Shown: in pieces, positions 1 through 64,000 of the stretch
Numbering within the stretch: the first letter of the stretch is position 1
Layout of the letters: each line of letters begins with the position of its first letter
Source of the DNA: Spirosoma foliorum
GTDB lineage: Bacteria; Bacteroidota; Bacteroidia; Cytophagales; Spirosomataceae
Direction: 5' to 3'
DNA: 64,000 bases
Assembly: GCF_014117325.1 (NCBI RefSeq)
Contig: NZ_CP059732.1
Coordinates: 620,001 to 684,000 of the forward strand
Position numbers and translations under genes: made by a program
The notes under the pieces: model-generated
The model's database searches: none
Told to the model about the DNA's origin: nothing
The model's input: only the letters and a program-made list of their open reading frames with translations

Positions 1-2
1 CG

Positions 3-614
3 GGAGGAAACTCAACCGAAACGATGCTGGTGAACATCTGGGATAGCAAAGACGTACTCGCCCAAACAGTTAGTGATGAAGCCGATCAATGGTTCTCGGC
101 GGTTCTGGGAAATGCCTGCCGTTTAGTCTTTATGCCCGAAACCACGCAGCGGGCTGTTGATCCAAAATACGCCCTCGATAACGACATGGTTAGTTTTGCC
201 GATGGGTATCCCTATCTGCTGATTAGCCAGGCGTCCCTCGATTGTCTTAACGATCGATTGCCCGAGCCAATGTCGATGCTTCGCTTTCGACCGAATGTGG
301 TTGTGGAGGGAACTACACCTTATGAAGAAGACAGTTGGGCCGAATTCCGGATGGGCGATCTGGAGTTCTACGGCGTTAAGCCCTGTGCCCGTTGTGTGCT
401 AACCACGATTGACCCAGAAACGGGAGAGAAGGGCAAAGAACCCCTGCGTACGCTAACGACCTATCGAAAATGGAATGCCAAAATCCTGTTCGGACAGAAT
501 GTACTAGCTAAATTAACGGGAAATCCTGTTTTAGGAACGTTACGTATTGGCCAGCTAACGGAGGTGTTACGTTATCAGGAGGCCTGGCTGGCTCCACCCG
601 CGTTGAATGCATAA
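3..614 (+). CDS. MOSC domain protein (YcbX-like), 5' end cut by window edge
   Basis: The reading frame is open to the left edge, so the true start lies outside; an internal ATG at 24 is not the start. The visible 204 residues resemble the C-terminal half of YcbX-type proteins: a WDSK segment, a short beta-barrel N-domain remnant, then a MOSC domain. The motif RFRPNVVV, and later the conserved cysteine context GVKPCARCVLTTIDPETG, are typical of MOSC proteins, which bind sulfur or molybdenum cofactor-bound sulfur and take part in molybdoenzyme-linked reductions such as N-hydroxylated base reduction. It sits 17 bp upstream of a membrane protein gene on the same strand, so co-transcription is likely. 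Family call is firm; substrate unknown. Confidence 0.85.
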   Translation, partial: GGNSTETMLVNIWDSKDVLAQTVSDEADQWFSAVLGNACRLVFMPETTQRAVDPKYALDNDMVSFADGYPYLLISQASLDCLNDRLPEPMSMLRFRPNVVVEGTTPYEEDSWAEFRMGDLEFYGVKPCARCVLTTIDPETGEKGKEPLRTLTTYRKWNAKILFGQNVLAKLTGNPVLGTLRIGQLTEVLRYQEAWLAPPALNA

Positions 615-631
615 CCATTCATGGTTATCTG

Positions 632-1513
632 TTGCTGAACGATAAAAATTACTCCTTTACGTTAAGTCCTTTGCTTGTCTATATTCGAAATCTTTACTAT
701 CTGAGTTTCCCGGTCATTATTGGGGCTGTACTATCGAATAAGATGGCGGCCCGATTGTCCGATGTTGACCCTATTCACTGGGCCACGCCCATTGTATTAG
801 CCTTGGTGGTGTTTATTATTTATACCGTCGACCGTCTTCTCGATGTCCGGAAGGATGCTCTAAATTCGACCGGACAATCCTTAACCCCCCGTCATCAGTT
901 TCATCGCAAATATGCTCCTATCCTGTGGCGGCTGGTCATTGGCAGCGCAGTGTTGGCGCTTGTTTTAACGTTTTTTTTGCCGAGTAGTGTCGTGAAATTT
1001 GGCATTGTACTAGGGGCTGTTTGCATTGCCTACGTCGGTGCCGTTTTTCGACTTCCTGCCTATCATCCGGCTTTGCTTTTAAAGGAGCCGCTTGTGGCAG
1101 CCTTGTATTCGGCTGGTATTTGGGGTAGTGTGTGGGTGCAACGACCAACCGTAAGTACTGCTGAAATCGTTGAGTGCCTGATGTTTACAGGCATTGCTTT
1201 TCAAAATCTTCTCCTGTTTGCGGTAATGGAGCAAGCTGAATCCCCGAATCGACCGATGTTTTCGTTAGCCAGTGAATGGGGGGCTAGCCGTTGTGATCTG
1301 ATTTTACGTTGGCTTACGTTCGTGATTATTGGTACGGGCCTCGCCCTATGTTTCCTGGTCGAGGATCGATTTGCTCAACGTTCAGCATTAATGCTCGCGC
1401 TGATGAGTCTGACATTGTATGGCATTCAGCGTTATCCGGCTTATTTTCTCAAAAATGAACGCTACCGATGGCTGGGTGATGGCGTGTTCTGGATGCCAGC
1501 GTTGGTGCTATAA
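632..1513 (+). CDS. UbiA-like polytopic membrane protein
   Basis: A 293-residue, strongly hydrophobic protein with about eight or nine membrane segments. The loop after the second segment contains YTVDRLLDVRKD, an Asp-rich stretch that resembles the first Mg-prenyl-diphosphate binding motif of UbiA prenyltransferases, although the usual leading Asn is not obvious and the second Asp motif is weak. The start used is TTG at 632, since no in-frame ATG lies between the preceding stop and the hydrophobic region. It follows the MOSC gene closely. It could be a degenerate UbiA-family member; enzymatic activity is uncertain. Confidence 0.65.
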   Translation: MLNDKNYSFTLSPLLVYIRNLYYLSFPVIIGAVLSNKMAARLSDVDPIHWATPIVLALVVFIIYTVDRLLDVRKDALNSTGQSLTPRHQFHRKYAPILWRLVIGSAVLALVLTFFLPSSVVKFGIVLGAVCIAYVGAVFRLPAYHPALLLKEPLVAALYSAGIWGSVWVQRPTVSTAEIVECLMFTGIAFQNLLLFAVMEQAESPNRPMFSLASEWGASRCDLILRWLTFVIIGTGLALCFLVEDRFAQRSALMLALMSLTLYGIQRYPAYFLKNERYRWLGDGVFWMPALVL

Positions 1514-1641
1514 AAAAGGAAGAAGGAGGAGCGGCAAGAAAGGAAGTAATTCATTCATCTATCATTCATCTTCTTCTTGGGAAACGCGTTTTCCAACCTT
1601 CACCGTTCGATAAGGGTCTCCGGAGAAAAATCAATTTAGTT

Positions 1642-1956
1642 ATGCGCACTTTGCTTCTACTACTAAGTTTGATTCTCTTGGATGGCTGTCAACTGCTTGA
1701 GCCAAAGGAAACTGCTGCTACTATTTACCGATATCGGGTTACAGCTTTATGTATGTGTTGTAGCAACTTAGCCGTTCGAATTGGCTCCGAAAGGTATCAG
1801 ACACATAATGTGCCTGCGGCTTTTTTCCCCGACACACTACCAGCCAATGTAGACAGTTTAAAGGCCTGGATACGCTATAAGCAGGATGATAGTGAGTGTG
1901 GGCGTGCTATGAAGAATCTGATTGTCATTACATCTATGCGAGAAAGAAGCCAATAG
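1642..1956 (+). CDS. Small secreted lipoprotein, unknown function
   Basis: A 104-residue protein that begins with a short positively charged, very hydrophobic segment ending in LLDGC, a good type II signal peptidase lipobox with Cys16 as the lipidation site. The mature part is small, includes a CMCC cluster and ends with a beta-like segment. No family is recognised. It stands alone, 128 bp after the membrane protein gene and about 60 bp before an insertion sequence. The sequence from 1957 to 2016 between it and the element has no gene. Confidence 0.6.
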   Translation: MRTLLLLLSLILLDGCQLLEPKETAATIYRYRVTALCMCCSNLAVRIGSERYQTHNVPAAFFPDTLPANVDSLKAWIRYKQDDSECGRAMKNLIVITSMRERSQ

Positions 1957-2016
1957 CTATATTTTTGTGTGACCCCATCGGGGGCACACAGGTCATAGAC
2001 GATTTTTTGATTAACT

Positions 2017-3068
2017 TAGGACTTACGCAAAGGCAACTGAAGGATTCGCCAACTCTTGACGAAGGTAAGCATCTAATAAGCCTTGTTTGAGTTGGTAAAC
2101 CGTTTTCTTAGTCTGATAAGCCAACTGTTTAAAACGTAACCAAGTCAGAGCCGCTAAGCCAATGTGATTGCGTTGACTACGAGCTAATCGACATTGACAA
2201 CATTCCAGACCCGTGATCTGCTTATCTTCTCGATGAAACTGCTCAATTGTCCAACGAATACCACTTTTTTCTTCAGCGGCACTCGTCTCATTTTGAGCTA
2301 AATCGTTGGTGACGATATAGTCCGTCCGGTGGGTAGACACCAGTACGCGGAACAGTTTAAGATAGGTGTTTTGAGGCATCTTGTGTACTTTAACCAGCTT
2401 ACCCTGCTGCACCTGTTGAGCTGACCAGCTCAGATAGCTGACAGGTTGATACGATTCTTTGCCACCTGAATCATCGACCTTACGGTTGCTCTTGATAGGA
2501 CAGTAAAACAGTTTTTCATTGGTAATGAGCCACTTGAAGAGGTCGGTCACAGCATACCAACTGTCCATTAAGACGATTCGATAACTGATCTGGCGGGGTG
2601 CTAGTTGGTTAAGCATGTCCAACACATGATCCAACTTGCTTTTTCCATCCTCATCGGGATTAAAAATACGGTAGTCAATGAGCCAGAACTGATTAATTTT
2701 AGGATTGAAGTAGACACAATTAACCACACCGATGCCTTTGATGATTCCATGAGCATTTCCACTGTATTGCCGACGAACCAGTTCAATTTTATGACTATGT
2801 TCTTTATTGAGCACGGTATCATCAAAGAGGATATAGCCATCGGTATCCAGTTGAATTTGGTGGCGGACATGTTGCCAGACCTGGCGAGGTGCCACTCGGC
2901 TAGCTTTGAGAAAGTACTGCACATTGTCATGGGTGATCCCTTCCAGGTGATCAGCCAAGTAGGTAGCCGTATAGTTGATCTGGCTACTCAGTAGAAACTG
3001 TCCGTAAAGTTGTGCGGTGACCTTCAAGCTATTTTTTATTTCAATTTACCACTTTTGCGTAAGTCCTA
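2017..3068 (-). mobile_element. IS701-like insertion sequence
   Basis: A 1052-bp element bounded by perfect 15-bp inverted repeats: TAGGACTTACGCAAA at 2017-2031 and its complement at 3054-3068. The 5-bp sequence TAACT stands directly outside both ends (2012-2016 and 3069-3073), which reads as a target duplication. It holds one transposase gene on the minus strand. The clean duplication and identical ends suggest a recent insertion. Confidence 0.9.
2023..3027 (-). CDS. IS701-like DDE transposase
   Basis: 334 residues filling the element between the inverted repeats; the last codons overlap the left repeat. A DDE catalytic triad can be read: Asp69 or Asp70 in ILFDDTVLN, Asp155 in IVLMDSWYAV, and Glu262 in IRWTIEQFHREDKQ, the last having the helix spacing of IS4/IS701 transposases. 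The length fits single-ORF IS701 relatives. It appears intact, so the element may be active. The subgroup (IS701 versus another IS4-like group) is my best match by motif style, not by search. Confidence 0.85.
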   Translation of the reverse strand: MKVTAQLYGQFLLSSQINYTATYLADHLEGITHDNVQYFLKASRVAPRQVWQHVRHQIQLDTDGYILFDDTVLNKEHSHKIELVRRQYSGNAHGIIKGIGVVNCVYFNPKINQFWLIDYRIFNPDEDGKSKLDHVLDMLNQLAPRQISYRIVLMDSWYAVTDLFKWLITNEKLFYCPIKSNRKVDDSGGKESYQPVSYLSWSAQQVQQGKLVKVHKMPQNTYLKLFRVLVSTHRTDYIVTNDLAQNETSAAEEKSGIRWTIEQFHREDKQITGLECCQCRLARSQRNHIGLAALTWLRFKQLAYQTKKTVYQLKQGLLDAYLRQELANPSVAFA

Positions 3069-3142
3069 TAACTATTGAATCGATGCGGCAACTACCTGAG
3101 ATTCATGAAAAGATTAATGCTGGTATGACGTTTCTGCTTTAA

Positions 3143-4114
3143 CTAAAGTCGAGTTGCGTCATCTACTTTCAACTTCACGGCCATCGCTTTTACTTTACTC
3201 GTTTCTTTTACGGCGCGCCGGTTTAGAATGTCGAGGATGATTTGTGTCATGTACTCGCGTTTATTGAACACGATGTCGTGGCGATTTTCGGGGAGTAAAA
3301 ATTGCTTTACCTGCGCGTTGATCAAATGATGCTGCGCAAACGATACGTTGGTTGGATAGACCAATTCATCTCGCTGACCATGTAGCATGGTTATGTTTGC
3401 TCGAATTTTAGGCCAATCAGGCAAAATTGCTTCCAGCGCTTTCCGATGGGCTAGTTTTTCATCATTGGCCAATCGGAGAAGAGGAGGGACGCCCCAACGA
3501 ATCAGCGGACTATCGGCGAAATAGCTGATCGGATAAGTCCGTTCCAGACCTGGCCCCAACGCCGAGGAAACAAACAAAACGTGATTGACTCGGTCAGGAT
3601 TGTTCATCGCCAATCGCGCTGATACAGACCCGCCATAGGATGAGCCAACAATCATTAGATAAGGCGCTTTACGGTATCGATCAATGAGTGGTTGTAATAA
3701 CTCAGCTTGTCGAATGATCGACGTTTCAACCCGTCCAAAATCAGAGAAGCCATAACCCGGCCGGTCCACAGCCACTAACTGAGCCCGATTGAGCAACAGG
3801 GTATCTTTGAAAAATTCCTTGAAAAATGACAGCGAGCTAGGCGCACCGTGCACAAACAAAACAACTGGTAAGGTCGAATCACCAGCAGGTGCGGGCGTCT
3901 CGATGAAACGAATCGTGCGGGATTGCTCGGAGGCATCAACACCACTAACCTGATAAGAATGAACGGTTGGGCGAATACGCTGCCCTTCAAATTCCTCGGC
4001 CAACTCTTCCGTTGTTTGCCGGGAATCAACAAACCAGGCTACTACAACGATACCAGCCGCTAAGACCAATAGCGTTAATAATGCCCAGCGAAGGATTTTT
4101 AAAAAGCGTTTCAT
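3143..4114 (-). CDS. Membrane-anchored alpha/beta hydrolase
   Basis: The likely start is the ATG at 4114 (MKRFLKIL), which puts a positively charged N-terminus and one transmembrane helix (about residues 7-28) first; the 14 codons upstream run into a terminator hairpin. The hydrolase fold follows: oxyanion motif HGAP, nucleophile elbow GSSYGG with the catalytic Ser, a late acidic residue in GQRDELVYP and a catalytic His in ENRHDIVF. The active site would face the periplasm. The substrate is not evident. It lies downstream of the PBP gene on the same strand but is separated by a strong hairpin. Confidence 0.8.
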   Translation of the reverse strand: MKRFLKILRWALLTLLVLAAGIVVVAWFVDSRQTTEELAEEFEGQRIRPTVHSYQVSGVDASEQSRTIRFIETPAPAGDSTLPVVLFVHGAPSSLSFFKEFFKDTLLLNRAQLVAVDRPGYGFSDFGRVETSIIRQAELLQPLIDRYRKAPYLMIVGSSYGGSVSARLAMNNPDRVNHVLFVSSALGPGLERTYPISYFADSPLIRWGVPPLLRLANDEKLAHRKALEAILPDWPKIRANITMLHGQRDELVYPTNVSFAQHHLINAQVKQFLLPENRHDIVFNKREYMTQIILDILNRRAVKETSKVKAMAVKLKVDDATRL

Positions 4115-4152
4115 TCCCGTGTAGTGTGGATAATTCTCCTGCAAATTAGTAG

Positions 4153-4207
4153 TCAAACTTCTCTATCCCTTTTTGATTGAAACTCAAAAAGGGATAGAGA
4201 AGTTTGA
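4153..4207 (-). terminator. Strong hairpin between PBP and hydrolase genes
   Basis: Two perfect 24-nt complementary arms (4153-4176 and 4184-4207) are separated by a 7-nt loop. On the minus strand the hairpin stands just after the stop codon of the class A PBP gene and just before the hydrolase start, so it probably ends PBP transcription or attenuates read-through into the hydrolase. Confidence 0.75.
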
Positions 4208-4228
4208 CCCGTTAGCTTTTTTGCGATC

Positions 4229-6805
4229 TTATTGCGCCCCTTTCGTGGTATCGGGTGGCGTAGTTGCGTCAGGTGCCGGGGGCGTAGGGACAAGCGTTGA
4301 GTCGCCATATTCACCGTAAACATCGGTTGAATCGGACTCATCTGTCGTCTCTTCATCGCCCGAAGGACCACAGTTTAGGTAGTTTTTAGTAATGCTACCA
4401 TCGGCTTTTGGGAATGGCCCCTGCAAATTCTTGAACTTCGGATCGGCGTAAACTTTCTCCAGAAAACGCCCAACTAAAGGCAATGCCGTTTTGGCACCTT
4501 CGCCCAAATCGGTTGATCGGAAGTGGATGCTTCGGTCATCACCGCCTACCCAGGCACCAACCACTAAGTTATTGGATACGCCCACAAACCAACCGTCTGA
4601 GTTGTTCGAGGTGGTCCCGGTTTTGCCACCCATTTCATTATGGTTCTTGAATAAATCAAAGGACCATAAATTCTGAGACGTTCCACCTGCTTCCTGCAAA
4701 CCGCCCTGGAGCATGTAGCGCATCAGGAATGCGCTTTCGGGGCTAATGGCCCGCTTATGTTGACTTGTGAACGTTTCAATAACGTTTCCGTCCCGATCTT
4801 CAATCCGCTGAACAATAATTGGTTCTGTGGACTCGCCGTCATTAACAAATGTGCAGTAAGCGCCTACCAATTCATACAACGAAACGTCCGATGAGCCTAA
4901 GCCGATGGAGGGAACAGCCTGTAAGCGGCTCTTAATTCCCATTCGGTGAGCGTATTCAGCTACCCGTTCGGGGCCGACCTGGTCGGTTAATTGGGCTGTA
5001 ATCGAGTTCACAGATCGCGCCATAGCTCTGCGCAACGTCATATTCGAGTACGAATAAAAGCCCGTTGAATTGCGAGGCTCCCAAATCTTATCTTCCCCGT
5101 TTTCCCGATATTCCTTTCGGAAAGGCTTATCTTGAATACGGTCGCAAGGGCTTAAGTTACTAAGCGTATCGTCGATGGCTGTGGTATAAACAAACGGCTT
5201 GAACGTAGAACCTGGCTGACGTTTCCCCTGCTTTACGTGATCATATTTGAAATAGTCGTAGTCCAGACCACCAACCCACGCCCGAATATAGCCCGTACGA
5301 GGGTCCATAGCCACCATGCCCGATTGCAGGAAGTGCTTGTAATAGGCAATGGAATCGTAGGGAGTCATTTCGGTAGAATCGTAATGACGCTTATTATCCC
5401 AGCTAAATACCCGCATTTTGTATTTCACATTCTTCATGTAATACATGACCGAATCCGGGTACATTGGCAGAAAACGCCGACTCAGCGTTTTGTATCGTTC
5501 GGTCCGGCGGGCTACGGAGTCGATAAAGGCAGGTATCTCCTTTCCGTCTTCATCCGTCCAGGGGTTGCGGTCGCGCCAATGATTATTGAATGTGCGTTGC
5601 AACTGCTTCATTTTCTCATCCGTCGCTTCCTCGGCGTAGCGTTGCATACGCGAGTCGATGGTGGTAATGATGCGCAAACCGTCGGTATACAGATCATACC
5701 CGTTTTCTTCGCCCCATTTTTTTACATAATCCTGAACCGCATTTTTGAGGTAACTGGCTGGTCCTGAGTATGGATTCTCGGGTGTGAACTCAGTTATCAA
5801 TGGTAATGCGCTAATGGAGTCAGCCTGATTTTTGGTCAAATACTTATACTTCGCCATTTGGCCAATTACCACATTCCGGCGTTCGCGGGAGCGATCTGGA
5901 TTTTTGAGTGGATTGTAGCTCGTTGTCGCTTTCTGCAAGCCAACTAATACGGCCCCTTCCTGTACATTCAGACTGTCGGGGTCTTTGTTGAAAAACGTTC
6001 GAGCAGCTGTTTTCAGTCCAAAAGCATTACTGCCGAAATCCACCGTGTTAAAATAGTACGTGATGATTTCGTCTTTCGTGAAGTTTCGCTCCAGTTTGAG
6101 CGCCATCAGCCATTCTTTAGACTTATAAATGACTTTCCGAATCAACGGAATGCGCGTAAGTAAGCCTGTAGTGGTTTTTCGGCGGGTTTTGAACAGATTT
6201 TTGGCTAACTGTTGTGTGATGGTCGAACCACCTCCATCGCGGCCAAACGTAACCAATGCCCGACCAATAGCGCGCGGATCGACGCCACCGTGGTCATAGA
6301 AACGGACATCTTCTGTGGCAATAAGCGCGTTGATAAGCGGTTTCGGAATATTTTCGTACTTGATTGGTGTCCGGTTTTCGGCGTAGAACTTTCCGATCAT
6401 TACACCATCCTGCGAGTAAATCTCCGATGCCTGATTAAGCTTCGGGTTTTTCAACTCCTCTACGCTAGGCATAGCTCCTGTTAGCCACAGGAAGTTATAG
6501 TTGAGCATGAAGACGTAGATGCCCAAAGCCAAAAATGCCCAGAGAAAGCCCTTAACGCCATTTTTGAGGTACGGATAGTACCAGGCTTCAGGATCTATAT
6601 ATTGATGAACAAACGAACGGAAACCATCCTTATAATCTCGGTAGGTCGCTACCCATGAATTAACCCGATCTTCACCTGCGATTCTCGCGATCTGTCGGCC
6701 TACTCCGCGTTTGACATTGCCTAGCATCTGGCGTTGTCGAATCCGTTGTCGAAATGCTCCAAAAGCGTGCCGAACAGCGCGGAATCGCTCCCTATATTGA
6801 CTCAT
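4229..6805 (-). CDS. Class A penicillin-binding protein (PBP1A type)
   Basis: Bifunctional peptidoglycan glycosyltransferase/transpeptidase of 858 residues. After a roughly 85-residue basic cytoplasmic tail there is one membrane segment (about 87-110). The GT51 domain holds the catalytic Glu165 in ATEDVRFYDHGG and the GGSTITQQLAKNLF motif at 192-205. The transpeptidase domain carries SxxK (Ser533 in PGSTFKPF), SxN (Ser598-Val-Asn600) and KTG (728-730). The C-terminus is a Thr/Pro/Asp-rich tail. It polymerises and crosslinks lipid II in the periplasm. The start is the ATG at 6805. The tail length and long N-terminus are common in Bacteroidota. Confidence 0.95.
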   Translation of the reverse strand: MSQYRERFRAVRHAFGAFRQRIRQRQMLGNVKRGVGRQIARIAGEDRVNSWVATYRDYKDGFRSFVHQYIDPEAWYYPYLKNGVKGFLWAFLALGIYVFMLNYNFLWLTGAMPSVEELKNPKLNQASEIYSQDGVMIGKFYAENRTPIKYENIPKPLINALIATEDVRFYDHGGVDPRAIGRALVTFGRDGGGSTITQQLAKNLFKTRRKTTTGLLTRIPLIRKVIYKSKEWLMALKLERNFTKDEIITYYFNTVDFGSNAFGLKTAARTFFNKDPDSLNVQEGAVLVGLQKATTSYNPLKNPDRSRERRNVVIGQMAKYKYLTKNQADSISALPLITEFTPENPYSGPASYLKNAVQDYVKKWGEENGYDLYTDGLRIITTIDSRMQRYAEEATDEKMKQLQRTFNNHWRDRNPWTDEDGKEIPAFIDSVARRTERYKTLSRRFLPMYPDSVMYYMKNVKYKMRVFSWDNKRHYDSTEMTPYDSIAYYKHFLQSGMVAMDPRTGYIRAWVGGLDYDYFKYDHVKQGKRQPGSTFKPFVYTTAIDDTLSNLSPCDRIQDKPFRKEYRENGEDKIWEPRNSTGFYSYSNMTLRRAMARSVNSITAQLTDQVGPERVAEYAHRMGIKSRLQAVPSIGLGSSDVSLYELVGAYCTFVNDGESTEPIIVQRIEDRDGNVIETFTSQHKRAISPESAFLMRYMLQGGLQEAGGTSQNLWSFDLFKNHNEMGGKTGTTSNNSDGWFVGVSNNLVVGAWVGGDDRSIHFRSTDLGEGAKTALPLVGRFLEKVYADPKFKNLQGPFPKADGSITKNYLNCGPSGDEETTDESDSTDVYGEYGDSTLVPTPPAPDATTPPDTTKGAQ

Positions 6806-6954
6806 GCTTTTTTTTCTAAGAATACTCGACTTAGCTCTACAAGTAACTGCTCTGTAGCAGTTAGCTTCCTAAAACGGAAGCAAATTAACCCCAACCGAGT
6901 TGGGCCGGGCGGGGTGTCAAAGATAACGTATTTTTGGCCGATGTGATATACAAA

Positions 6955-6980
6955 AGCCGGACTGTATATACAGCCCGGCT
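6955..6980 (-). terminator. Terminator downstream of msrB
   Basis: Arms 6955-6964 and 6971-6980 (AGCCGGACTG against CAGCCCGGCT, one mismatch) with a TATATA loop; on the minus strand it is followed by TTTT. It lies 80 bp downstream of msrB. The 6806-6950 stretch upstream of the PBP start contains only a small hairpin (6845-6862) and no gene I can support. Confidence 0.65.
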
Positions 6981-7060
6981 GGTTATTAAGAAAGAGGGAG
7001 GAAGGGGACGAGAGGAAATTCACTAACGGCGATATCCCTCTACTTCTTTCCCTTCTCTTT

Positions 7061-7540
7061 TTATTTTTTCTCGAATGTCATGGCTACGCCATTCATGCAG
7101 TAACGAAGTCCTGTAGGTTTGGGGCCATCATTGAACACGTGACCTAAGTGACCTCCGCAAACACTACACATCACTTCGGTACGAACCATACCATATGATT
7201 TGTCGGTCTCTTCATGAACAGCTGTTTTCGAGATCGGCGCATAAAAGCTTGGCCAACCCGTACCCGAATTAAACTTTGTATCGGACGAGAATAAGGGACT
7301 ATGGCAACCTGCACAATAAAATGTGCCATGATCGTGAATATCATTTAACGGACTGGTGAAGGCCCGTTCGGTTCCGTGTTCCCGCAGTACCGCGTATTGA
7401 TCTGGTGTTAGAATCTTCTTCCACTCGGCATTCGTTTTCACGACTTTCTTCGGTGGTGTATCATCTAGTGTACTGACGTTTGTAAAGGCAACACTAGTAA
7501 ACAGACACGCTGGCAATAAAAAAAGCAGGATATTTTTCAT
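7061..7540 (-). CDS. msrB: Peptide-methionine (R)-S-oxide reductase MsrB, exported
   Basis: A 159-residue protein with an N-terminal hydrophobic signal segment (about 1-19) followed by a complete MsrB domain. The two zinc CxxC pairs are CAGC and CSVC, the substrate-binding GTGWPSF motif is present, and the catalytic Cys is in GLRYCMNG near the C-terminus. It reduces R-methionine sulfoxide residues in proteins; the signal suggests repair of envelope proteins. It is a single gene on the minus strand with its own terminator. An ECF sigma/anti-sigma pair lies upstream but is not clearly linked to it. Confidence 0.93.
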
Positions 7541-7682
7541 AGGTTTTATGCGTAAGGATTGTAAGTTGATATACGTTTTCTTCGTGCATCAGGATTTCAT
7601 TCGTCGGCTTTTGCAGCCAACAGAACCTCCTAACCACCTACGTAAGCGGTTAGTTTAAAAACAAGAAAACAGAGAGACTCGT

Positions 7683-8528
7683 TCAGGCATTTACCGTGGC
7701 TATAGCCAGCAATGTGGAGAGGGTAGGGGTAGGACTTCCTCCACGATTTTCAACCGTCACCGCAAACGCATCAGCCCGATTGACCGAGCGATTCAGGCGT
7801 TGCATTAACGCATTTCCGTTGGTTGCTTCAAACACACCTGCATCAACCGGCTTGCCATCTACCATGCACCAAAGCTGGTACTGCTTATCGGCAGGAAGGG
7901 CAGGGAGTGAGCGAACATCAACCGCTACCTGATGGGTGCGGCTATTCCATAAAACAAGCATAGTGCCCTGCGGGGCCTTTTCATTCCCTTGTAACTCGAT
8001 GGTCCGCAAGCCAGGTTGGCGTAACATGGCTAACGCCTGATTACTCTGGTTTTGGTTTTCGCGGAGTTGGCGCATCTCCGATTGGAGTGTTTCGTTTGTG
8101 GCCCGAGTAGCGGCAAGCGTTTTCTGATTTGTGCGTAACTGCGATAATAAGAAGAATGAAAATAGTAGTACCAATAGCCCAACCGATGCCGCTACGACCC
8201 AGGTAGTCCGGAAGGCGAGTCCGGTTGTAATAGGGCCTTCTGCCGCCAAATTGACTGGCATAGGGCGAATAATCGTTTCTTTTTCAGCTTCTACTACAGG
8301 TTTCTCGAAATTAAGTTGTTGAAGCAACTTGTCTTTTACGGAAACGGGGGGCTCTACGCTATGCAAAAGAGCATAGTTTTCAAGCGCTTCTGATAGTTGG
8401 TCAAGTTCGTGCCGTATATCAGGATAGATAGAAGAAAGGCACTCGACCTCGCGTCGTTCCTGGTCGCTCACCGCGCCCATGACGTAAGACTCTAAGACAC
8501 CTGACGCTATGTATTCCGTGACGTTCAT
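7683..8528 (-). CDS. RskA-like anti-sigma factor
   Basis: 281 residues with a cytoplasmic N-terminal domain (about 1-75) starting MNVTEYIASGVLESYVMGAVS, the usual sigma-binding helix layout, one transmembrane helix at about 109-129, a heptad-like coiled coil at 130-165, and an extracytoplasmic RskA-type beta domain (about 175-281). No zinc-binding HxxxCxxC is seen. It starts 19 bp after the ECF sigma gene on the same strand, the normal arrangement for a sigma and its membrane-bound inhibitor. The inducing signal is not apparent. Confidence 0.88.
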   Translation of the reverse strand: MNVTEYIASGVLESYVMGAVSDQERREVECLSSIYPDIRHELDQLSEALENYALLHSVEPPVSVKDKLLQQLNFEKPVVEAEKETIIRPMPVNLAAEGPITTGLAFRTTWVVAASVGLLVLLFSFFLLSQLRTNQKTLAATRATNETLQSEMRQLRENQNQSNQALAMLRQPGLRTIELQGNEKAPQGTMLVLWNSRTHQVAVDVRSLPALPADKQYQLWCMVDGKPVDAGVFEATNGNALMQRLNRSVNRADAFAVTVENRGGSPTPTLSTLLAIATVNA

Positions 8529-8547
8529 AATTGTTGGAGTACGTTCA

Positions 8548-9099
8548 TTACTTAAATAGTTGTTTCAGCTCCTGCAGGGCAGCCCGCACTCGGGTTTTTA
8601 CCGTTCCCAGTGGCAGGTTTAGCTTTTCGGCGGCTTCTTCATGCGTATACCCTCCGAAGTAAACCAGGTCAATAAGTTGTTTGCGTTCAGGTCTTAACTG
8701 ATCAACTACTTCCTTAATGCCGATGTGCTCAGGATTCGGTTGCTCTGTATTATGCTGCCGATCAACAATATGTACGTTCTCCTCATCAGTTCGGATTGCG
8801 TTAGTGGGTTGAGTTTTACGGGCACGTAACGAATCGATGGCTGTATTGCGGGCAACATTTAGCATCCAGGTGAACAAACGTCCCTTACTGGAATCGTATC
8901 CATCTAAGTTTTTCCAGATTTTAACGAAAATATCCTGCAGGAGATCAGCCGCTTGTTCGTCATCGCGCACGATACGTAACACAACCCCATATAGGGCTGG
9001 GGAGTACTGATCGTAAAGCCATTGAAATGCCTGTTGATCGCGCTGAATTAGCTTTTCGATCAAGACACTTTCTGACACTAAAGAGGACTGGCGTTTCAC
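8548..9099 (-). CDS. ECF RNA polymerase sigma factor (SigK-like)
   Basis: 183 residues. Region 2 contains DLLQDIFVKIWKNLDGYD and RLFTWMLNVARNTAIDSLRARK (core binding and -10 recognition); region 4 contains the helix-turn-helix GGYTHEEAAEKLNLPLGTV followed by KTRVRAALQELK. It pairs with the RskA-like anti-sigma gene downstream and should be held inactive at the membrane until released. A TATATTTG box 20 bp upstream of the ATG suggests expression from the housekeeping sigma factor. Confidence 0.93.
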   Translation of the reverse strand: MKRQSSLVSESVLIEKLIQRDQQAFQWLYDQYSPALYGVVLRIVRDDEQAADLLQDIFVKIWKNLDGYDSSKGRLFTWMLNVARNTAIDSLRARKTQPTNAIRTDEENVHIVDRQHNTEQPNPEHIGIKEVVDQLRPERKQLIDLVYFGGYTHEEAAEKLNLPLGTVKTRVRAALQELKQLFK

Positions 9100-9119
9100 G
9101 CAATAGGTATTAAGATGAC

Positions 9120-9127
9120 CAAATATA
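9120..9127 (-). promoter_or_regulatory. -7 box (TATATTTG) before ECF sigma gene
   Basis: Exact match to the Bacteroidota TAnnTTTG -7 consensus on the minus strand, 20 bp upstream of the sigma factor ATG. No clean TTG -33 element is seen at the right distance. Confidence 0.45.
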
Positions 9128-9226
9128 GAGAGAATTTTAAAAAATGAATGGGCCCCAGCAGGTCCGCGATCATTATACTACTATAGAAAAAGCTGTTTTT
9201 CAGGATTGGCCCAAACCAAAAGCCAA

Positions 9227-9270
9227 AAATCGATGCAAATCGTTTAGTATAAAACGACTTGCATCGATTT
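9227..9270 (-). terminator. Terminator of the fasciclin gene
   Basis: Arms 9227-9245 and 9252-9270 are 19 nt with one mismatch and a 6-nt loop. On the minus strand the stem is followed by TTTTT. It lies 60 bp downstream of the fasciclin protein stop codon. Confidence 0.75.
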
Positions 9271-9331
9271 GACTACAACTATAACTTATTTTGCGATACA
9301 AAAACAATATGTTTTCGTTTGAACGATTTTT

Positions 9332-10309
9332 TTATCTAAAGGCTGATCCTCCTGCTTTGGGCATGAGGACGCTATCAACGCCATAAACAATTCCATTCGC
9401 CTGGCGATAATCGGTATTGTCGAGGTGGGCTGTATTTCCCTGCTCATCCGTTAAGGCGATACGCCCATCGGCATCAAGCGAAGCAGTAAGCATACTACCC
9501 GATACCGTTTTGAGCTGCGCTTTTCCGTTTGCAGCATTGATCTTTTTGCTTAGCTCTTCTTTATTGAGCGAGCCCGCTAAAACATGGTAAGATAACAACT
9601 GCTTCAGGGCTGTTTTGTTGCTGCCGTCCAGTAAACCTGCCTGTACAGCGGAAGGGAGTTTTTTAAAGGCATTATTGGTAGGCGCGAAAAGGGTATAAGG
9701 CCCCGTTCCTTTAAGCATGTCGAATAAATCGGAGGATTGAAGGGCGTTCTGTAGCGTTGTGTAATTAGGCGATGAGGCCATAAAGTCGCCAATACTGGTA
9801 TTCCGAACAGTGCTTCCTGCTTTTACAGCTGGCGTTTCGGTCATTTTGGCCCCTTTCACCGCTTCAACATTCCCTGCATCTGAATTGACCGCATTCGTTG
9901 TTTGGGGCTCATTGTACTGATTCGGTTTACTTTTCAGGGTATTAGGATTGCTGCCCACACCACTGGTTGGGTTGGTGGCATTGTTGGAGTTGTAATTGGT
10001 TAAATTACTGTTGTTCATTGTTGTGCCATCACTGGCTGAACTTTCCCGGTAGCGGGCATCTTGTACCGACGTATTGGTGGTACCGTTATTTCCCGCTTTG
10101 GCATTCTGATTCATCAGTTTCTTCGACTGCCTCATGGCTCGTTTTTGGTTACGGGCTGCCGCTTTGGGCGAGATTGAATCAGGGGCGATAGCTCCTTGCG
10201 GATAAGTTGTTGAGGTAGCTGCGCCAACCGGAGTTGTCTGCGCTCTGCCAGTAGTGATGGTCAGCACGATTCCAAGCGCGAAGAGACCAAAAGATTGCTT
10301 GATTTTCAT
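9332..10309 (-). CDS. Secreted fasciclin (FAS1) domain protein
   Basis: 325 residues: signal peptide (about 1-23, ending in GRAQ), a basic segment, a long low-complexity Asn/Thr/Ser-rich linker (about 60-150), then one FAS1 domain (about 168-320) with the hallmark segments YTLFAPTNNAFKKLP and LLSYHVLAGSL and a C-terminal NGIVYGVDSVLMPK. FAS1 domains mediate adhesion or protein-protein contacts at the cell surface. It is a single-gene unit with a terminator downstream and divergent from the aldehyde dehydrogenase gene. Confidence 0.9.
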   Translation of the reverse strand: MKIKQSFGLFALGIVLTITTGRAQTTPVGAATSTTYPQGAIAPDSISPKAAARNQKRAMRQSKKLMNQNAKAGNNGTTNTSVQDARYRESSASDGTTMNNSNLTNYNSNNATNPTSGVGSNPNTLKSKPNQYNEPQTTNAVNSDAGNVEAVKGAKMTETPAVKAGSTVRNTSIGDFMASSPNYTTLQNALQSSDLFDMLKGTGPYTLFAPTNNAFKKLPSAVQAGLLDGSNKTALKQLLSYHVLAGSLNKEELSKKINAANGKAQLKTVSGSMLTASLDADGRIALTDEQGNTAHLDNTDYRQANGIVYGVDSVLMPKAGGSAFR

Positions 10310-10389
10310 AACGTTGTGCCGTTTGTACGGATCGTTGAGTGTTCTGCTTTAACCGATCGTACGGCAAAAAGTTTGTCGTTTAATAGGCA

Positions 10390-10416
10390 TTGTTTGCGTA
10401 AAGGCCGGTAGATTTG
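10390..10416 (+). promoter_or_regulatory. Promoter of the ALDH7-type gene
   Basis: TTG at 10390-10392 and an exact TAnnTTTG box, TAGATTTG, at 10409-10416, 16 bp apart. The ATG at 10447 follows 30 bp later. The position of the box argues against the earlier TTG start at 10414 for the gene. Confidence 0.5.
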
Positions 10417-10446
10417 CTTTCGTCTCAACAAACCACAAACGTAGCT

Positions 10447-11982
10447 ATGCAGTCTATTCTTCCCCTGCCTACTCAGCCAATTAAGCCTGGCACCAGCACC
10501 GGGCAGAACTTCTGGCCTACCGACACCGTCGGCAGTCATAAGCCCCTTGATTCCTATTCGCCCGCCGATGGCCAATTGATTGCGCGCGTTCATCTATCGA
10601 CGCGTGCTGATTACGACCGTGTTGTCGAGACGGCACAAGCGGCTTTTGCCGAATGGCGACTGGTTCCGGCACCGCGCCGGGGCGAGATTGTTCGGCAGAT
10701 GGGCGACCAGTTTCGGCGTTACAAACGAGAATTGGGCACCCTGGTTAGTTATGAGATGGGTAAATCATTGCAAGAAGGGCTGGGGGAGGTTCAAGAAATT
10801 ATCGACATCTGCGATTTTGCGGTAGGTCAGTCGCGGCAGCTCTATGGCTTGTCGATGCATTCCGAACGACCTGCCCACCGAATGCTGGAGCAATGGCATC
10901 CGCTGGGGATTGTTGGGATTATTTCGGCCTTCAATTTCCCGGTAGCGGTTTGGTCGTGGAATGCTATGCTTGCCTGGGTATGCGGAGATGTGTGTATCTG
11001 GAAACCGTCGGAAAAAACGCCCTTAACGGCTTTAGCCTGCCAGCAGATTATTGGCGATGTATTGCGGAATAATGACGTTCCCGAAGGCGTGTCCTGTCTG
11101 GTCACAGGTGGTCATGAAGCGGGCGAGTGGTTGGCGCGCGATCCACGGGTAGCGCTTGTGTCGGCAACGGGCAGTACCCGCATGGGAAAAGCGGTAGCCG
11201 AGGCTGTGGCCGGGCGATTGGGAAAAAGCCTGCTCGAACTGGGCGGTAACAACGCGATTATCGTATCGGAACATGCCGATCTGGATATGGCCATTCCAGC
11301 TATTGTGTTTGGCGCGGTAGGGACAGCCGGTCAGCGGTGCACCACTACGCGCCGAATTATTGTTCAGGAAAGTATTTACGACGATGTGAAAGTCCGACTC
11401 AAAAAAGCCTATGCGCAACTGCGTATTGGCAACCCATTAGATGAGTCGTTTCATGTTGGGCCTGTTATTGATCAGTCGGCTGTACAAGGCTATCTGACCA
11501 CTGTAAATGAGATAGGAGAATTAGGGGGGCGTTTTCTGGTTGAGCCCGGTGTGATTGATGGATTAGGTTTTGAGTCAGGCTGTTACGTGCGCCCCTGTAT
11601 TGCTGAAGCCAAAAATAGTTGGCCGGTTGTTCAGCGCGAAACATTTGCTCCTATTCTTTATTTGCTCAAATACAGCACGTTAGAGGATGCTATTTCGCAG
11701 CAGAATGGCGTGCCTCAAGGATTGTCGTCGGCAATTTTTACCCTGAACCTCCGCGAAGCCGAACGATTCCTGTCGATGGTCGGGTCTGATTGTGGAATTG
11801 CCAACGTGAACATTGGCACGTCGGGTGCTGAAATTGGCGGGGCTTTTGGAGGTGAAAAAGAAACGGGTGGTGGACGTGAGTCGGGCTCTGATGCCTGGAA
11901 AGCGTACATGCGTCGACAAACCAACACGATCAATTATGGCACCACCATGCCTTTGGCGCAGGGTATCACATTTGAGTTATAA
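10447..11982 (+). CDS. Aldehyde dehydrogenase, ALDH7 (aminoadipate semialdehyde type)
   Basis: 511 residues from the ATG at 10447. The NAD-dependent ALDH fold is complete: FNFPVAVWSWN and KPSEKTPLTA in the cofactor domain, ATGSTRMGK, the general base Glu in LELGGNNAI and the catalytic Cys in TAGQRCTTTRR, with a late EIGGAFGGEKETGGGRESGSDAWK characteristic of ALDH7 (antiquitin). The expected reaction is oxidation of L-2-aminoadipate 6-semialdehyde (piperideine-6-carboxylate) in lysine catabolism. No other lysine genes are adjacent. A TAnnTTTG promoter precedes it and a strong terminator follows. Confidence 0.92.
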   Translation: MQSILPLPTQPIKPGTSTGQNFWPTDTVGSHKPLDSYSPADGQLIARVHLSTRADYDRVVETAQAAFAEWRLVPAPRRGEIVRQMGDQFRRYKRELGTLVSYEMGKSLQEGLGEVQEIIDICDFAVGQSRQLYGLSMHSERPAHRMLEQWHPLGIVGIISAFNFPVAVWSWNAMLAWVCGDVCIWKPSEKTPLTALACQQIIGDVLRNNDVPEGVSCLVTGGHEAGEWLARDPRVALVSATGSTRMGKAVAEAVAGRLGKSLLELGGNNAIIVSEHADLDMAIPAIVFGAVGTAGQRCTTTRRIIVQESIYDDVKVRLKKAYAQLRIGNPLDESFHVGPVIDQSAVQGYLTTVNEIGELGGRFLVEPGVIDGLGFESGCYVRPCIAEAKNSWPVVQRETFAPILYLLKYSTLEDAISQQNGVPQGLSSAIFTLNLREAERFLSMVGSDCGIANVNIGTSGAEIGGAFGGEKETGGGRESGSDAWKAYMRRQTNTINYGTTMPLAQGITFEL

Positions 11983-12013
11983 GAAGTGACTGATGGTTAG
12001 TGTTAATGCTTCG

Positions 12014-12048
12014 AATAGGACTTTCTTTAGAAAGTCCTATTTTTTTTG
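12014..12048 (+). terminator. Terminator after ALDH gene
   Basis: 13-nt complementary arms (12014-12026 and 12029-12041) with AATAGGACTTTCT as the left arm, followed by a T8 run. It marks the left edge of the recombination module and cassette array. Confidence 0.9.
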
Positions 12049-12069
12049 ACCCTACCTCGAACGTCAATT

Positions 12070-12318
12070 TTACTTTCCCATCGTTGGCGCTCCTTCTCCC
12101 GTGAGCACATAGCGCATGTTCATGGTCGGGAATTTGCCCGCTATTTCGGCAAGCGACTCGCTGCTGAGGTACGTTTTGTTGCCGATATGCCGGTAGAATT
12201 TTTCCCGGCTGTACCCCAATTCTTTCGCTAACCGGTAGACCGTCATGTCTTGCGCGGCCAGGGCTTCTTTGAGCCATTTACCCTGAATACTGCTCTTCTT
12301 TTCTCGTCTTCCTGCCAT
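12070..12318 (-). CDS. Small XRE-like helix-turn-helix regulator
   Basis: 82 residues. The core MTVYRLAKELGYSREKFYRHIGNKTYLSSESLAEIAGKFP has the helix-turn-helix pattern and spacing of phage-repressor-like (Cro/CI, XRE) proteins, and the ending NMRYVLTGEG is the usual motif of such regulators. It is transcribed away from the GIY-YIG gene; the 67-bp shared region is very AT-rich and includes an exact TATCTTTG box (12323-12330, minus strand) a few bases before this gene. It probably regulates itself and possibly the divergent gene. Confidence 0.75.
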   Translation of the reverse strand: MAGRREKKSSIQGKWLKEALAAQDMTVYRLAKELGYSREKFYRHIGNKTYLSSESLAEIAGKFPTMNMRYVLTGEGAPTMGK

Positions 12319-12322
12319 AAAA

Positions 12323-12330
12323 CAAAGATA
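12323..12330 (-). promoter_or_regulatory. -7 box (TATCTTTG) before the XRE-like gene
   Basis: Exact TAnnTTTG on the minus strand, 5 bp upstream of the ATG, which would give a nearly leaderless mRNA. It stands in an AT-rich divergent control region (12319-12385). Confidence 0.35.
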
Positions 12331-12385
12331 AAAAATATATGTATTTTTTGTTGTATATAAGTATTGTTTGTATTATATTTAAAGC

Positions 12386-12955
12386 ATGAAAATCACCGAA
12401 AAAACACCCCAAACGTGCCTTGACCTGGGCCAAATTCTGGATAGCGTTGCGCTGCTGACGCCCCATCCCTGCATCTATTATTTGCTGGATGCCGACAACG
12501 AAATCATGTATGTAGGGCAGACCGTAAATCTTCAGTCGCGGCTGCTGGAGCATCGGGTTTCGGGCCTGAATTTCGTTCGGGTTCGCTTCCATACCTGCGA
12601 AGCCAGCGATCTGGATCGGCTGGAACAGGAAGCGCTTTCCCGATTCAAGCCCAGATTGACTCAGCCACCTAAAGCAACATCAACGTCGGGCTGTTTAAGT
12701 AAGCAACTGATCTGCTTAAAGTACAATATCACACCTATTGCCTTTGAGCGGCTTCGGGAAGCATTTCGACTCTATCCGATTAGTGTATTCGGGAACACAA
12801 AATACTATAAGCCTGAAGACGTGGAGGCCTGGGTGAAGCGCTTCAAAGGACTGATTGTATCCGGGCGATATGTCTTACAGGCTGGGCCTACTTATGTAGC
12901 CGTAGGAATCAGCAGTCGAACAAAACTGATTCAAGTCTATACAACTAAACCGTGA
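12386..12955 (+). CDS. GIY-YIG nuclease-domain protein
   Basis: 189 residues. The GIY-YIG core is at about residues 30-95: CIYYLLDADNEIMYVGQ holds the two conserved strands, followed by NLQSRLLEH with the catalytic Arg and DRLEQEALSRFKPRLT with the metal-binding Glu. The C-terminal part (about 105-189) has a helix-turn-helix-like segment ITPIAFERLREAF and a KYYKPEDVEAWVKRF DNA-binding signature. Single-domain GIY-YIG proteins of this kind occur with mobile elements. It ends 8 bp before the disrupted 5' part of the tyrosine recombinase gene, so the two were probably one operon. Confidence 0.8.
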   Translation: MKITEKTPQTCLDLGQILDSVALLTPHPCIYYLLDADNEIMYVGQTVNLQSRLLEHRVSGLNFVRVRFHTCEASDLDRLEQEALSRFKPRLTQPPKATSTSGCLSKQLICLKYNITPIAFERLREAFRLYPISVFGNTKYYKPEDVEAWVKRFKGLIVSGRYVLQAGPTYVAVGISSRTKLIQVYTTKP

Positions 12956-12962
12956 AGTGCTA

Positions 12963-13133
12963 ATGATCACGATTCGTATCGATGAGAAGGACTCCACTCT
13001 GTTGGCCGTCTCTTTTCCCGAAGACCCTGTTGGCAATAACCTAATCCGTGAAATTTGGGGTTGAAGGTGGGGTTTTTCTCGTCGATGCTGGCTTGTACCG
13101 AATACACGTGAGTCTATTGTACAGATTGGGAAA
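12963..13133 (+). pseudogene. Disrupted 5' end of the tyrosine recombinase gene
   Basis: An ATG at 12963 opens a frame (MITIRIDEKDSTLL...) that runs 33 codons to a TGA at 13062-13064 and then continues in the same frame without another stop into the recombinase at 13134. The residues around the stop (EIWG-stop-RWGFSRRCWLVP) match the usual N-terminal segment of Bacteroidota phage-type integrases, where a Gly-x-[RK]-W...[RK]-x-W-x-[LV]-P pattern precedes the core-binding domain. A single base change (for example from GGA or CGA to TGA) explains the break. The arm-binding N-terminus is thus lost unless the stop is read through. Confidence 0.7.
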
Positions 13134-14159
13134 TTGTTTGGGAAGGATTATTGTCGGTTCGATGAAGCCATTGTACGACGCTATAAACCTGGTGCTACCA
13201 ATGCCGAAATAGAACAGGCTGCTAACCCGTCCTGGCCACCGATTAACAAACGTATTGCAGGTGCGCACCGACTGTTGTTCCGCTTTTCTCCACGTCTGGG
13301 AGAGTTTGATAAACACCCAGTTATAATTTCACTGTGTAACACCCTGAGTATCCAGAATTATAGCTATAAAACGCTCAGGAATTATAAGCAGGCTATTATC
13401 GCACTCATTCGTTATAGCGATCCTAAGTCGATTGATGAACTTACTAAACCTCAGTATCAGGCGTATTTACTATTTCTGGTAGAGAAGAAACGACTGAGTT
13501 CGTCTACGCTCAATATCCATATAAATGCGTGGAAGTTTTATCAGGAGAAAGTACTGCTTCGAGACAAAGAGTTCTACGAGATCGACTACCCCCGACAGGC
13601 CACTAAGCTCCCAACTGTGTATAGTGTGGCTGAGGTGAAGGCAATATTCAGCGCTACAACAAGCCAAAAATACCGTACACTTTTTATGTTAGTCTATGCT
13701 ACTGGTATACGCCTTAGCGAAGTTGCTCAATTACGTTTGACCGACATTGATTGGATGCGCCGGCTCATTAGTATTCGGGGAGGTAAGGGGAAGAAAGACC
13801 GCGTTGTGATGCTGACGGCAAAACTGGAGAAAACACTTCGAGAGTATCTTAATCACCATACAGCCATCATTGGATCACATCAAACATTTTTGTTCGAAGA
13901 TCTGGAAACAGGTGAGCCACTTGCTAATCGTACTATTCAGCAAGTGTATAGTGATACCATTTATGCTGCGGGCATTCAAAAAAAAGGCGGTATCCATACA
14001 TTACGCCATAGCTTTGCTACCCATTTACTGGAGTCTGGTACCGATATTCGATATATCCAGCAACTACTCGGGCATGAAAGCATCTTGACAACTATGCGTT
14101 ATACTCATGTGACAGCCGATAAAATAAGCACGCTTAGAAGTCCGCTTGATGATTTATAG
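13134..14159 (+). CDS. Tyrosine recombinase (XerC/D-like integrase)
   Basis: The 341-residue intact part of the recombinase. The SAM-like core-binding domain (about 62-150) is followed by the catalytic domain with all key residues: Arg193 in ATGIRLSE, Lys218 or Lys220 in GGKGKKD, His288/Arg291 in IHTLRHSF, His314 in LLGHES and the nucleophile Tyr323 in MRYTHV. It ends in RSPLDDL. The extra helix insertion that marks integron integrases between the Lys motif and the HxxR box is absent: only about 65 residues separate them. It points towards the cassette array 400 bp away and is the only recombinase of this type seen, so it is the candidate for moving the cassettes. The start at 13134 is a TTG after an upstream nonsense codon. 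Confidence 0.85.
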   Translation: MFGKDYCRFDEAIVRRYKPGATNAEIEQAANPSWPPINKRIAGAHRLLFRFSPRLGEFDKHPVIISLCNTLSIQNYSYKTLRNYKQAIIALIRYSDPKSIDELTKPQYQAYLLFLVEKKRLSSSTLNIHINAWKFYQEKVLLRDKEFYEIDYPRQATKLPTVYSVAEVKAIFSATTSQKYRTLFMLVYATGIRLSEVAQLRLTDIDWMRRLISIRGGKGKKDRVVMLTAKLEKTLREYLNHHTAIIGSHQTFLFEDLETGEPLANRTIQQVYSDTIYAAGIQKKGGIHTLRHSFATHLLESGTDIRYIQQLLGHESILTTMRYTHVTADKISTLRSPLDDL

Positions 14160-14169
14160 TTGACCGTTC

Positions 14170-14397
14170 TTATAAAATATGTGGCCGGAGTAGCGGACGA
14201 AGCTGTGATAAACTATAGAATTTTCGTTTCAGAATGTACCCTTGCGTAGTACCAATGACGACTCGTTTATTGGTTTTTACCTGCCCTCTCGAGTCGAAAC
14301 GGTATAATTGTTTATCGTGTCCGAAAAAGTAGTTGGGGAAACCATGAATATCCCAAACTCGCTCAACCAATTGAGTAATAGGAACTATTTTTGCCAT
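14170..14397 (-). CDS. Small NUMOD4-like protein beside the recombinase
   Basis: 75 residues, convergent with the recombinase gene (10-bp gap). The pattern VWDIHGFPNYFF...LYRFDSRGQVKTNK...TQGYILKRKFYSLSQLRPLLR resembles the NUMOD4 DNA-binding module found in homing endonucleases and phage proteins (W-x-I-x-G-F-P-x-Y ... G-Y ... L-x-x-L), without a nuclease domain. A TATTTTTG box (14406-14413, minus strand) precedes the ATG. It may assist recombination or regulate the region. Function not established. Confidence 0.55.
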   Translation of the reverse strand: MAKIVPITQLVERVWDIHGFPNYFFGHDKQLYRFDSRGQVKTNKRVVIGTTQGYILKRKFYSLSQLRPLLRPHIL

Positions 14398-14491
14398 ATT
14401 GTTTGCAAAAATAGGCGAGTCTACCTATAGTTGTGTCGCTATTCAATGCAAATATGTGTATACTCATAGAAGCGCAATTTCTGAGAGTAAA

Positions 14492-14534
14492 GCTTAATAT
14501 TAATTAACTGCTTATCAGGCTTTTAATATTAAGC
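14492..14534. repeat. 11-bp inverted repeat at the left edge of the array
   Basis: GCTTAATATTA at 14492-14502 and its exact complement at 14524-14534, 21 bp apart, 20 bp before the first GTTGGGT of the array. It could be a recombinase-binding element of an attI-like site or simply a hairpin. The surrounding 14398-14554 interval has no gene. Confidence 0.5.
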
Positions 14535-14554
14535 AGACTTGCGTACAATAGTAT

Positions 14555-14561
14555 GTTGGGT
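14555..14561 (+). other. attI-like junction: first GTTGGGT of the array
   Basis: GTTGGGT at 14555-14561 followed by GAAGCC, the same start as other cassettes (GTTGGGTGAA...), but with no R''/L''/L' half-sites before it. This is what is left of an attI-type insertion point: unique sequence to the left and cassette sequence from the G|TT cut onwards. The unique left side begins at the recombinase module. Confidence 0.6.
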
Positions 14562-14925
14562 GAAGCCAAAAAGTAGTGCTCGTTTGTGGGCTTCGTGTGA
14601 CAAGCCGCACGTCCCAACGTCAGGCTGTTTGGCTCGTTAGGTGGGTTGGGTTTGACACGAGGGTCGTCAGAGTGGGGGCACTTTTTGGGTTTCGGTCGAC
14701 ACCAGAATCGCTCCGATTAGGAAGCCCAGAGCGAGTTCGGCACGTAGCGTTTGGCAGGGCAGCCGCCCTGCTTGGTGTGCCTGAAAAAAAACAGACTCGG
14801 AATCGCACTAGCGGAACGTAGCAATGGCTTCGCGTGGATCTGAAAAGCGGTTGTGTGCGTTGTTATTCGCTTTGCGCTGCCAGCCTTCCCGGTGACAGGG
14901 AGCCCGTCCCGGTGGAAGCTTTGCA
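14562..14925 (+). repeat. Leader-module region, ORF-less first cassette
   Basis: No gene can be supported in this stretch. It holds at least four GACA...CG(C/T)CC modules, a GCAGGGC/GCCCTGC hairpin near 14755-14772 and the trailer TGACAGGGAGCCCGTCCC just before site A. Short frames here are not conserved between cassettes. Confidence 0.7.
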
Positions 14926-15012
14926 GCCCAACCAAACGAGGGTGTAAAGGTTGACGCTGCGGTTGTTGTTTTGAGTGGTCTCATCATCCATCAGCCCTCG
15001 CGGGCGTTGGGT
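14926..15012 (+). repeat. attC-like site A
   Basis: R'' GCCCAAC at 14926-14932, R' GTTGGGT at 15006-15012, 87 bp in all. L'' CGAGGG pairs with L' CCCTCG; the extra base in the L' arm is G (CA-G-CCCTCG). Confidence 0.85.
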
Positions 15013-15316
15013 GGCGGGTCAAAGCAATGCTTATTTGCCAGCGTTTCGGCGACAGGTTTCACGTCCCGCGACAGGGCGGTTTCGGCTCATTTGGCGGCTC
15101 CCGTTGACAAGCAAAACGCCCCGACAGTCGGGTTTTGACAAGTTGGGCGGGTTGGGTGCGACAGCGCAAACGCCCTGGTGGTTGCGGCTCGACAGAAATG
15201 GATTCGTTCCGTTGTTGAGCTTCGCCAATCGCCCTAAAAATCGGATTGTGCGTTTTACTCGCTCCGCGTGGGCAGGCTACCGCTGACAAGATGCTCGTCC
15301 TGTCGTAAAGTCAGCA
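15013..15316 (+). repeat. ORF-less cassette made of leader modules
   Basis: The whole interval between sites A and B is related to the A-B, I-J and J-K intervals: GACA/ACGCCCC modules, a CCCGACAGTCGGG palindrome, a GAGCTTCGC segment, and the GCTCCGCGTGGG trailer. No gene is supported. Confidence 0.7.
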
Positions 15317-15404
15317 GCCCAACCAAACAGGGGTGTAAAGGCAGGCGGCTATGTTTGGTGTTTGAAGTAGTCTCAGCGGCCATCAACCCCTGTGGTCGTT
15401 GGGT
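15317..15404 (+). repeat. attC-like site B
   Basis: R'' at 15317-15323, R' GTTGGGT at 15398-15404. L'' CAGGGGTG pairs with L' CAACCCCTG; the unpaired extra base is A. Confidence 0.85.
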
Positions 15405-15675
15405 GCGCCAGACAGGTATAAAGCAACGTATTAGTCAGGCTTCAGTCGACAGGAAACATATCTCGATAAGTAACTTTTGGGTTCATTTGCCGTCTCACGT
15501 GTGACACCAGAAGCATCCCGGTAAGGGAGTTGAAAAAAGTAAGTTTGCCACGTAACGTTCGACAAGCCAACCGCTCCAACAGGATAGCTTTGGGACTCGT
15601 GTATCGCCTTTCCGCCGACAGGTCAAACTCTTAGGTGAGTAATCAAACTACAGTTAAACCAATTACACACATTAT

Positions 15676-16419
15676 ATGAGTTTTTTCAAAAACCTTTTTG
15701 GAAAGTCTGAATCAGCTAAACCCCAATCTGAACCTACTACAAAACCAATTTCTGTAACATTTCCACCAGCGCAAACAGAAGATGAACTGTTTGCCCAATA
15801 TGGTGCACTTGGCTTTGAAAAACAGGCTGATGTTCCTACTGTTGTAGGTAACAACTCGTGGGGTGTTGACATGAACAGTGGTACAATCACATTTGGGTCA
15901 AGTCTACGGTTTCCAATTCAGGTGCTGGGTACGATCTCTCATTCCTCAAATACGTGGTTGTGGGCGTGGGCCAACGAGAAATCTGGCATTCCTGCTAACC
16001 TGCTTGAACAGGCTAACCAGCTAAAAAAATACGGTGAAACAAATGGCATTGATTTATTGCAGGTGAGTCAGTTTGACGCAGACATCAATGACCTGCATAA
16101 AATTGGTTGCATTGCTAGTGGGATGCTTGACTCAAGTTGTTATTACATCGCCGATTATGGCAAAGGGGCAATGTTAGTGACCATCAAGGCGAAAGAGTTT
16201 GAGGCAGTTCAAAAAAATACTCATTTTCTTATGATAACTACCTTCCCACAGCTTATTTCAAATTTTAATGTGGATCATCGAGCGGCTTTTACAAATTATT
16301 TGCAAGCAAAAGGCTACACAGTTAGTGAAACGGTTAATCAGGTACGTGGACAAAATGGTTCTGACTCTCTTGTAGGCGAGTTCGATGAGCAAAGTCGGCT
16401 AACTAATATAACAAGCTAA
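15676..16419 (+). CDS. DUF6882-like cassette protein
   Basis: 247 residues, no signal peptide. An N-terminal Pro/Ser/Thr-rich tail (1-30) precedes a globular domain. The segment RFPIQVLGTISHSSNTWLWAWANEKSGIP resembles the DUF6882 family, whose members read a W-x-W-[AG]-W-A-N stretch; this is a recall match only. The ATG at 15676 follows a 270-bp leader with GACA modules (15405-15675), and the stop lies 60 bp before attC-like site C, so it is a typical cassette gene. Function unknown. Confidence 0.75.
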   Translation: MSFFKNLFGKSESAKPQSEPTTKPISVTFPPAQTEDELFAQYGALGFEKQADVPTVVGNNSWGVDMNSGTITFGSSLRFPIQVLGTISHSSNTWLWAWANEKSGIPANLLEQANQLKKYGETNGIDLLQVSQFDADINDLHKIGCIASGMLDSSCYYIADYGKGAMLVTIKAKEFEAVQKNTHFLMITTFPQLISNFNVDHRAAFTNYLQAKGYTVSETVNQVRGQNGSDSLVGEFDEQSRLTNITS

Positions 16420-16478
16420 ATCGCTCCGCGTGGGCAGCCTTCCCGCGACAGGACTCACGTCCCGTCGGCAGGCGGACA

Positions 16479-16564
16479 GCCCAACCAAACAGGGGTGTAA
16501 AGGTGCAGGTGGTTCGTGTTCAGGTAAGTTTTTTAATCACCATCAGCCCCTGTGGGCGTTGGGT
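16479..16564 (+). repeat. attC-like site C
   Basis: R'' GCCCAAC 16479-16485, R' GTTGGGT 16558-16564, 86 bp. L'' CAGGGGTG pairs with L' CAGCCCCTG with one extra G. Confidence 0.85.
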
Positions 16565-16923
16565 GGCCCAAGTCCAAAAAGTGTGTTTGCCGTCGTCTCG
16601 GCGACAGGCCGCACGTCTCGAGACAGGGCGGCTCTGGCTCGTTAGGCGGTTCCGGTCGACACAAGAAACGCCGGAGTTGGCGGCTTTTTTTGGTCGCCTG
16701 CGACACAGGATACGCTTCGGGTTAGGTAAGCATAGACACAGATTTCGACCTTTATGTTAACGGGTCGCACGTCAAAATGGAAAAGTTATTGGCTTGCAAA
16801 TTGCATTCTCTGATAGGTTGACTCGGGATGGTAGACGAATTTTCATCGGTGTAACATGAAATTTGTAAAACTTACTCTAGTTGTGATTTTTTCACTACAT
16901 TTGAGCGAAAAACCACTAGTGGT
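16565..16923 (+). repeat. Leader of the RloAB-like cassette
   Basis: The first ~170 bp hold three GACA modules (GCGACAGGCCGCACGTCTC, GTCGACACAAGAAACGCC and a third near 16700). The rest, from about 16760, is AT-rich and unlike other leaders. An exact TAnnTTTG box, TACATTTG, lies at 16896-16903, 20 bp before the ATPase start. Confidence 0.6.
16896..16903 (+). promoter_or_regulatory. -7 box (TACATTTG) before the AAA ATPase gene
   Basis: Exact TAnnTTTG match 20 bp upstream of the ATG at 16924. A TTG is present only 12 bp upstream, so the -33 element is not convincing. It suggests this cassette carries its own promoter. Confidence 0.4.
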
Positions 16924-18303
16924 ATGTTAATAAGATTCACTGTAGAGAATTTCTTGTCATTTAGGGATAGGGTCTCTTTCTCTATGATCCCTGGAAAAGG
17001 CACGCTTAAACAATCTCATAAGACAAAACCTGTCAAGGGTGTTTCAACCCTTAAGGCTGCTGTAATACTAGGCGCTAATGCTTCAGGCAAATCAAACATA
17101 ATCAAAGCTCTAGACTTTGGTAAAATTTTACTACTTAGTGGTGTAAAAAGTGAACAGCCAATTAAATATCAACCCTTTAGATTAAATTCCAAATCGGTAA
17201 ATAGTAATTCTAGAATTGAATATGAATTTCAGCATAAGGGAAAAAATTACGCTTATGGTTTTGTTTTTAACTCAAGGGAGATCGTTGAAGAATGGCTTTT
17301 TGAATTAACTAGTAAATCTGAGTCTAAAATTTTTGAACGTAATATAAAACTTAGATCCATATACGATTTAGAGCCGTTGTTGAAGAAAAGTAAAAAAGAT
17401 GAACAAAGGCAGTTTTTGAATTTTATTGCCAAAAGTACGCCCAATAATCAGCTATTTTTAACTGAAATACGAACTCGAAGAGTCAAAGAGAATGTAGGAG
17501 ATATTTCAGATTTATTGAATGTTATTGATTGGTTTCAGAATTCTTTAAAAATTGTTTTTCCTGATGATAAATACAAGGAAGGAATTAAATCAGAGTTAAA
17601 AGACGACTCGAAACTACAAATCACTTTTGAAGAACTATTAAAATACTTTGATACAGGAATAAGTGGTATCTGTTTAGAGAAAGTGGAATTTGATTCTATC
17701 GAATTGCCTACTGAAATACTTGATAAAATTAAAGAAGATTTATTAGATCAAAAGACCGAAAATATTCGTCTTATTCTGCCGCTTAAGAGTAGTACTTATT
17801 TTATATCGAAGACAAAAAATAAAAATTTGTCTGTTCAAAAGTTTATGACCAAACACAACGTAGCTGGGCAAAAAAAACCAGAACTGTTCGATACACGTGA
17901 CGAATCAGATGGAACAAACAGAATAATTGATCTTATACCTTTTATAATTGATTTACTGCAAGGCGATAATGTATTCATAATAGATGAGATGGAACGCAGT
18001 CTTCATCCTAATTTAATATACGACCTATTTGATTTATTTTTAGATAAAAGCGAGAACATTAACAGTCAGTTAATTGTAGCAAGCCATGAATCAACTTTGT
18101 TGACTCAAAAGCTTTTACGAAAAGATGAAATATGGTTTGTTACTAAAGATGAAGAAGGGAATAGCCGTTTACATTCGCTTGAAGAATATAACATCCGTTT
18201 TGATAAGGAAATCAGGAAAGATTATTTACTAGGCAGGTACAAGGCTGTGCCTAGAATTGGAAATCGCAATAAGTTAACATCTTTACCTAATCAGGACAAC
18301 TAA
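16924..18303 (+). CDS. rloA: RloA-like AAA ATPase (AAA_15/OLD type)
   Basis: 459 residues of an SMC/OLD-like ATPase: N-terminal strand MLIRFTVENFLSFRDR, Walker A GANASGKSNIIKAL (about 57-65), a long helical insertion, an ESDGTNRIIDLIPF signature, Walker B NVFIIDEMERSLHP and a C-terminal HESTLL switch. Its partner RloB follows 2 bp after the stop. RloA/RloB-like pairs act in phage defence (the AbiL-type abortive systems are relatives). Base composition is clearly more AT-rich than the leader and trailer, a sign of different origin. The role in defence is inferred from family knowledge. Confidence 0.85.
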   Translation: MLIRFTVENFLSFRDRVSFSMIPGKGTLKQSHKTKPVKGVSTLKAAVILGANASGKSNIIKALDFGKILLLSGVKSEQPIKYQPFRLNSKSVNSNSRIEYEFQHKGKNYAYGFVFNSREIVEEWLFELTSKSESKIFERNIKLRSIYDLEPLLKKSKKDEQRQFLNFIAKSTPNNQLFLTEIRTRRVKENVGDISDLLNVIDWFQNSLKIVFPDDKYKEGIKSELKDDSKLQITFEELLKYFDTGISGICLEKVEFDSIELPTEILDKIKEDLLDQKTENIRLILPLKSSTYFISKTKNKNLSVQKFMTKHNVAGQKKPELFDTRDESDGTNRIIDLIPFIIDLLQGDNVFIIDEMERSLHPNLIYDLFDLFLDKSENINSQLIVASHESTLLTQKLLRKDEIWFVTKDEEGNSRLHSLEEYNIRFDKEIRKDYLLGRYKAVPRIGNRNKLTSLPNQDN

Positions 18304-18305
18304 AG

Positions 18306-18965
18306 ATGCCAAGGGAAAGAGCAGAGCTAATCAGAATAAGCGGAGTAAAAGAACGCGAAAAGATGTTTCTTTTAGCTTATGAGGGTAACGAAACAGAACC
18401 AACTTATTTCGAAGCTCTGAAAAATGATTACAGATTTAATAATGATATAATTGAAATCGTTTCCCTAAGGCGTGATAAGAGAGATACAAAAAGTGCTCCA
18501 AAATATGTGTTTGAGAATCTCCGAAAAATAAAGGATGAATATAACCTAGGAATTGATGATGAATTATGGATGATAATTGATAGGGATAGAAATAGAAACA
18601 ATATCGAAAAATATTACCAAAAATGCCAAGAAGAAACTAATTTTTTCTTGGCATTGAGTAACCCATGTTTTGAATTATGGTTATTACTGCATATTAAAGA
18701 TTTATTAGAATTTACTGAAGAAGAATTAATACAGATTACAGAAAACAGAAAGATCAGGCCAAAAGGAAGGAGAACTTACTTGAAGAAGCTGTTGAGTCAA
18801 ATTCTATCTGATGGTTACAACGAATCAAATTTACGTCCCGAAAGATTCTTACCCTATATTGAAGAAGCAGTTAGAAGAGCAAAGAGTTTAAATAATCCAC
18901 AAGAAAATTATCCTACAGGTTTGGGTACGGACATTTATAAACTCGTCGAAAAATTAATATATTGA
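18306..18965 (+). CDS. rloB: RloB-like TOPRIM-fold protein
   Basis: 219 residues. The RloB pattern is clear: YEGNETEPTYFEAL near the N-terminus (TOPRIM-like acidic motif), DDELWMIIDRDRNRNN, and the SNPCFELWLLLHI motif. Its start is 2 bp after the ATPase stop, so translation is probably coupled. The stop lies 58 bp before attC-like site D. Together with the ATPase it forms one two-gene cassette. RloB is thought to be the effector nuclease of the pair; that is family knowledge, not visible here. Confidence 0.88.
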   Translation: MPRERAELIRISGVKEREKMFLLAYEGNETEPTYFEALKNDYRFNNDIIEIVSLRRDKRDTKSAPKYVFENLRKIKDEYNLGIDDELWMIIDRDRNRNNIEKYYQKCQEETNFFLALSNPCFELWLLLHIKDLLEFTEEELIQITENRKIRPKGRRTYLKKLLSQILSDGYNESNLRPERFLPYIEEAVRRAKSLNNPQENYPTGLGTDIYKLVEKLIY

Positions 18966-19023
18966 AAATATAATGATGGGAGTTGTCGGGTGACAGGGAG
19001 CACGTCCCGAAGGAGAGCGGGCA

Positions 19024-19109
19024 GCCCAACCAAACAGGGGCGTAAAGGTGAAAGTGGCTCATGTTCAGGGCACTTGCGCCTGCTCCATCGGCCCCTGTTG
19101 GCGTTGGGT
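19024..19109 (+). repeat. attC-like site D
   Basis: R'' 19024-19030, R' GTTGGGT 19103-19109, 86 bp. L'' CAGGGGCG pairs with L' CGGCCCCTG: the usual TG/CA end has become CG/CG on both arms, a compensatory change. Confidence 0.85.
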
Positions 19110-19301
19110 GAACCAGCCAAGATGTGTTTACAAGGCGGGTTACCTGCGACAGTGGAGACGCCCTAACACGCAGACTTTGGGCTCGTTGATTGGGTTCCGG
19201 TTGACAAGCCAAGCGCCCCGGTTAAGTGGCTTGAAAGTGAGTTTGCAACCTCGTGTGCGACAAGCTAATCGCTTTTTGTACATCCCTTCGACAGATAATT
19301 T

Positions 19302-19508
19302 ATGAACATCAAACTGCTATTTTTGGGACTCGGTTTGCTTTTATTCATTTCATCCTTTTTGGTCGAAGGCGAGGCTTTTGACATTCAGCTTTATGCTACC
19401 TATTTTGTCATTGGTTGGGGCAGTGTATTAAAGGGTTTAGGCTTTTTGTTTTGCTTAATTAGTGGAGTTTATTTTTTGCTTAACCGTCAAGTTAGTAGGC
19501 GGCAATGA
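19302..19508 (+). CDS. Small two-helix membrane protein (cassette)
   Basis: 68 residues with two hydrophobic segments (about 4-20 and 45-62) and a basic tail. It starts at the ATG at 19302 after a leader of GACA modules and ends 58 bp before site E. No family recognised. Position, orientation and coding look support a real cassette gene of unknown function. Confidence 0.6.
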   Translation: MNIKLLFLGLGLLLFISSFLVEGEAFDIQLYATYFVIGWGSVLKGLGFLFCLISGVYFLLNRQVSRRQ

Positions 19509-19565
19509 CGCTCCGCGCGGGCAGGCTACCTGTGACAAGACGCATGTCCCTCAGGAGGCTTGGCA

Positions 19566-19649
19566 GCCCAACCAAATGAGTGTGTAAAGGTTCAGGTACG
19601 CTTGTTCAGTTGAAGACTCGCCCACCATCAACACTCATGAGCGTTGGGT
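19566..19649 (+). repeat. attC-like site E
   Basis: R'' 19566-19572, R' GTTGGGT 19643-19649, 84 bp. L'' ATGAGTG(TG) pairs with L' CA-A-CACTCAT, one extra A. The L arms differ from other sites but still match each other. Confidence 0.85.
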
Positions 19650-19838
19650 GAACACAACAGCGGATAACGTAGCGGTGGGCTCTCGTACGACAGTAAGCTC
19701 GTCCCGAAGTCGGGCTGTTTGGCTCGTTGGCCGGCTTCCGGTCGACAAGGGTCACGGCTCAACATGCAAGCTTTTGGCTCATGGGTTAGCCTCGGTTGAC
19801 AAACAGCATGACTCAACAATAAACTTGAAGGAATTACT

Positions 19839-20288
19839 TTGGCAAGGCGTATTAATTCTCGCGACATTCTTTTGGTTGAGTATAACACTGCTCAAAACTG
19901 GTATGCTCAAATTCCAATTAAAAATTGGTTATGTGTTTTAGTGAGTGATAACCGGGAAAGGAGGTATCTTGATGAAGTCATCTCAAAAATTATCCTCAAG
20001 GATGTTTGCTGGATAGCCACAGTTGGGAAGCAATGTGAAGAGGTACACGATTTGATAGATGAAGAAATCGTATTTAGGGAAGTAGAGGAAGAAGACAAGC
20101 CTTACCTTCCTAGTCATGCTATAATGACCACTTGGCATCATGATTTTGAGGACGGTATCTGGTTTTCAATTATCGCAGCCAATGACGATGAGGTTGACAT
20201 TGAGACAGTTGTCATTCTGGATATGACCAATGGAGAAAGAATGGCTGATATTCAGACAGCTCTTGACAAGGCTGAATACGATAGGTAG
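19839..20288 (+). CDS. 149-residue cassette protein, unknown function
   Basis: Starts at TTG 19839 with GAAGG a few bases upstream, an unusual case of a Shine-Dalgarno-like match here; no ATG is available near the N-terminus. The protein is soluble and acidic, with a predicted alpha/beta core (NWLCVLVSDN, KDVCWIATVGKQCEEVHD, TVVILDMTNGERMADIQTALD). The pattern of Trp/His residues TTWHHDFEDGIWFSIIAA stands out. It may belong to a small uncharacterised family. It ends 65 bp before site F. Confidence 0.65.
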   Translation: MARRINSRDILLVEYNTAQNWYAQIPIKNWLCVLVSDNRERRYLDEVISKIILKDVCWIATVGKQCEEVHDLIDEEIVFREVEEEDKPYLPSHAIMTTWHHDFEDGIWFSIIAANDDEVDIETVVILDMTNGERMADIQTALDKAEYDR

Positions 20289-20354
20289 AAAGGTTCTGAT
20301 CTCCTCTGCCGTCCTTCGGGCGACAGGGAGCACGTCCCGCCGGAAAGCGGGGCA

Positions 20355-20441
20355 GCCCAACCAAACAGGGGTGTAAAGGTTGAAAGTTCGTTTGTTGTCT
20401 TGGGTGGTTTCATCATCCATCAGCCCCTGTTGGCGTTGGGT
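20355..20441 (+). repeat. attC-like site F
   Basis: R'' 20355-20361, R' GTTGGGT 20435-20441, 87 bp. L'' CAGGGGTG pairs with L' CAGCCCCTG, one extra G. Confidence 0.85.
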
Positions 20442-21077
20442 GATGCGAACAGGCTGAAAAACAACGTAGTGGCCGGGTTTCGTGTGACAACGCTCACAGC
20501 TCGTTAGGCTGATTTTTGGATTGTTTGCAAGCGTCGGTTGACACGAGAATCGCCCCGTTAGGCAAATTAATGGGTTGGTTGAAAGTAGACTTTCGGGCGA
20601 CAAAAGACTCTCTTTTATTAATATAGTGTACTGTCCCACTTTAGTTCTTACTTTTAACATTGAGCGAGAGTAACTTTAAAGATGAAAAAATTACAAGTAT
20701 TTGTATCATCCACATATAGTGATTTGTTAGAGGAGCGCCAAGCCTGTGTCGAAACCATTTTGCAGGCAGGTCACATACCCGCAGGTATGGAGTTATTTGC
20801 AGCAGGAAGTGAAACCCAGCTTGAAACGATAAAAAGATGGATTGATGCTTCTGATGTTTACATGCTACTTTTAGGTGGTAGATACGGCTCTTTAGACCCA
20901 AAGACTAAGCTGGCATATACAGAAGTCGAATATAGATACGCTATCGAAAAGAAAAAGCCCGTTTTCGCTGTGGTTATGTCAGATGCTTTTCTTGATACGA
21001 AAATAACTCAAGTTGGTAGAGCATGTATGTCGTCAAATGAAAGTGGACAGACGCGGGTGAAAAGAGAAGAGATGGTT

Positions 21078-22052
21078 TTAGCCACTTTGGGCTCGCTGAA
21101 AAATATGATTTTTCCGGCGTTGGGACAAACTTAGCTGCTTCGTTTTTTGCCGACTAGCCAAGATCTGCTCTTGACGACCCCAGTACGCATCGGCTGGCCG
21201 TACGTTGTCCAGTGATTCATGGTAGCGTTGATGATTATAATAGTCTACCCACTCCGTTAGGCGTTCTCTCAACTCATCCGGACTATAGTAGTGTTCTAAT
21301 AACAGCACGTTTTTCATGGATCGATGATACCGCTCGATCTTTCCTTGGGTCATCGGATGAAAGGGAGCGCTACGAATATGATCGATGCTTTCTCCTTTCA
21401 GATAATCCTTTAGATAGCGAGATACATAAGCCGAACCATTGTCGGAGAGCATACGAGGCCGCTGACCACTTTTCAGACTACTCGCTTTCAGAGCAGCTTG
21501 CACGGTTCGCTCTACATCTGTCGCTTGCATGCCCGGACATAATTCCCAAGCTAAGATGTACCGAGAATAATCATCCAATACCGTCGACAGATAATACCAA
21601 CCCCAGTGCTTGATCTTGAAATAGGTGAAGTCAGTCTGCCAGAGTTGATTGGGAGCCGTGGTCGGATTATAGAAGTGGTCAGCCGCTTCCATCAACCGAT
21701 AAGCAGGGGTAGTGATTAGCCCCCGACTTTTGAGAACCCGGTAAACGGTGGATTCGGAGACAAACCACTGCTCATTATCAACGATATAGCAAGCCAGTTC
21801 GCGACTGGAAAGGTCAGGTCGATCTAAAGCTAGCTCAACAATCCGATTTTTTTCGCCGATTGGTAGTTGATTCCAGATGCTTGTACGACGGCAAGGTTGA
21901 TCGGCCAAGCCATCAAAGCCAGCGCTTAAATAACGCTTATACCAGCTGTAAAAAGTAGCTCGGTTGATCCCCAGTTCCTGTAACGTGGCCTTTACACTGA
22001 TGGGTGACTGTTCGACTAAGCTTATAATCTCCATTTTCTCGGACTGAGTCAT
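21078..22052 (-). CDS. IS3-family transposase OrfB
   Basis: 324 residues. A helix-turn-helix and HTH_21-like region (about 10-95) precedes an rve integrase core with the DDE triad: Asp in LWQTDFTYFK, Asp in MLSDNGSAYV and Glu in TQGKIERYHRS. C-terminal NVRPADAYWG is usual. It starts 13 bp after OrfA ends. An A8 run near the end of OrfA could let ribosomes or polymerase shift frame and fuse the two; a shift of +1 (or -2) would be needed rather than the usual -1. Confidence 0.9.
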   Translation of the reverse strand: MTQSEKMEIISLVEQSPISVKATLQELGINRATFYSWYKRYLSAGFDGLADQPCRRTSIWNQLPIGEKNRIVELALDRPDLSSRELACYIVDNEQWFVSESTVYRVLKSRGLITTPAYRLMEAADHFYNPTTAPNQLWQTDFTYFKIKHWGWYYLSTVLDDYSRYILAWELCPGMQATDVERTVQAALKASSLKSGQRPRMLSDNGSAYVSRYLKDYLKGESIDHIRSAPFHPMTQGKIERYHRSMKNVLLLEHYYSPDELRERLTEWVDYYNHQRYHESLDNVRPADAYWGRQEQILASRQKTKQLSLSQRRKNHIFQRAQSG

Positions 22053-22065
22053 GTGATGATCGGGG

Positions 22066-22470
22066 TTAATCGTCGGCCTTAAGGCTTTTTTTTAATACCC
22101 GATTCTCTAAGCTCAGTTCGGCTACCAGCTGTTTAAGAGCCTCATTTTCGGACTTGATGGACTGCACTTCGGGAGCGGTGGCTTCTCGAGTTGTATCACC
22201 CGCCAGTCGTTTCTTACCCGCTTCGAGAAACTCTTTACTCCAGCGGTAATAAATGTTGGTGTTGAGCCCTTCCCGCCGACAGATCTCAGCTACTGACTGT
22301 TCGCCTTGCAAGCCTTCTAGCACAATGCGAATCTTTTCTTCAGCGGTGTATTGGCGTCGGGTTTGTCGCTGAATGTCTTTGATGATGGATAAAGCAGGCT
22401 TGCGCTCGGCAGAGGTGGGAGATTGCGAGGCTGTGCGCTTGGCTTTGGAGGTTTTAGCCGAATTGGACAT
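22066..22470 (-). CDS. IS3-family OrfA (helix-turn-helix)
   Basis: The start at 22470 (MSNSAKTSKAKR) is preferred over an upstream ATG at 22524 that lies close to the terminal repeat. 134 residues: a basic N-terminal tail, a HTH_Tnp_1-type segment YTAEEKIRIVLEGLQGEQSVAEICRREGLNTNIYYRWSKEFLE, and a C-terminal leucine zipper ENEALKQLVAELSLENRVLKKSL typical of IS3 OrfA. It ends in an A8 tract before OrfB. Confidence 0.85.
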   Translation of the reverse strand: MSNSAKTSKAKRTASQSPTSAERKPALSIIKDIQRQTRRQYTAEEKIRIVLEGLQGEQSVAEICRREGLNTNIYYRWSKEFLEAGKKRLAGDTTREATAPEVQSIKSENEALKQLVAELSLENRVLKKSLKADD

Positions 22471-23250
22471 AATTAAGGAGGTTTGAGTGAAACAATTTAC
22501 TGAATTGTCTCTTCTCATTTTCACCCCTTTTGTCCACTTTCATTTGACGACGTACAGTAGAGCAGTCCTTGAGCAGGATAACGTCGATAAGTACAGGAAA
22601 TTCAAGAAAGTTGTGATGTCAAAAATCGTCAAATTTTTTGACAGCTTGGATGGAATAAAATTGGCTATTTTTCAGTCAATGATTGAAATTGATAGCCGCT
22701 ACAATTTAGAAGGCTGGGTTAGAGGAAGCGAAGTTGTAGATGTAAAGCCGCTAATCAGTCAAATATCTGCCCTTACTCAAGAAAACGCTGATTTAAAGAG
22801 GGAGATTGCCAGCTTGCGTAAAAATGCTGTTAAGCAATCGAAATCAAAACGTACTTTAAAACAGTTTGAGTTACAGGGCACTATTCATACTGTTGAGCAT
22901 TGGCGAGATATGCTAACTAAAGTGTTAGGAATCTTTGCTGAACAAAAACGATTTAAAGACCCGGATGTACTATTGAATCTGAACAATAACCGAGCTACAT
23001 TTTTTACTTTTGACGAATCAAAGGTTAGCCGTCCTCACAAAATTCCATTAACAAATCTGTATCTCGGAACTCATCAAAGCCCTGATAGTTTTCAAAGATT
23101 AACGCGGTTAGTTGTCGAAGCCATTGGTTTACCTGAAAGCTCTTTCAAAATAATCGGAGAATTGCCTAATCCCAACGCACATTCAGATTGAAGGTGTATC
23201 TCTATAAATGTCAGGAAGGGTATTTTCAAGGTTTCCAGTAGCTTTGCGAC

Positions 23251-24096
23251 ATGGAAACAGGTATTTACATTCCTATTATTTCGGACTATGGCTTCAAAGC
23301 TACCTTTGGTAATGAAGCTGACAGTTTATTCCTTCGTACCGCTTTACAGGCACTTATCAAATCAGACACACCCATTCGAGAGGTGCATTTTGATAAGAAT
23401 GTGTTTGAAGCACTGACCATCGACAGTCGAAGCGGCATTTTTGATTTAGCCTGCACGGATGAAAACGGTAGTCAGTTCATCGTGGAAATGCAGTTAGGCT
23501 TGGCTCCGCATTTTGTGCAGCGGATGAAATTTTACGCTCTACACAAGTTTAACACAGTGGTAGAGCGAGGGGAGTTCGATTATGCCAATCTGCCTAAAAT
23601 CTATGCGATTGCTATTTTAGCAAAGAACATTCTGCCAACGACTCAGTTTCATACCGTTGCCAATCTACGCAGTGAGGAGGGTGAAATTATTGATAGTCAG
23701 ATGACGTTTATCACCGTAGAATTGGCTAAGTTTAATAAGCAAGTAGCTGAAATAGAGACCGATTTAGAAAAACTGGTTTATACCATGAAGACGCTTCATA
23801 CTACTGAGCCTACTCAATACCCCGCTTTCTGGAATGAGGAATGGCTCAAACGGGCTATTGACGAGTTGGACACGCGGAAAATGACTCCAGAAGAGCGGGC
23901 TTACTTTGCGCGTGTGACAGCAGCTAATGCCGAAGCAGTAAAGGCTGAGAAGCAACGGATTCAAGAAGCAGTAGAGAAAAAAGAAGTTGAGACAGTAAAG
24001 AACCTGTTGAACTTAGGCATTTTAACTGTCAGTCAGATAGCACAAACCGTTGGCGTGAGCGAAAACTTTGTTCGCCAACTCTCCGGAGACAGGTAG
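23251..24096 (+). CDS. Rpn-family/PD-(D/E)XK nuclease-like protein
   Basis: 281 residues. The start FIPIISDYGFKATFG-type segment (ISDYGFKATFGNEADSLFLRTALQALI) and the PD-(D/E)XK core SRSGIFDLACTDENGSQFIVEMQLG, with Asp and the ExQ motif, are those of the Rpn recombination-promoting nuclease/transposase_31 group (also labelled PD-(D/E)XK nuclease family transposase). A C-terminal coiled coil and a short HTH-like tail LGILTVSQIAQTVGVSENFVRQL follow. A TAGCTTTG box at 23239-23246 lies 4 bp before the ATG. It shares one cassette with the broken DUF4062 gene and its stop lies 25 bp before site G. Confidence 0.85.
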   Translation: METGIYIPIISDYGFKATFGNEADSLFLRTALQALIKSDTPIREVHFDKNVFEALTIDSRSGIFDLACTDENGSQFIVEMQLGLAPHFVQRMKFYALHKFNTVVERGEFDYANLPKIYAIAILAKNILPTTQFHTVANLRSEEGEIIDSQMTFITVELAKFNKQVAEIETDLEKLVYTMKTLHTTEPTQYPAFWNEEWLKRAIDELDTRKMTPEERAYFARVTAANAEAVKAEKQRIQEAVEKKEVETVKNLLNLGILTVSQIAQTVGVSENFVRQLSGDR

Positions 24097-24121
24097 CAGG
24101 CCGCAAAGTCAAGCTTTGACA

Positions 24122-24185
24122 GCCCAACCGTCCATGTGTGTAAATGTCTCGCTACGCTCGTCATCAGCACATGGAGATGTTGGGT
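24122..24185 (+). repeat. attC-like site G (short)
   Basis: Only 64 bp: R'' 24122-24128, R' GTTGGGT 24179-24185. L'' CCATGTG(TG) pairs with L' CA-G-CACATGG, one extra G. The centre is shorter than in other sites and the L-arm sequence is unique, but pairing is kept. Confidence 0.82.
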
Positions 24186-24379
24186 GAACTCAACAGTCTG
24201 TAATGTAGTGGTGGGCTTTCTGTCGACAAGGAGTACGGCTCGATAGGCGATCTTTTTAGCTCGTTGGTCAGTTTCGGTTGACAAAGGGTACGCCCCGATA
24301 ATTAGGCTTTAAGATGTATGGCGGCTTGGGGGCGACAGCGCAAACGCCCCTGTTTGGAAACTCGATAACAAAGACAAAA

Positions 24380-24652
24380 ATGGCAGAACGGTTAGTTTCT
24401 TGTGAAGAACATGGGGAGTTGCCCGGTGGCTTTGTATGTCAGCATGTATTTAATGGGGAACGTTTAGGCTTTCATCAGGGACATGACGAGGATGGTGAGC
24501 CTAGTTTAGAAGGGTGGTGTAATCGATGCGAAAACCTACGAGCTCTTGGGCAGGGGTGGAACGATGATAATATGGCTTTTGCGGACATCAAGTTAGTTTG
24601 TTCAGCGTGTTTTGAACGTATCAAAAATTTGAATCAATTGAGACGGCCATAA
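24380..24652 (+). CDS. Small zinc-ribbon-like cassette protein
   Basis: 90 residues from ATG 24380 (MAERLVSCEEHG). Cys/His clusters CEEHGE, FVCQHV, WCNRCE and VCSACF suggest two zinc sites. The pattern resembles a small uncharacterised family seen in proteobacteria (C-x-x-H-G ... V-C-x-H ... D-A-W-C-x-x-C-E ... L-C-x-x-C), from memory. The earlier in-frame ATG at 24314 lies in leader sequence. It ends 64 bp before site H. Confidence 0.65.
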   Translation: MAERLVSCEEHGELPGGFVCQHVFNGERLGFHQGHDEDGEPSLEGWCNRCENLRALGQGWNDDNMAFADIKLVCSACFERIKNLNQLRRP

Positions 24653-24715
24653 TATGTTTGGCTCCCCTGTCACCCTTCGGGCGACAGGATGCTCGCCGGT
24701 TGGGAAGGCGGGGCA

Positions 24716-24803
24716 GCCCAACCAAACAGGGGTGTAAAGGCAGGCAGATACTTTTGTTGTTTTTAGTGGTCTCAGCGGCCATCAGCCCCTGTGGTCGTTG
24801 CGT
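24716..24803 (+). repeat. attC-like site H (altered R')
   Basis: R'' 24716-24722, R' GTTGCGT 24797-24803: one base differs from GTTGGGT. L'' CAGGGGTG pairs with L' CAGCCCCTG with one extra G. 88 bp. Confidence 0.8.
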
Positions 24804-24935
24804 GACCCGGCCAAGATGGGAGTGCTAGGCGGATTACCGGCAACAGGATGCACGGCTCGACAGGTAGTTTTTAGGCTCGTTGGGCGATTTCGGTTGACAG
24901 AAAGAACGCTCTAATAAGGATAGCCATAAGTGTCT

Positions 24936-25391
24936 ATGTCACTGAGCGAAAAGGATAAAATAGCGTTTGAAAGAGCCTATAATGATAATGGCATTTTCAC
25001 TTATTTTGGTGATGTCTTTGAAGTCTTAATTAGCGAAAAGGCGCACATCATAAAATGGGAAAATGTCGTCGGTATGGTAGGCTTTAAAAAAGATTTATAC
25101 ACTATTGATACCATCGGCTTAGACATATTTTGTGACAGTAACTTTCAATTCACTATCTACGAGGAAACTCCCAGATGGTTTCAGTTCCTGCACAAGTCTA
25201 AAATCGCTATCGAAGAAATCCCTGAACATTGGGAGATTGATATTGCAGTCCCAGCTTTCGAGTCTAAGCCAACTTTAGTATACGACCGACAGGGTAGAAA
25301 CCTAACTGAATTTATTAAAGATGAATACTCAGCATTAAGTCCCACGATTGTTGAACGTAGTATCAGCAGGATACGTAACTGGTTTAGTTAA
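24936..25391 (+). CDS. 151-residue cassette protein, unknown function
   Basis: The ATG at 24936 is preferred over a GTG two codons earlier. The protein is acidic and soluble, with an alpha/beta look: NGIFTYFGDVFEVLISEKAHIIKWENVVGMVGFKKDL, and the tryptophan-rich ETPRWFQFLHKSKIAIEEIPEHWE. The segment order suggests an immunity- or DUF-type small protein, but no family is recognised. A GACA-module leader precedes it, and it ends 61 bp before site I. Confidence 0.65.
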   Translation: MSLSEKDKIAFERAYNDNGIFTYFGDVFEVLISEKAHIIKWENVVGMVGFKKDLYTIDTIGLDIFCDSNFQFTIYEETPRWFQFLHKSKIAIEEIPEHWEIDIAVPAFESKPTLVYDRQGRNLTEFIKDEYSALSPTIVERSISRIRNWFS

Positions 25392-25452
25392 TTTCGCTCT
25401 GCGTGGGGGCGTTCCCCGTCGACAGGAAGCACGTCCCGCAGGAAAGTATGCA

Positions 25453-25539
25453 GCCCAACCAGCAAAGGGTGTAAAGGTTGACACTACGTTTGTTGTATCG
25501 AGTATTTTGCTCATCCATCAGCCCTTTGGGTCGTTGGGT
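25453..25539 (+). repeat. attC-like site I
   Basis: R'' 25453-25459, R' GTTGGGT 25533-25539, 87 bp. L'' AAAGGGTG pairs with L' CA-G-CCCTTT, one extra G. The A/T side of the arm is changed on both sides. Confidence 0.85.
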
Positions 25540-25843
25540 GGCGGGTCCAAAATAGGAATCAAAGGCGGGTTACGGCTGACAGGGGGCACGGCTCGACAGG
25601 TATTTTTGGGCTCGTTGGGCGGCTTCGGTTGACAGGCCAAACGCCCCTAAACTCGGGCTTTGACCAGTTAGGCGGCTCACTTGCGACAGCAGAAACGCCC
25701 CGATTGGGCCCGCTCGACAAAAGCGGATGCGTGGCGTTGTTGAGCTTCGCGCTCGGCCTGGAAATCGGTTCCGTGCGTTTGTGTCCGCTCCGCGTGGGGG
25801 TTGCTTCCTGCGACAGGACTCCCGTCCCGTCTTGGAGTTTGCA
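25540..25843 (+). repeat. ORF-less leader-module region before site J
   Basis: No gene. Four or five GACA modules, for example TTGACAGGCCAAACGCCCC near 25629, a GTTGGGCGG segment that could pair with the following CGCCCC, and the trailer before R''. It is homologous to the A-B and J-K intervals. Confidence 0.7.
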
Positions 25844-25951
25844 GCCCAACCTCCGCTGAGTTCGCGGGCGAACACACGCACAAGAACGCATGAATTGAAA
25901 AGCCACTTGCCAAGCTTATCTTTACTGAGCTATCAGTAGCCCCCTGTGGGA

Positions 25952-26090
25952 AGATCGTCTCATTTGTTGGTGCTCATCAACCCGTCCAACCTTCCGATTT
26001 GGCTATTGGCTATCAGTCTATGTTGATAGATTGATGCATCGAACTCGCAACTGGTGGAGCCTTAAGCTACCCCGTACATCCTACTACTTG
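25952..26090 (+). ncRNA. Candidate bridge RNA of the IS110 element
   Basis: Target-binding loop: outer stem 25952-25957/25995-26000 (AGATCG with CGATTT), inner stem GTTG/CAAC (25966-25969/25978-25981), with loop sides CTCATT (25959-25964) and TCCAACC (25985-25991). CTCATT is the complement of the right target AATGAG; TCCAACC matches the left target CCCAACC with one G-U. A second hairpin near 26058-26068 (AGC/GCT) is followed by CGTACATCC (26073-26081), which equals the element's right end at 27548-27556. Both 3' guides end in CC, the core. Limits of the RNA are not known. Confidence 0.55.
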
Positions 26091-26144
26091 TTTTTGAAAA
26101 TAGCCCGCTGATAGTAATTCGTCACCTTTTAGACCATCGCCCCG

Positions 26145-27524
26145 ATGAAAAAACAGGAGATTCCAAACTATCACGCTATGCCCATCGTCCATCAGCAGGT
26201 AGCTGGTATAGACATCGGCTCACAGTTTCATGTGGTGGCCGTCGGTGACGACCCTAAAACCGATGTCAAGCAATTCGGCGTTTCCACCAGCGAGTTATTT
26301 CGATTGGCCCGATGGCTCACCGATAACCATGTTCAACATGTAGCTTTAGAAGCTACTGGTGGGTACGAAAAACCATTGGTCAATGTGTTACAGGTCGCTG
26401 GGTTTGAGGTTCTGGTGACCGCTGGAGCCAACACCAAGAACTACCGACGCTTCAAATCGGATACATCAGATGCTATTCACATCCGTACTTTGCATAGTCT
26501 GGGCCTGCTACCACCTATTTTTCTGCCCGATGAGTTTGCTACTACTATTTGGCCTCTAGTGCGTATGCGCCGGGGGCTGATTGACAATGCCTCTAGCTAC
26601 ATTCGTCAGATTCAGAAAGCCTTACGAGCGGGCAATGTGCGGCTGGACACGGTCTTGACCGATACCACTTCCGTATCGGGTCTGCGGGTGATTGCCGCCA
26701 TTTGTGAGGGCGAGGAAGACCCCGTTAAACTGGCGGCTTTGGTTGATGCAGGCTGTAAGAAAAAGCCCACCGAGATCATCGAGTTGTTACAGGGCAACTG
26801 GAACGAGGTCATGCGTTTTGAAGTGCACTCGTGTTATCGCATCTACAAAACTTTGCAGACGGAGATGGCCGATTTAGATAAGAAACTCGACGAACATTTT
26901 GTTCAGTATACTCAGAAGTTGGCCCTACCAGCCAAAACAGAAGACCCCACCAAAGGCCGTCAGAAGCTGCGGATCTCCAAAAACACCCCGCGTATCCCCA
27001 TTGAGGTGTATGCTCACAAACTGCTGAGCGTTGATCTAAGCAACATTCCCGGCTTTGGTCGGGATGCTTTACTGGGCTTCTTAGGGGAGGTGGGCGAAGC
27101 GGTGAGCCGCTTTCACTCGGCCAAAGCGTTTGCAAAGTGGCTTGGTTTTACACCCAACAATAAATCATCGGGTGGTAAAGTACTCTCCAAGAAGACCTTG
27201 AAGAACAAGTCGGGCTTACCCAATACGTTTCGGATGGTAGCCAACTCGATTGGCAACATGAAGAAAGCGAATCCGCTGACGGCCTTTTTTCAAAGGATAG
27301 CCTACAAAGCAGGGCGGATCAAAGCGGTTACGGCCACAGGGCGGAAGGTGGCCGTGCTGGTATACAAGATGCTGACAACGGGGGAGGCTTATGATCCGGG
27401 CAAACTGGTGCGGGATGCGGATCAGTTCAGGCTGCAACAGATTCGTCTAATGAAGAAAAAAATAGTCAAATTCGGGATTACGGGTACAGATTTGGGCCTT
27501 TTTGCTAATTTAGGAGCGATCTGA
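26145..27524 (+). CDS. IS110-family transposase (DEDD, transposase_20)
   Basis: 459 residues. The RuvC-like DEDD domain holds Asp in VAGIDIGSQFHVVAV, Glu in ALEATGGYEK, and two Asp in RRFKSDTSDAIHI. The C-terminal Tnp (transposase_20) domain has NIPGFGRDALLGFLGE and the serine motif KNKSGLPNTFRMVANSIGN. This pair of domains acts with a structured bridge RNA. The gene looks intact and starts at ATG 26145 after a long non-coding left end. Confidence 0.93.
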   Translation: MKKQEIPNYHAMPIVHQQVAGIDIGSQFHVVAVGDDPKTDVKQFGVSTSELFRLARWLTDNHVQHVALEATGGYEKPLVNVLQVAGFEVLVTAGANTKNYRRFKSDTSDAIHIRTLHSLGLLPPIFLPDEFATTIWPLVRMRRGLIDNASSYIRQIQKALRAGNVRLDTVLTDTTSVSGLRVIAAICEGEEDPVKLAALVDAGCKKKPTEIIELLQGNWNEVMRFEVHSCYRIYKTLQTEMADLDKKLDEHFVQYTQKLALPAKTEDPTKGRQKLRISKNTPRIPIEVYAHKLLSVDLSNIPGFGRDALLGFLGEVGEAVSRFHSAKAFAKWLGFTPNNKSSGGKVLSKKTLKNKSGLPNTFRMVANSIGNMKKANPLTAFFQRIAYKAGRIKAVTATGRKVAVLVYKMLTTGEAYDPGKLVRDADQFRLQQIRLMKKKIVKFGITGTDLGLFANLGAI

Positions 27525-27635
27525 TAATAAGGGAGTTAGGAAGCATGCGTACATCCCAATGAGGGTGTAAAGGTCCAAACTACGTTAGTTTAATTATCTT
27601 GCGTGGCACTCCATCAACCCTCATGGGTGTTGGGT

Positions 27636-27966
27636 GAACTCAACAAGCTGTTAAAAAAAGCGTATTTGCGGGCTTCGTGCGACAACTTGCATGTTTCGTG
27701 ACAGGGTGGTTTTGGTTTATTTGCCGGGTTGGGTGCGACAGGGTGAACGCCCCAGTTGGGCAGGTTGAAAAAGTGGGCTTGCTATGTCACCTGCGACAAG
27801 CCAACCGCCCCGACAGGCGAGCCTTGGCAAGACTCGGTAGAACAAAGCGGATTCGCTACGTAGTGAAAGGCTTCGCGCTCGGCTTTAATCGGATTGGTGC
27901 GTTTTGCCCGCTCCGCGTGGGGTCGCTTTCCGGTGACAGGGAGCGCGTCTCGTGGGGAAGTTTGCA
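27636..27966 (+). repeat. ORF-less cassette between sites J and K
   Basis: No gene. It has GACA modules (for example GGTGCGACAGGGTGAACGCC near 27731 and CGACAAGCCAACCGCCCC near 27796), an internal GGGTTGGGTGCGACAG segment with an R'-like core, and the GCTCCGCGTGGGG trailer. It matches the A-B and I-J intervals closely in order. Confidence 0.7.
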
Positions 27967-28054
27967 GCCCAACCAAACAGGGGTGTAAAGGCAGGCGGCT
28001 ATGTTTGTAGTTTCAAGTGACTTTTGGGGCCATCAGCCCTCGCGGGCGTTGGGT
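27967..28054 (+). repeat. attC-like site K with mismatched L arms
   Basis: R'' 27967-27973, R' GTTGGGT 28048-28054, 88 bp. L'' is CAGGGGTG, of the site B/C/F type, but L' is CAGCCCTCG, of the site A type, so the arms pair only in part. It reads as a left half of one site joined to a right half of another. Confidence 0.75.
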
Positions 28055-28371
28055 GTTCCGAACAGCCTGAATGAGTGTTTACAGGTCTCGTGCGACAAGC
28101 TGCCCGGCTCGATAGGGGCCTTTGGGCTCACTCGGCGGCTTCCGTTGACAGGCCAACCGCCCCGACAGTGGGGCTTGGGCAAGTTCGGCGGGTCCCGGGT
28201 AACTCCAGAAACGCCCCGGTTAACGAGGTAAGCATAGCGGTTTCGCTACAGTGTCAAGCTTCGCGCTTGTTTTAAATAAAATATTTTTCCGATAAAAAGA
28301 TGTCGATTTTCTACTTGTTGTATCTGACTGTGGTCCGATAGGTTTGTGGCGGACATTAAACCGCGACAATC
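28055..28371 (+). repeat. Leader of the hydrolase/AraC cassette
   Basis: The first 170 bp contain two clear GACA modules (GTGCGACAAGCTGCCCGGCT and GTTGACAGGCCAACCGCCCC, the latter with a GCCCC/GGGGC hairpin at about 28158-28174). From about 28270 the sequence is AT-rich and unique and holds a strong promoter. Confidence 0.6.
28318..28346 (+). promoter_or_regulatory. Bacteroidota-type promoter in cassette (TTG / TAGGTTTG)
   Basis: TTG at 28318-28320 and TAGGTTTG at 28339-28346 with an 18-bp spacer, both close to consensus, 25 bp before the hydrolase ATG. This cassette appears to bring its own promoter. Confidence 0.6.
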
Positions 28372-29175
28372 ATGAAAACCGGACTTCTTTTACTGCTTAT
28401 TACGTGCCTTCTTCAAACCATTTCGCAGGCCCAGTCAAAAACCTACCTGCTGATTCATGGGGGCTGGCACGGGGCTTGGTGCTGGAAAAAGGTAGTACCC
28501 CTGCTGGAAGCCAAAGGCAATCGGGTATTGGCTATTGATTTGCCTGGTCATGGCGACGATAAAACCCCGATGGCGACCGTTACGCTTGACGATTATGTAC
28601 AAAAAATAGTGTCTGTAGTCAATACTCAAACGGGACCTGTTATTCTAGTTGGGCACTCAATGGCGGGCATTGCGATTGCTCAGGCAGCCGAGGTATTAGG
28701 TAAAGAAAAAGTGGCGAAGTTGGTATTTTTGGATGCCTTTATGCCTAAAAATGGCGAATCCGTATTTGCGTTGGCGGGAAAAGCGGGTGAGCAAAACAAA
28801 GCCGCTGGCAAACCGGAGTCGGGATCTTCATTAACGGAGAGCCTAATTCTTTCGGATGACAAAAAGACTTCGGTGATTAAGCCGGATAGGGTCGGTCAAT
28901 TGTTCTACCACGATTGCTCTGCTGACGACGTAAGCTTTGCCAAGGCACACTTATGTCCGCAGTCGATGGCCTGCCTAGGTACGCCTGTGAACGTAACGAA
29001 TGCCCGTTACGGGGCTGTTTCGAAAGTGTATATTCTCTGCACGCAGGCGAAAGACTTGGACAAAAGCAGTTTAGCACAGAACGTACCCGTCCAGAAATTG
29101 TATACTTTAGCCAGTAGTCATTCACCATTCTTTTCGATGCCTGAAAAACTGGTCGCCATTCTTGCTGAGCTATGA
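28372..29175 (+). CDS. Secreted alpha/beta hydrolase (salicylate esterase/HNL-like)
   Basis: 267 residues with a signal peptide (about 1-20, ending SQAQS). The fold resembles plant-type methylesterase/hydroxynitrile-lyase relatives: HGGWHGAWCWKKVVPLLEAKG at the N-terminus, IDLPGHGDD, the nucleophile elbow VGHSMAGIAI with the catalytic Ser, and the late His in SSHSPFFSMPE. It overlaps the AraC gene by 4 bp (ATGA), so the two are translated together. Probable ester hydrolysis in the periplasm; substrate not known. Confidence 0.85.
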   Translation: MKTGLLLLLITCLLQTISQAQSKTYLLIHGGWHGAWCWKKVVPLLEAKGNRVLAIDLPGHGDDKTPMATVTLDDYVQKIVSVVNTQTGPVILVGHSMAGIAIAQAAEVLGKEKVAKLVFLDAFMPKNGESVFALAGKAGEQNKAAGKPESGSSLTESLILSDDKKTSVIKPDRVGQLFYHDCSADDVSFAKAHLCPQSMACLGTPVNVTNARYGAVSKVYILCTQAKDLDKSSLAQNVPVQKLYTLASSHSPFFSMPEKLVAILAEL

Positions 29176-29990
29176 TTTTCCAAGAAATACTTCCTTGTCT
29201 AGCGTTAAGGCCCTTTGTCAGGAATTACCTGCTGGTTCATCTGCATGATGTTATCTTCCCCGTCAAACCTTACCCAACGCGAATCGAACAGGCACTTGTG
29301 TTTTTTGCACGGGGGTATATTGAATCGCACGATCCGCTGACAGGAAAATGGGAAAAAATTGCTCGTAATGCGCTGTTTGGTCAGCACGTTTCGCGCCTAA
29401 ATTTTCACACCTTCACGGAACCCGATTTCCTGATGTTGATGGTCATTTTTCAGCCAGGAGCGATGCATCGCCTGCTGGGGATTTCAAGCAATGAACTCAC
29501 TCAGGAATTCTGTAATGCGGAATGGGTGATTAACGCCGAATTACAGTCCGTAAACGACCAGATCGCCAATACTACTACGTATCCGGCGGTGATTGATCGG
29601 GCGGAAGAATACCTACTACGACAACTACGAACGATAAAAATTGACGCACATCCTATTGACCAAATTGGAAGCTTGTTACTACATTGTCCAACGCCCTTTT
29701 CGTTAGACTGGTTGGCGGACCAATCTAACTTAAGTCCCCGTCAGTTTGAGCGAAAATTCAACGAACGAATCGGCATCGGCCCTAAACTCTACAGCCGTAT
29801 CAGTCGATTTTACCAGGCGTTTGATTATAAAGAAAAGTACCCAACGGTTGACTGGCTCACTATAGCCATAAATTTTGGCTATACCGACTATAACCACTTA
29901 GCAAAGGATTTTAAGCAATTTACCAATGTAACACCAAACATTATCCTGCACGAGTACACCCAACGACCAGAAATTATAGTTAATCTTTAA
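29172..29990 (+). CDS. AraC-family regulator paired with the hydrolase
   Basis: 272 residues. The N-terminal domain (about 1-150) is of the DUF6597-like sensor type; the C-terminal AraC domain has two helix-turn-helix motifs, FSLDWLADQSNLSPRQFERKFNERIGIGPKLY and WLTIAINFGYTDYNHLAKDFKQFTNVTPN. It overlaps the hydrolase gene (stop TGA inside ATGA) and shares its promoter. It ends 104 bp before site L. As part of one cassette, it probably regulates its own operon. Confidence 0.88.
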   Translation: MIFQEILPCLALRPFVRNYLLVHLHDVIFPVKPYPTRIEQALVFFARGYIESHDPLTGKWEKIARNALFGQHVSRLNFHTFTEPDFLMLMVIFQPGAMHRLLGISSNELTQEFCNAEWVINAELQSVNDQIANTTTYPAVIDRAEEYLLRQLRTIKIDAHPIDQIGSLLLHCPTPFSLDWLADQSNLSPRQFERKFNERIGIGPKLYSRISRFYQAFDYKEKYPTVDWLTIAINFGYTDYNHLAKDFKQFTNVTPNIILHEYTQRPEIIVNL

Positions 29991-30093
29991 ACGACGTGAA
30001 CCTAAATCACCACAAAAGGAAGTGTAATCATTGATTGCTTCATAGTTTCAGGCTGTCTGTGGACAGGGATCACGTCCCGAAGGAAAGTTCGCA

Positions 30094-30180
30094 GCCCAAC
30101 CGGGCGAGGTTGGAAAAGTCCGAACTCTGTTCGTTTACTTAGCTGGTGTAGCGCTCCATCAGCCCTTGGGGGCGTTGGGT
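30094..30180 (+). repeat. attC-like site L (weak L pairing)
   Basis: R'' GCCCAAC 30094-30100, R' GTTGGGT 30174-30180, 87 bp. The L'' region CGAGGTTG and L' CAGCCCTTG pair imperfectly; the outer boxes are intact. Confidence 0.75.
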
Positions 30181-30365
30181 ACGTGCCCATAAAGTGCTTA
30201 CTAGGCGGTTGACGGGTGACAAGGGAATGACAAGTTAGGTTGTTGCTCATGGGCGAGCTACGTGTGACAGGCCAGCCGCTTTTATACCGAATAGGAAATA
30301 GCTTTATTGCCGTTTTAAATGGAGGAGCTTCTCTGCGACAGGAGGCACGTCCCGTGGGAGAGTTT

Positions 30366-30456
30366 GCACAACCACCAGGGGGGGGGGGGAAGGTCGAAAG
30401 TTGGGTTGTTTTAGTTAACTTGTGAGGCAATCTATCAATCCTCGCTGGTGTTGAGT
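30366..30456 (+). repeat. attC-like site M (degenerate, G12 run)
   Basis: R'' GCACAAC 30366-30372 and R' GTTGAGT 30450-30456 both carry changes. The L'' region is overrun by a G12 homopolymer at 30378-30389. The short cassette before it (30181-30365) has no ORF. The site is recognisable by position and the flanking trailer. Confidence 0.6.
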
Positions 30457-30632
30457 ACGTCAGACAAGTATAAAAAAACGTGTGTTTGTTCGCTCAGGTG
30501 CCAGGCCTTGGGGCTCGTTGGGCGGCTTCAGTTGGCAAGTCAAACGCCTAAGTTAGCCAGCTAAAAGGTGCATATGCTACGTTTTGTACGACAGGCTAAC
30601 CGCTTGTACTTCGACAAAGTATGTTCGAGTAA

Positions 30633-30965
30633 ATGGATAAAAAACGGATTTTAAAGGCGTTGTTTATTGGTTTTATTTGTCTCATCATTGTGACAAACGT
30701 CGTCCGTTTAGTGGTTGATTATTATACTCCTTCTTTTCTCTTCGAGTTGATTGACCAAGCAAAAGCCGATAAAGCCTTGGTGGAGTATATAGGGGATTAT
30801 AAAGAGTATAGATTTTCGTATACATCGCCGAATCGAGCTAAGTTACGTTTTGAGCTGTCAATTATTGGCGACGATAGCACACTCACATATGAAGGCCAAG
30901 CCGCTAAGATTTCAGAAAGGCAGTGGAAGATTGAACAAATTAAATCAACTGTATGGGCGCCTTAA
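30633..30965 (+). CDS. Membrane-anchored small cassette protein
   Basis: 110 residues: cytoplasmic MDKKRILK, one transmembrane helix (about 9-28), and a beta-rich extracytoplasmic domain (about 45-110) with ALVEYIGDYKEYRFSYTSPNRAKLRFELSIIGDDSTLTYEGQAAK. The layout recalls Coa1/Tim21-like small membrane proteins, but this is only a resemblance in order. It follows a GACA leader and ends 66 bp before site N. Confidence 0.6.
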   Translation: MDKKRILKALFIGFICLIIVTNVVRLVVDYYTPSFLFELIDQAKADKALVEYIGDYKEYRFSYTSPNRAKLRFELSIIGDDSTLTYEGQAAKISERQWKIEQIKSTVWAP

Positions 30966-31031
30966 TCTATGATTTATAGGGGCGGTTTGGTTTGCCAGTA
31001 ATATCAAAAACGTCCCCAGGGAAAGTTGGCA

Positions 31032-31117
31032 GCCCAACCAAATGAGTTTATAAAGTTGAAGGTAACGCATATAAAGCGAGCTAGCCTGCATATCATCAAC
31101 CCTTTTGGGTATTGGCT
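31032..31117 (+). repeat. attC-like site N (degenerate R')
   Basis: R'' 31032-31038 is intact, but R' reads ATTGGCT (31111-31117). L'' ATGAGTTTA and L' CAACCCTTTT pair poorly. 86 bp. Confidence 0.65.
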
Positions 31118-31268
31118 GAAGCAAACAACAGATAATGTAGTGGTTAGGTCGTGTGCGATGGATCGTTCGTCCCAACCGAGTAGCTTTTGGCTCATTAGGC
31201 CGCGTCCGTATGACATATAAACCCTCAGACAGTCCACATTTACAAGTTAGTGAAGACAAGTTTAAACA

Positions 31269-31610
31269 ATGACAACTACCTTATTCCGACCTGTTAGTAA
31301 AAAAGAGTTAGACCTGATTGAACAGTCTAACTGGACAAAATTTCCACCTCGCTTACTTGAACAACCTATTTTCTACCCAGTCACTAACATCGAATACGCC
31401 CGACAAATAACAGTTGAATGGAATGTGCCAGCTTACGGCAACGGGTACGTAACCAAGTTTGACGTTGATAGTGAATACCTGAAAAAGTATAATATAGAAA
31501 ATGTGGGAGGGCCTATTCATAATGAATTGTGGGTCCCCTCTGAAGAGCTTGAGGAGTTCAATAGCCACATAGTCGGTCCAATTGAAGTAATCGAATCTTA
31601 CGAAAAATAG
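31269..31610 (+). CDS. ADP-ribosylation/crystallin J1-like small protein
   Basis: 113 residues with the segments LFRPVSKKELDLIEQSNWTKFPPRL, QPIFYPVTNIEYARQITVEWN and the C-terminal GGPIHNELWVPSEELEEFNSHIVGPIEVI. This is the pattern of a small bacterial family usually labelled ADP-ribosylation/crystallin J1, which looks like a minimal ADP-ribosyltransferase fold. The name is by recall; catalytic residues cannot be assigned. It lies between sites N and O in cassette orientation and ends 51 bp before R'' of site O. Confidence 0.7.
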   Translation: MTTTLFRPVSKKELDLIEQSNWTKFPPRLLEQPIFYPVTNIEYARQITVEWNVPAYGNGYVTKFDVDSEYLKKYNIENVGGPIHNELWVPSEELEEFNSHIVGPIEVIESYEK

Positions 31611-31660
31611 GCAAGAGCAGGTCTCGTGCGACGGGAGCCTCGCCGGTTGGTAGGTTTGCA

Positions 31661-31700
31661 GCCCAACCAAACGAGGTTTTAAAGGTTAAAGTACGGTTTT
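31661..31700 (+). repeat. attC-like site O, right half missing
   Basis: R'' GCCCAAC at 31661-31667 and L''-like AAACGAGG followed by TTTTAAAGG, but no L'/R' pair is found in the next 150 bp. It marks the last recognisable site of the array. Confidence 0.6.
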
Positions 31701-31842
31701 AGTTCTGCACTCACTTGGAAATAATCTACGGTGGACTGCCTTCTGACAGTTTGTTACTCGGCCAATACAACATTTCCGTTTTGGCTAAATAGTAGTCCGG
31801 TTAGGCTAAATCACCATTGCGATTTGTTCCGAGTTTTGAGCC

Positions 31843-32778
31843 ATGAAAGCATACTTATTATATGAAGCTGGAGGGGTCGATAAGTTGATTCTTAGCGAAA
31901 CCCAGAGACCTACTTTAAAAAGTGGGGAAGTATTAATCAGAGTAAAAGCCATCGGTATAAATCCCGCTGATACCATTTATCGAAATTCATCCAAATTGAT
32001 CTCCTATATATTTGGTGAAGAGCAGCCCGTAATAATGGGTTGGGATATAGCTGGGGAGGTTGTCGAAAAGTCTGAGAATACGGCTGGATTTGAGGTAGGT
32101 GATACCGTGTTTGCTCTTTTGCAAAATGCTCGTGGTTATGCTGAATTTGTGGCGGTCAATGTAGGACTATTAGCGCATAAACCAGGTAAGATTACTTTTG
32201 AAGAAGCTGCTGCTGCTCCAATGGCTGGTTTGACAGCCTGGCAGCCACTGGTTCACGGAATGAATATCAAAAAGGGCAACAAAATTCTTATACATGGAGC
32301 TGCCGGGGGAGTTGGCCACTATGCTGTGCAAATAGCCCATTATTTAGATGCAGAGGTAATTGCAACATCTTCCGGTAAAAATCACGATTTTGTTATGTCC
32401 CTCGGTGCTGATAAACATATCGATTACCAAACTGAACATTTCTGGGAAGTAATTAGCGATGTTGATTTTGTTTTAGATACTATTGGAGGAGAAACGTTGG
32501 AGCATTCGATTGATGTAACCAAGCCGGGTGGTACAATTATTTCGATTATTCCTATGACGGACGAGCGTCTAAAGTCCAAAGCGCAGGCAAAAAACGTAAA
32601 ATTGTCCTTATGGGGATTGCAATTTAATGGAGAAGATCTTAGAGCGTTCGCTGATTTAATGGCTAAGGGTATACTAAAATCCTACATCGCTAAAACGTAT
32701 CCTTTTACAGCTATGGCTGAAGCGCATACACAGGTAGAAACTCGTCGCACCGCAGGAAAAATTGTACTTACAGTTTAG
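31843..32778 (+). CDS. Zinc-free NADP-dependent quinone oxidoreductase (MDR)
   Basis: 311 residues of the medium-chain dehydrogenase/reductase superfamily, quinone-oxidoreductase branch: N-terminal GroES-like fold with IGINPADTIYRN, the Rossmann motif LIHGAAGGVGHYAVQIA, and no zinc-binding cysteines. It would reduce quinones or enones with NADPH. A few bases after its stop begins the AraC gene. It lies just beyond the last attC-like site and could be either an old cassette or the right flank. Confidence 0.9.
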   Translation: MKAYLLYEAGGVDKLILSETQRPTLKSGEVLIRVKAIGINPADTIYRNSSKLISYIFGEEQPVIMGWDIAGEVVEKSENTAGFEVGDTVFALLQNARGYAEFVAVNVGLLAHKPGKITFEEAAAAPMAGLTAWQPLVHGMNIKKGNKILIHGAAGGVGHYAVQIAHYLDAEVIATSSGKNHDFVMSLGADKHIDYQTEHFWEVISDVDFVLDTIGGETLEHSIDVTKPGGTIISIIPMTDERLKSKAQAKNVKLSLWGLQFNGEDLRAFADLMAKGILKSYIAKTYPFTAMAEAHTQVETRRTAGKIVLTV

Positions 32779-32782
32779 CCAG

Positions 32783-33691
32783 ATGATTCATCAAATAAAA
32801 ACAATTGAGCAATTTTATAAATTAAGAAATTTAGCACCACCAGCGCATCCACTAATTAGCGTTCTCGATATTTCCAATGCCCCAGTATATGAGCAGATCG
32901 AATCGGGAAGTGTAGTCTTCGGTTTTTATGTACTATCATTTAAAAGTGGTTGCACGGCAAATACAAAATATAGCCAGTTATGTGAAGATTCTGATGCGAG
33001 TATTTTAGGCTTTCGAGCGCCAGGACAGGTAGTAAAGGTAGAACCCAACAAGGCTGTAACTCCTAGTGCATCAGGGTGGATGCTTTGCATTCATCCCGAT
33101 TTCTTATGGCACACTCCGCTTGCAAGAAAAATCAGAAGCTATGATTTTTTTTACTATGATTTAAAAGAAGCACTGTTTTTATCTGACGAAGAGCAAACCA
33201 CAATAAACATCATTGTTGCAAATATCTCGTACGAGTTTCAAAAAAATACAGATAGATTTAGTCATAATATTACGATTGCTTTAATTGATGCATTATTAGC
33301 CTATATCGAACGATTTTATCAAAGACAATTTAATGCGAATAAGGTTGCTAGTCATCAATTACTCGATAGATTAGACTACTTGCTAAATAACTATTTTGAT
33401 AATGAGAATTTATTGAAATCGGGTTTGCCAAATGTTACAGCGGTCGCTGAAGAATTAAATATTTCTCCACACTACCTAAGTGCCCTGTTGAGATCAATAA
33501 CTGGGAAGAATGCGCAACAGCATATTCACGAAAAACTCATTTCTAAGGCCAAAGAATTATTATCTACGACGGATCTATCCGTTAGCGAAATCGCATATAC
33601 TCTGGGGTTTGAACACCTACAATCATTCAGCAAACTATTTAAAACAAAGACCCAGCTTTCACCTTTACAATTTAGGAAATCGTTCAACTGA
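32783..33691 (+). CDS. AraC-family regulator
   Basis: 302 residues from ATG 32783 (MIHQIKT); the frame upstream overlaps the oxidoreductase and is not used. N-terminal cupin-like sensor region, C-terminal AraC DNA-binding domain with NVTAVAEELNISPHYLSALLRSITG and STTDLSVSEIAYTLGFEHLQSFSKLFKTKTQLSPLQFRKS. It starts 4 bp after the oxidoreductase stop; the pair resembles Bacteroidota AraC-regulated redox operons. Confidence 0.9.
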   Translation: MIHQIKTIEQFYKLRNLAPPAHPLISVLDISNAPVYEQIESGSVVFGFYVLSFKSGCTANTKYSQLCEDSDASILGFRAPGQVVKVEPNKAVTPSASGWMLCIHPDFLWHTPLARKIRSYDFFYYDLKEALFLSDEEQTTINIIVANISYEFQKNTDRFSHNITIALIDALLAYIERFYQRQFNANKVASHQLLDRLDYLLNNYFDNENLLKSGLPNVTAVAEELNISPHYLSALLRSITGKNAQQHIHEKLISKAKELLSTTDLSVSEIAYTLGFEHLQSFSKLFKTKTQLSPLQFRKSFN

Positions 33692-33879
33692 CAAAAAAAC
33701 AGTGACCGACAAAAAGTCCTACTGGTAATATTGGTTTGGCGATAGGGTGGCCGAAGGGCCTCATTCAACTGGTGTGTTACTGTTAAACTTTTGTATTAAA
33801 TTGGGCTGACGTATTTTCAATTCCATTATAACGTCAAGCCGTTCAATGTTGGGGCAATATAACAGACCGAAAATAAGCA

Positions 33880-34030
33880 TACCAGGCAGATCAATAGTGT
33901 GCAGATTGCGTTCGATAGGCCGCACATCTTAACAGGACAGCTTTTTGGGCTCGCCGGTCAGGCTTCGGTTGACACGAGAATTGCTCCGGTTAGGCAGGCT
34001 GATAAAAGTGGGTCTATGCCGCTTTACGCT
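33880..34030 (+). repeat. Leader-module relic outside the array
   Basis: AGGCTTCGGTTGACACGAGA and a following ATTGCTCCGGTTAGGC are close to the module of the array leaders, preceded by TTTTTGGGCTCGCCGG. No attC-like site is left. The 33692-34070 stretch has no gene. Confidence 0.55.
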
Positions 34031-34070
34031 GATGGACCAATTAATACAGAAACCCTTAAAAAATACCAGT

Positions 34071-34496
34071 ATGAAAACTAATCTCGTATTCGTTTTATTA
34101 GTTCTTGGCACATATTTTTCAACATTTGCGCAACAAACACAAGCTCGTAAATCCGAAATCAAAGCGGATGTTGTCGAAAAAGGATTGATTAAGGTATCTA
34201 TTTTTTACCCGTATGCAGAAGGCAAGACGTTCGATATGGATTATTACGAAAAAAGCCATATGCCATTTGTCGCAGGTTTGTTAGGGTCTAACTTGGTACG
34301 CTATACAATAGAAAAAGGTATCGCCAGTGGAATTCCCAACACTCCCTTACCATTTATGGCGATTGGAAGTTTTTATGTTAAGAGTCTACCTGATTATCAA
34401 GCTGCTATCGCTCCTAATCGAGATGCAATACGGGCAGATTTTCCAAAGTACACCAATATTACTCCTACTATACTGGTTAGTGAAGTGGTAAGGTGA
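34071..34496 (+). CDS. EthD-family secreted protein
   Basis: 141 residues from ATG 34071: signal peptide about 1-18 (ending TFAQ), then a dimeric alpha/beta barrel EthD-type domain with ISIFYPY, FDMDYYEKSHMPFVAGLLG and a C-terminal FPKYTNITPTILVSEV. EthD proteins act in ether or alkane degradation and are often uncharacterised. The upstream leader relic suggests that it was once a cassette gene. Confidence 0.8.
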   Translation: MKTNLVFVLLVLGTYFSTFAQQTQARKSEIKADVVEKGLIKVSIFYPYAEGKTFDMDYYEKSHMPFVAGLLGSNLVRYTIEKGIASGIPNTPLPFMAIGSFYVKSLPDYQAAIAPNRDAIRADFPKYTNITPTILVSEVVR

Positions 34497-34626
34497 TTTT
34501 TAGCAACAGCACGCTTAGCACGTCCTGCCAGTGCGATTCGTTCTTGGGAGGAAATGCCGATAAGCATAAATTGAGCGATAAAAACGTAACTACAGTCTCA
34601 GAATTTTTTTAACGTAACAAGTTAGT

Positions 34627-34881
34627 ATGTTGTCCAGTAAAGACTATTCGAAAATGACACTTGACGAATTAGTGTCAGAAGAGAAAAAAATAAAATCACA
34701 AAAAATTACAACTGCTGTGTTTATAGGTTTGCTAGTTGGCATCGCTATTTATGCAGCCACTCATAAAAGTTTTATCCTCCCTGTTATTTTACTGGGTTTT
34801 TCGTTCCTAATTGGTTCGAGATATTCACAAAATCTGAAGCGTATTCAAGCGGAAATAAGCCAAAGAGATACTGTCCGTTAA
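34627..34881 (+). CDS. Small two-helix membrane protein
   Basis: 84 residues with a cytoplasmic helical start MLSSKDYSKMTLDELVSEEKKIKSQK, two membrane segments (about 29-44 and 48-65) and a basic helical tail YSQNLKRIQAEIS. It looks like a conserved small Cytophagales family (sometimes labelled FUSC-like in databases), by recall. It is a single gene. Function unknown. Confidence 0.65.
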   Translation: MLSSKDYSKMTLDELVSEEKKIKSQKITTAVFIGLLVGIAIYAATHKSFILPVILLGFSFLIGSRYSQNLKRIQAEISQRDTVR

Positions 34882-35045
34882 TTCGCCCTGCAATAACCTA
34901 TCTCGATAGGCAAGCTTTTCGTCTATTTTGGGGGCTTTGGTTGCCACAAACTACACTGCGTCGTTACGCTCGGCTCTAAGCGCAAGTCGTTAGATCAGGC
35001 AAGCACAAATACCTTCATAGCAACAAAACGCACAATGCTTCGTAT
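34882..35045 (+). repeat. Degenerate leader-like relic
   Basis: CTATCTCGATAGGCAAGC, TTTTGGGGGCTTTGGTTGCC and a GTTACGCTCGG segment follow the order of the array leaders (CGATAGGC, GGGCTC..., GGTTGACA..., CGCTCGG) but are weakly conserved. No attC-like site. Confidence 0.4.
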
Positions 35046-35648
35046 ATGCAATCAGACTCAGAACGTATTCGTGATTTATATCAACGGCATGCCTTACTAT
35101 GGAATGAGGAGCGAAATCGGAGCTTATTTGAAAAGGCGTGGCTGGATCGTTTTCTGAGTCTCATTCCGGCTGATGCTTCGGTTCTTGATCTTGGTTGCGG
35201 TATGGGAGAGCCTATTGCTAACTATTTAATTGAGCAAGGTTGTACAGTTACAGGCGTAGATACCTCACATACGTTCATCGACCTATGTAAAAACCGCTTT
35301 CCTCAGCAAAACTGGCTAGTTGCGGATATGCGTAATGTAGTTCTCGACAAGAAGTTTCAGGGTATTTTAGCCTGGGATAGTTTCTTTCATCTGAATCACG
35401 CAGACCAACGTCAGATGTTTCCGGTTTTTCGTAACTACGCGGCCTCAGGTGCTGCGTTGCTGTTTACCAGTGGCCCTTCGTACGGTGAAGCAATAGGCGA
35501 ATACCAGGGTGAACCGCTTTATCATGCCAGTTTAGATACTATCGATTACCAAAACCTTCTCCAAGAGCAAGGGTTTACGGTTATCGATCATGTTGTGGAA
35601 GATCCAACCTGCGGATATCGTACGGTTTGGCTAGCTAAGTTGAACTAG
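35046..35648 (+). CDS. SAM-dependent methyltransferase
   Basis: 200 residues of a class I methyltransferase: motif I SVLDLGCGMGEPIANYL, acidic motif II VTGVDTS, motif III-like LVADMRN and motif IV FQGILAWDSFFHL. Substrate not evident. It starts at the ATG at 35046, just after the last leader relic. Confidence 0.88.
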   Translation: MQSDSERIRDLYQRHALLWNEERNRSLFEKAWLDRFLSLIPADASVLDLGCGMGEPIANYLIEQGCTVTGVDTSHTFIDLCKNRFPQQNWLVADMRNVVLDKKFQGILAWDSFFHLNHADQRQMFPVFRNYAASGAALLFTSGPSYGEAIGEYQGEPLYHASLDTIDYQNLLQEQGFTVIDHVVEDPTCGYRTVWLAKLN

Positions 35649-35731
35649 TGTATGCCCTTTTTAGACAGAAGCGATGAGGTGTCAAGTGATAAATCAATCC
35701 GCTGGCATAGGATAGGCGTACATAACCTATC

Positions 35732-36721
35732 ATGCAGAACGTTAAACGCTATTTAGCCGCTTTAGGGTGGTTGATCCCGATGTTGGGTTTCGCCCAACGC
35801 ATTGATAATACCGCATCGTTTCGGCAAATTGATAGTGATAAGTACTGGCGCTTTCACTACGACAACGATTATTTTACCGCCACGGACCAATACTATACGC
35901 AGGGCTACAATATTGAAATCGTCAATCCGGCACTCCGAAAAAATCCACTGACAAAGCTGCTCATTAAAGCCAGGGACAGTTATGTTCAATACGGATTGGC
36001 GTTAGAACATTTCGGATTTACGCCGACTACCCTCGGAAGCGATGCTATTTTAGTAGGCGACCGTCCGTTTGCGGCTTGTATTCTGCTCAAAACATTCAGT
36101 ATATCAACCGATACACTGCGCCGGGCTAGAATAGCGTCGGTATTGAGTACGGGGATGATAGGCCCGGTTGCGTTTGGGTACGAAATGCAGTCGGCGATTC
36201 ACCGGCTCATAAACGGTGTTGAACCGCATGGCTGGCAACATCAGATTCGCAACGATGCGATCGTGAATTATAGCCTTACTTACGAAAAGCAACTCTATGC
36301 CTATCGTCACGCGCTATCGGTAAGTGCTAATGCTCAGGCTCAGGTGGGCACGTTTGTGGATCGATTACAAACGGGATTTGTGGTAATGGTGGGTCGATTC
36401 GATTCGCCGTTTGGCACAACTGCAAAGAGGTTGCCGTTGCAACTCTATGTATATGCGCAGCCACTGGTGAGTCTTGTTGCTTACGATGCTTCTTTGCAGG
36501 GAGGCCTGTTCAATCGAAGTAGCCCCTACGTGATCCCTACCGAACAACTGGCGAGAACGACATTTCAGGCGAACTATGGAGCCGTATTTCGTTACAAAAA
36601 ATTGTATCTGGAATATTATCAATCCTTACTTACCCGAGAGTTTGACACCGGTATGCAGCATCGTTGGGGAGGTATAAAAATTGGGGCCTCTGTAGGATTG
36701 TTTTCAAAGCCAGCACAATGA
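35732..36721 (+). CDS. LpxR-type lipid A deacylase family outer-membrane protein
   Basis: 329 residues. After a signal peptide (about 1-20, ending in GFAQ) there is WRFHYDNDYFTATDQYYTQGYNIEIV, the DUF2219/LpxR N-terminal motif, and further beta-strand segments ending with an alternating C-terminal strand (IKIGASVGLF). LpxR removes a 3'-acyloxyacyl group from lipid A in the outer membrane. The catalytic residues of LpxR were not traced individually. Confidence 0.82.
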   Translation: MQNVKRYLAALGWLIPMLGFAQRIDNTASFRQIDSDKYWRFHYDNDYFTATDQYYTQGYNIEIVNPALRKNPLTKLLIKARDSYVQYGLALEHFGFTPTTLGSDAILVGDRPFAACILLKTFSISTDTLRRARIASVLSTGMIGPVAFGYEMQSAIHRLINGVEPHGWQHQIRNDAIVNYSLTYEKQLYAYRHALSVSANAQAQVGTFVDRLQTGFVVMVGRFDSPFGTTAKRLPLQLYVYAQPLVSLVAYDASLQGGLFNRSSPYVIPTEQLARTTFQANYGAVFRYKKLYLEYYQSLLTREFDTGMQHRWGGIKIGASVGLFSKPAQ

Positions 36722-36814
36722 ATTCACAATCTGCCGAACGAGTTTAGCTAATCGGGTAGGGGTTCTCTGGTTAAGCCACCCATCATGGCGTAAAATAAAT
36801 CTACATACATGCGC

Positions 36815-36847
36815 TTTGGATAGATTAGGCATGTTGTCCTATCTTCG
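36815..36847 (+). promoter_or_regulatory. Possible promoter of the nucleotidyltransferase gene
   Basis: TTTG at 36815-36818 and TATCTTCG at 36840-36847 (one base from TAnnTTTG), spacer 21 bp, 20 bp before the ATG at 36868. Confidence 0.4.
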
Positions 36848-36867
36848 TTGACAAATACGCTCGATAA

Positions 36868-37827
36868 ATGAAAGTTAGAAAAGCAGTGATTACCGCAGCC
36901 GCTCGCGGAGAACGATTATATCCAGTAGCCGACACGATACAGAAAGCCATGCTCCCGGTTATTGATACCGATGGATTGCATAAGCCCGTTATTCAGGCCA
37001 TTGCTGAAGAGGCTTTTCTAAGCGGTATTGAGGAAATCTGCATTGTTTGTGCCCCTGGCGATGGCGAACGCTATATTAATGCCTTTACCTCACTGCGCGA
37101 CAACCTGGTTAAATCATACAAAAGTGTTGACTGGGCACGGGAAGAAGCCGAAAAAATTGATAATCTCATTAGCCGAATTCAGTTTACCGAGCAGCAGGAG
37201 CCGCTGGGTTATGGCCACGCCGTTTATTGTGCCAAAGACTTCGTCAACGATGAGCCTTTTCTACTTCTCCTGGGCGATTACCTGTATGTGTCGAACCTCA
37301 CCAGCAAGCGGTGTGCAGCTCAGCTCATCGAACTGGCGATGCAGGAGAACTGCTCTGTATCGGCGGTTAATCCCACGATTGAGCATCAGATTGGAAAGTA
37401 TGGCACGATTACGGGCAAGCATGAGCCGGGGGTAAATGGGGTTTATCAGATTGAAAAACTCATAGAGAAACCTTCGTTGAGTCTGGCCGAGCTCGAACTA
37501 CAAACGCCCGGCTTACGTGTTGGTTATTACCTCTGTTTCTTCGGCATGCACGTATTTACACCCACCGTGTTTAGCCTTCTTGAGAAGCAACTGGCCCTGG
37601 GCAGCAAGAATACGCCACTAACACCGGCCCTACAGGAATTGGCCGATACCGAAAAATACCTGGCGCTGGAGGTTAAGGGCAATCGCTATGACCTGAGCGG
37701 ACGGCAGGGTTTGCTACGGGCACAAATGGCCCTTGGCTTAGCAGGCGTGGCCCACGACGAAATCCTGACGTCGATGGTCGAACTGCTGGCCGAAGCCAAT
37801 ACGCGAAAGGCGCAATTGATTCAGTAA
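36868..37827 (+). CDS. Sugar-phosphate nucleotidyltransferase (GalU-like)
   Basis: 319 residues. N-terminal nucleotide-binding motif ITAAARGERLYPVADTIQKAMLPV is a variant of the AAGxGTRxxPxT...K-P motif of UTP-glucose-1-phosphate uridylyltransferases; EEICIVCAPGDGERYI, LLLGDYLY (metal Asp) and IEKPS follow as in GalU. It would couple a hexose-1-phosphate to UTP. It is directly followed by a large protein with a second nucleotidyltransferase domain; the two probably act in one sugar-nucleotide pathway. Confidence 0.8.
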   Translation: MKVRKAVITAAARGERLYPVADTIQKAMLPVIDTDGLHKPVIQAIAEEAFLSGIEEICIVCAPGDGERYINAFTSLRDNLVKSYKSVDWAREEAEKIDNLISRIQFTEQQEPLGYGHAVYCAKDFVNDEPFLLLLGDYLYVSNLTSKRCAAQLIELAMQENCSVSAVNPTIEHQIGKYGTITGKHEPGVNGVYQIEKLIEKPSLSLAELELQTPGLRVGYYLCFFGMHVFTPTVFSLLEKQLALGSKNTPLTPALQELADTEKYLALEVKGNRYDLSGRQGLLRAQMALGLAGVAHDEILTSMVELLAEANTRKAQLIQ

Positions 37828-37936
37828 GTAAATGGTCAATTGATGATGAATAATGGACAATGAATTAACCGTATTCATTATCCACCACTCAGTATGCATT
37901 GGCCACTATCCATTATTCATTTACTTATCAATCAAC

Positions 37937-40900
37937 ATGAATGTTTTTATAGAAACGATTACGTCTGCCGATCCCGCTGTTCGTAACCGATCCTTTTTTG
38001 ATATAAGCCGAAATTTATCCGCCAATACCTTATTAAAAGCGCTGCGTGAACTGGACGAATTTCGAAAGTCTACGCCCAATCTCTACGATAAAGTCCGGGC
38101 GATTCTTTTCCTGTATGCTGGTTTCCGCTTTTTTCTGATGGAAACAAAGGAGATTCCGGCCATTGGAAAAATCCCCTACGCTGGTTTCGACGATTTGCTA
38201 GCTCGCCGATTTGAGCAGGCTATTGCCACGTTTTTGCAGGATTTGGACAAACGAGGTCCCAATGCAACCCTGTTCAGTGGATTGGCCGATAGCTACCATC
38301 AGTTGTCTTTCCAGACACTGGCTGATCAGGTTCGTAAGAGTGTTCGGTCTAGCAAGGGTAACCAGTGGATGTTCCGGGTAGGGCATCAGGCCGAGCATCC
38401 GATTCGGATTCACCCGAGTCTTCTTCAACGCTCAGATAACTCGCTCTTCTACCCGATTCTGCACGAGCAGACCTCCGTCCGGATGGACTTGACCCATAGC
38501 GGCTGGTCGGATATTTTCTTCCTCGGGATGGATTATCCCGAAGGTGCCCGGGTTGTTAATATCTCCATTGATCTGGGCGTTTTTGGGCGCGACAAAGACA
38601 TTCGACCACCCCTGCATTGTTATGTGCGGGTTATATCAGAACCTGTTCTTCGCCTGACCAGCGTGGATTTGAACACCACCAAAGATGTTCACGACCTCGC
38701 TGATCTGTTCAATTTTGGTAATGACTACCTGAGTCTGGTCAAAGCCGGGGTTATTGCATCGGGGCTGATTCCGCCTTCGTTTGAAGGTACGAACCAATCG
38801 CTGGCCGAAATTCTGGCTCGCATTGTGGCGCCCGGCATGGGTATTGAACTCGTTACGAAAGTGAACGATATTCCCAAAGGCTCCCGGTTTGCCGTGTCAA
38901 CCAACTTGCTAGGTTCGATCATCAGTCTGCTGATGCGTGCTACGAGTCAGACGAAAAATCTGGAAGGCGGTTTACAGGAAAGCGAACGACGTTTGGTAGC
39001 CTCACGGGCGATTCTGGGTGAATGGATTGGCGGTTCGGGTGGTGGCTGGCAGGATTCGGGTGGTGTCTGGCCGGGTATTAAAGCCATTCAGGGCACATTT
39101 GCGCAAGAGGGCGACCCCGAATTTGGCATTAGTCGGGGTACGTTGCTGCCTCGCCACCGGGTGTTACAAGGCGAAGAAGTACATCCTGATATTCAGGAGA
39201 AAATCATGAACTCGCTGGTGTTGATGCACGGAGGCATGGCTTCTAACGTTGGACCTATTCTGGAAATGGTAACCGAAAAGTACCTGCTCCGGGGTAACAA
39301 TGAATGGAATGCCCGCCAGCAAACGAACCAGATTTTTGACAATATCCTGGCCGCTATTAAGGAGGGAGATATTAAGAAACTAGGCCAAAACACGGCCCGA
39401 AACTGGGAAGGCCCCATCAAAACAATTATTCCCTGGGCTTCGACTTATTTCACGGAGCAGATCATTGCCAAAGCGAAAAAACAACTTGGCGACGATTATT
39501 ATGGCTTCCTGATGCTGGGAGGGATGTCGGGTGGAGGAATGGGCATGTTTGTCAATCCGGCTCATTACGAAGAGTACAAAATGAAGGTACTGGAGATGCT
39601 TCGAAAAACGAAAAACGAGCTCTCCGATTCGCTTCCTTTTGCAATGGAGCCCGTCGTCTACAATTGGAGTATCAACAACAAAGGCACGTGGGCCACGCTT
39701 CAGGAAGGTAATCAGGCACTTATGCCTGAACAATACTACGGTATTCAGGTGTCGGAGCTGGTGCGGAAAGATCCAGGTTCGATTTCGTACGTGCGCCGGG
39801 CCGAGATCGATTACTTCACTACTTATTGCGACCAGAATAACCTGGCGTATCCGTTACTGCGCACTATTGTCAGTAACTTATTCAAGGTTTCTGATCCTAC
39901 TTCGCAAGGTAATCGGAGCGCTGAAAATGAAAAAGCCGACCGGGTTAAAAAAGAGAACGGCTTCGATTACATTCAGCATAATGAAATTCGTGAAGAGATA
40001 CAAAAAGGACGTATCGGTCTGTCTCGCAACCGATTGTCGGCCGAAACTGCCATTGACGATGTGTTGCCCGGAGACCTTGTTTCATTAGAATCATTGTCTG
40101 CCGCTGCTCAGGCGGGTGAAGCTGCCATTCGGTCGGGCAAAGCTGCCATTTTGAGTCTGGCTGCGGGTGTAGGTAGTCGCTGGACTAAAGGAGCTGGTGT
40201 GATCAAAGCGATCAACCCATTCGTGGAGATTGACGGCGTGCATCGGAGTTTTCTGGAAATCCATTTAGCCAAAACCCGGAAAGTAGCCGAGCGCTATGGG
40301 GCTGCTATTCCGCACCTCGTAGCGACCAGTTATCTGACCCATGAGCCTATCCGGAAAAAGCTGGACCTGACCAATAATTTTGGTTATCAGGGGCCAACCT
40401 TCCTGTCGCCGGGTCGATCCATTGGGCAGCGCTTTGTACCGATGGAACGGGATTTACGCTTTTTGTGGGAAGATATGCCCCAGGAAACGCTTGATGAGAA
40501 CAAGCAAAAAGTTCGCGATGCGGTGCGTCAGTCGATGATTGCTTGGGCGAAGTCGAAAGGAGAGGGCAGCGATTATGTCGATAATATTGCTGCTCAGCGC
40601 TTTTCGCCCCTCGGTCACTGGTATGAAGTATCGAACCTGTTGCGCAACGGTACGCTGGCAGCGTTACTGGCTCAATACCCACAGGTTGAAACAATTATGC
40701 TGCACAACATCGATACACTCGGTGCTGATGTAGATCCGGCAGTGCTGGGTTATCACCTCGAATCCGGGAATGCGCTTACGTTTGAGGTTGTGCCCCGTCG
40801 CATTGAAGATCGTGGGGGTGGACTGGCGCGCGTAAATGGCCAGCTTCGTCTGTTAGAAGGTTTAGCGCAACCCCGTGAAGAGGACGAATTGAACCTAAGC

Positions 40901-41290
40901 TATTACAGCACCAATACAACCTGGATTCAGATTGATCCCCTGTTAAAACTGTTCGGCCTCACGCGCGCTGATCTACAAACGGGAGATGAAGCGCAACTGG
41001 CTAAAGCCGTACGAAGTGTAGCGCACCGGATTCCGACCTATGTGACGATCAAAGATGTAAAATATCGCTGGGGCCACGGTCAGGAAGACATTTATCCGGT
41101 GGCACAAATCGAAAAACTATGGAGTGATATGTCGGCGCTGGCCGATGTAAAATGCGGGTATATCGAAGTCCCTCGCTTCCGGGGCCAACAAATGAAAGAC
41201 CCCGCTCAACTGGATTCCTGGGTTACCGACGGCAGCAAAGATTATGTAGCTTCTTTGTGCATCTTCGCTGAATCCACTGTGGCTCAATAA
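37937..41290 (+). CDS. Large protein with kinase-like and UDPGP-type domains
   Basis: 1117 residues from ATG 37937 (MNVFIETITS); the upstream frame to 37853 is low-quality sequence before this start. The middle (about residues 330-620) has segments like fucokinase/GHMP kinases: EWIGGSGGGWQDSGG and LMLGGMSGGGMGMFVNPAHYEEYKM. The C-terminal part (about 740-1100) begins with a nucleotidyltransferase loop LSLAAGVGSRWTKGAG and has VETIMLHNIDTLGADVDP, in the UDPGP (UTP-hexose-1-P uridylyltransferase) style. A salvage-type bifunctional sugar kinase/pyrophosphorylase is the working guess. It follows the GalU-like gene and ends at a terminator. Confidence 0.7.
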   Translation: MNVFIETITSADPAVRNRSFFDISRNLSANTLLKALRELDEFRKSTPNLYDKVRAILFLYAGFRFFLMETKEIPAIGKIPYAGFDDLLARRFEQAIATFLQDLDKRGPNATLFSGLADSYHQLSFQTLADQVRKSVRSSKGNQWMFRVGHQAEHPIRIHPSLLQRSDNSLFYPILHEQTSVRMDLTHSGWSDIFFLGMDYPEGARVVNISIDLGVFGRDKDIRPPLHCYVRVISEPVLRLTSVDLNTTKDVHDLADLFNFGNDYLSLVKAGVIASGLIPPSFEGTNQSLAEILARIVAPGMGIELVTKVNDIPKGSRFAVSTNLLGSIISLLMRATSQTKNLEGGLQESERRLVASRAILGEWIGGSGGGWQDSGGVWPGIKAIQGTFAQEGDPEFGISRGTLLPRHRVLQGEEVHPDIQEKIMNSLVLMHGGMASNVGPILEMVTEKYLLRGNNEWNARQQTNQIFDNILAAIKEGDIKKLGQNTARNWEGPIKTIIPWASTYFTEQIIAKAKKQLGDDYYGFLMLGGMSGGGMGMFVNPAHYEEYKMKVLEMLRKTKNELSDSLPFAMEPVVYNWSINNKGTWATLQEGNQALMPEQYYGIQVSELVRKDPGSISYVRRAEIDYFTTYCDQNNLAYPLLRTIVSNLFKVSDPTSQGNRSAENEKADRVKKENGFDYIQHNEIREEIQKGRIGLSRNRLSAETAIDDVLPGDLVSLESLSAAAQAGEAAIRSGKAAILSLAAGVGSRWTKGAGVIKAINPFVEIDGVHRSFLEIHLAKTRKVAERYGAAIPHLVATSYLTHEPIRKKLDLTNNFGYQGPTFLSPGRSIGQRFVPMERDLRFLWEDMPQETLDENKQKVRDAVRQSMIAWAKSKGEGSDYVDNIAAQRFSPLGHWYEVSNLLRNGTLAALLAQYPQVETIMLHNIDTLGADVDPAVLGYHLESGNALTFEVVPRRIEDRGGGLARVNGQLRLLEGLAQPREEDELNLSYYSTNTTWIQIDPLLKLFGLTRADLQTGDEAQLAKAVRSVAHRIPTYVTIKDVKYRWGHGQEDIYPVAQIEKLWSDMSALADVKCGYIEVPRFRGQQMKDPAQLDSWVTDGSKDYVASLCIFAESTVAQ

Positions 41291-41313
41291 ATAAACTGTT
41301 AACGAATGAACGA

Positions 41314-41346
41314 AGGCCACTTGCTATTGAGCAAGTGGCCTTTTTG
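41314..41346 (+). terminator. Terminator after the UDPGP-type gene
   Basis: 11-nt arms AGGCCACTTGC (41314-41324) and its complement (41331-41341), 6-nt loop, then a T run. Confidence 0.9.
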
Positions 41347-41453
41347 GTGAGTAGCTCAATGGTAAAAAAGTAACATAGGATTAGGAATGGCCCATTAGGG
41401 CCTATCTATTCCCTATTCACGTTAATCTACAATAACCTCTACTCACACTATAC

Positions 41454-41474
41454 AAAAAACGGGCTTATAGCCCG
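41454..41474 (-). terminator. Possible terminator of the secreted protein gene
   Basis: CGGGCT/AGCCCG stem at 41460-41474 with a TAT loop, followed on the minus strand by a T6 tract (41454-41459). It is 150 bp downstream of the gene at 41627-42067. Confidence 0.5.
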
Positions 41475-41626
41475 CTCCGAAAACCCTATAAAAAAGATAA
41501 GGTTCCCTGAACGTTGCAGAGAACCCTATACTGACTATTCCTAAACCCTTAACCTTTTCTACATGAAAAACTAACTTTTACTCTTTTCTGTTCCAAATAC
41601 CGAATTAATTCAGTATTTGTTTCAAT

Positions 41627-42067
41627 TTACTGAACGTCAGCAGCTTGGCTGATGGATTGATTCGCGTCCCAAAGGAAGTTGATCATCCGGGCTGTATAAC
41701 CAGCCTGATTCATCCAGTGACCGGCAGCTGCATCTTTTTGCTTAGCCAGTCTATTATTTACTTGAACAGCCGCTTCGTTGAACTTGGCTCGGTCGGCAGG
41801 ACTGATGTTCAGCACTGCAGCCGGGTTTTGGTTGTACAACGAGACAACGCTCATAAAGTTTTGCCAGTTGGTAGTATTTACAAACTTGGCAACGTTTTGT
41901 TCAACATACGAAGCAAAAAGCTTCTGTGAACCATTGACAAGCATAGCACTTGCCGGCTTGTTGGCTGCCGGGCTATCATCAGTATTGGTGGTGGTAGCCG
42001 CGGTTGCCTGAGATGTTGCTAATCCTAATCCAAGAATCAGTGATGCAAAGATAACACGCGTTTTCAT
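41627..42067 (-). CDS. Secreted protein, unknown function
   Basis: 146 residues with a signal peptide (about 1-23: MKTRVIFASLILGLGLATSQATA), an Ala/Thr-rich spacer, and a helical C-terminal half (ASYVEQNVAKFVNTTNWQNFMSVVSLYNQNPAAVLNISPADRAKFNEAAVQVNNRLAKQK). It is not a recognised family. It stands alone on the minus strand between two hairpins. Confidence 0.65.
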   Translation of the reverse strand: MKTRVIFASLILGLGLATSQATAATTTNTDDSPAANKPASAMLVNGSQKLFASYVEQNVAKFVNTTNWQNFMSVVSLYNQNPAAVLNISPADRAKFNEAAVQVNNRLAKQKDAAAGHWMNQAGYTARMINFLWDANQSISQAADVQ

Positions 42068-42128
42068 TGTTTTGTTCTATTTGGTTTCGATTAATGAACG
42101 CACAAATGTCTATAGAAATTCCTAAACT

Positions 42129-42153
42129 GCAAACGCCCATATAGGGCGTTTGC
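42129..42153. terminator. Perfect hairpin upstream of the secreted protein gene
   Basis: GCAAACGCCC/GGGCGTTTGC (42129-42138 and 42144-42153), loop ATATA. It lies 61 bp before the start of the minus-strand gene and 155 bp after the pth stop. No clear T run on either strand, so its role is uncertain. Confidence 0.45.
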
Positions 42154-42307
42154 GAAATATTATTCCGAATTTAATGCTGATTTTGAGGTGTTTTTTTTAT
42201 AATAATGGTTTTAATTCCTTTGATTCGGAATAATATATTGTATTAACTGTGCTTTATACCTATAAAATATGCCTTCGTAAAATTATAAAATTCTTTAAAA
42301 AGTTATA

Positions 42308-42868
42308 TCATTGGTTGTAATTATTCATGGCGGCCTGTATTCCAATAGTACAAAAAGTAATGGCTGCGTTGCCTGCACGATCTAAATAGCCTGGCAATTG
42401 AATCAATTCATCCTCCGGAAACTGCCCCAATACGAAATCAACTTGCCTGCCTTTTGAAAAATTATTGCCAATTCCTACCCGAAGTCGGGCATATTCCTGC
42501 GTATTTAGGACCTCGTCAATATTCTTGAGTCCATTATGTCCGCCCGGCGATCCTTTAGGCTTCAGGCGTAGCTTTCCAAAGGGCAAATCTTTATCATCGG
42601 TGATAATCAGTATGTTTTCAACAGGAATATTCTCCTGCTTCATATAATACTGCACCGCCCGCCCGCTGAGGTTCATATAGGTAGTGGGCTTTATAAAAAA
42701 AAGCTGCTTCCCTTTGTGCTGCCATTTGGCGGTATATGCCAAACGGGTCATCGAGAAAGTAAAACCATGTTGCGCGGCCAGTCGATCCAGAACCATAAAG
42801 CCAGCATTGTGGCGGGTAAGCGCGTACTCTGGGCCAATATTGCCCAATCCAACAATCAAAAATTTCAT
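42308..42868 (-). CDS. pth: Peptidyl-tRNA hydrolase
   Basis: 186 residues, full length. It has the Pth signatures: GLGNIGPEYALTRHNAGF with the catalytic His20, KPTTYMNLSG, the DDKDLPFGKLRLKPKGSPGGHNGLKNI core and RLRVGIG. It releases tRNA from prematurely ended peptidyl-tRNA. It starts 6 bp after the stop of the T9SS-type protein gene on the same strand, so both may be on one transcript. Confidence 0.96.
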   Translation of the reverse strand: MKFLIVGLGNIGPEYALTRHNAGFMVLDRLAAQHGFTFSMTRLAYTAKWQHKGKQLFFIKPTTYMNLSGRAVQYYMKQENIPVENILIITDDKDLPFGKLRLKPKGSPGGHNGLKNIDEVLNTQEYARLRVGIGNNFSKGRQVDFVLGQFPEDELIQLPGYLDRAGNAAITFCTIGIQAAMNNYNQ

Positions 42869-42874
42869 AACAAA

Positions 42875-44737
42875 TCAATTCAATAAGGTTACCGATTCAC
42901 GGTAGGTGGTTTGGGTGCCATCCGGGAATTGACAATCCAGTCGGTAGCCATAGATACCACTGGAGGCCGCCTGACCATTTACGAAGCCATCCCATAAGGG
43001 CTCACCACTTAAAAGCACAAAATTAGCACGATTATAAATGACTGCTCCCCAACGATCATAAACTGTGAATCGAGCAATGGTTAATGAGGAAAAAGTAAAG
43101 TAAGCGGCAAGCGCATCGTTCTGATTGTCATGATTGGGCGAGAAAGCCGCTGGCAGATGAACGAGATTAGGACAATCAACCGCTATTTGAACGGGTTGCG
43201 TGATCACACAGTTTTGATCATCGCGAATCGTTAGAGTATAAATTCCGCCGGTCAAGCCCGAAAATGTGGTCGAGGATTGAAATTGCTGCCCATCGAGCGA
43301 ATATTGTTCTACTCCGGCAACACGCGCAGTGGTAATTAAAATAGAGCCACTCTTTTGGCCACAGGCTGCGTCAGACGTATTGACAGCGACCCGCTGCGGT
43401 CCCGCACTGGCTGCTACATTCATTGATTGACTAATGGTACAATTTTCGCCGTCTCGCGCCACGAGGGTGTAGCTTCCTGACGGTAGGCCCGTAAAAGTCG
43501 GACTGTCCTGAAATTTAGTATTGTCGATACTAAATTGAACGGGGCTACTATTCCCGGCAATTTTCATGGCCAGCTGCCCATTTGCCTGACCGCAGGAGGT
43601 AGGAACTTCGATAGCATCCAGAATAACCATCGGTTTATAGGAAGGTAAACTCAGCGCACTATTGACTTCACAGCCATTCGCATCGCGTACGCGAAGCGTG
43701 TACGTGCCACCCGGTAACTTTGTAAAAAGCGAACTGGACTGAAACGACCCCCCGTAATTAATGGAGTAGGTTAGGGGTGCTTTGCCACCCGTGGCTAAAA
43801 CAGTCACCTCGCCATTTGCTGTTTCACAATGAGGAGGGGTACTTTTCAGACTTGTAATGGTTGGCGGAGTGTCGGTCGTGAGGGTAACAGATTGGGAAGC
43901 CTGGCAGCCAGCAGCGTCTTTTGCAACAGCCGTATAAGAGCCTGGGCCGAGACTGGTAAATATAGGATTGGATTGAAACGCACTTCCATTTAGGCTATAC
44001 TGCCAACCGGTTGACCCAGTCGCAACAACTTCGATAGATCCATTTGTTTTGTCGCAACCCGTGTTGCTGGGAGTTGCCTTAATAGTTGGCTCAACAACCT
44101 CAACCGTAATGGGAATTGGTGGGCTTTCGTTTTGATAGAGCGTCTGGGTGATATAGAACGTGGTTGTCTTTGTAATTTGAGGGCTGTACGTATTGCCTCT
44201 TGCCAGAAGATTGGTGCCCGACGAAGAGGAGTACCACCGAATATCTTTACCTGTAACGACTAAATTAACCGGGCTTCCTTTGCAAACGGGACTTCCCGAT
44301 TTCAGAACAACTCGATAGAGTTCAACTTTGCCCCCCGCTGCATCGAAGCAAGTGGTCCCGTTTACGATGCTCTCGTATGTGCCAATCAGACTTTCATCAA
44401 CAGGGTTGTAGGTGAGTGTACCCTGCCAGTAACAAATACCTCTTACGGCTGTGCTACCATTTTTATCCGATTCGTTGAACGTAACGGTTGAACCGGAAAC
44501 GGCTCCTTTTATATAGGCCAAGCCACCAAGAGGTAATTTCGGGTTAGCTGATTGCGCTGTGCCGCCTAAGGTTGTATTCGTTTGGGTAATCGTTAGCGCG
44601 TAATTGTAGACGGACTGAGTAGGGTCGCCAGGATAGGTTATGCCTAGCCAGAAACCTGCCACGTTGGATTGCGCCTTGCTGTCGGCAAGAACCAGCCCGA
44701 ACACCAGTAAGAGGCCAATGGTAATGTTTCGGTTCAT
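42875..44737 (-). CDS. SprB-repeat/gliding-motility C-terminal domain protein
   Basis: 620 residues from ATG 44737 (MNRNITIG); signal peptide about 1-22. After an N-terminal beta domain with Cys-rich segments come about four SprB-like repeats of around 75 residues (GSYTAVAKDAAGCQASQSVTL, GTYTLRVRDANGCEVNSALSL, GSYTLVARDGENCTISQSMNV, GIYTLTIRDDQNCVITQPVQI). The last 95 residues are the gliding-motility-associated C-terminal domain (LPAAFSPNHDNQND... IYDRWG-like VYDRWGAVIY ... GIYGYRLDC), the T9SS sorting signal. It is secreted to the cell surface. Ends 6 bp before pth. Confidence 0.9.
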   Translation of the reverse strand: MNRNITIGLLLVFGLVLADSKAQSNVAGFWLGITYPGDPTQSVYNYALTITQTNTTLGGTAQSANPKLPLGGLAYIKGAVSGSTVTFNESDKNGSTAVRGICYWQGTLTYNPVDESLIGTYESIVNGTTCFDAAGGKVELYRVVLKSGSPVCKGSPVNLVVTGKDIRWYSSSSGTNLLARGNTYSPQITKTTTFYITQTLYQNESPPIPITVEVVEPTIKATPSNTGCDKTNGSIEVVATGSTGWQYSLNGSAFQSNPIFTSLGPGSYTAVAKDAAGCQASQSVTLTTDTPPTITSLKSTPPHCETANGEVTVLATGGKAPLTYSINYGGSFQSSSLFTKLPGGTYTLRVRDANGCEVNSALSLPSYKPMVILDAIEVPTSCGQANGQLAMKIAGNSSPVQFSIDNTKFQDSPTFTGLPSGSYTLVARDGENCTISQSMNVAASAGPQRVAVNTSDAACGQKSGSILITTARVAGVEQYSLDGQQFQSSTTFSGLTGGIYTLTIRDDQNCVITQPVQIAVDCPNLVHLPAAFSPNHDNQNDALAAYFTFSSLTIARFTVYDRWGAVIYNRANFVLLSGEPLWDGFVNGQAASSGIYGYRLDCQFPDGTQTTYRESVTLLN

Positions 44738-44851
44738 AACAGCGGTGTTTAGGCGAGACACCTAACGTATGGTCTACTAATGTAGCAACATTTGGGAATA
44801 TGTCGGATTTATAACTAGCGACTATTTAGACTTCCTTCCTATTTTTACTTC

Positions 44852-45391
44852 ATGAACCAACAACGCCTGATTTTGTCGAGTCCGCTACTCGAAATTGTGA
44901 TTAGCCGACTTGCCCAGCAATTAATTGAAACCCACCAGGATTTTGCCGATACTGTTATTCTGGGTATGCAGCCACGAGGCATTCATTTTGCCGAACGAGT
45001 GGCACGGGAACTGAATCGAGCGCTGGGGCATACGGTGCCATTGGGCTATTTAGATGCTACGTTTTATCGGGATGATTTTCGTCGACGGGATTCCCCCTTG
45101 CGGCCCAATACAACCCATGTTCCGTTCATTATTGAAAACAAACGAGTCATTCTTATTGACGATGTGCTGGCAACGGGCCGGATGGTTCGAGCCGCTCTCG
45201 ATGCGATGACCGCCTTTGGACGTCCGAGAAAAGTTGAACTACTGGTGTTGATCGATCGGCGCTATAACCGTGATCTCCCCATCAAACCAGACTATACGGG
45301 CAAGCGGGTAAATACGCTTGAATCACAACAAGTACTGGTTGAATGGACTGAGCAAGGGGCTGATGCTGACCGTATCTGGCTAGTTGGTTAG
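44852..45391 (+). CDS. pyrR: PyrR: pyr regulator / uracil phosphoribosyltransferase
   Basis: 179 residues of the PRTase fold. The PRPP-binding loop VILIDDVLATGRMVRAALD is at about 99-117, and the flexible PyrR segment ATFYRDDFRRRDSPLRPNTTHVPF and the late RRYNRDLPIKPDYTGKRVNT match PyrR rather than Upp. It can convert uracil and PRPP into UMP and in some bacteria binds pyr mRNA. No pyrimidine genes are adjacent, so regulation here is unknown. Confidence 0.92.
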   Translation: MNQQRLILSSPLLEIVISRLAQQLIETHQDFADTVILGMQPRGIHFAERVARELNRALGHTVPLGYLDATFYRDDFRRRDSPLRPNTTHVPFIIENKRVILIDDVLATGRMVRAALDAMTAFGRPRKVELLVLIDRRYNRDLPIKPDYTGKRVNTLESQQVLVEWTEQGADADRIWLVG

Positions 45392-45600
45392 TGGCAGAAT
45401 AGGGCTGGTTAAGAGGCAAGATTGGACTGTTAGAATTACTTAGCTAACTATCCATTTTTTATGGGTATATTTACCTGTTATGGTATAAGGAACAGTTGAT
45501 CTCAATATTTTGACAATTAAGGACTTATTTGCGACAATTGAGTCTCTTTTTAGGATTCGGATTTGGTAAGTTTTTTGTAATTTAGCCGACCGTAATTTCT

Positions 45601-48178
45601 ATGAAGACACTTCTATATCAAACACTGCTAACTTTTTTTTTGCTTGACCTTAGTCAGCTTTAGCAGTACTGTAAAAGCCCAGACTGATTTCACCGTCACT
45701 GGGCTGGTTACAGATGCTCAAACAGGTGAGCCAATTCCCTTTGCCAGCGTCGCCCTCGTAGGCCGTCGAAGTGGTACATTGACCGACGAAAAAGGACGCT
45801 ATACCCTCAAGGTTAAAGTTTTGTCGGATTCACTGGCCGTTAGCTCAATGGGCTACAAAGCGCTGCGTCAGGCTATCGACCCTGAGCGGCCGAGTCAGGC
45901 GGTGGATTTCAAACTGGCATCAGCAGGAAATGCCTTGCAGGAGGTAACGGTAAAGGCTGGCGAAAACCCAGCCTGGCGTGTACTTCGGCAGCTGCGTAAA
46001 AACCGATCCCTCAACGACCGAAAACGACTGGCTGCTTATGAATATGACAGCTATGTTAAAACCGATATTGCCCTCAGCCATGTAACCGACCGAATGCGGA
46101 AGAATCCACTCATCAAGCGCATTAACGAAGCGATGAGCAAACAGGATTCGATCGTTGACGATGAAGGTCATCGGCTATTACCCTTGTTGGCTTCGGAGTC
46201 GGTATCCCGTTATTACTATCGAACCAGTCCCGACCGTAAACGCGAAGACATTCGTAAAACGCGAATCAAAGGGGTAGCGGTGGACGACGCTGGGCTTAGT
46301 TCGCAGTTGCTAGGGGGCACTAATCTGGTTAGTCAGAACTTCTACGACAACTACATTCCTATTCTGGGAAAAGATTTTGCCTCGCCCATTGGCGATAACT
46401 GGCGGAACTGGTACGAGTTCTTTCTGGCCGATACGACCCAGATTGGCGATCATATCTGTTACGAAATTCAGTTCGATCCCAAGCGAAAAGAAGATCTTGC
46501 CTTTATCGGAAAGGCCTGGATCGATACAACTTCATTTGCTCTCTGCCAGATTGAAGCTAAAATCGGTCAGGGCGCTAACCTGAACTATGTTCGTTCCCTC
46601 ACCATTGAGCAGGAGTTAGAATCAACGCTCGATTCTACCGCATCAGTATCGGGTACGGCGGGTTGGTTGCCCGTTAGTATCCGCCTTATGGCAAACCTAA
46701 CGGGAGTAGGTAAACAATCGCTGGGACTTCGGGCTCAGGTGACCTTGCGGAACACCAACATAACGGTTAACCGACCTCGACCGTCGGGCTTTTATGAACA
46801 GCCTATTGAGCCAAGTGATACGGTAGCTACCCAGAACGATGCGTACTGGAATAGCGTACAGAAAAATATGGCTGGGGCCGACTCCTTAAATAAGGAAGAC
46901 CAGAAGACGCGCCAGATCATTGAGAAATTACGGGCCGTACCAGCCGTGAAGATGGCCGAAGCGGTAGGACAGGTAGCTGTTACCGGTTTTTATAAAGTGG
47001 GTGGGTTTGATATAGGGCCCTATCCTTACTTGTTTGCTGTGAATAGTGTCGAGGGTTTACGGACGCGAATCGGGTTTCGGACCAACGAACAATTCAGTCG
47101 CAACTGGATTCTTCGCGGGTATGCTGCCTATGGTACACTGGATAATAAATTCAAGTACGGTGGTGAAATCGATTACCTGTTCTCCAGGCAGCATTGGACG
47201 GTGTTGGGCGTTCGGATCGCTAATGATCTGGAACGCCTTGGGTTAACGCCTGAACTGATTGGGGGTAACCGGATTTTCTACGCATTTAGCCGTTTTGGTC
47301 GGTACCGGGGTGGTTATCAGAGTTATCAGAAAGAAGTTTTCTTTAAAACAGAACCGGTTAAAGGAATCCTGCTGACCGCTATGTTAGGCAGCCGGACGTT
47401 TGATCCACTGTTCCCATTTCATTATCGGAAGAGCCCCGAACTGGGCGATCAGTCGCCGTTACAGTCGGATATTAACGACGCTTATTGGTCAATTGAAGCC
47501 CGACTGGCCCGAAAGGAAAAATACCTGATGGACGGGAACGAACGGATTACACTCGGAACAAAACGGGCGCCTATCCTGACCATCCGGTACACGCGTGGCC
47601 TAAAATCACTGGGTAGCGATTTTAATTATAATCGGATTACCCTGCGGGCGCAACAGACGTTGCGTCTTGGCCCGCTCGGACGGATGACCTATCTGCTGTC
47701 AGCAGGCTATACACCAGACGTAATGCCGGCTCCCATGCTGTTCCCGCACATTGGTAATCCAACGCCTTTGCTGACAACTAATACGTTCAACCGGATGCAG
47801 TTCTATGAATTTGTCAGCGACCGCTTTGTGGCTATGCACATTCAACACCGCTTTGAAGGACTGTTGTTCAACCGCATACCGGGAATACGGAAACTGAACT
47901 GGCGATTAATTGCCAATTTCGATGCGCTCTGGGGAAGTTTATCGCAAGAGAACCGGGCTGTTTCGAGTGCTAAACCATTACCCGATGGCGTAAGACCTAT
48001 TTACTTCGGAGCGCTCAATCCTAAAAAACCGTATATGGAAGTGGGTTACGGCATCGATAACATCTTTAAATTGATTCGGATTCAGGCCATTCACCGACTG
48101 GATTATCTGGAAGATGGGCCTAATGGTATTCCATTCAATTCGTTTGCGCTAAAGGCATCAGCAACGGTTAGTTTTTGA
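45601..48178 (+). CDS. DUF5686 / CarboxypepD-regulatory outer-membrane protein, frameshift in signal
   Basis: The main frame runs from 45644 to 48178 (844 residues): VTGLVTDAQTGEPIPFASVALVGRRSGTLTDEKGRYTLKV is a CarboxypepD_reg-like domain (about 15-90), then the DUF5686 body. No convincing start is found in this frame upstream. An ATG at 45601 opens MKTLLYQTLLTFF in another frame; one T fewer in the T9 run at 45633-45641 would join the two into a normal signal peptide ending KAQTDF. So the gene is either phase-variable, a pseudogene, or the run has a sequencing error. Beta-barrel outer-membrane location is likely. Confidence 0.85.
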
Positions 48179-48220
48179 GCCAATCGTTATTCATCCGTCT
48201 ACTTAGAAGGACGTTATACA

Positions 48221-48263
48221 AACAAGCCGTAGATGCGATAACTTTCTGCATCTACGGCTTGTT
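48221..48263 (+). terminator. Hairpin between DUF5686 gene and fdhD
   Basis: 15-16 nt perfect arms (about 48221-48236 and 48248-48263, ACAAGCCGTAGATGC and complement) with an 11-nt loop, 43 bp after the DUF5686 stop and 22 bp before fdhD. The T run is short. Confidence 0.6.
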
Positions 48264-48284
48264 CTGCTAGAAACCAGTATCGTT

Positions 48285-49130
48285 ATGTCACTCGTTGCTC
48301 CGGCCACTATTCAGAAAGTAGTTGGCGAAAATCTGACCGAAGTTTCTGATCTGCTGGCGGTTGAAGAACCGCTCGAAATTCGACTAGGATTTGGACCCGT
48401 TGACGATCGCCAACAGAAATCCGTTTCGGTTACCATGCGGACGCCCGGCCATGACGAAGAGCTGGCGATGGGCTTTCTGTTTACCGAAGGCATTATTCAC
48501 CAGCCCTCCGACATTGTTTCGTGCCGACATTGTGTGCAGGATTCGGAAAAGGAGGGGAACGTTCTGCGGGTTGAACTTAAGCCCGACGTGGTTGTTGACT
48601 GGGCCCGTTTAGAGCGAAATACCTTTACATCATCGAGTTGCGGGTTGTGTGGGAAAACCACGATCGATGCCGTCAGAGCACTGACTCCCGGCCCAATGTT
48701 GTCCGATTTCGCTGTTGAGCCATCCATCATTCATTCCTTGGCCGACCGGATTCGGGAAGCACAGCTGGCGTTTGCCTACACAGGTGGTATTCACGCGGCT
48801 ACCTTGTTCGATGCCGAGGGAAAGCTGTTGTTAGTCCGGGAAGATATCGGTCGACACAATGCATTGGATAAACTGATTGGAGCTGCTTTCTGGCAAAATT
48901 GGCTGCCACTTACTCAGTTCGGCATTTTTCTGAGTGGTCGGGTAGGGGTGGAGCTGGTACAAAAAAGCTGGATGGCGGGTGTGCCGTTGCTTGCGGCCGT
49001 GGGTGCGCCATCCAGCCTGGCTGTTCAAATGGCGCAGGATGCCCAAATGACACTGGCCGGATTTGTCCGTAACGAACGATTTAACCTATATAGCGAGCCA
49101 GGGCGGGTTCGGATAACTCAACTGGCTTAG
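48285..49130 (+). CDS. fdhD: FdhD sulfurtransferase for formate dehydrogenase
   Basis: 281 residues with the key motif SSSCGLCGK (Cys119 and Cys122), and GHDEELAMGFLFTEGII and REDIGRHNALDKLIGAA as in FdhD. It transfers sulfur from IscS to the molybdenum cofactor of formate-dehydrogenase-type enzymes. An FdhF/YdeP-like oxidoreductase gene lies 2 kb downstream, a likely client. The end of the gene overlaps by 50 bp the end of the convergent kinase gene. Confidence 0.94.
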   Translation: MSLVAPATIQKVVGENLTEVSDLLAVEEPLEIRLGFGPVDDRQQKSVSVTMRTPGHDEELAMGFLFTEGIIHQPSDIVSCRHCVQDSEKEGNVLRVELKPDVVVDWARLERNTFTSSSCGLCGKTTIDAVRALTPGPMLSDFAVEPSIIHSLADRIREAQLAFAYTGGIHAATLFDAEGKLLLVREDIGRHNALDKLIGAAFWQNWLPLTQFGIFLSGRVGVELVQKSWMAGVPLLAAVGAPSSLAVQMAQDAQMTLAGFVRNERFNLYSEPGRVRITQLA

Positions 49131-50004
49131 AGGCTACCGGAGCAGGTACCCGTATCGTAAGAGCACCCGGTCGAATATGGGCCTTTACCGTAGTGGTGAG
49201 GCCCCGATATTCACCATCAACCTGAAAATAGGCTTTACGCCCTGTTTCAATGGTGACCGATGTGGCGGGGAAAATCTCAATTTGCTTCGGATCGAAGGGC
49301 TGGAATCGCCAGAATAATTTCAGGATTTCGCCAAACGATAAGCGTCGGAAAACAATTACTTCAAATTTACCATCCGATACATCGCCATCTGGGTTAATAA
49401 CAGCCCCCGTTCCGTACATACGAGCGTTGGCCAGCACAACCATAAACGCGGCCCGGTGCACGCACTCATCATCAACGGTAATGGACACCTTCATGAGCCG
49501 ATGTTTGCGCAGCACCTTTATAACACTTTGTAAATAGCCGAGCTTACCGCGCAGGTTATTCCGCTGATAATATTTAACTAACTGAGCATTCAGGCCGATA
49601 TCGCCCAGGTGCAGGCAACTTTCTCCGTCATTCACCGAAATAACATCGATTTTCTTGGACATACCGTTGACCAGCGTATCTAGGCTACCATGTACATCGG
49701 TGAGAATACCCAATTCGCGAGCCATGCCATTTGCCGATCCTACAGGCAGAATCCCGAGCGAAATAAAGGTGTCAAGCAGGTGTTCTGCCACCTGTTTAAT
49801 GGTGCCATCGCCCCCAGCCGCCACAACGCAGTCGGGTTTATATTTTTCGATTTGTTGTGGAATTGTCTCGTTGTCGGTTTTACCATCGAGGTAAAACTGG
49901 TGAACGGTATGTGGTGAATCGGCGAAGTAGTCGCGAATACCTGTTTCCCAAACAGTTTTATCAGTTCCACCCGAAACTGGATTAATTGCGAATAAAAAGG
50001 TCAA
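49081..50004 (-). CDS. Diacylglycerol kinase-family lipid kinase
   Basis: 307 residues of the DAGK catalytic family: FAINPVSGG at the N-terminus, the nucleotide motif VVAAGGDGTIKQVAEHLL, GILPVGSANGMARELGI, and VFRRLSFGEILKLFWRF in the C-terminal domain. Its 3' end overlaps the 3' end of fdhD by 50 bp on the other strand. It phosphorylates a lipid or a related substrate; the real substrate is unknown. Confidence 0.9.
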   Translation of the reverse strand: MTFLFAINPVSGGTDKTVWETGIRDYFADSPHTVHQFYLDGKTDNETIPQQIEKYKPDCVVAAGGDGTIKQVAEHLLDTFISLGILPVGSANGMARELGILTDVHGSLDTLVNGMSKKIDVISVNDGESCLHLGDIGLNAQLVKYYQRNNLRGKLGYLQSVIKVLRKHRLMKVSITVDDECVHRAAFMVVLANARMYGTGAVINPDGDVSDGKFEVIVFRRLSFGEILKLFWRFQPFDPKQIEIFPATSVTIETGRKAYFQVDGEYRGLTTTVKAHIRPGALTIRVPAPVASKPVELSEPALARYIG

Positions 50005-50052
50005 CTTATAAGCGTTTTAGAAGTTATAACTAACAGGTATCGACTGATTACG

Positions 50053-51126
50053 ATGGAGACGTTGCAACTGCCTTTTATTTATAAACAAAATAAGGACCTG
50101 AAGGATAGTATAAAACATCATTTTTTTTCATGGCTGCATCTGGTGGATCAGCCAGCCGTGAAAATATATCGGGGCTTTGGCAATGGCAAAACGCTGATTG
50201 TGCATGGAAGTATGCTTCGGCGGAGTGCCTTGCCCAGAACGAAATACCGAACGAGTATCTGGTTAAATCTCCTGGGCCTGATTCGGTTGTTTTTAGTTCG
50301 CCCATACCCACATGCGACTATGCGCATACAGGCAGGCGGACAGACTATATATACGCAGGCGGACCTGGATGGCTATTTTCGGGCTGAGGTTCCGGTTGTT
50401 GAACCGCTGCCATCGGGCTGGCATGTTGTTCAGGTACAGTGCGTTGCCCAGGAAAGCGGAGAGGAAACGGTGGTGGCTGAGGGTAAAGGAGCTATATTGA
50501 TTCCTCACCAGGCTGGCTTTGCCTGTATTTCCGACATCGACGATACATTTCTGGTGTCGCATTCGGCCACGTTATTGAAACGACTACGAGTCTTGCTCAC
50601 CCGGAATGCACACACACGCCAGCCGTTTGAAGGCGTTGTTGCACATTATAAACTATTAGCCGAAGCGAATCGGACAGATGGGCAAACAAACCCATTTTTC
50701 TATGTATCGAGTAGTGAATGGAACCTGTACGATTACATTGTAGAGTTTTCGAAGAAGAACGGACTACCGGAAGGCGTATATCTGTTAAGCCCGTTAAAAC
50801 AACTGGCCGAAGTGCTGAAAACGGGTCAGGGGAAGCATATGACCAAGTTTATGCGGATTGTCCGCATTCTGGAAGCCTACCCGGAGCAGCGTTTTATTTT
50901 GTTGGGTGATGATACTCAGGAAGACCCGACAATTTATGAGTCGGTAGTCAGGCATTTTCAGGCTCGGATTCGTTGTGTCTATATTCGGCAGGTTTATCAT
51001 AAAAATCAGCCGAAAACGCGTGAAATATTGAGTCATGTCGAAGCAATGGGTGTTCCTTGTTGCTACTTTGCGCACAGTGCCGAAGCTCGACAGCATTCAG
51101 TAGAAAGTGGATTAACCACATTATAG
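50053..51126 (+). CDS. App1-like phosphatidate phosphatase (DUF2183)
   Basis: 357 residues. The C-terminal HAD-like domain has the DxDxT motif ISDIDDTFLVSH (Asp161, Asp163, Thr165), then FFYVSSSEWNLYDYI, KLRVRILEAYPEQRFILLGDD-type segment (IVRILEAYPEQRFILLGDDTQED) as in App1. The N-terminal part is a beta domain. It is divergent from the lipid kinase gene (48-bp gap), so both may act on phospholipids. Its stop lies 8 bp before the oxidoreductase gene. Confidence 0.88.
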   Translation: METLQLPFIYKQNKDLKDSIKHHFFSWLHLVDQPAVKIYRGFGNGKTLIVHGSMLRRSALPRTKYRTSIWLNLLGLIRLFLVRPYPHATMRIQAGGQTIYTQADLDGYFRAEVPVVEPLPSGWHVVQVQCVAQESGEETVVAEGKGAILIPHQAGFACISDIDDTFLVSHSATLLKRLRVLLTRNAHTRQPFEGVVAHYKLLAEANRTDGQTNPFFYVSSSEWNLYDYIVEFSKKNGLPEGVYLLSPLKQLAEVLKTGQGKHMTKFMRIVRILEAYPEQRFILLGDDTQEDPTIYESVVRHFQARIRCVYIRQVYHKNQPKTREILSHVEAMGVPCCYFAHSAEARQHSVESGLTTL

Positions 51127-51134
51127 AATTGGTT

Positions 51135-53477
51135 ATGGAACAAAATACACCCCCCGAAGAACTAACCGGCGAACTTGAAGTCGGTAAGCCCTATACTGAA
51201 GCTGCTGGTGTGGAGGCCATCGTGAAATCGCTGGAGCATATTCGCAATGGAACGGGACTGATTCGCGGGTTAAAGGTGCTGGCTGATTTGAACCAGAAAG
51301 ACGGCTTCGATTGCCCATCCTGCGCCTGGCCCGACCCCGATGGCCATCGATCTACGTTGGGCGAATATTGCGAAAGTGGGGCCAAGGCCGTAGCAGATGA
51401 AATCATGACGAAACATTCGGCTTCGCCGGTTCTGTTTCAACGATATTCGGTGGCAGAGTTGCTTCAGAAAAGCGATTTATGGCTTGGTCAGCAAGGGCGA
51501 TTGACGCAGCCAATGATCCTGAAACCCGGTGCTACGCACTACGAGCCAATCAGCTGGGATAAGGCTATGCAATTGATTGCCAGTCAGCTCAATGCACTCG
51601 ATTCACCCGACGAAGCCATTTTCTATACCTCGGGCCGAACGAGTAACGAGGCTGCTTTTCTGTACCAGCTATTTGTCAGAATGTTTGGTACCAATAATAT
51701 GCCCGACTGCTCGAATATGTGCCACGAATCGACCAGCGTTGCGCTGGCGGATTCGCTTGGCTTGGGAAAAGCATCGGTCACCTATGAAGATTATGAAAAG
51801 GCCGATGTGATCATGATTATCGGTCAGAATCCCGGAACCAACGCGCCAAGGATGCTTACGCCCTTGGAGCAGGCCAAGCGTAATGGAGCTAAAATCATTG
51901 CGGTCAATCCATTACACGAAGCGGGGCTACTATCATTCAAGTACCCGCAAAGTGTCCGGGATGTTGTATTTGGCGGCCAAAAACTTACGGATTTATTCTT
52001 ACAGGTTCCCATCAACTCCGATCTGGCACTCGTGAAAGCCATGTGCAAACTGTTGCTGGAGGAAGAGAAAAAGAGCCCCGGAAAGGTGCTCGATCAGCAG
52101 TTTATCAAGCAATATACGAGCGGCTATGAAGCGTTTGTTAAAAGCCTTGATCAGTTTGAGTTGAGCGATTTAGCCGCGCAGTGTGGTCAGACAATTGCAC
52201 AGATTCAGGAAGCGGTCGATTTGTTTAAGTACACGCCTAAGCTGATTATCTGCTGGGCTATGGGGCTGACGCAACACCGTAACGCCGTTGAGACGATTAA
52301 TGAAGTCATTAACCTGCTCTTACTTAAAGGAAGCATCGGTATCGAAGGGGGAGGGGCCAGCCCGATTCGTGGGCATAGTAATGTGCAGGGCGATCGTACG
52401 ATGGGTATTTGGGAAAAACCCAAACCCGAATTTCTGGATGCGCTCAAACGCGTATTTGCGTTTGAGCCTCCCCGCGAAAATGGATATGATACCGTTGCCG
52501 CTGTAAAAGCGATGCATGAAGGGAAAGCCAAAATTTTCTTCGGGCTGGGTGGTAACTTCGCGATGGCTGTTTCCGATACAAATTACACAGCAGAGGCTTT
52601 GAAAACCTGCAAACTGACCGTACACGTTTCCACAAAACTAAATCGGAGCCATCTGATTCATGGCGAAACAGCGTTGATTTTGCCTTGTCTGGGACGTACC
52701 GATCACGATATGCAAGCGACCGGTGAACAGTTCGTTAGTTGCGAAAGTACAACGGGCGTAGTTGCCCAGTCGCACGGTGTAGTTGAGCCGTCATCGGCCT
52801 ATCTGAAAAGTGAAGTGGCCATTATTGGTGAGTTGGCTAAAGCAGTTTTCTGTAACCTGGACGGCCACGTCCGGGCGGACAAACCTAACTATCCGGACGT
52901 AGCCATCCAGACTACATTCTGGGACGCCCTCGTTGCCAATTACGACGGCATTCGTGATCTTATTGAGCAGGTTGTTCCTGGTTTTGACAACTACAACGCC
53001 CGAGTGCGGATACCGGGTGGTTTTTACATCCCGAATGGACCTCGTGTTCGGGAGTTCAAAACAAAAGATGGCAAAGCGCATTTTACGGTCAATACACCCA
53101 CCCATCACGATCTGCAACCGGGAGAATTGCTACTGATGACCATTCGTAGCCACGATCAGTTCAATACAACGGTATACGGAAATGATGATCGCTACCGGGG
53201 CATCTACAACGAACGACGGGTTGTATTTATGAACCCCGACGACATTGCCAACCGAGGCTTGCGCGAGAAGCAGGTTGTGGATTTACACAGTCAATACAAT
53301 GGCAAACAGCGAACCGCCCATCGATTTGTGGTTGTCCCCTACAGTATTCCACGCGGTTGCGCAGCCGCTTATTTTCCCGAAACCAACGTGCTGGTGCCCA
53401 TCGACTCAAAAGCAGATAAAAGCAACACGCCAACGTCGAAATCAATTATCGTTACGGTGACGCCATCAGTGGGATAA
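51135..53477 (+). CDS. FdhF/YdeP-type molybdopterin oxidoreductase
   Basis: 780 residues from ATG 51135 (MEQNTPPEEL); the upstream frame overlaps the App1 gene. FDCPSCAWPDPDGHRSTLGEYCESGAKAV is the YdeP-type N-terminal cysteine region, followed by the molybdopterin-binding domain (FYTSGRTSNEAAFLYQLFVRMFGTNNMPDCSNMCHEST, MIIGQNPGTNAPRMLTPL, RGHSNVQGDRTMGI) and the molydopterin dinucleotide-binding C-terminal barrel. No formate-specific Sec or Cys assignment is made. It needs FdhD, which is encoded nearby. Confidence 0.9.
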   Translation: MEQNTPPEELTGELEVGKPYTEAAGVEAIVKSLEHIRNGTGLIRGLKVLADLNQKDGFDCPSCAWPDPDGHRSTLGEYCESGAKAVADEIMTKHSASPVLFQRYSVAELLQKSDLWLGQQGRLTQPMILKPGATHYEPISWDKAMQLIASQLNALDSPDEAIFYTSGRTSNEAAFLYQLFVRMFGTNNMPDCSNMCHESTSVALADSLGLGKASVTYEDYEKADVIMIIGQNPGTNAPRMLTPLEQAKRNGAKIIAVNPLHEAGLLSFKYPQSVRDVVFGGQKLTDLFLQVPINSDLALVKAMCKLLLEEEKKSPGKVLDQQFIKQYTSGYEAFVKSLDQFELSDLAAQCGQTIAQIQEAVDLFKYTPKLIICWAMGLTQHRNAVETINEVINLLLLKGSIGIEGGGASPIRGHSNVQGDRTMGIWEKPKPEFLDALKRVFAFEPPRENGYDTVAAVKAMHEGKAKIFFGLGGNFAMAVSDTNYTAEALKTCKLTVHVSTKLNRSHLIHGETALILPCLGRTDHDMQATGEQFVSCESTTGVVAQSHGVVEPSSAYLKSEVAIIGELAKAVFCNLDGHVRADKPNYPDVAIQTTFWDALVANYDGIRDLIEQVVPGFDNYNARVRIPGGFYIPNGPRVREFKTKDGKAHFTVNTPTHHDLQPGELLLMTIRSHDQFNTTVYGNDDRYRGIYNERRVVFMNPDDIANRGLREKQVVDLHSQYNGKQRTAHRFVVVPYSIPRGCAAAYFPETNVLVPIDSKADKSNTPTSKSIIVTVTPSVG

Positions 53478-53501
53478 TGGCCCTTTCCAAAGTCTATTTT
53501 T

Positions 53502-53569
53502 TGTCATCTCGACGCAAGGAGAGATCTCAAGGTGGTGATTTTGAGATCTCTCCTTACGTCGAGATGACA
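53502..53569. repeat. Palindromic REP-like hairpin
   Basis: 29-nt arms (53502-53530 and 53541-53569) with one mismatch and a 10-nt loop; the core reads TCATCTCGACGCAAGGAGAG. It stands between two convergent genes. Palindromes with GTCATCTCGAC...GAGATCTC are common in Cytophagales genomes (recall). It may act as a two-way terminator. Confidence 0.75.
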
Positions 53570-53613
53570 CAGTTCATGACAAAAAACTGCTCGATAAACT
53601 ACAGTCTGGAAAG

Positions 53614-55269
53614 CTAACGAATCACGGCTGGCAGAATATACTGTTCCATTATCTTATCTACCTGTGGATGAGCATAAGCGGTGTTGTAAGCGGTTGCGGT
53701 TACGACAACAACCAACGGCTGATCGTTGAAAACGAATATCTTGTTGCCACCATTTCCAGAGCAGTAATAGGTTTCATAGGCTTTGCCATTCACCGTATAC
53801 TTTTTGTTCCAGAACAGATAGCCGTAATATTCATCGGTCCGGTCGGGGAGGGTCTTATGGTGCATAAATGTCTGATTGACCCAGGCTGTTGGAATAATTT
53901 GCTTGCCATTCCATTGACCGCCGTTTTTGTAAAGCTGACCGTATTTGGCAAAATCCAGCGCATTCATCTGAATTCCCCCTGCCGTACTGATTACGTGCTG
54001 GGGCGTATACTGCCATTTATAATGGCTAATTCCCAGAGGCTTAAATAGTTTCTTGTCTGCGTACTGATCCAATTTGCCGGGAACGACCTTATTCAGAACA
54101 TCGCCCAGCAGGACAACTCCTGCTGTAAAGTAATGCCACTCGTTTTTGAACTTGGCCGGTTCAACGGGTAAGTCCAGCGCAAATTTTACCCAGTCTGGCA
54201 TTGGGTACATATTCTCTTCGTTACCTGGCGAATCGCTGTCATTATCATTGCCGTCGAAGGCCGAACTCATGGTCAATAGCTCGCTTAGTTTCGTAGTTGC
54301 TTTGTCGGATGAGTAATTGGCAAAGTTTTTTAAATCGTAAAACTCGCTGAGTGTCTGACTTTCGCTTTTCAGGTAACCTTCCTGTTTCGCAATTCCGGTT
54401 AAGGTGGAGGCAAACGTTTTCCCCACTGAACGAACATCGTGCAGCGAGTCGCGGGTAGCGCCGTTAAAATATTCTTCGATCAGGAGTTTACCGTTTTTAA
54501 TGACCACCACGCTGGTAATATGTCGGAAGACATCCGCGTCGATATTTCCTTTTAACGCCTTGATTTTGTTGGTATCAAACGATTCCGAAGACACAGAAAG
54601 TCCATTGTATGGTTTGGGGGGTGTTAACTGTATGCTGGCCAGATCAATAACGGGTTTGCGTTTAACCAAAAGCTTTAGTTGACCTACTGCAATCAGGTTT
54701 CCTACAATCAATTCGGGTTTGTTGAGATAGGGTTTGATTTCGAATTTGAACATATGAGAACCATCACTTAATGCAGCATCTCCGCCATTATTCATAAACC
54801 GATTCCAGGCAGACTGGCTCCACCAGGCACCTTCCCGCTGATTGTTAATCAAGGGTTTACTGATAAGCGTTTCTACGTTTTTGATCTGAGCATAAGGCGC
54901 GCCAGGATGAAGATTGGTTTGATAAATGAGTTTATCATCTACGTAAAAATTGAACTGGTAGCAACCGCTTTTCGTAAGCTCGTCTGCCGATAATTCAGGG
55001 GCCAGCTGATGCAGGTAATTGGTGAGCGAATTACCCATGAAAACCGTCATGAACAGATTGCTTTTGTTGGTCAGCTCATAGGTATCCAGAAAATCGGACG
55101 CTTGGAGGCTTGCCGCTGGAATGTCTTTGCTCGTAAAGATGATCTTGCCAATATTGGCCTGATGCACCGCCGAGGTAATGCCCTGAGTTTTGACAAGATC
55201 TGGCGATTGACCATACAGGTTGCTGCCGACGAGCAGGCTTAGGAATGAGGCTAATAAGCGAATTCGCAT
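53614..55269 (-). CDS. Serine hydrolase, class C beta-lactamase family
   Basis: 551 residues: signal peptide (about 1-20), an N-terminal beta domain (about 25-205), then a beta-lactamase/DD-peptidase-like domain with SVGKTFASTLTG (SxxK-type nucleophile), HYFTAGVVLLGDVLNKVVPGKLDQY and GGIQMNALDFAKYGQLYKNGG and a C-terminal CSGNGGNKIFVF. Periplasmic or surface hydrolase, not necessarily a beta-lactamase. A TAGCTTTG box (55299-55306, minus strand) lies 30 bp upstream. Confidence 0.88.
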   Translation of the reverse strand: MRIRLLASFLSLLVGSNLYGQSPDLVKTQGITSAVHQANIGKIIFTSKDIPAASLQASDFLDTYELTNKSNLFMTVFMGNSLTNYLHQLAPELSADELTKSGCYQFNFYVDDKLIYQTNLHPGAPYAQIKNVETLISKPLINNQREGAWWSQSAWNRFMNNGGDAALSDGSHMFKFEIKPYLNKPELIVGNLIAVGQLKLLVKRKPVIDLASIQLTPPKPYNGLSVSSESFDTNKIKALKGNIDADVFRHITSVVVIKNGKLLIEEYFNGATRDSLHDVRSVGKTFASTLTGIAKQEGYLKSESQTLSEFYDLKNFANYSSDKATTKLSELLTMSSAFDGNDNDSDSPGNEENMYPMPDWVKFALDLPVEPAKFKNEWHYFTAGVVLLGDVLNKVVPGKLDQYADKKLFKPLGISHYKWQYTPQHVISTAGGIQMNALDFAKYGQLYKNGGQWNGKQIIPTAWVNQTFMHHKTLPDRTDEYYGYLFWNKKYTVNGKAYETYYCSGNGGNKIFVFNDQPLVVVVTATAYNTAYAHPQVDKIMEQYILPAVIR

Positions 55270-55298
55270 GGGATATGAAAAGTAGATTGATACGTGGT

Positions 55299-55306
55299 CA
55301 AAGCTA
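55299..55306 (-). promoter_or_regulatory. -7 box (TAGCTTTG) of the serine hydrolase gene
   Basis: Exact TAnnTTTG on the minus strand, 29 bp before the ATG. No good -33 TTG. The rest of the 55270-55600 divergent region shows no gene. Confidence 0.4.
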
Positions 55307-55600
55307 GTTGGAGCAGGTGGACGCGTGGAATAAATGGGTTGAACGAGCCGAAAAATGGGATAGGCTGGTACGCTGAGTCGCCGATGCGGATGTTCGCGAC
55401 ATCGTCACATTTCCACGTCAATATACTGGCGATTCTTTGTAGCCAAATTAACGGTTTCCATGAGGAATCCAGCTTCATTACTTATTAAAGTTCAGCTCAT
55501 CTAATAGCCTGAAATCGGCTCATCGGCGTATTATGTCAGAGTTAAGTAAATGCGTTCAGCCGGCCTTCTGGATGGCTGTTCGATGAGAATTTTCTGTGTA

Positions 55601-56842
55601 ATGATCGATACTGAAATGGGGCAATTAGCCATACAGGGTGGACCAAAATCGGTTACTAAAACCTTTCCCTGGCCCATCTACGACGAAACTGAAGTACAGG
55701 CCGTAGCTAACATCGTGCGAAGTGGACAGTGGGGCAATCCTGATTGTGCCGATGAAGTTGCCCGCTTTGAGCAAGCATTTGCAGCCTATTGCGGGAGCAA
55801 ATACGCCGTGAGTTGTGTTAACGGTTCGGTATCGCTCCGGCTGGCATTAATCGCCTGCGGTCTTCGTCCCGGCGACGAAGTCATTGTGCCGCCTTATACG
55901 TTTATCGCCACGGCTTCGGTAGTGCTGGAGATAAATTGCGTGCCGGTTTTCGTGGATATTGATCCCGACACCTACAACCTCGATCCGGCCCGTATTGAAG
56001 CCGCCATTACGGAGAAAACCAGGGCTATCATTCCCGTTCATTTTGCCGGTTTAGCCTGCGATATGGATGCGATTCTGACTATTGCCCAACGACACAATCT
56101 GCGCGTTATTGAAGATGCAGCCCATGCGCATGGAGCCGAGTATAAAGGCCGAAAACTTGGTTCCATTGGCGATGCAGGTAGCTTCAGTTTTCAGTCGTCC
56201 AAAAACCTCACGAGTGGCGAAGGCGGGATCGTAATTACAAATGATGATGCGCTGTATGAAGCCATGAATTCGCTCCGGAATGTTGGCCGCTCGCCGAGTG
56301 GACAGTGGTACGATCATTTTAATCCAGGGTGCAATTACCGTATTACCCAACTTCAGGCTGTGCTCCTTTCTGAACAATTGAAACGCCTTGATGAGCAAAC
56401 CATTACCCGAAACGAGAATGGTCTGTACCTGAATGGTTTGCTCGCGGATATTGAAGGCGTTACGCCCTTAAGCCGGGGTGAGGTAGCCATTCGGCATTGC
56501 TATCACCTGTATATTTTCAAGTACGACAAAACTAAATTCGGTCAACTACCAAAGAAGGACTTTGTGGCCATGTTATCGGCCGAAGGAGTTCCCTGTTCGG
56601 GTGGTTATCCGCATCCGTTGTATAAACAGCCGGTGTTTCAGCAGAAGAATTTTATGTGCTACGCCATCCCTGACTCAGTCGATTATACGCAGGTAAATTG
56701 CCCGGAAGCCGAGCGAGCCTGTGCCGACGAGGCTGTGTGGGTTTTCCAGCACGCTATGCTGGGTACCCGAGAAGATATGGAATCGTTTGCCAGGGCGATT
56801 CGGAAAATTCAGCTGTACACACGGGCTTCAGCCCGTGTATGA
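55601..56842 (+). CDS. DegT/DnrJ/EryC1/StrS-family aminotransferase
   Basis: 413 residues from ATG 55601 (MIDTEMGQLA); ATGs at 55550, 55583 and 55616 are also possible. Sugar aminotransferase fold: VPPYTFIATASVVLEI, VPVFVDIDPDTYNLDP, the PLP-Lys in FSFQSSKNLTSGEGGIV, RNVGRSPSGQWYDHFNPGCNYR and the C-terminal EGVPCSGGYPHPLYKQPVF. The last codons lie in a palindromic repeat (56819-56838), which may have altered the original C-terminus. It would aminate or dehydrate a sugar or a scyllo-inosose-like substrate. Confidence 0.88.
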   Translation: MIDTEMGQLAIQGGPKSVTKTFPWPIYDETEVQAVANIVRSGQWGNPDCADEVARFEQAFAAYCGSKYAVSCVNGSVSLRLALIACGLRPGDEVIVPPYTFIATASVVLEINCVPVFVDIDPDTYNLDPARIEAAITEKTRAIIPVHFAGLACDMDAILTIAQRHNLRVIEDAAHAHGAEYKGRKLGSIGDAGSFSFQSSKNLTSGEGGIVITNDDALYEAMNSLRNVGRSPSGQWYDHFNPGCNYRITQLQAVLLSEQLKRLDEQTITRNENGLYLNGLLADIEGVTPLSRGEVAIRHCYHLYIFKYDKTKFGQLPKKDFVAMLSAEGVPCSGGYPHPLYKQPVFQQKNFMCYAIPDSVDYTQVNCPEAERACADEAVWVFQHAMLGTREDMESFARAIRKIQLYTRASARV

Positions 56843-56868
56843 ATTAAATTAAAACACGGGCTGAAGCC
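56819..56868. repeat. Palindromic repeat overlapping the aminotransferase end
   Basis: A 20-nt palindrome ACACGGGCTTCAGCCCGTGT at 56819-56838 overlaps the last codons, and its right 15 nt recur inverted at 56854-56868 across a 15-nt AT loop. ACGGGCTTCAGCCCG is a common REP-like core in Bacteroidota (recall). It probably terminates transcription. Confidence 0.7.
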
Positions 56869-56946
56869 GAACGCGGCCCGGCCCGTGGGTACAAATCATA
56901 AATCAATAGTTGCCTAAAATCTTAACAATACCTTTCTTTTTAATAC

Positions 56947-59304
56947 ATGAAGTTGAATCGTAATATCAGTTGGCTAATCAATAGTCTTGCCTTGTGTTTG
57001 GTGATGAGTTGCGGCCCACTAATGGCCCAGACGATTAATCTTAAACAGGCAGTCCTACTGGTTTCTCCGTCTGTGCCCTCGCCCATGCGGGAAACCGCTC
57101 CCCGAATACTCAGCGAAGAGATTGAAAAACGAACGGGCGTTTTGTTGAAAACAACATCGACATGGCCTAAGAGTGGCATAACCCGTGTGGCTCTTGTCCT
57201 GGCAAGTGATAAAACACTACAAGGCGCTTCGGTTCCAGCTAACACAGCAACCGAACGACCCGAGCTAAAGCCAGAAGGCTACCGAATTGTTAGTGAAACA
57301 AATGCCACTGGCACAACCCTTTGGGTTATTGGGGCCGATAGCCGGGGTATTCTGTTCGGGACTGGCTGGGTGCTGAGAAATCTGAAAATGGATCGTAAAA
57401 TATTGGAGCTGTCCAGCCCTGTCAATGTAGCTACGTCACCCGATTATCCTATTCGAGGGCACCAGTTGGGCTATCGCCACACGGCAAACTCGTACGATGC
57501 CTGGACGGTGGGTCAATTTGAACAGTACATCCGTGATCTGGCCATTTTTGGGACCAACGCGATCGAAGGAATTCCGTTTCACGAAGACGAAAAGCCTAGC
57601 CCTCATTTTAAGATACCAGCGGCCGACATGCGGGTGAAAGTGAGCGAAATCTGTAAGGCCTATGATCTGGATTATTGGGTATGGACACCCGCAACGATTG
57701 AACTGACCGACGCTAAGAAACGGCAGGCAGAGCTTGATCAACACGAGGCTTTCTACAAGGCTTGCCCTCGTCTCGACCATATCTTTTTTCCCGGTGGTGA
57801 TCCCGGCGAGAATCATCCAAAGGATGTAATGCCTTTTTTGAAGGACATACACACGCTGTTGGTGAAATACCATCCGAAGGCAAAAGTCTGGATTTCATTA
57901 CAAGGATTCAATGTGGAGCAGGTCAACTATTTCTATGACTATCTGGCACAAAACAATCCGAGCTGGTTGCAGGGAGTCGTTTACGGACCAGGTAGCCCCC
58001 CTCTTGCCGAAACCCGTTATCGTCTGCCCAAACAATACCAGCTCCGGCAGTATCCAGATATCACCCATACGGTTCGGTGCGAATTCCCGGTAGAGCATTG
58101 GGATCAGGCTTACGCGCTGACTTTAGGCCGTGAAGCATCGAACCCGAGACCTTATTTTTATGCGCGGGCTCAGGCGGCTGCGGCTCCGTTTACCGATGGC
58201 TTTGTATCGTATTCCGACGGTTGTCATGACGATATTAACAAAGTAATGTGGAGTATGCGGGCGTGGAATATGCAGATGAGTGTGCACCAGATTCTGAATG
58301 AGTACAGCCGCTTTTTCTTTGGCTGGCCATTGACGGAATCCGCTGCGAACGGCATTGAAGCGCTGGAAAAAAACTGGGATGGGCCGCTCGCCCAAAATGG
58401 GGGCGTAGAGGCTACATTTTCGTTCTGGAAAACGCTCGAAACGGCCAATCCAACATTAGCCACGAATTGGCGCTGGCAACTTTTGCTACTCCGGGCTTAT
58501 TATGACACGTACACCCGCCGTCGCTTACTGTATGAGCAGGGACTAGAAACTAAAGCCGATGCCGTTTTGAGTCAGGAAAGGAATACTGATCCTGATAAGG
58601 CGATGAGCCAGGCGTTGGCCATTGTAAACAAAGCCGATACGGAGCCAATCGCGCCAGAATTGAAGGCTAAAATTGTGTCGTTATGTGACGATTTATACAG
58701 CTCAATTGGGTTACAGACCAGCATGCCAAAGCACAAGGCACGAGGCTATGAGCGAGGTTGCCTACTTGATTTTGTCGATTATCCGCTGAATAACCGCTGG
58801 TGGATGGCCGATGAGTTCGAAAAAGTTCGGGCGCTGAAAACGAACGAAGAAAAACAGAAGCGCCTACAGCAAATCAGTGCCTGGGAAACACCGGGCCAGG
58901 GTAGTTTCTACGATGATGTGTCGAGCGTAAGCAAAGGTCCTCGCGTAAAAACTATTTCCGACGATGCTACGGATATTGCCTGGTGGAACAATGGGTTTAG
59001 CCGGACGCGCCTTTCTTCACAAACCTTTCAGCGGAGCCCAGTTCTGGACTATGAGAATCTGGACCCGAAGGCAGAATATGTGATTCGCGTGGTTGGGTTT
59101 GGAGAGGCTTTGTTGCGTGTTGATGGTAAGCGCTTAAGCCCAATCGTGTATAATCGGGAGGCCGATACAGTGAAGGAATGGATCGTGCCCATGTCGGCTA
59201 CTCAGGATGGCCGTATCAACGTCACCTTCGACGAACCGGAAGAATCGCACCTGAACTGGCGGCAGAATTCCCGTATCTCTGATATCTGGTTGTTGAAGAA
59301 GTAA
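56947..59304 (+). CDS. Secreted GH20-like / glucuronidase-like glycoside hydrolase
   Basis: 785 residues: signal peptide (about 1-27, ending in MAQT), a GH20b/alpha-glucuronidase-like N-terminal zincin-fold domain (about 30-155) with EGYRIVSET and WVIGADSRGILFGTGWVLRNL, a TIM-barrel catalytic domain (about 160-520) with DYPIRGHQLGYRH, GTNAIEGIPFHEDE and HIFFPGGDPGENHPKDV, and a C-terminal beta domain. Exact activity unknown; a hexosaminidase or glucuronidase role is possible. The stop lies inside a perfect 117-bp palindrome. Confidence 0.75.
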   Translation: MKLNRNISWLINSLALCLVMSCGPLMAQTINLKQAVLLVSPSVPSPMRETAPRILSEEIEKRTGVLLKTTSTWPKSGITRVALVLASDKTLQGASVPANTATERPELKPEGYRIVSETNATGTTLWVIGADSRGILFGTGWVLRNLKMDRKILELSSPVNVATSPDYPIRGHQLGYRHTANSYDAWTVGQFEQYIRDLAIFGTNAIEGIPFHEDEKPSPHFKIPAADMRVKVSEICKAYDLDYWVWTPATIELTDAKKRQAELDQHEAFYKACPRLDHIFFPGGDPGENHPKDVMPFLKDIHTLLVKYHPKAKVWISLQGFNVEQVNYFYDYLAQNNPSWLQGVVYGPGSPPLAETRYRLPKQYQLRQYPDITHTVRCEFPVEHWDQAYALTLGREASNPRPYFYARAQAAAAPFTDGFVSYSDGCHDDINKVMWSMRAWNMQMSVHQILNEYSRFFFGWPLTESAANGIEALEKNWDGPLAQNGGVEATFSFWKTLETANPTLATNWRWQLLLLRAYYDTYTRRRLLYEQGLETKADAVLSQERNTDPDKAMSQALAIVNKADTEPIAPELKAKIVSLCDDLYSSIGLQTSMPKHKARGYERGCLLDFVDYPLNNRWWMADEFEKVRALKTNEEKQKRLQQISAWETPGQGSFYDDVSSVSKGPRVKTISDDATDIAWWNNGFSRTRLSSQTFQRSPVLDYENLDPKAEYVIRVVGFGEALLRVDGKRLSPIVYNREADTVKEWIVPMSATQDGRINVTFDEPEESHLNWRQNSRISDIWLLKK

Positions 59305-59419
59305 TTGTAACGCGGACGGTCGGCCGTTGCCGTGGAAACCCGCGATTGGTAGCTATTAGACATAAGCTTATACCAATCGCGGGTTTCCACGGCAACGGCC
59401 GACCGTCCGCGTTACAATT
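59303..59419. repeat. Perfect 49-bp-armed palindrome between convergent genes
   Basis: Arms 59303-59351 and 59371-59419 are perfect complements with a 19-nt loop. The outer ends coincide with the stop codons of both flanking convergent genes. CGCGGACGG...CCGTCCGCG is the core. It is the longest perfect inverted repeat in the window and would act as a two-way terminator. Confidence 0.9.
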
Positions 59420-60855
59420 TATACCATTGCCTGATTCAGATAAGCTTTAACGCCAAAACTGGCAACCACTCCTTCGCCAGTTGCTGCGGCTACCTGCGCA
59501 ATAGCGCCTAGCCGACAGTCGCCTGCGGCCAAAATACCGGGAACCGATGTTTCAACTGATCCGGGGCGGGTGCAAATAAATCCCTGCTCATTGAGGTCAA
59601 GTGTCTTAGCCAGAAATCGGGTATTAGGGATAAGACCGACAAACAGAAAGACACCATCGGCAGTAATTTCCTGAACTTCACCTGTTGTATTATCGGTCAC
59701 CTGCAACGCCTTAAACGTTCCCTGCTCGTTACTGAGAAACGCCTTGGGTGTTTGGTTCATGTAGACCGCTACGTTGGTAAATTCAGTTAATTTATCGGTA
59801 TACGTTTGGGTTGCACTAAAGGCTGGCTTATAATGAACAAACGATACTTTCCGACAAAAACGAGCTAGAAACATCCCTTCCTCTAGCGCACTATTTCCCC
59901 CACCAATAACAATAACCTCCCGATCGCGGTAGAAGGCTCCGTCGCAGGTGGCGCAAAAATGAATTCCGGCACCCAGTAAATCAGATTCTCCCGGAATATT
60001 AAGTCGTTTGTAAGTCGATCCAACGGCTACTACAACGGATCGGGCCGTAAGGTCGCCCAGATTGGTTTCGAGATGAAAAATCTGGTCTTCAAAACTGATT
60101 TTGCGAACATCGACTCCTAGCTTAATCTCTGCCCCATAGGTTCGGGCTTGTTCTGCCATTTTGTTCATCAGCTCTTTTCCGCTGATGTCAATAAAGCCAG
60201 GATAGTTTTCAATTTTTTCGGTCAATGAAGCATTGCCGCCAATGAGCTTTTTTTCCAGGACAATGGATGAAAACTTATCCCGCTGTACATAAATAGCCGT
60301 GGTTAGTCCGGCAGCACCGCCCCCAATAATAGCCACATCGTAAAGGTGTGTCTGGGCTTCCTGAGTTATGCCAATTAGGTCTCTTAATACTCTATTATCG
60401 GGGTTGGCATAGGCTTGTTCATTGATAAGAATGGTGGGAATGATTCGTTTGCCGTTGTTTATCGTCTCCAGAACGGGTATGGCCCATCTGTGTACATCAA
60501 TATTAATGTACTGATAGTTAATCCCATTATCGCTCAGATAGGCTTTTGCCCGGTGACAATCCGGACACCAATCGGCTCCAAACAAACGGATGCGAGGGTG
60601 ATTATGGTTAAGGCCGAGTAACGAATCAATTTGGGCGTTACTCGGATTAACAACGGATGTCTCATTGATAACCAGAGTGGGCGTAAGCCGTTTCCCTTCC
60701 TGAATTTCCTCGACTTGCCGGACAGATTGCCGGTCGAGATCAACGTTGATATAGGTGAAATTCAGTTTATTATCTTCCAGGTAGGTTTTTACCCGTTGGC
60801 TGTCTTCACACCATTCCGCTCCATAGAGGGTTAGTGTCGTTTGATCAAAGCTCAT
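59419..60855 (-). CDS. Two glutaredoxin domains fused to thioredoxin reductase
   Basis: 478 residues. Domain 1 (about 5-80) is glutaredoxin-like with a CxxS motif (AEWCEDSQ, Cys16/Ser19). Domain 2 (about 88-162) is glutaredoxin-like with a full CxxC (ADWCPDCH, Cys97/Cys100). Domain 3 (about 172-475) is a thioredoxin reductase: VAIIGGGAAGLTTA, the CATCD redox pair (Cys301/Cys304), VIVIGGGNSALEE and a C-terminal PGILAAGDCRLGAIAQVAAATGEGV. Electrons could pass from NADPH via FAD to the fused glutaredoxins. The doubled glutaredoxin part is unusual. Confidence 0.9.
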   Translation of the reverse strand: MSFDQTTLTLYGAEWCEDSQRVKTYLEDNKLNFTYINVDLDRQSVRQVEEIQEGKRLTPTLVINETSVVNPSNAQIDSLLGLNHNHPRIRLFGADWCPDCHRAKAYLSDNGINYQYINIDVHRWAIPVLETINNGKRIIPTILINEQAYANPDNRVLRDLIGITQEAQTHLYDVAIIGGGAAGLTTAIYVQRDKFSSIVLEKKLIGGNASLTEKIENYPGFIDISGKELMNKMAEQARTYGAEIKLGVDVRKISFEDQIFHLETNLGDLTARSVVVAVGSTYKRLNIPGESDLLGAGIHFCATCDGAFYRDREVIVIGGGNSALEEGMFLARFCRKVSFVHYKPAFSATQTYTDKLTEFTNVAVYMNQTPKAFLSNEQGTFKALQVTDNTTGEVQEITADGVFLFVGLIPNTRFLAKTLDLNEQGFICTRPGSVETSVPGILAAGDCRLGAIAQVAAATGEGVVASFGVKAYLNQAMV

Positions 60856-60951
60856 AGTGTAAGGAACAAGGGTCCGGTAATGAGCCTAAAGATAGCTTTT
60901 GGGAATGTTAACCAGTCAATCTTAAATTCTAAAAATCTGGACTTTACGTTC

Positions 60952-62121
60952 TTACTTTCCTGCCAGGTACCGATTCCGGTATTCGAGCGGAGTACAGCCC
61001 TTAACCTGACGAAATTGCCGGGAAATGTTTTTACTGTCGTTAAGACCAAGCTCCATTGCAATCTCAAAAACGGTCAGGTCGGTTTCCAGTAGTTTTTTGG
61101 AAAATTTCTCGATGCGCAGATTCTGGATGTATTTGTAGATGGGGTAGCCAATCACGTGCTGAAACCGCATTTCCAGCGATCGTCGTGACAACGGCACCTG
61201 CTTTACCACTTCATCGACCTGAAGATTTTTGTCGATATTCTGGTGAATGTACTTCAACGAAGAGGCAATGAAATCATCGTGTGTCGCATAAATATCGGTC
61301 GACTGTCGGGTGATCACCTGCGTTGGTCGAACAACGATGTCATAGAAACTAGCGGTTTCTTTCCGAATCATACGGTCGAGCAGGCGGGCCGCATCATAAC
61401 CACCTTTCTCGGCATCTTGCGCAATGCTGGATAGGGGTGGGTCTGAAAGCTCACAGATCATTTCATCATTATCCACACCCAGTACGGCCACCTCTTCTGG
61501 AATTCGAATGCCTGAGTGCCGACAGGCTTCGGTTATATGCTGCCCTAACCGGTCATCGCAGGCCATAATGGCAATGGGTTTGGGCAACGACAGGAGCCAT
61601 TGGCTCAACGAACTAGGTTTGTAGAACCAGAGTTCGATTTCACTTTCGCGGGCGTTCTGATTCTCAAAGTAATGAACCTTATAGCCTGCTTTGGAAACGC
61701 TTTCTTCGAATCCTTCAGCTCGCTCCCTCGACCAGACGATGTCGGTAAAGCCATAAAAGGCAAAGTTTTTGAAGCCTTTCTTTAAGAAATAATCGGCGGC
61801 TATGGCTCCAGTTTCCTGGTGGGCACCCGTTATATTCGGAATCTCCGTAAACCGTTCTTTAAAGTCTTGCGCAATGAGAGGAATGCCTGCTTCGGTGATT
61901 TTCTGGATACTCTCTTCGTTGTAAAGCTGACCAATAATACCGTCGGCTTCCCATTCGAGTGCCCAGTTTAAAATACCATTGATCCCCATCGTTTCCCGGT
62001 GGAAAAGCGGCATTCGGCAGAATACCCAGGGACCATATTCGCGCGAGTATTTAGTGATGCCTTTTAGCAGACTCTTACTATACTCCTCCGCGAAATCGAT
62101 CAACAAAATAATCTTGTGCAT
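60952..62121 (-). CDS. XylR-type AraC regulator with LacI-like sensor
   Basis: 389 residues from ATG 62121 (MHKIILLIDF); 11 upstream codons read into a palindrome and are not used. N-terminal periplasmic-binding-like domain (about 1-275) with LLIDFAEEYSKSLLKGITKYSRE, ADGIIGQLYNEE and IAMACDDRLGQHITEACRHSGIRIPEEVAVLGVDND; C-terminal AraC HTH pair with VDEVVKQVPLSRRSLEMRF and TVFEIAMELGLNDSKNISRQFRQVKGCTPLEYR. It probably senses a sugar and controls the MFS and phosphodiesterase genes upstream on the same strand. Confidence 0.9.
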   Translation of the reverse strand: MHKIILLIDFAEEYSKSLLKGITKYSREYGPWVFCRMPLFHRETMGINGILNWALEWEADGIIGQLYNEESIQKITEAGIPLIAQDFKERFTEIPNITGAHQETGAIAADYFLKKGFKNFAFYGFTDIVWSRERAEGFEESVSKAGYKVHYFENQNARESEIELWFYKPSSLSQWLLSLPKPIAIMACDDRLGQHITEACRHSGIRIPEEVAVLGVDNDEMICELSDPPLSSIAQDAEKGGYDAARLLDRMIRKETASFYDIVVRPTQVITRQSTDIYATHDDFIASSLKYIHQNIDKNLQVDEVVKQVPLSRRSLEMRFQHVIGYPIYKYIQNLRIEKFSKKLLETDLTVFEIAMELGLNDSKNISRQFRQVKGCTPLEYRNRYLAGK

Positions 62122-62130
62122 GGGTTTTGT

Positions 62131-62201
62131 GTAGCGCGGACATCCTGTCCGCATAGCATAAAGATAACTTTTTTGCTATGCGGCCAGGATGTCCGCGCTA
62201 C
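62131..62201. repeat. Palindromic repeat between MFS and XylR genes
   Basis: 28-nt arms (62131-62158 and 62174-62201) with one mismatch; core GCGGACATCCTGTCCGC on one arm. On the minus strand it overlaps the last codon and stop of the MFS gene and precedes the XylR-type gene. It is of the same GCGGAC-rich kind as the palindrome at 59303. Confidence 0.8.
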
Positions 62202-63445
62202 TTAAATAGGTCCTTTACACTTTTAATTGTCGCATTCGTAACCAGCGGTTTCGCCCAGATGCCAATGCTGAAAATGTAACCTAAGGTAAGCAACAAAATC
62301 AGCATGGCCCAACGGAGTCCGATTAGTTCGGCCAGGCCCCCAATGATCAACGGCACCAGGGCACCACCAACGATTCCGGTACACAGGATACCCGAAAATG
62401 TGCCGTGATGCTGCGGAACGGAATTAAGGGCGAGCGAAAAAATGATCGACCACATAACGGAGGCAAAAAAACCGGTTGTCGGTAAGGCATAAATAGCCCA
62501 GTCTTTGGGGCCAAACAAACCAATCAATAAGGCAATAACGGCACCGAACGTAAACAACATCAGTACTTTACGGCTGTCGGCTAGTTTTAGTAAGACCAGA
62601 CCCAAAATACAGCCTACCGTCATCAGCCCCCAAAAATAAGCCACTACTTCGGCGCCGGTTGTGGCTGGGTCGACACCATGATAGAGTTGAAGGAATTTAG
62701 AAATCCAATTAGCAATACCCTGCTCTGTTCCAACATAGGCGAAAATACCCGCGAAAAATAAGAGCACCGTTTTGTCACGAAGTAGCTCAAGCAGCGTACC
62801 GCCAACTTCTATTTTTTCGTCATCTTTCAGTTCAACGTTGGGGAATTTAATCACCCCAACCACCACAATCATGAGCAGCGTGGTAAGGGCAAATACCCAG
62901 TAAAGCGACACCCACTCCAGATGAACAGGCACAACCCGGTTGAGTAGCGCAATGGGAAAACTAGTGTTGGCCGTATGCAGATTGAGGACGAAATAGCTGT
63001 ATAAAAACGGGCTGATAAACGAAGCTGCGCCCGAAAAAAGCTGCGCCAGTACAGAATTAAAGGCAAAATGGGCCTCACCACCCGCCACCCGCAGCAACGG
63101 ATTAATGACGACCTGCAACATCGCCATTCCGACACCAATCGAAAAAAGAGATACCAGTGCAATCGAAAAGCGAGGAACGAGCGCGAACAAAAGCGCCCCC
63201 AGAAAAGCCAGAAAAAAGGCTCCGAGCAAGACCGGTTTTTCTCGGTATTTTTCGACTAATAACCCCGATGGCATCGACACGCTATACGCCACAAAAAAGG
63301 CAAACGGCAGAAACCCCGCCAGACCAATACTCAACTGGAAACTATCGACCAGGTCAGGGATGATGGGCCCGAGAATATTCGTCAGAAACGAGATGACGAA
63401 GAATATTAACAGAATCAGGACGACAATCAGGGTATTTCGGTTCAT
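62198..63445 (-). CDS. MFS sugar transporter (FucP-like)
   Basis: 415 residues with about 12 membrane helices. The pattern is that of the sugar:H+ symporter branch near FucP/GluP: a hydrophobic start MNRNTLIVVLILLIFFVISFLTNILGPIIPDLVDSF, GFLPFAFFVAYSVSMPSG, and a central cytoplasmic loop with VELKDDEKIEVGGTLLELLRD. It stands 2 bp after a phosphodiesterase gene and just before the XylR-type regulator on the same strand: a sugar-uptake operon. Confidence 0.85.
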   Translation of the reverse strand: MNRNTLIVVLILLIFFVISFLTNILGPIIPDLVDSFQLSIGLAGFLPFAFFVAYSVSMPSGLLVEKYREKPVLLGAFFLAFLGALLFALVPRFSIALVSLFSIGVGMAMLQVVINPLLRVAGGEAHFAFNSVLAQLFSGAASFISPFLYSYFVLNLHTANTSFPIALLNRVVPVHLEWVSLYWVFALTTLLMIVVVGVIKFPNVELKDDEKIEVGGTLLELLRDKTVLLFFAGIFAYVGTEQGIANWISKFLQLYHGVDPATTGAEVVAYFWGLMTVGCILGLVLLKLADSRKVLMLFTFGAVIALLIGLFGPKDWAIYALPTTGFFASVMWSIIFSLALNSVPQHHGTFSGILCTGIVGGALVPLIIGGLAELIGLRWAMLILLLTLGYIFSIGIWAKPLVTNATIKSVKDLFK

Positions 63446-63447
63446 AA

Positions 63448-63999
63448 TTAGTGCTTTAGCGCTTCCTGTACGGCATTGCCAACGGTACCACTCGGCGGTA
63501 AAATATGCAATAAAGACGCAATGGTAGGCGCAATATCGGCGACGGTTGTGTACCGGAGCGTTTCGCCTTTCGTAATACCCCAGCCGTACAAAACGAACGG
63601 AACGTGTGTATCGTAATGATAAGGCGACCCGTGATCAGTACCCGTGCCGCCATTGGCAATCCAGCCGGGTTCTGTAATCAGTTGAATATCACCACTACGT
63701 TTGGCATGGAGCATATTTCGGTACAGATCCAGTAAATGCGTATTCAAATTAGTCGTATACAGACTGCGCAAATTAACCACATCGGCAATGCCCGGCATGG
63801 GTAGCAGTGCTTCCCGAATTACGTCATACGCAGCATCGACCGTAATCTTTTTCTCTTTCAACAGGGCATGGTTGAGATAAAGTTGGTAGTTCTCACTTGC
63901 CTGCAGGTAATCGCCACTGCCGAAGGCATCGGTCAACGATTTTTTGACGGTATTGGAAATAGCTTTGGCGTCTATTAGCCCAGCTGGCAAATGATGCTG
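63448..63999 (-). CDS. Alkaline phosphatase/nucleotide pyrophosphatase-type protein, 3' part
   Basis: The frame is open to the right edge; a TTG at 63990 is not taken as the start. The visible 183 residues are a C-terminal part of the type I phosphodiesterase/nucleotide pyrophosphatase superfamily: GTDHGSPYHYDTHVPFVLYGWGITKG gives metal-binding Asp/His, and VADIAPTIASLLHILPP is the usual C-terminal motif of PafA-like phosphatases. It ends 2 bp before the MFS transporter gene; the two are co-transcribed, and phosphate ester cleavage may feed sugar uptake. Confidence 0.85.
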   Translation of the reverse strand, partial: QHHLPAGLIDAKAISNTVKKSLTDAFGSGDYLQASENYQLYLNHALLKEKKITVDAAYDVIREALLPMPGIADVVNLRSLYTTNLNTHLLDLYRNMLHAKRSGDIQLITEPGWIANGGTGTDHGSPYHYDTHVPFVLYGWGITKGETLRYTTVADIAPTIASLLHILPPSGTVGNAVQEALKH

Positions 64000-64000
64000 T

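What the first reader, a model, noticed from the sequence alone, without database searches (positions are those of the whole stretch)
14555..31667. Integron-like cassette array whose attC-like arms covary, in a Bacteroidota chromosome
Fifteen sites share R'' GCCCAAC and R' GTTGGGT, matching RYYYAAC and GTTRRRY. Between these boxes, six L-arm pairs occur: CGAGGG/CCCTCG, CAGGGG/CCCCTG, ATGAGTG/CACTCAT, CCATGTG/CACATGG, AAAGGG/CCCTTT and ATGAGGG/CCCTCAT. Site D changes TG/CA to CG/CG on both arms. L' always carries one extra G or A next to CA, like the extrahelical base of attC. Genes are all on +, ending just before sites. Conserved pairing with changing sequence is what selection on a folded single-stranded attC gives. 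Full integrons are rarely described in this phylum.
Basis: partly seen in the sequence, partly recalled or inferred. Interest (0 to 1): 0.95.

Follow-up and report, generated by a model that had tools for sequence, protein, structure and literature searches.

The report
Spirosoma integron lacking the integron integrase
In Spirosoma bacteria and close relatives, rows of gene cassettes separated by DNA sites that are predicted to fold into hairpins lie downstream of a recombinase gene that lacks the extra domain of known integron integrases, and the cassettes differ between close relatives and break at the sites; that recombinase likely captures and shuffles them, which would be an integron run by a different kind of enzyme.

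Summary
The window carries 14 attC-like sites plus a half site (14.9-31.7 kb). Such sites occur in 29 of 36 genus genomes by exact pattern (reversed-pattern control 0) and in 52 of 200 family genomes by covariance model. In 138 sites chosen by R boxes alone, inner arms pair in 94.7% of cells against 65.8% shuffled. Two close relatives share recombinase, attI and right flank but carry mostly different cassettes; the breaks at attI and at the end of their one shared cassette fall at GTTGGGTG. Of 19 loci fetched for the recombinase, 17 have sites downstream on its strand. The recombinase lacks the patch III/I2 insertion (spacing test: 18 of 18 measured) and scores under the IntI cut-off; no genus genome (0 of 36) has an IntI over it. 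So it works like an integron but fails a defining test of IntI integrons. Whether it descends from IntI is unresolved. The window's recombinase gene has an in-frame stop and its distal sites are decayed, so this copy may be inactive. There is no recombination assay.

The parts
12963..14159 (+). tyrosine recombinase gene; ATG at 12963, in-frame TGA at 13062-13064, open frame 13134-14159 (341 aa) with SAM-like and catalytic domains
   Evidence: PF00589 E 1.1e-39, PF13495 E 2.9e-13; stop codon; most of the listed closest homologs are about 390-400 aa
14492..14534 (.). perfect 11-bp inverted repeat just upstream of the attI-like site (arms 14492-14502 and 14524-14534)
   Evidence: sequence; inverted repeats of other sequence seen by eye at the same place in relatives
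14539..14562 (+). attI-like site TTGCGTACAATAGTAT|GTTGGGTG; array begins at GTTGGGTG (14555)
   Evidence: motif at 346-396 bp (one at 807) after the recombinase in 20 of 29 loci; crossover point
14924..15013 (+). attC-like site 1 (CGAGGG/CCCTCG)
15315..15405 (+). attC-like site 2 (CAGGGG/CCCCTG)
16477..16565 (+). attC-like site 3 (CAGGGG/CCCCTG)
19022..19110 (+). attC-like site 4 (double change to CG/CG)
19564..19650 (+). attC-like site 5 (ATGAGTG/CACTCAT)
20353..20442 (+). attC-like site 6 (CAGGGG/CCCCTG)
24120..24186 (+). short attC-like site 7 (CCATGTG/CACATGG)
24714..24804 (+). attC-like site 8 (R' is GTTGCGT)
25451..25540 (+). attC-like site 9 (AAAGGG/CCCTTT)
25842..27636 (+). attC-like site 10 (ATGAGGG/CCCTCAT), split between R'' and L'' by an IS110-family element (transposase 26145-27524)
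27965..28055 (+). hybrid attC-like site 11 (CAGGGG/CCCTCG)
30092..30181 (+). attC-like site 12
30366..30458 (+). decayed attC-like site 13
   Evidence: not recovered by the model
31030..31118 (+). decayed attC-like site 14 (R' is ATTGGCT)
31659..31700 (+). distal half site, R''-L'' only
15676..16419 (+). cassette gene, DUF6882
16924..18965 (+). two-gene cassette, AAA ATPase and RloB-like; resembles the AbiL defence pair (assignment inferred)
20682..24096 (+). cassette region with DUF4062 gene interrupted by an insertion sequence (21078-22524, -) and a PD-(D/E)XK (Rpn-type) gene 23251-24096
28372..29990 (+). two-gene cassette, alpha/beta hydrolase and AraC-type regulator

Best explanation
It is a chromosomal integron-like gene-capture system of Spirosoma and relatives, in which the neighbouring patch-less tyrosine recombinase likely inserts and excises gene cassettes by joining an attI-like site to cassette sites that are predicted to act as folded single strands. 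Shown by the sequences: recombinase, attI-like site and array in that order on one strand; gene stops 40-101 bp before the next site in 59 of 70 cassettes with an ORF on the site strand; L arms that covary; cassette differences between close relatives; cassettes found both at attI and inside arrays, with breaks at GTTGGGTG. Inferred: that this recombinase, not another, does it; that the substrate is a hairpin; that strand exchange is single and resolved by replication as in integrons. The recombinase has no patch III/I2 insertion, so recognition of the hairpin would rest on other parts of the protein, perhaps the conserved N-terminal region of about 95 residues (untested). The window's own copy is probably inactive or weakened (in-frame stop in the N-terminal region, decayed distal sites).
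For: Sites: exact pattern in 29 of 36 genus genomes, reversed control 0 in all 36; model R1 finds sites in 52 of 200 family genomes, 9 of 36 genera, and 266 sites in 41 loci, which include nearly all of those it was built from. Covariation: core L pairs Watson-Crick 0.947 against 0.658 with L' shuffled, largest of 2000 shuffles 0.709; 208 cells changed on both sides against 71.2 shuffled and 1-10 in slid structures. Linkage: of 19 loci fetched because of the recombinase and holding its C-terminal end, 17 have sites downstream on the same strand; 27 of 28 genomes with the recombinase at E <= 1e-110 are among the 52 with sites, against 25 of 172 without it (Fisher 5.9e-18, not corrected for kinship, the two draws taken to be the same). 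attI-like motif in 20 of 29 recombinase loci. Mobility: G072 and G037 share recombinase plus attI at 94.7% up to GTTGGGTG, then differ, share one cassette at 94%, differ again, and share the right flank. One cassette lies at an attI-like motif in G012 and mid-array in G018 (92.5%), another in both positions in G032 (98.6%). Of 88 inter-site segments the longest ATG ORF of at least 60 aa is on the site strand in 70, opposite in 3, absent in 15. IS110-family ends follow the R'' box: without requiring that box, 13 of 14 element-like ends in the 41 loci lie after GCCCAAC and the 14th after ACCCAAC.
Against: No experiment. Of 138 sites 9 have two or more mismatched core L pairs and 13 one, and in 26 (top) or 24 (bottom) the predicted fold lacks most of the stem. 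Two of the five measures are weak (further pair types reached by 95 of 500 shuffles, pairs with double change by 13 of 500). 25 of 52 site-bearing genomes lack the recombinase at the threshold used, 2 of 19 recombinase loci have no site found, and 9 of 29 lack the attI-like motif. The attI-like motif of G012 has no recombinase in the 13 kb fetched. In the G072/G037 pair the right flank resumes 31 bp past the last R' box in G072, not at GTTGGGTG, and the left end of the shared stretch runs into the preceding site. Papers hold the I2/patch III insertion necessary (passages). Of the 10 junction pairs with downstream-only homology, 7 lie at 0.80-0.84 near the 0.80 threshold; the 120 upstream-only pairs mostly reflect similarity among sites and are not evidence.
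Confidence: 0.84

Rival explanations
1. A canonical integron integrase (IntI), elsewhere in the genome or formerly present, built these arrays and the neighbouring recombinase is incidental.
For: 25 of 52 site-bearing genomes lack the recombinase at E <= 1e-110. Canonical IntI exists in the wider phylum, over cut-off in 105 of 395 genomes.
Against: IntI over the family cut-off in 0 of 36 genus genomes (its 14 control genomes also gave none, so that run has no positive control, but the same model found matches). The linkage of sites to the patch-less recombinase (17 of 19 loci) would be unexplained.
Confidence: 0.06
2. The recombinase exchanges ordinary double-stranded core sites (GTTGGGT), and the arm pairing serves something else, such as a transcript hairpin or terminator.
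For: The R' box is the crossover point and is also present alone at attI. The enzyme is Xer-like in lacking the patch and nearest in fold to XerA; folding energies of both strands are similar.
Against: Double-strand recognition does not need L'' and L' to covary through twelve fully matched sequence types. A terminator role would not by itself place crossovers there.
Confidence: 0.1
3. A non-mobile array grown by duplication and homologous recombination among repeats.
For: Hybrid sites with arms of two types and 55-nt repeats shared between cassettes suggest that repeat recombination occurs.
Against: Breaks fall at GTTGGGTG with unrelated sequence beyond it, also at attI, which has no R'' or L''. 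Cassette proteins are mostly unrelated to each other (75 aligned, mean column identity 6%), though six are PDDEXK_2 members.
Confidence: 0.04
4. Housekeeping XerC/XerD mobilise the cassettes.
For: Two recombinases of this genome group with E. coli XerC/XerD, and Xer enzymes lack the patch too (2 measured).
Against: Sites and attI-like motifs track the dedicated recombinase. The spread of xer genes in relatives with and without arrays was not tested.
Confidence: 0.03

Closest known systems
Sedentary chromosomal integrons (IntI, attI, attC)
   Same: Recombinase, attI-like site, tandem cassettes with genes mostly in one orientation ending just before a site, RYYYAAC/GTTRRRY boxes, covarying L arms, crossover at the R' box, mostly unknown genes.
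   Different: Recombinase lacks the patch III/I2 insertion and scores 194.7 against a cut-off of 265. It points the same way as the cassettes. A conserved unpaired purine is on the R'-L' arm.
Xer-type simple tyrosine recombinases (XerA, XerC/D)
   Different: Adjacent to an attI-like site and a cassette array; extra conserved N-terminal region; its own clade; under the XerC and XerD cut-offs.
Integron-like subgroup of simple tyrosine recombinases (Smyshlyaev 2021, PMC8138268, passages)
   Different: The passages seen do not tie a patch-less member to a cassette array.
IS1111-attC group insertion sequences (PMC11187229, passages)
   Same: Elements of the IS110/IS1111 kind that target one end of cassette sites.
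   Different: Here the target is the point after the R'' box of these sites; short elements of about 100 bp at the same point are also seen (8 of 17).

Membership tests
Integron (IntI-defined) | IntI with the patch III / I2 additional domain | tested here: not met
   GKG-to-HxxRH spacing 66-71 in the 18 of 20 family rows where both motifs were found, 107 in 13 of 13 IntI rows, 69 and 73 in the 2 of 4 Xer rows measured; alignment; 194.7 bits under cut-off 265. Definition from passages of PMC9668308.
Integron (IntI-defined) | attI site next to the integrase gene | tested here: met
   motif in 20 of 29 loci, including the window; function not tested
Integron (IntI-defined) | array of attC sites with R''-L''...L'-R' imperfect inverted repeats conserved in structure, not sequence | tested here: met
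Integron (IntI-defined) | extrahelical bases on the R''-L'' arm | tested here: inconclusive
   One unpaired base lies on the R'-L' arm (A 79, G 56, T 2, C 1 of 138); a conserved AAA next to the stem on the R''-L'' side may also be unpaired (alignment).
Integron (IntI-defined) | cassettes gained, lost and moved, crossover in R' | tested here: met
   by comparison of genomes only
Integron (IntI-defined) | recombination of the folded single strand, shown by assay | not testable with these tools
   needs a bench assay
Integron (IntI-defined) | recombinase inside the IntI clade | tested here: inconclusive
   Family is its own clade 100/100 among patch-less relatives, IntI a separate clade 100/99, but a tree holding family and IntI together is not rejected, AU p 0.561 on a quick tree.
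XerC/XerD dimer resolvase | scores over the XerC or XerD family cut-off | tested here: not met
   186.5 and 167.9 bits against 335.15 and 329.6

The most novel reading that the evidence does not exclude
Single-strand cassette capture was invented twice: a Xer-like recombinase of Spirosoma and relatives, with no patch III/I2 helix, independently evolved or took over an integron, reading a mirror-arranged hairpin with a different part of the protein.
Probability: 0.35. Interest if true: 0.95.

Novelty: new variant of a known kind. Interest (0 to 1): 0.87.

Why it matters
The I2 helix (patch III region) is taken to be the step that turned a Xer-like enzyme into a single-strand cassette recombinase (passages of PMC7790495). 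A working integron without it would show that the step is not required and give a natural comparison for how integrons arose. It would also add a widespread gene-capture system in a family where no IntI was found (0 of 36 genus genomes). Surveys that recognise complete integrons by IntI (recalled) would at most list these as site clusters without an integrase.

Tried and rejected
Rfam at gathering threshold: no match in the window. Arrays around more distant, patch-less relatives of the class: 29 such loci were obtained, regions around 20 of them fetched; no RYYYAAC/GTTRRRY array there, and apart from A/T-rich words no recurrent inverted-repeat arm (that second scan also gave nothing for the true arrays in L039, L088 and L100, so it is weak). 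The N-terminal region of the recombinase: no Pfam family above noise, no convincing solved relative (best E 0.035 to penicillin acylase, judged chance); it was not modelled alone, and a recalled resemblance to the HARP domain found no support. The AlphaFold model has pTM 0.48, so its matches were used only to name the fold. Independent origin from IntI: not shown (rows dropped before that test: two other recombinases, L144 and five near-identical IntI; one search left out the two other recombinases; both cut each protein to its last 330 residues). Which strand folds: top-strand energy is lower in 88 and bottom in 48 of 138, too small a difference to decide, and wobble counts do not separate them. 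The longest ORFs after the IS-like ends in L047 and L091 are not transposases, in keeping with short elements there. The searches used strict filters and scored at most 21 or 11 candidates a genome, so site counts per genome are lower bounds, and weak or differently built sites outside the family would be missed. IntegronFinder could not be run, so I do not know whether it already calls these sites. 'Not in print' rests and 99 of an open-access library only; Spirosoma plus integron gave three papers with one mention of each word (listing seen only).
Full report
Observation. GCCCAAC is enriched (32 against 8.87 expected), and CAGCCCAACC-N50-79-GTTGGGTG occurs 8 times in the whole 8.85-Mb genome, all here, with 0 for the reversed pattern. 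I count 13 uninterrupted sites, one site split by an IS110 element, and one distal half site; 11 of these 15 have an exact R' GTTGGGT and 14 an exact R''.

A tyrosine recombinase (PF00589 E 1.1e-39, PF13495) ends 395 bp before a lone GTTGGGTG at 14555, preceded by TTGCGTACAATAGTAT. In 20 of 29 recombinase loci such a motif lies 346-396 bp (once 807) after the recombinase. This is the anatomy of an attI site. The first 300 bp after it are mostly unlike between loci; a BLAST of 20 of them at E 1e-10 gave short partial matches for 7 pairs.

Distribution. The exact pattern is found in 29 of 36 genomes of the genus, control 0. The genus is Spirosoma by the names given to close recombinases. A covariance model from 138 sites finds sites in 52 of 200 family genomes and 9 of 36 genera. 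In a draw of 390 genomes of the order it finds 27, all in the own family. So this site type is confined to the family as far as this model reaches.

Structure. The 138 sites were chosen by their R boxes alone, so the L arms are a fair test. Core L pairs are Watson-Crick in 94.7% of cells, 65.8% after shuffling L' among sites, never above 70.9% in 2000 shuffles. Cells changed on both sides number 208 against 71.2 shuffled and 1-10 in slid structures; two of the five measures of that call are weak. R-box pairs are constant by selection and say nothing. 116 of 138 sites have no mismatch in the six core pairs (wobble allowed), 13 have one, 9 have two or more. Both strands fold below shuffles (mean z -1.64 and -1.60), and the predicted fold holds at least 60% of the R and L pairs in 112 (top) and 114 (bottom) of 138.

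Cassettes. Of 88 inter-site segments (150-3000 bp) in 13 loci, 70 have their longest ATG ORF (at least 60 aa) on the site strand and 3 on the other; 15 have none that long. The stop codon is 40-101 bp before the next R'' in 59 of those 70. In 75 cassette proteins 26 Pfam families are matched, 23 of the 25 shown by one member each; the commonest is PDDEXK_2 with 6. The window's AAA/RloB pair probably accounts for the AbiLi and AbiLii hits among the 75 (the output does not name the member, so this is inferred).

Mobility. G072 and G037 are the best case: recombinase and attI 94.7% alike, the last 70 bases before GTTGGGTG identical, and unrelated sequence right after it. One shared cassette (94%) ends in the same GTTGGGTG with unrelated sequence after it. 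Then 8.6 kb of right flank are shared. That flank resumes 31 bp past the last R' box in G072 and not at GTTGGGTG, and the left end of the shared stretch runs into the preceding site, so only two of the four break points are exact. Elsewhere one cassette is first at an attI-like motif in G012 (no recombinase in the 13 kb fetched) and inside an array in G018 (92.5%), and one is in both positions in G032 (98.6%). In 197 junctions, 10 pairs have homology downstream but not upstream, 7 of them with attI on one side; three are strong (0.91-1.00), seven lie at 0.80-0.84; no pair is conserved on both sides. The crossover is thus in GTTGGGT, as in integrons.

Recombinase. One search fetched 20 loci because of the recombinase; 19 hold its C-terminal end (L105 does not), and in 17 of these sites follow downstream on the same strand (L102 and L103 are the misses). 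27 of 28 recombinase genomes carry sites (the miss, G067, has a partial gene with a stop at a contig end). It lacks patch III: the GKG-to-HxxRH distance is 66-71 in the 18 of 20 family rows measured and 107 in all 13 IntI rows, and it scores 194.7 bits on the integron integrase model, cut-off 265. No genus genome has an IntI over that cut-off (0 of 36), while 105 of 395 phylum genomes do. In the tree the family is one clade among patch-less Bacteroidia recombinases, IntI another, but a joint clade is not rejected (p 0.561), so loss of the patch and independent origin both stay open.

Literature (passages only). PMC9668308 calls the patch III domain a defining feature of IntI, necessary for integron recombination. 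PMC7790495 says the I2 helix docks the extrahelical bases and impedes the second strand exchange. PMC2727003 defines extrahelical bases as lying on the R''-L'' arm and shows that moving them to the other arm moves the crossover to R''. Here one conserved unpaired purine is on the R'-L' arm and the crossover is in R', so the strand code differs or other unpaired bases (the AAA next to the stem) set it. [quoted passage not shown] PMC8618304 lists Bacteroidota among integron phyla.

Insertion sequences. IS110-family ends follow CAGCCCAAC at the same point in 17 places of the 41 array loci (a pattern that demands this box). Without demanding it, 13 of 14 element-like ends lie after GCCCAAC and the other after ACCCAAC. 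Transposases of this kind were confirmed by profile in the window, L054 and L098 and by tblastn also in L094 and L099. In 8 of the 17 the site resumes after about 100 bp, so these are short elements. This parallels the IS1111-attC group (passages of PMC11187229).

Verdict. It works like an integron with high likelihood. It is not a member of the IntI-defined family on the one feature held to be essential. The window's own copy carries a TGA in the N-terminal region and decayed distal sites, so activity should be tested with an intact relative.

Noticed in passing
14160-31843, also L039, L040, L041, L088: Non-coding cassette parts are filled with about 55-nt repeats of the form GGCTTCGGTYGACA-N6-ACGCCCCGACAG, nearly all on one strand (32 of 36 + hits and 1 of 5 - hits in the window lie in the array); none found in L104 of another genus. 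Function unexplained.
   Followed up: partly
14492-14534 and the attI regions listed: An inverted repeat of changing sequence lies just upstream of the attI-like site in the window and, by eye, in relatives; it may be a terminator or an accessory element.
   Followed up: partly
25842-27553 and 16 further places in array loci: IS110-family elements and short derivatives of about 100 bp are inserted at the same point after the R'' box, a likely target-specific group.
   Followed up: partly
L053 2350 and 4987, L045 667, L039 10598, L052 8428, window 27965: Hybrid sites whose L'' and L' arms belong to different types, suggesting recombination inside the loop between sites.
   Followed up: no
21078-22524: Insertion sequence with rve and HTH_Tnp_1 proteins on the minus strand interrupts a DUF4062 cassette gene.
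   Followed up: no
33880-34010: The 55-nt repeat type seems to continue beyond the last half site (by eye), so the dehydrogenase and AraC genes (31843-33691) may be an old cassette that lost its site.
   Followed up: no
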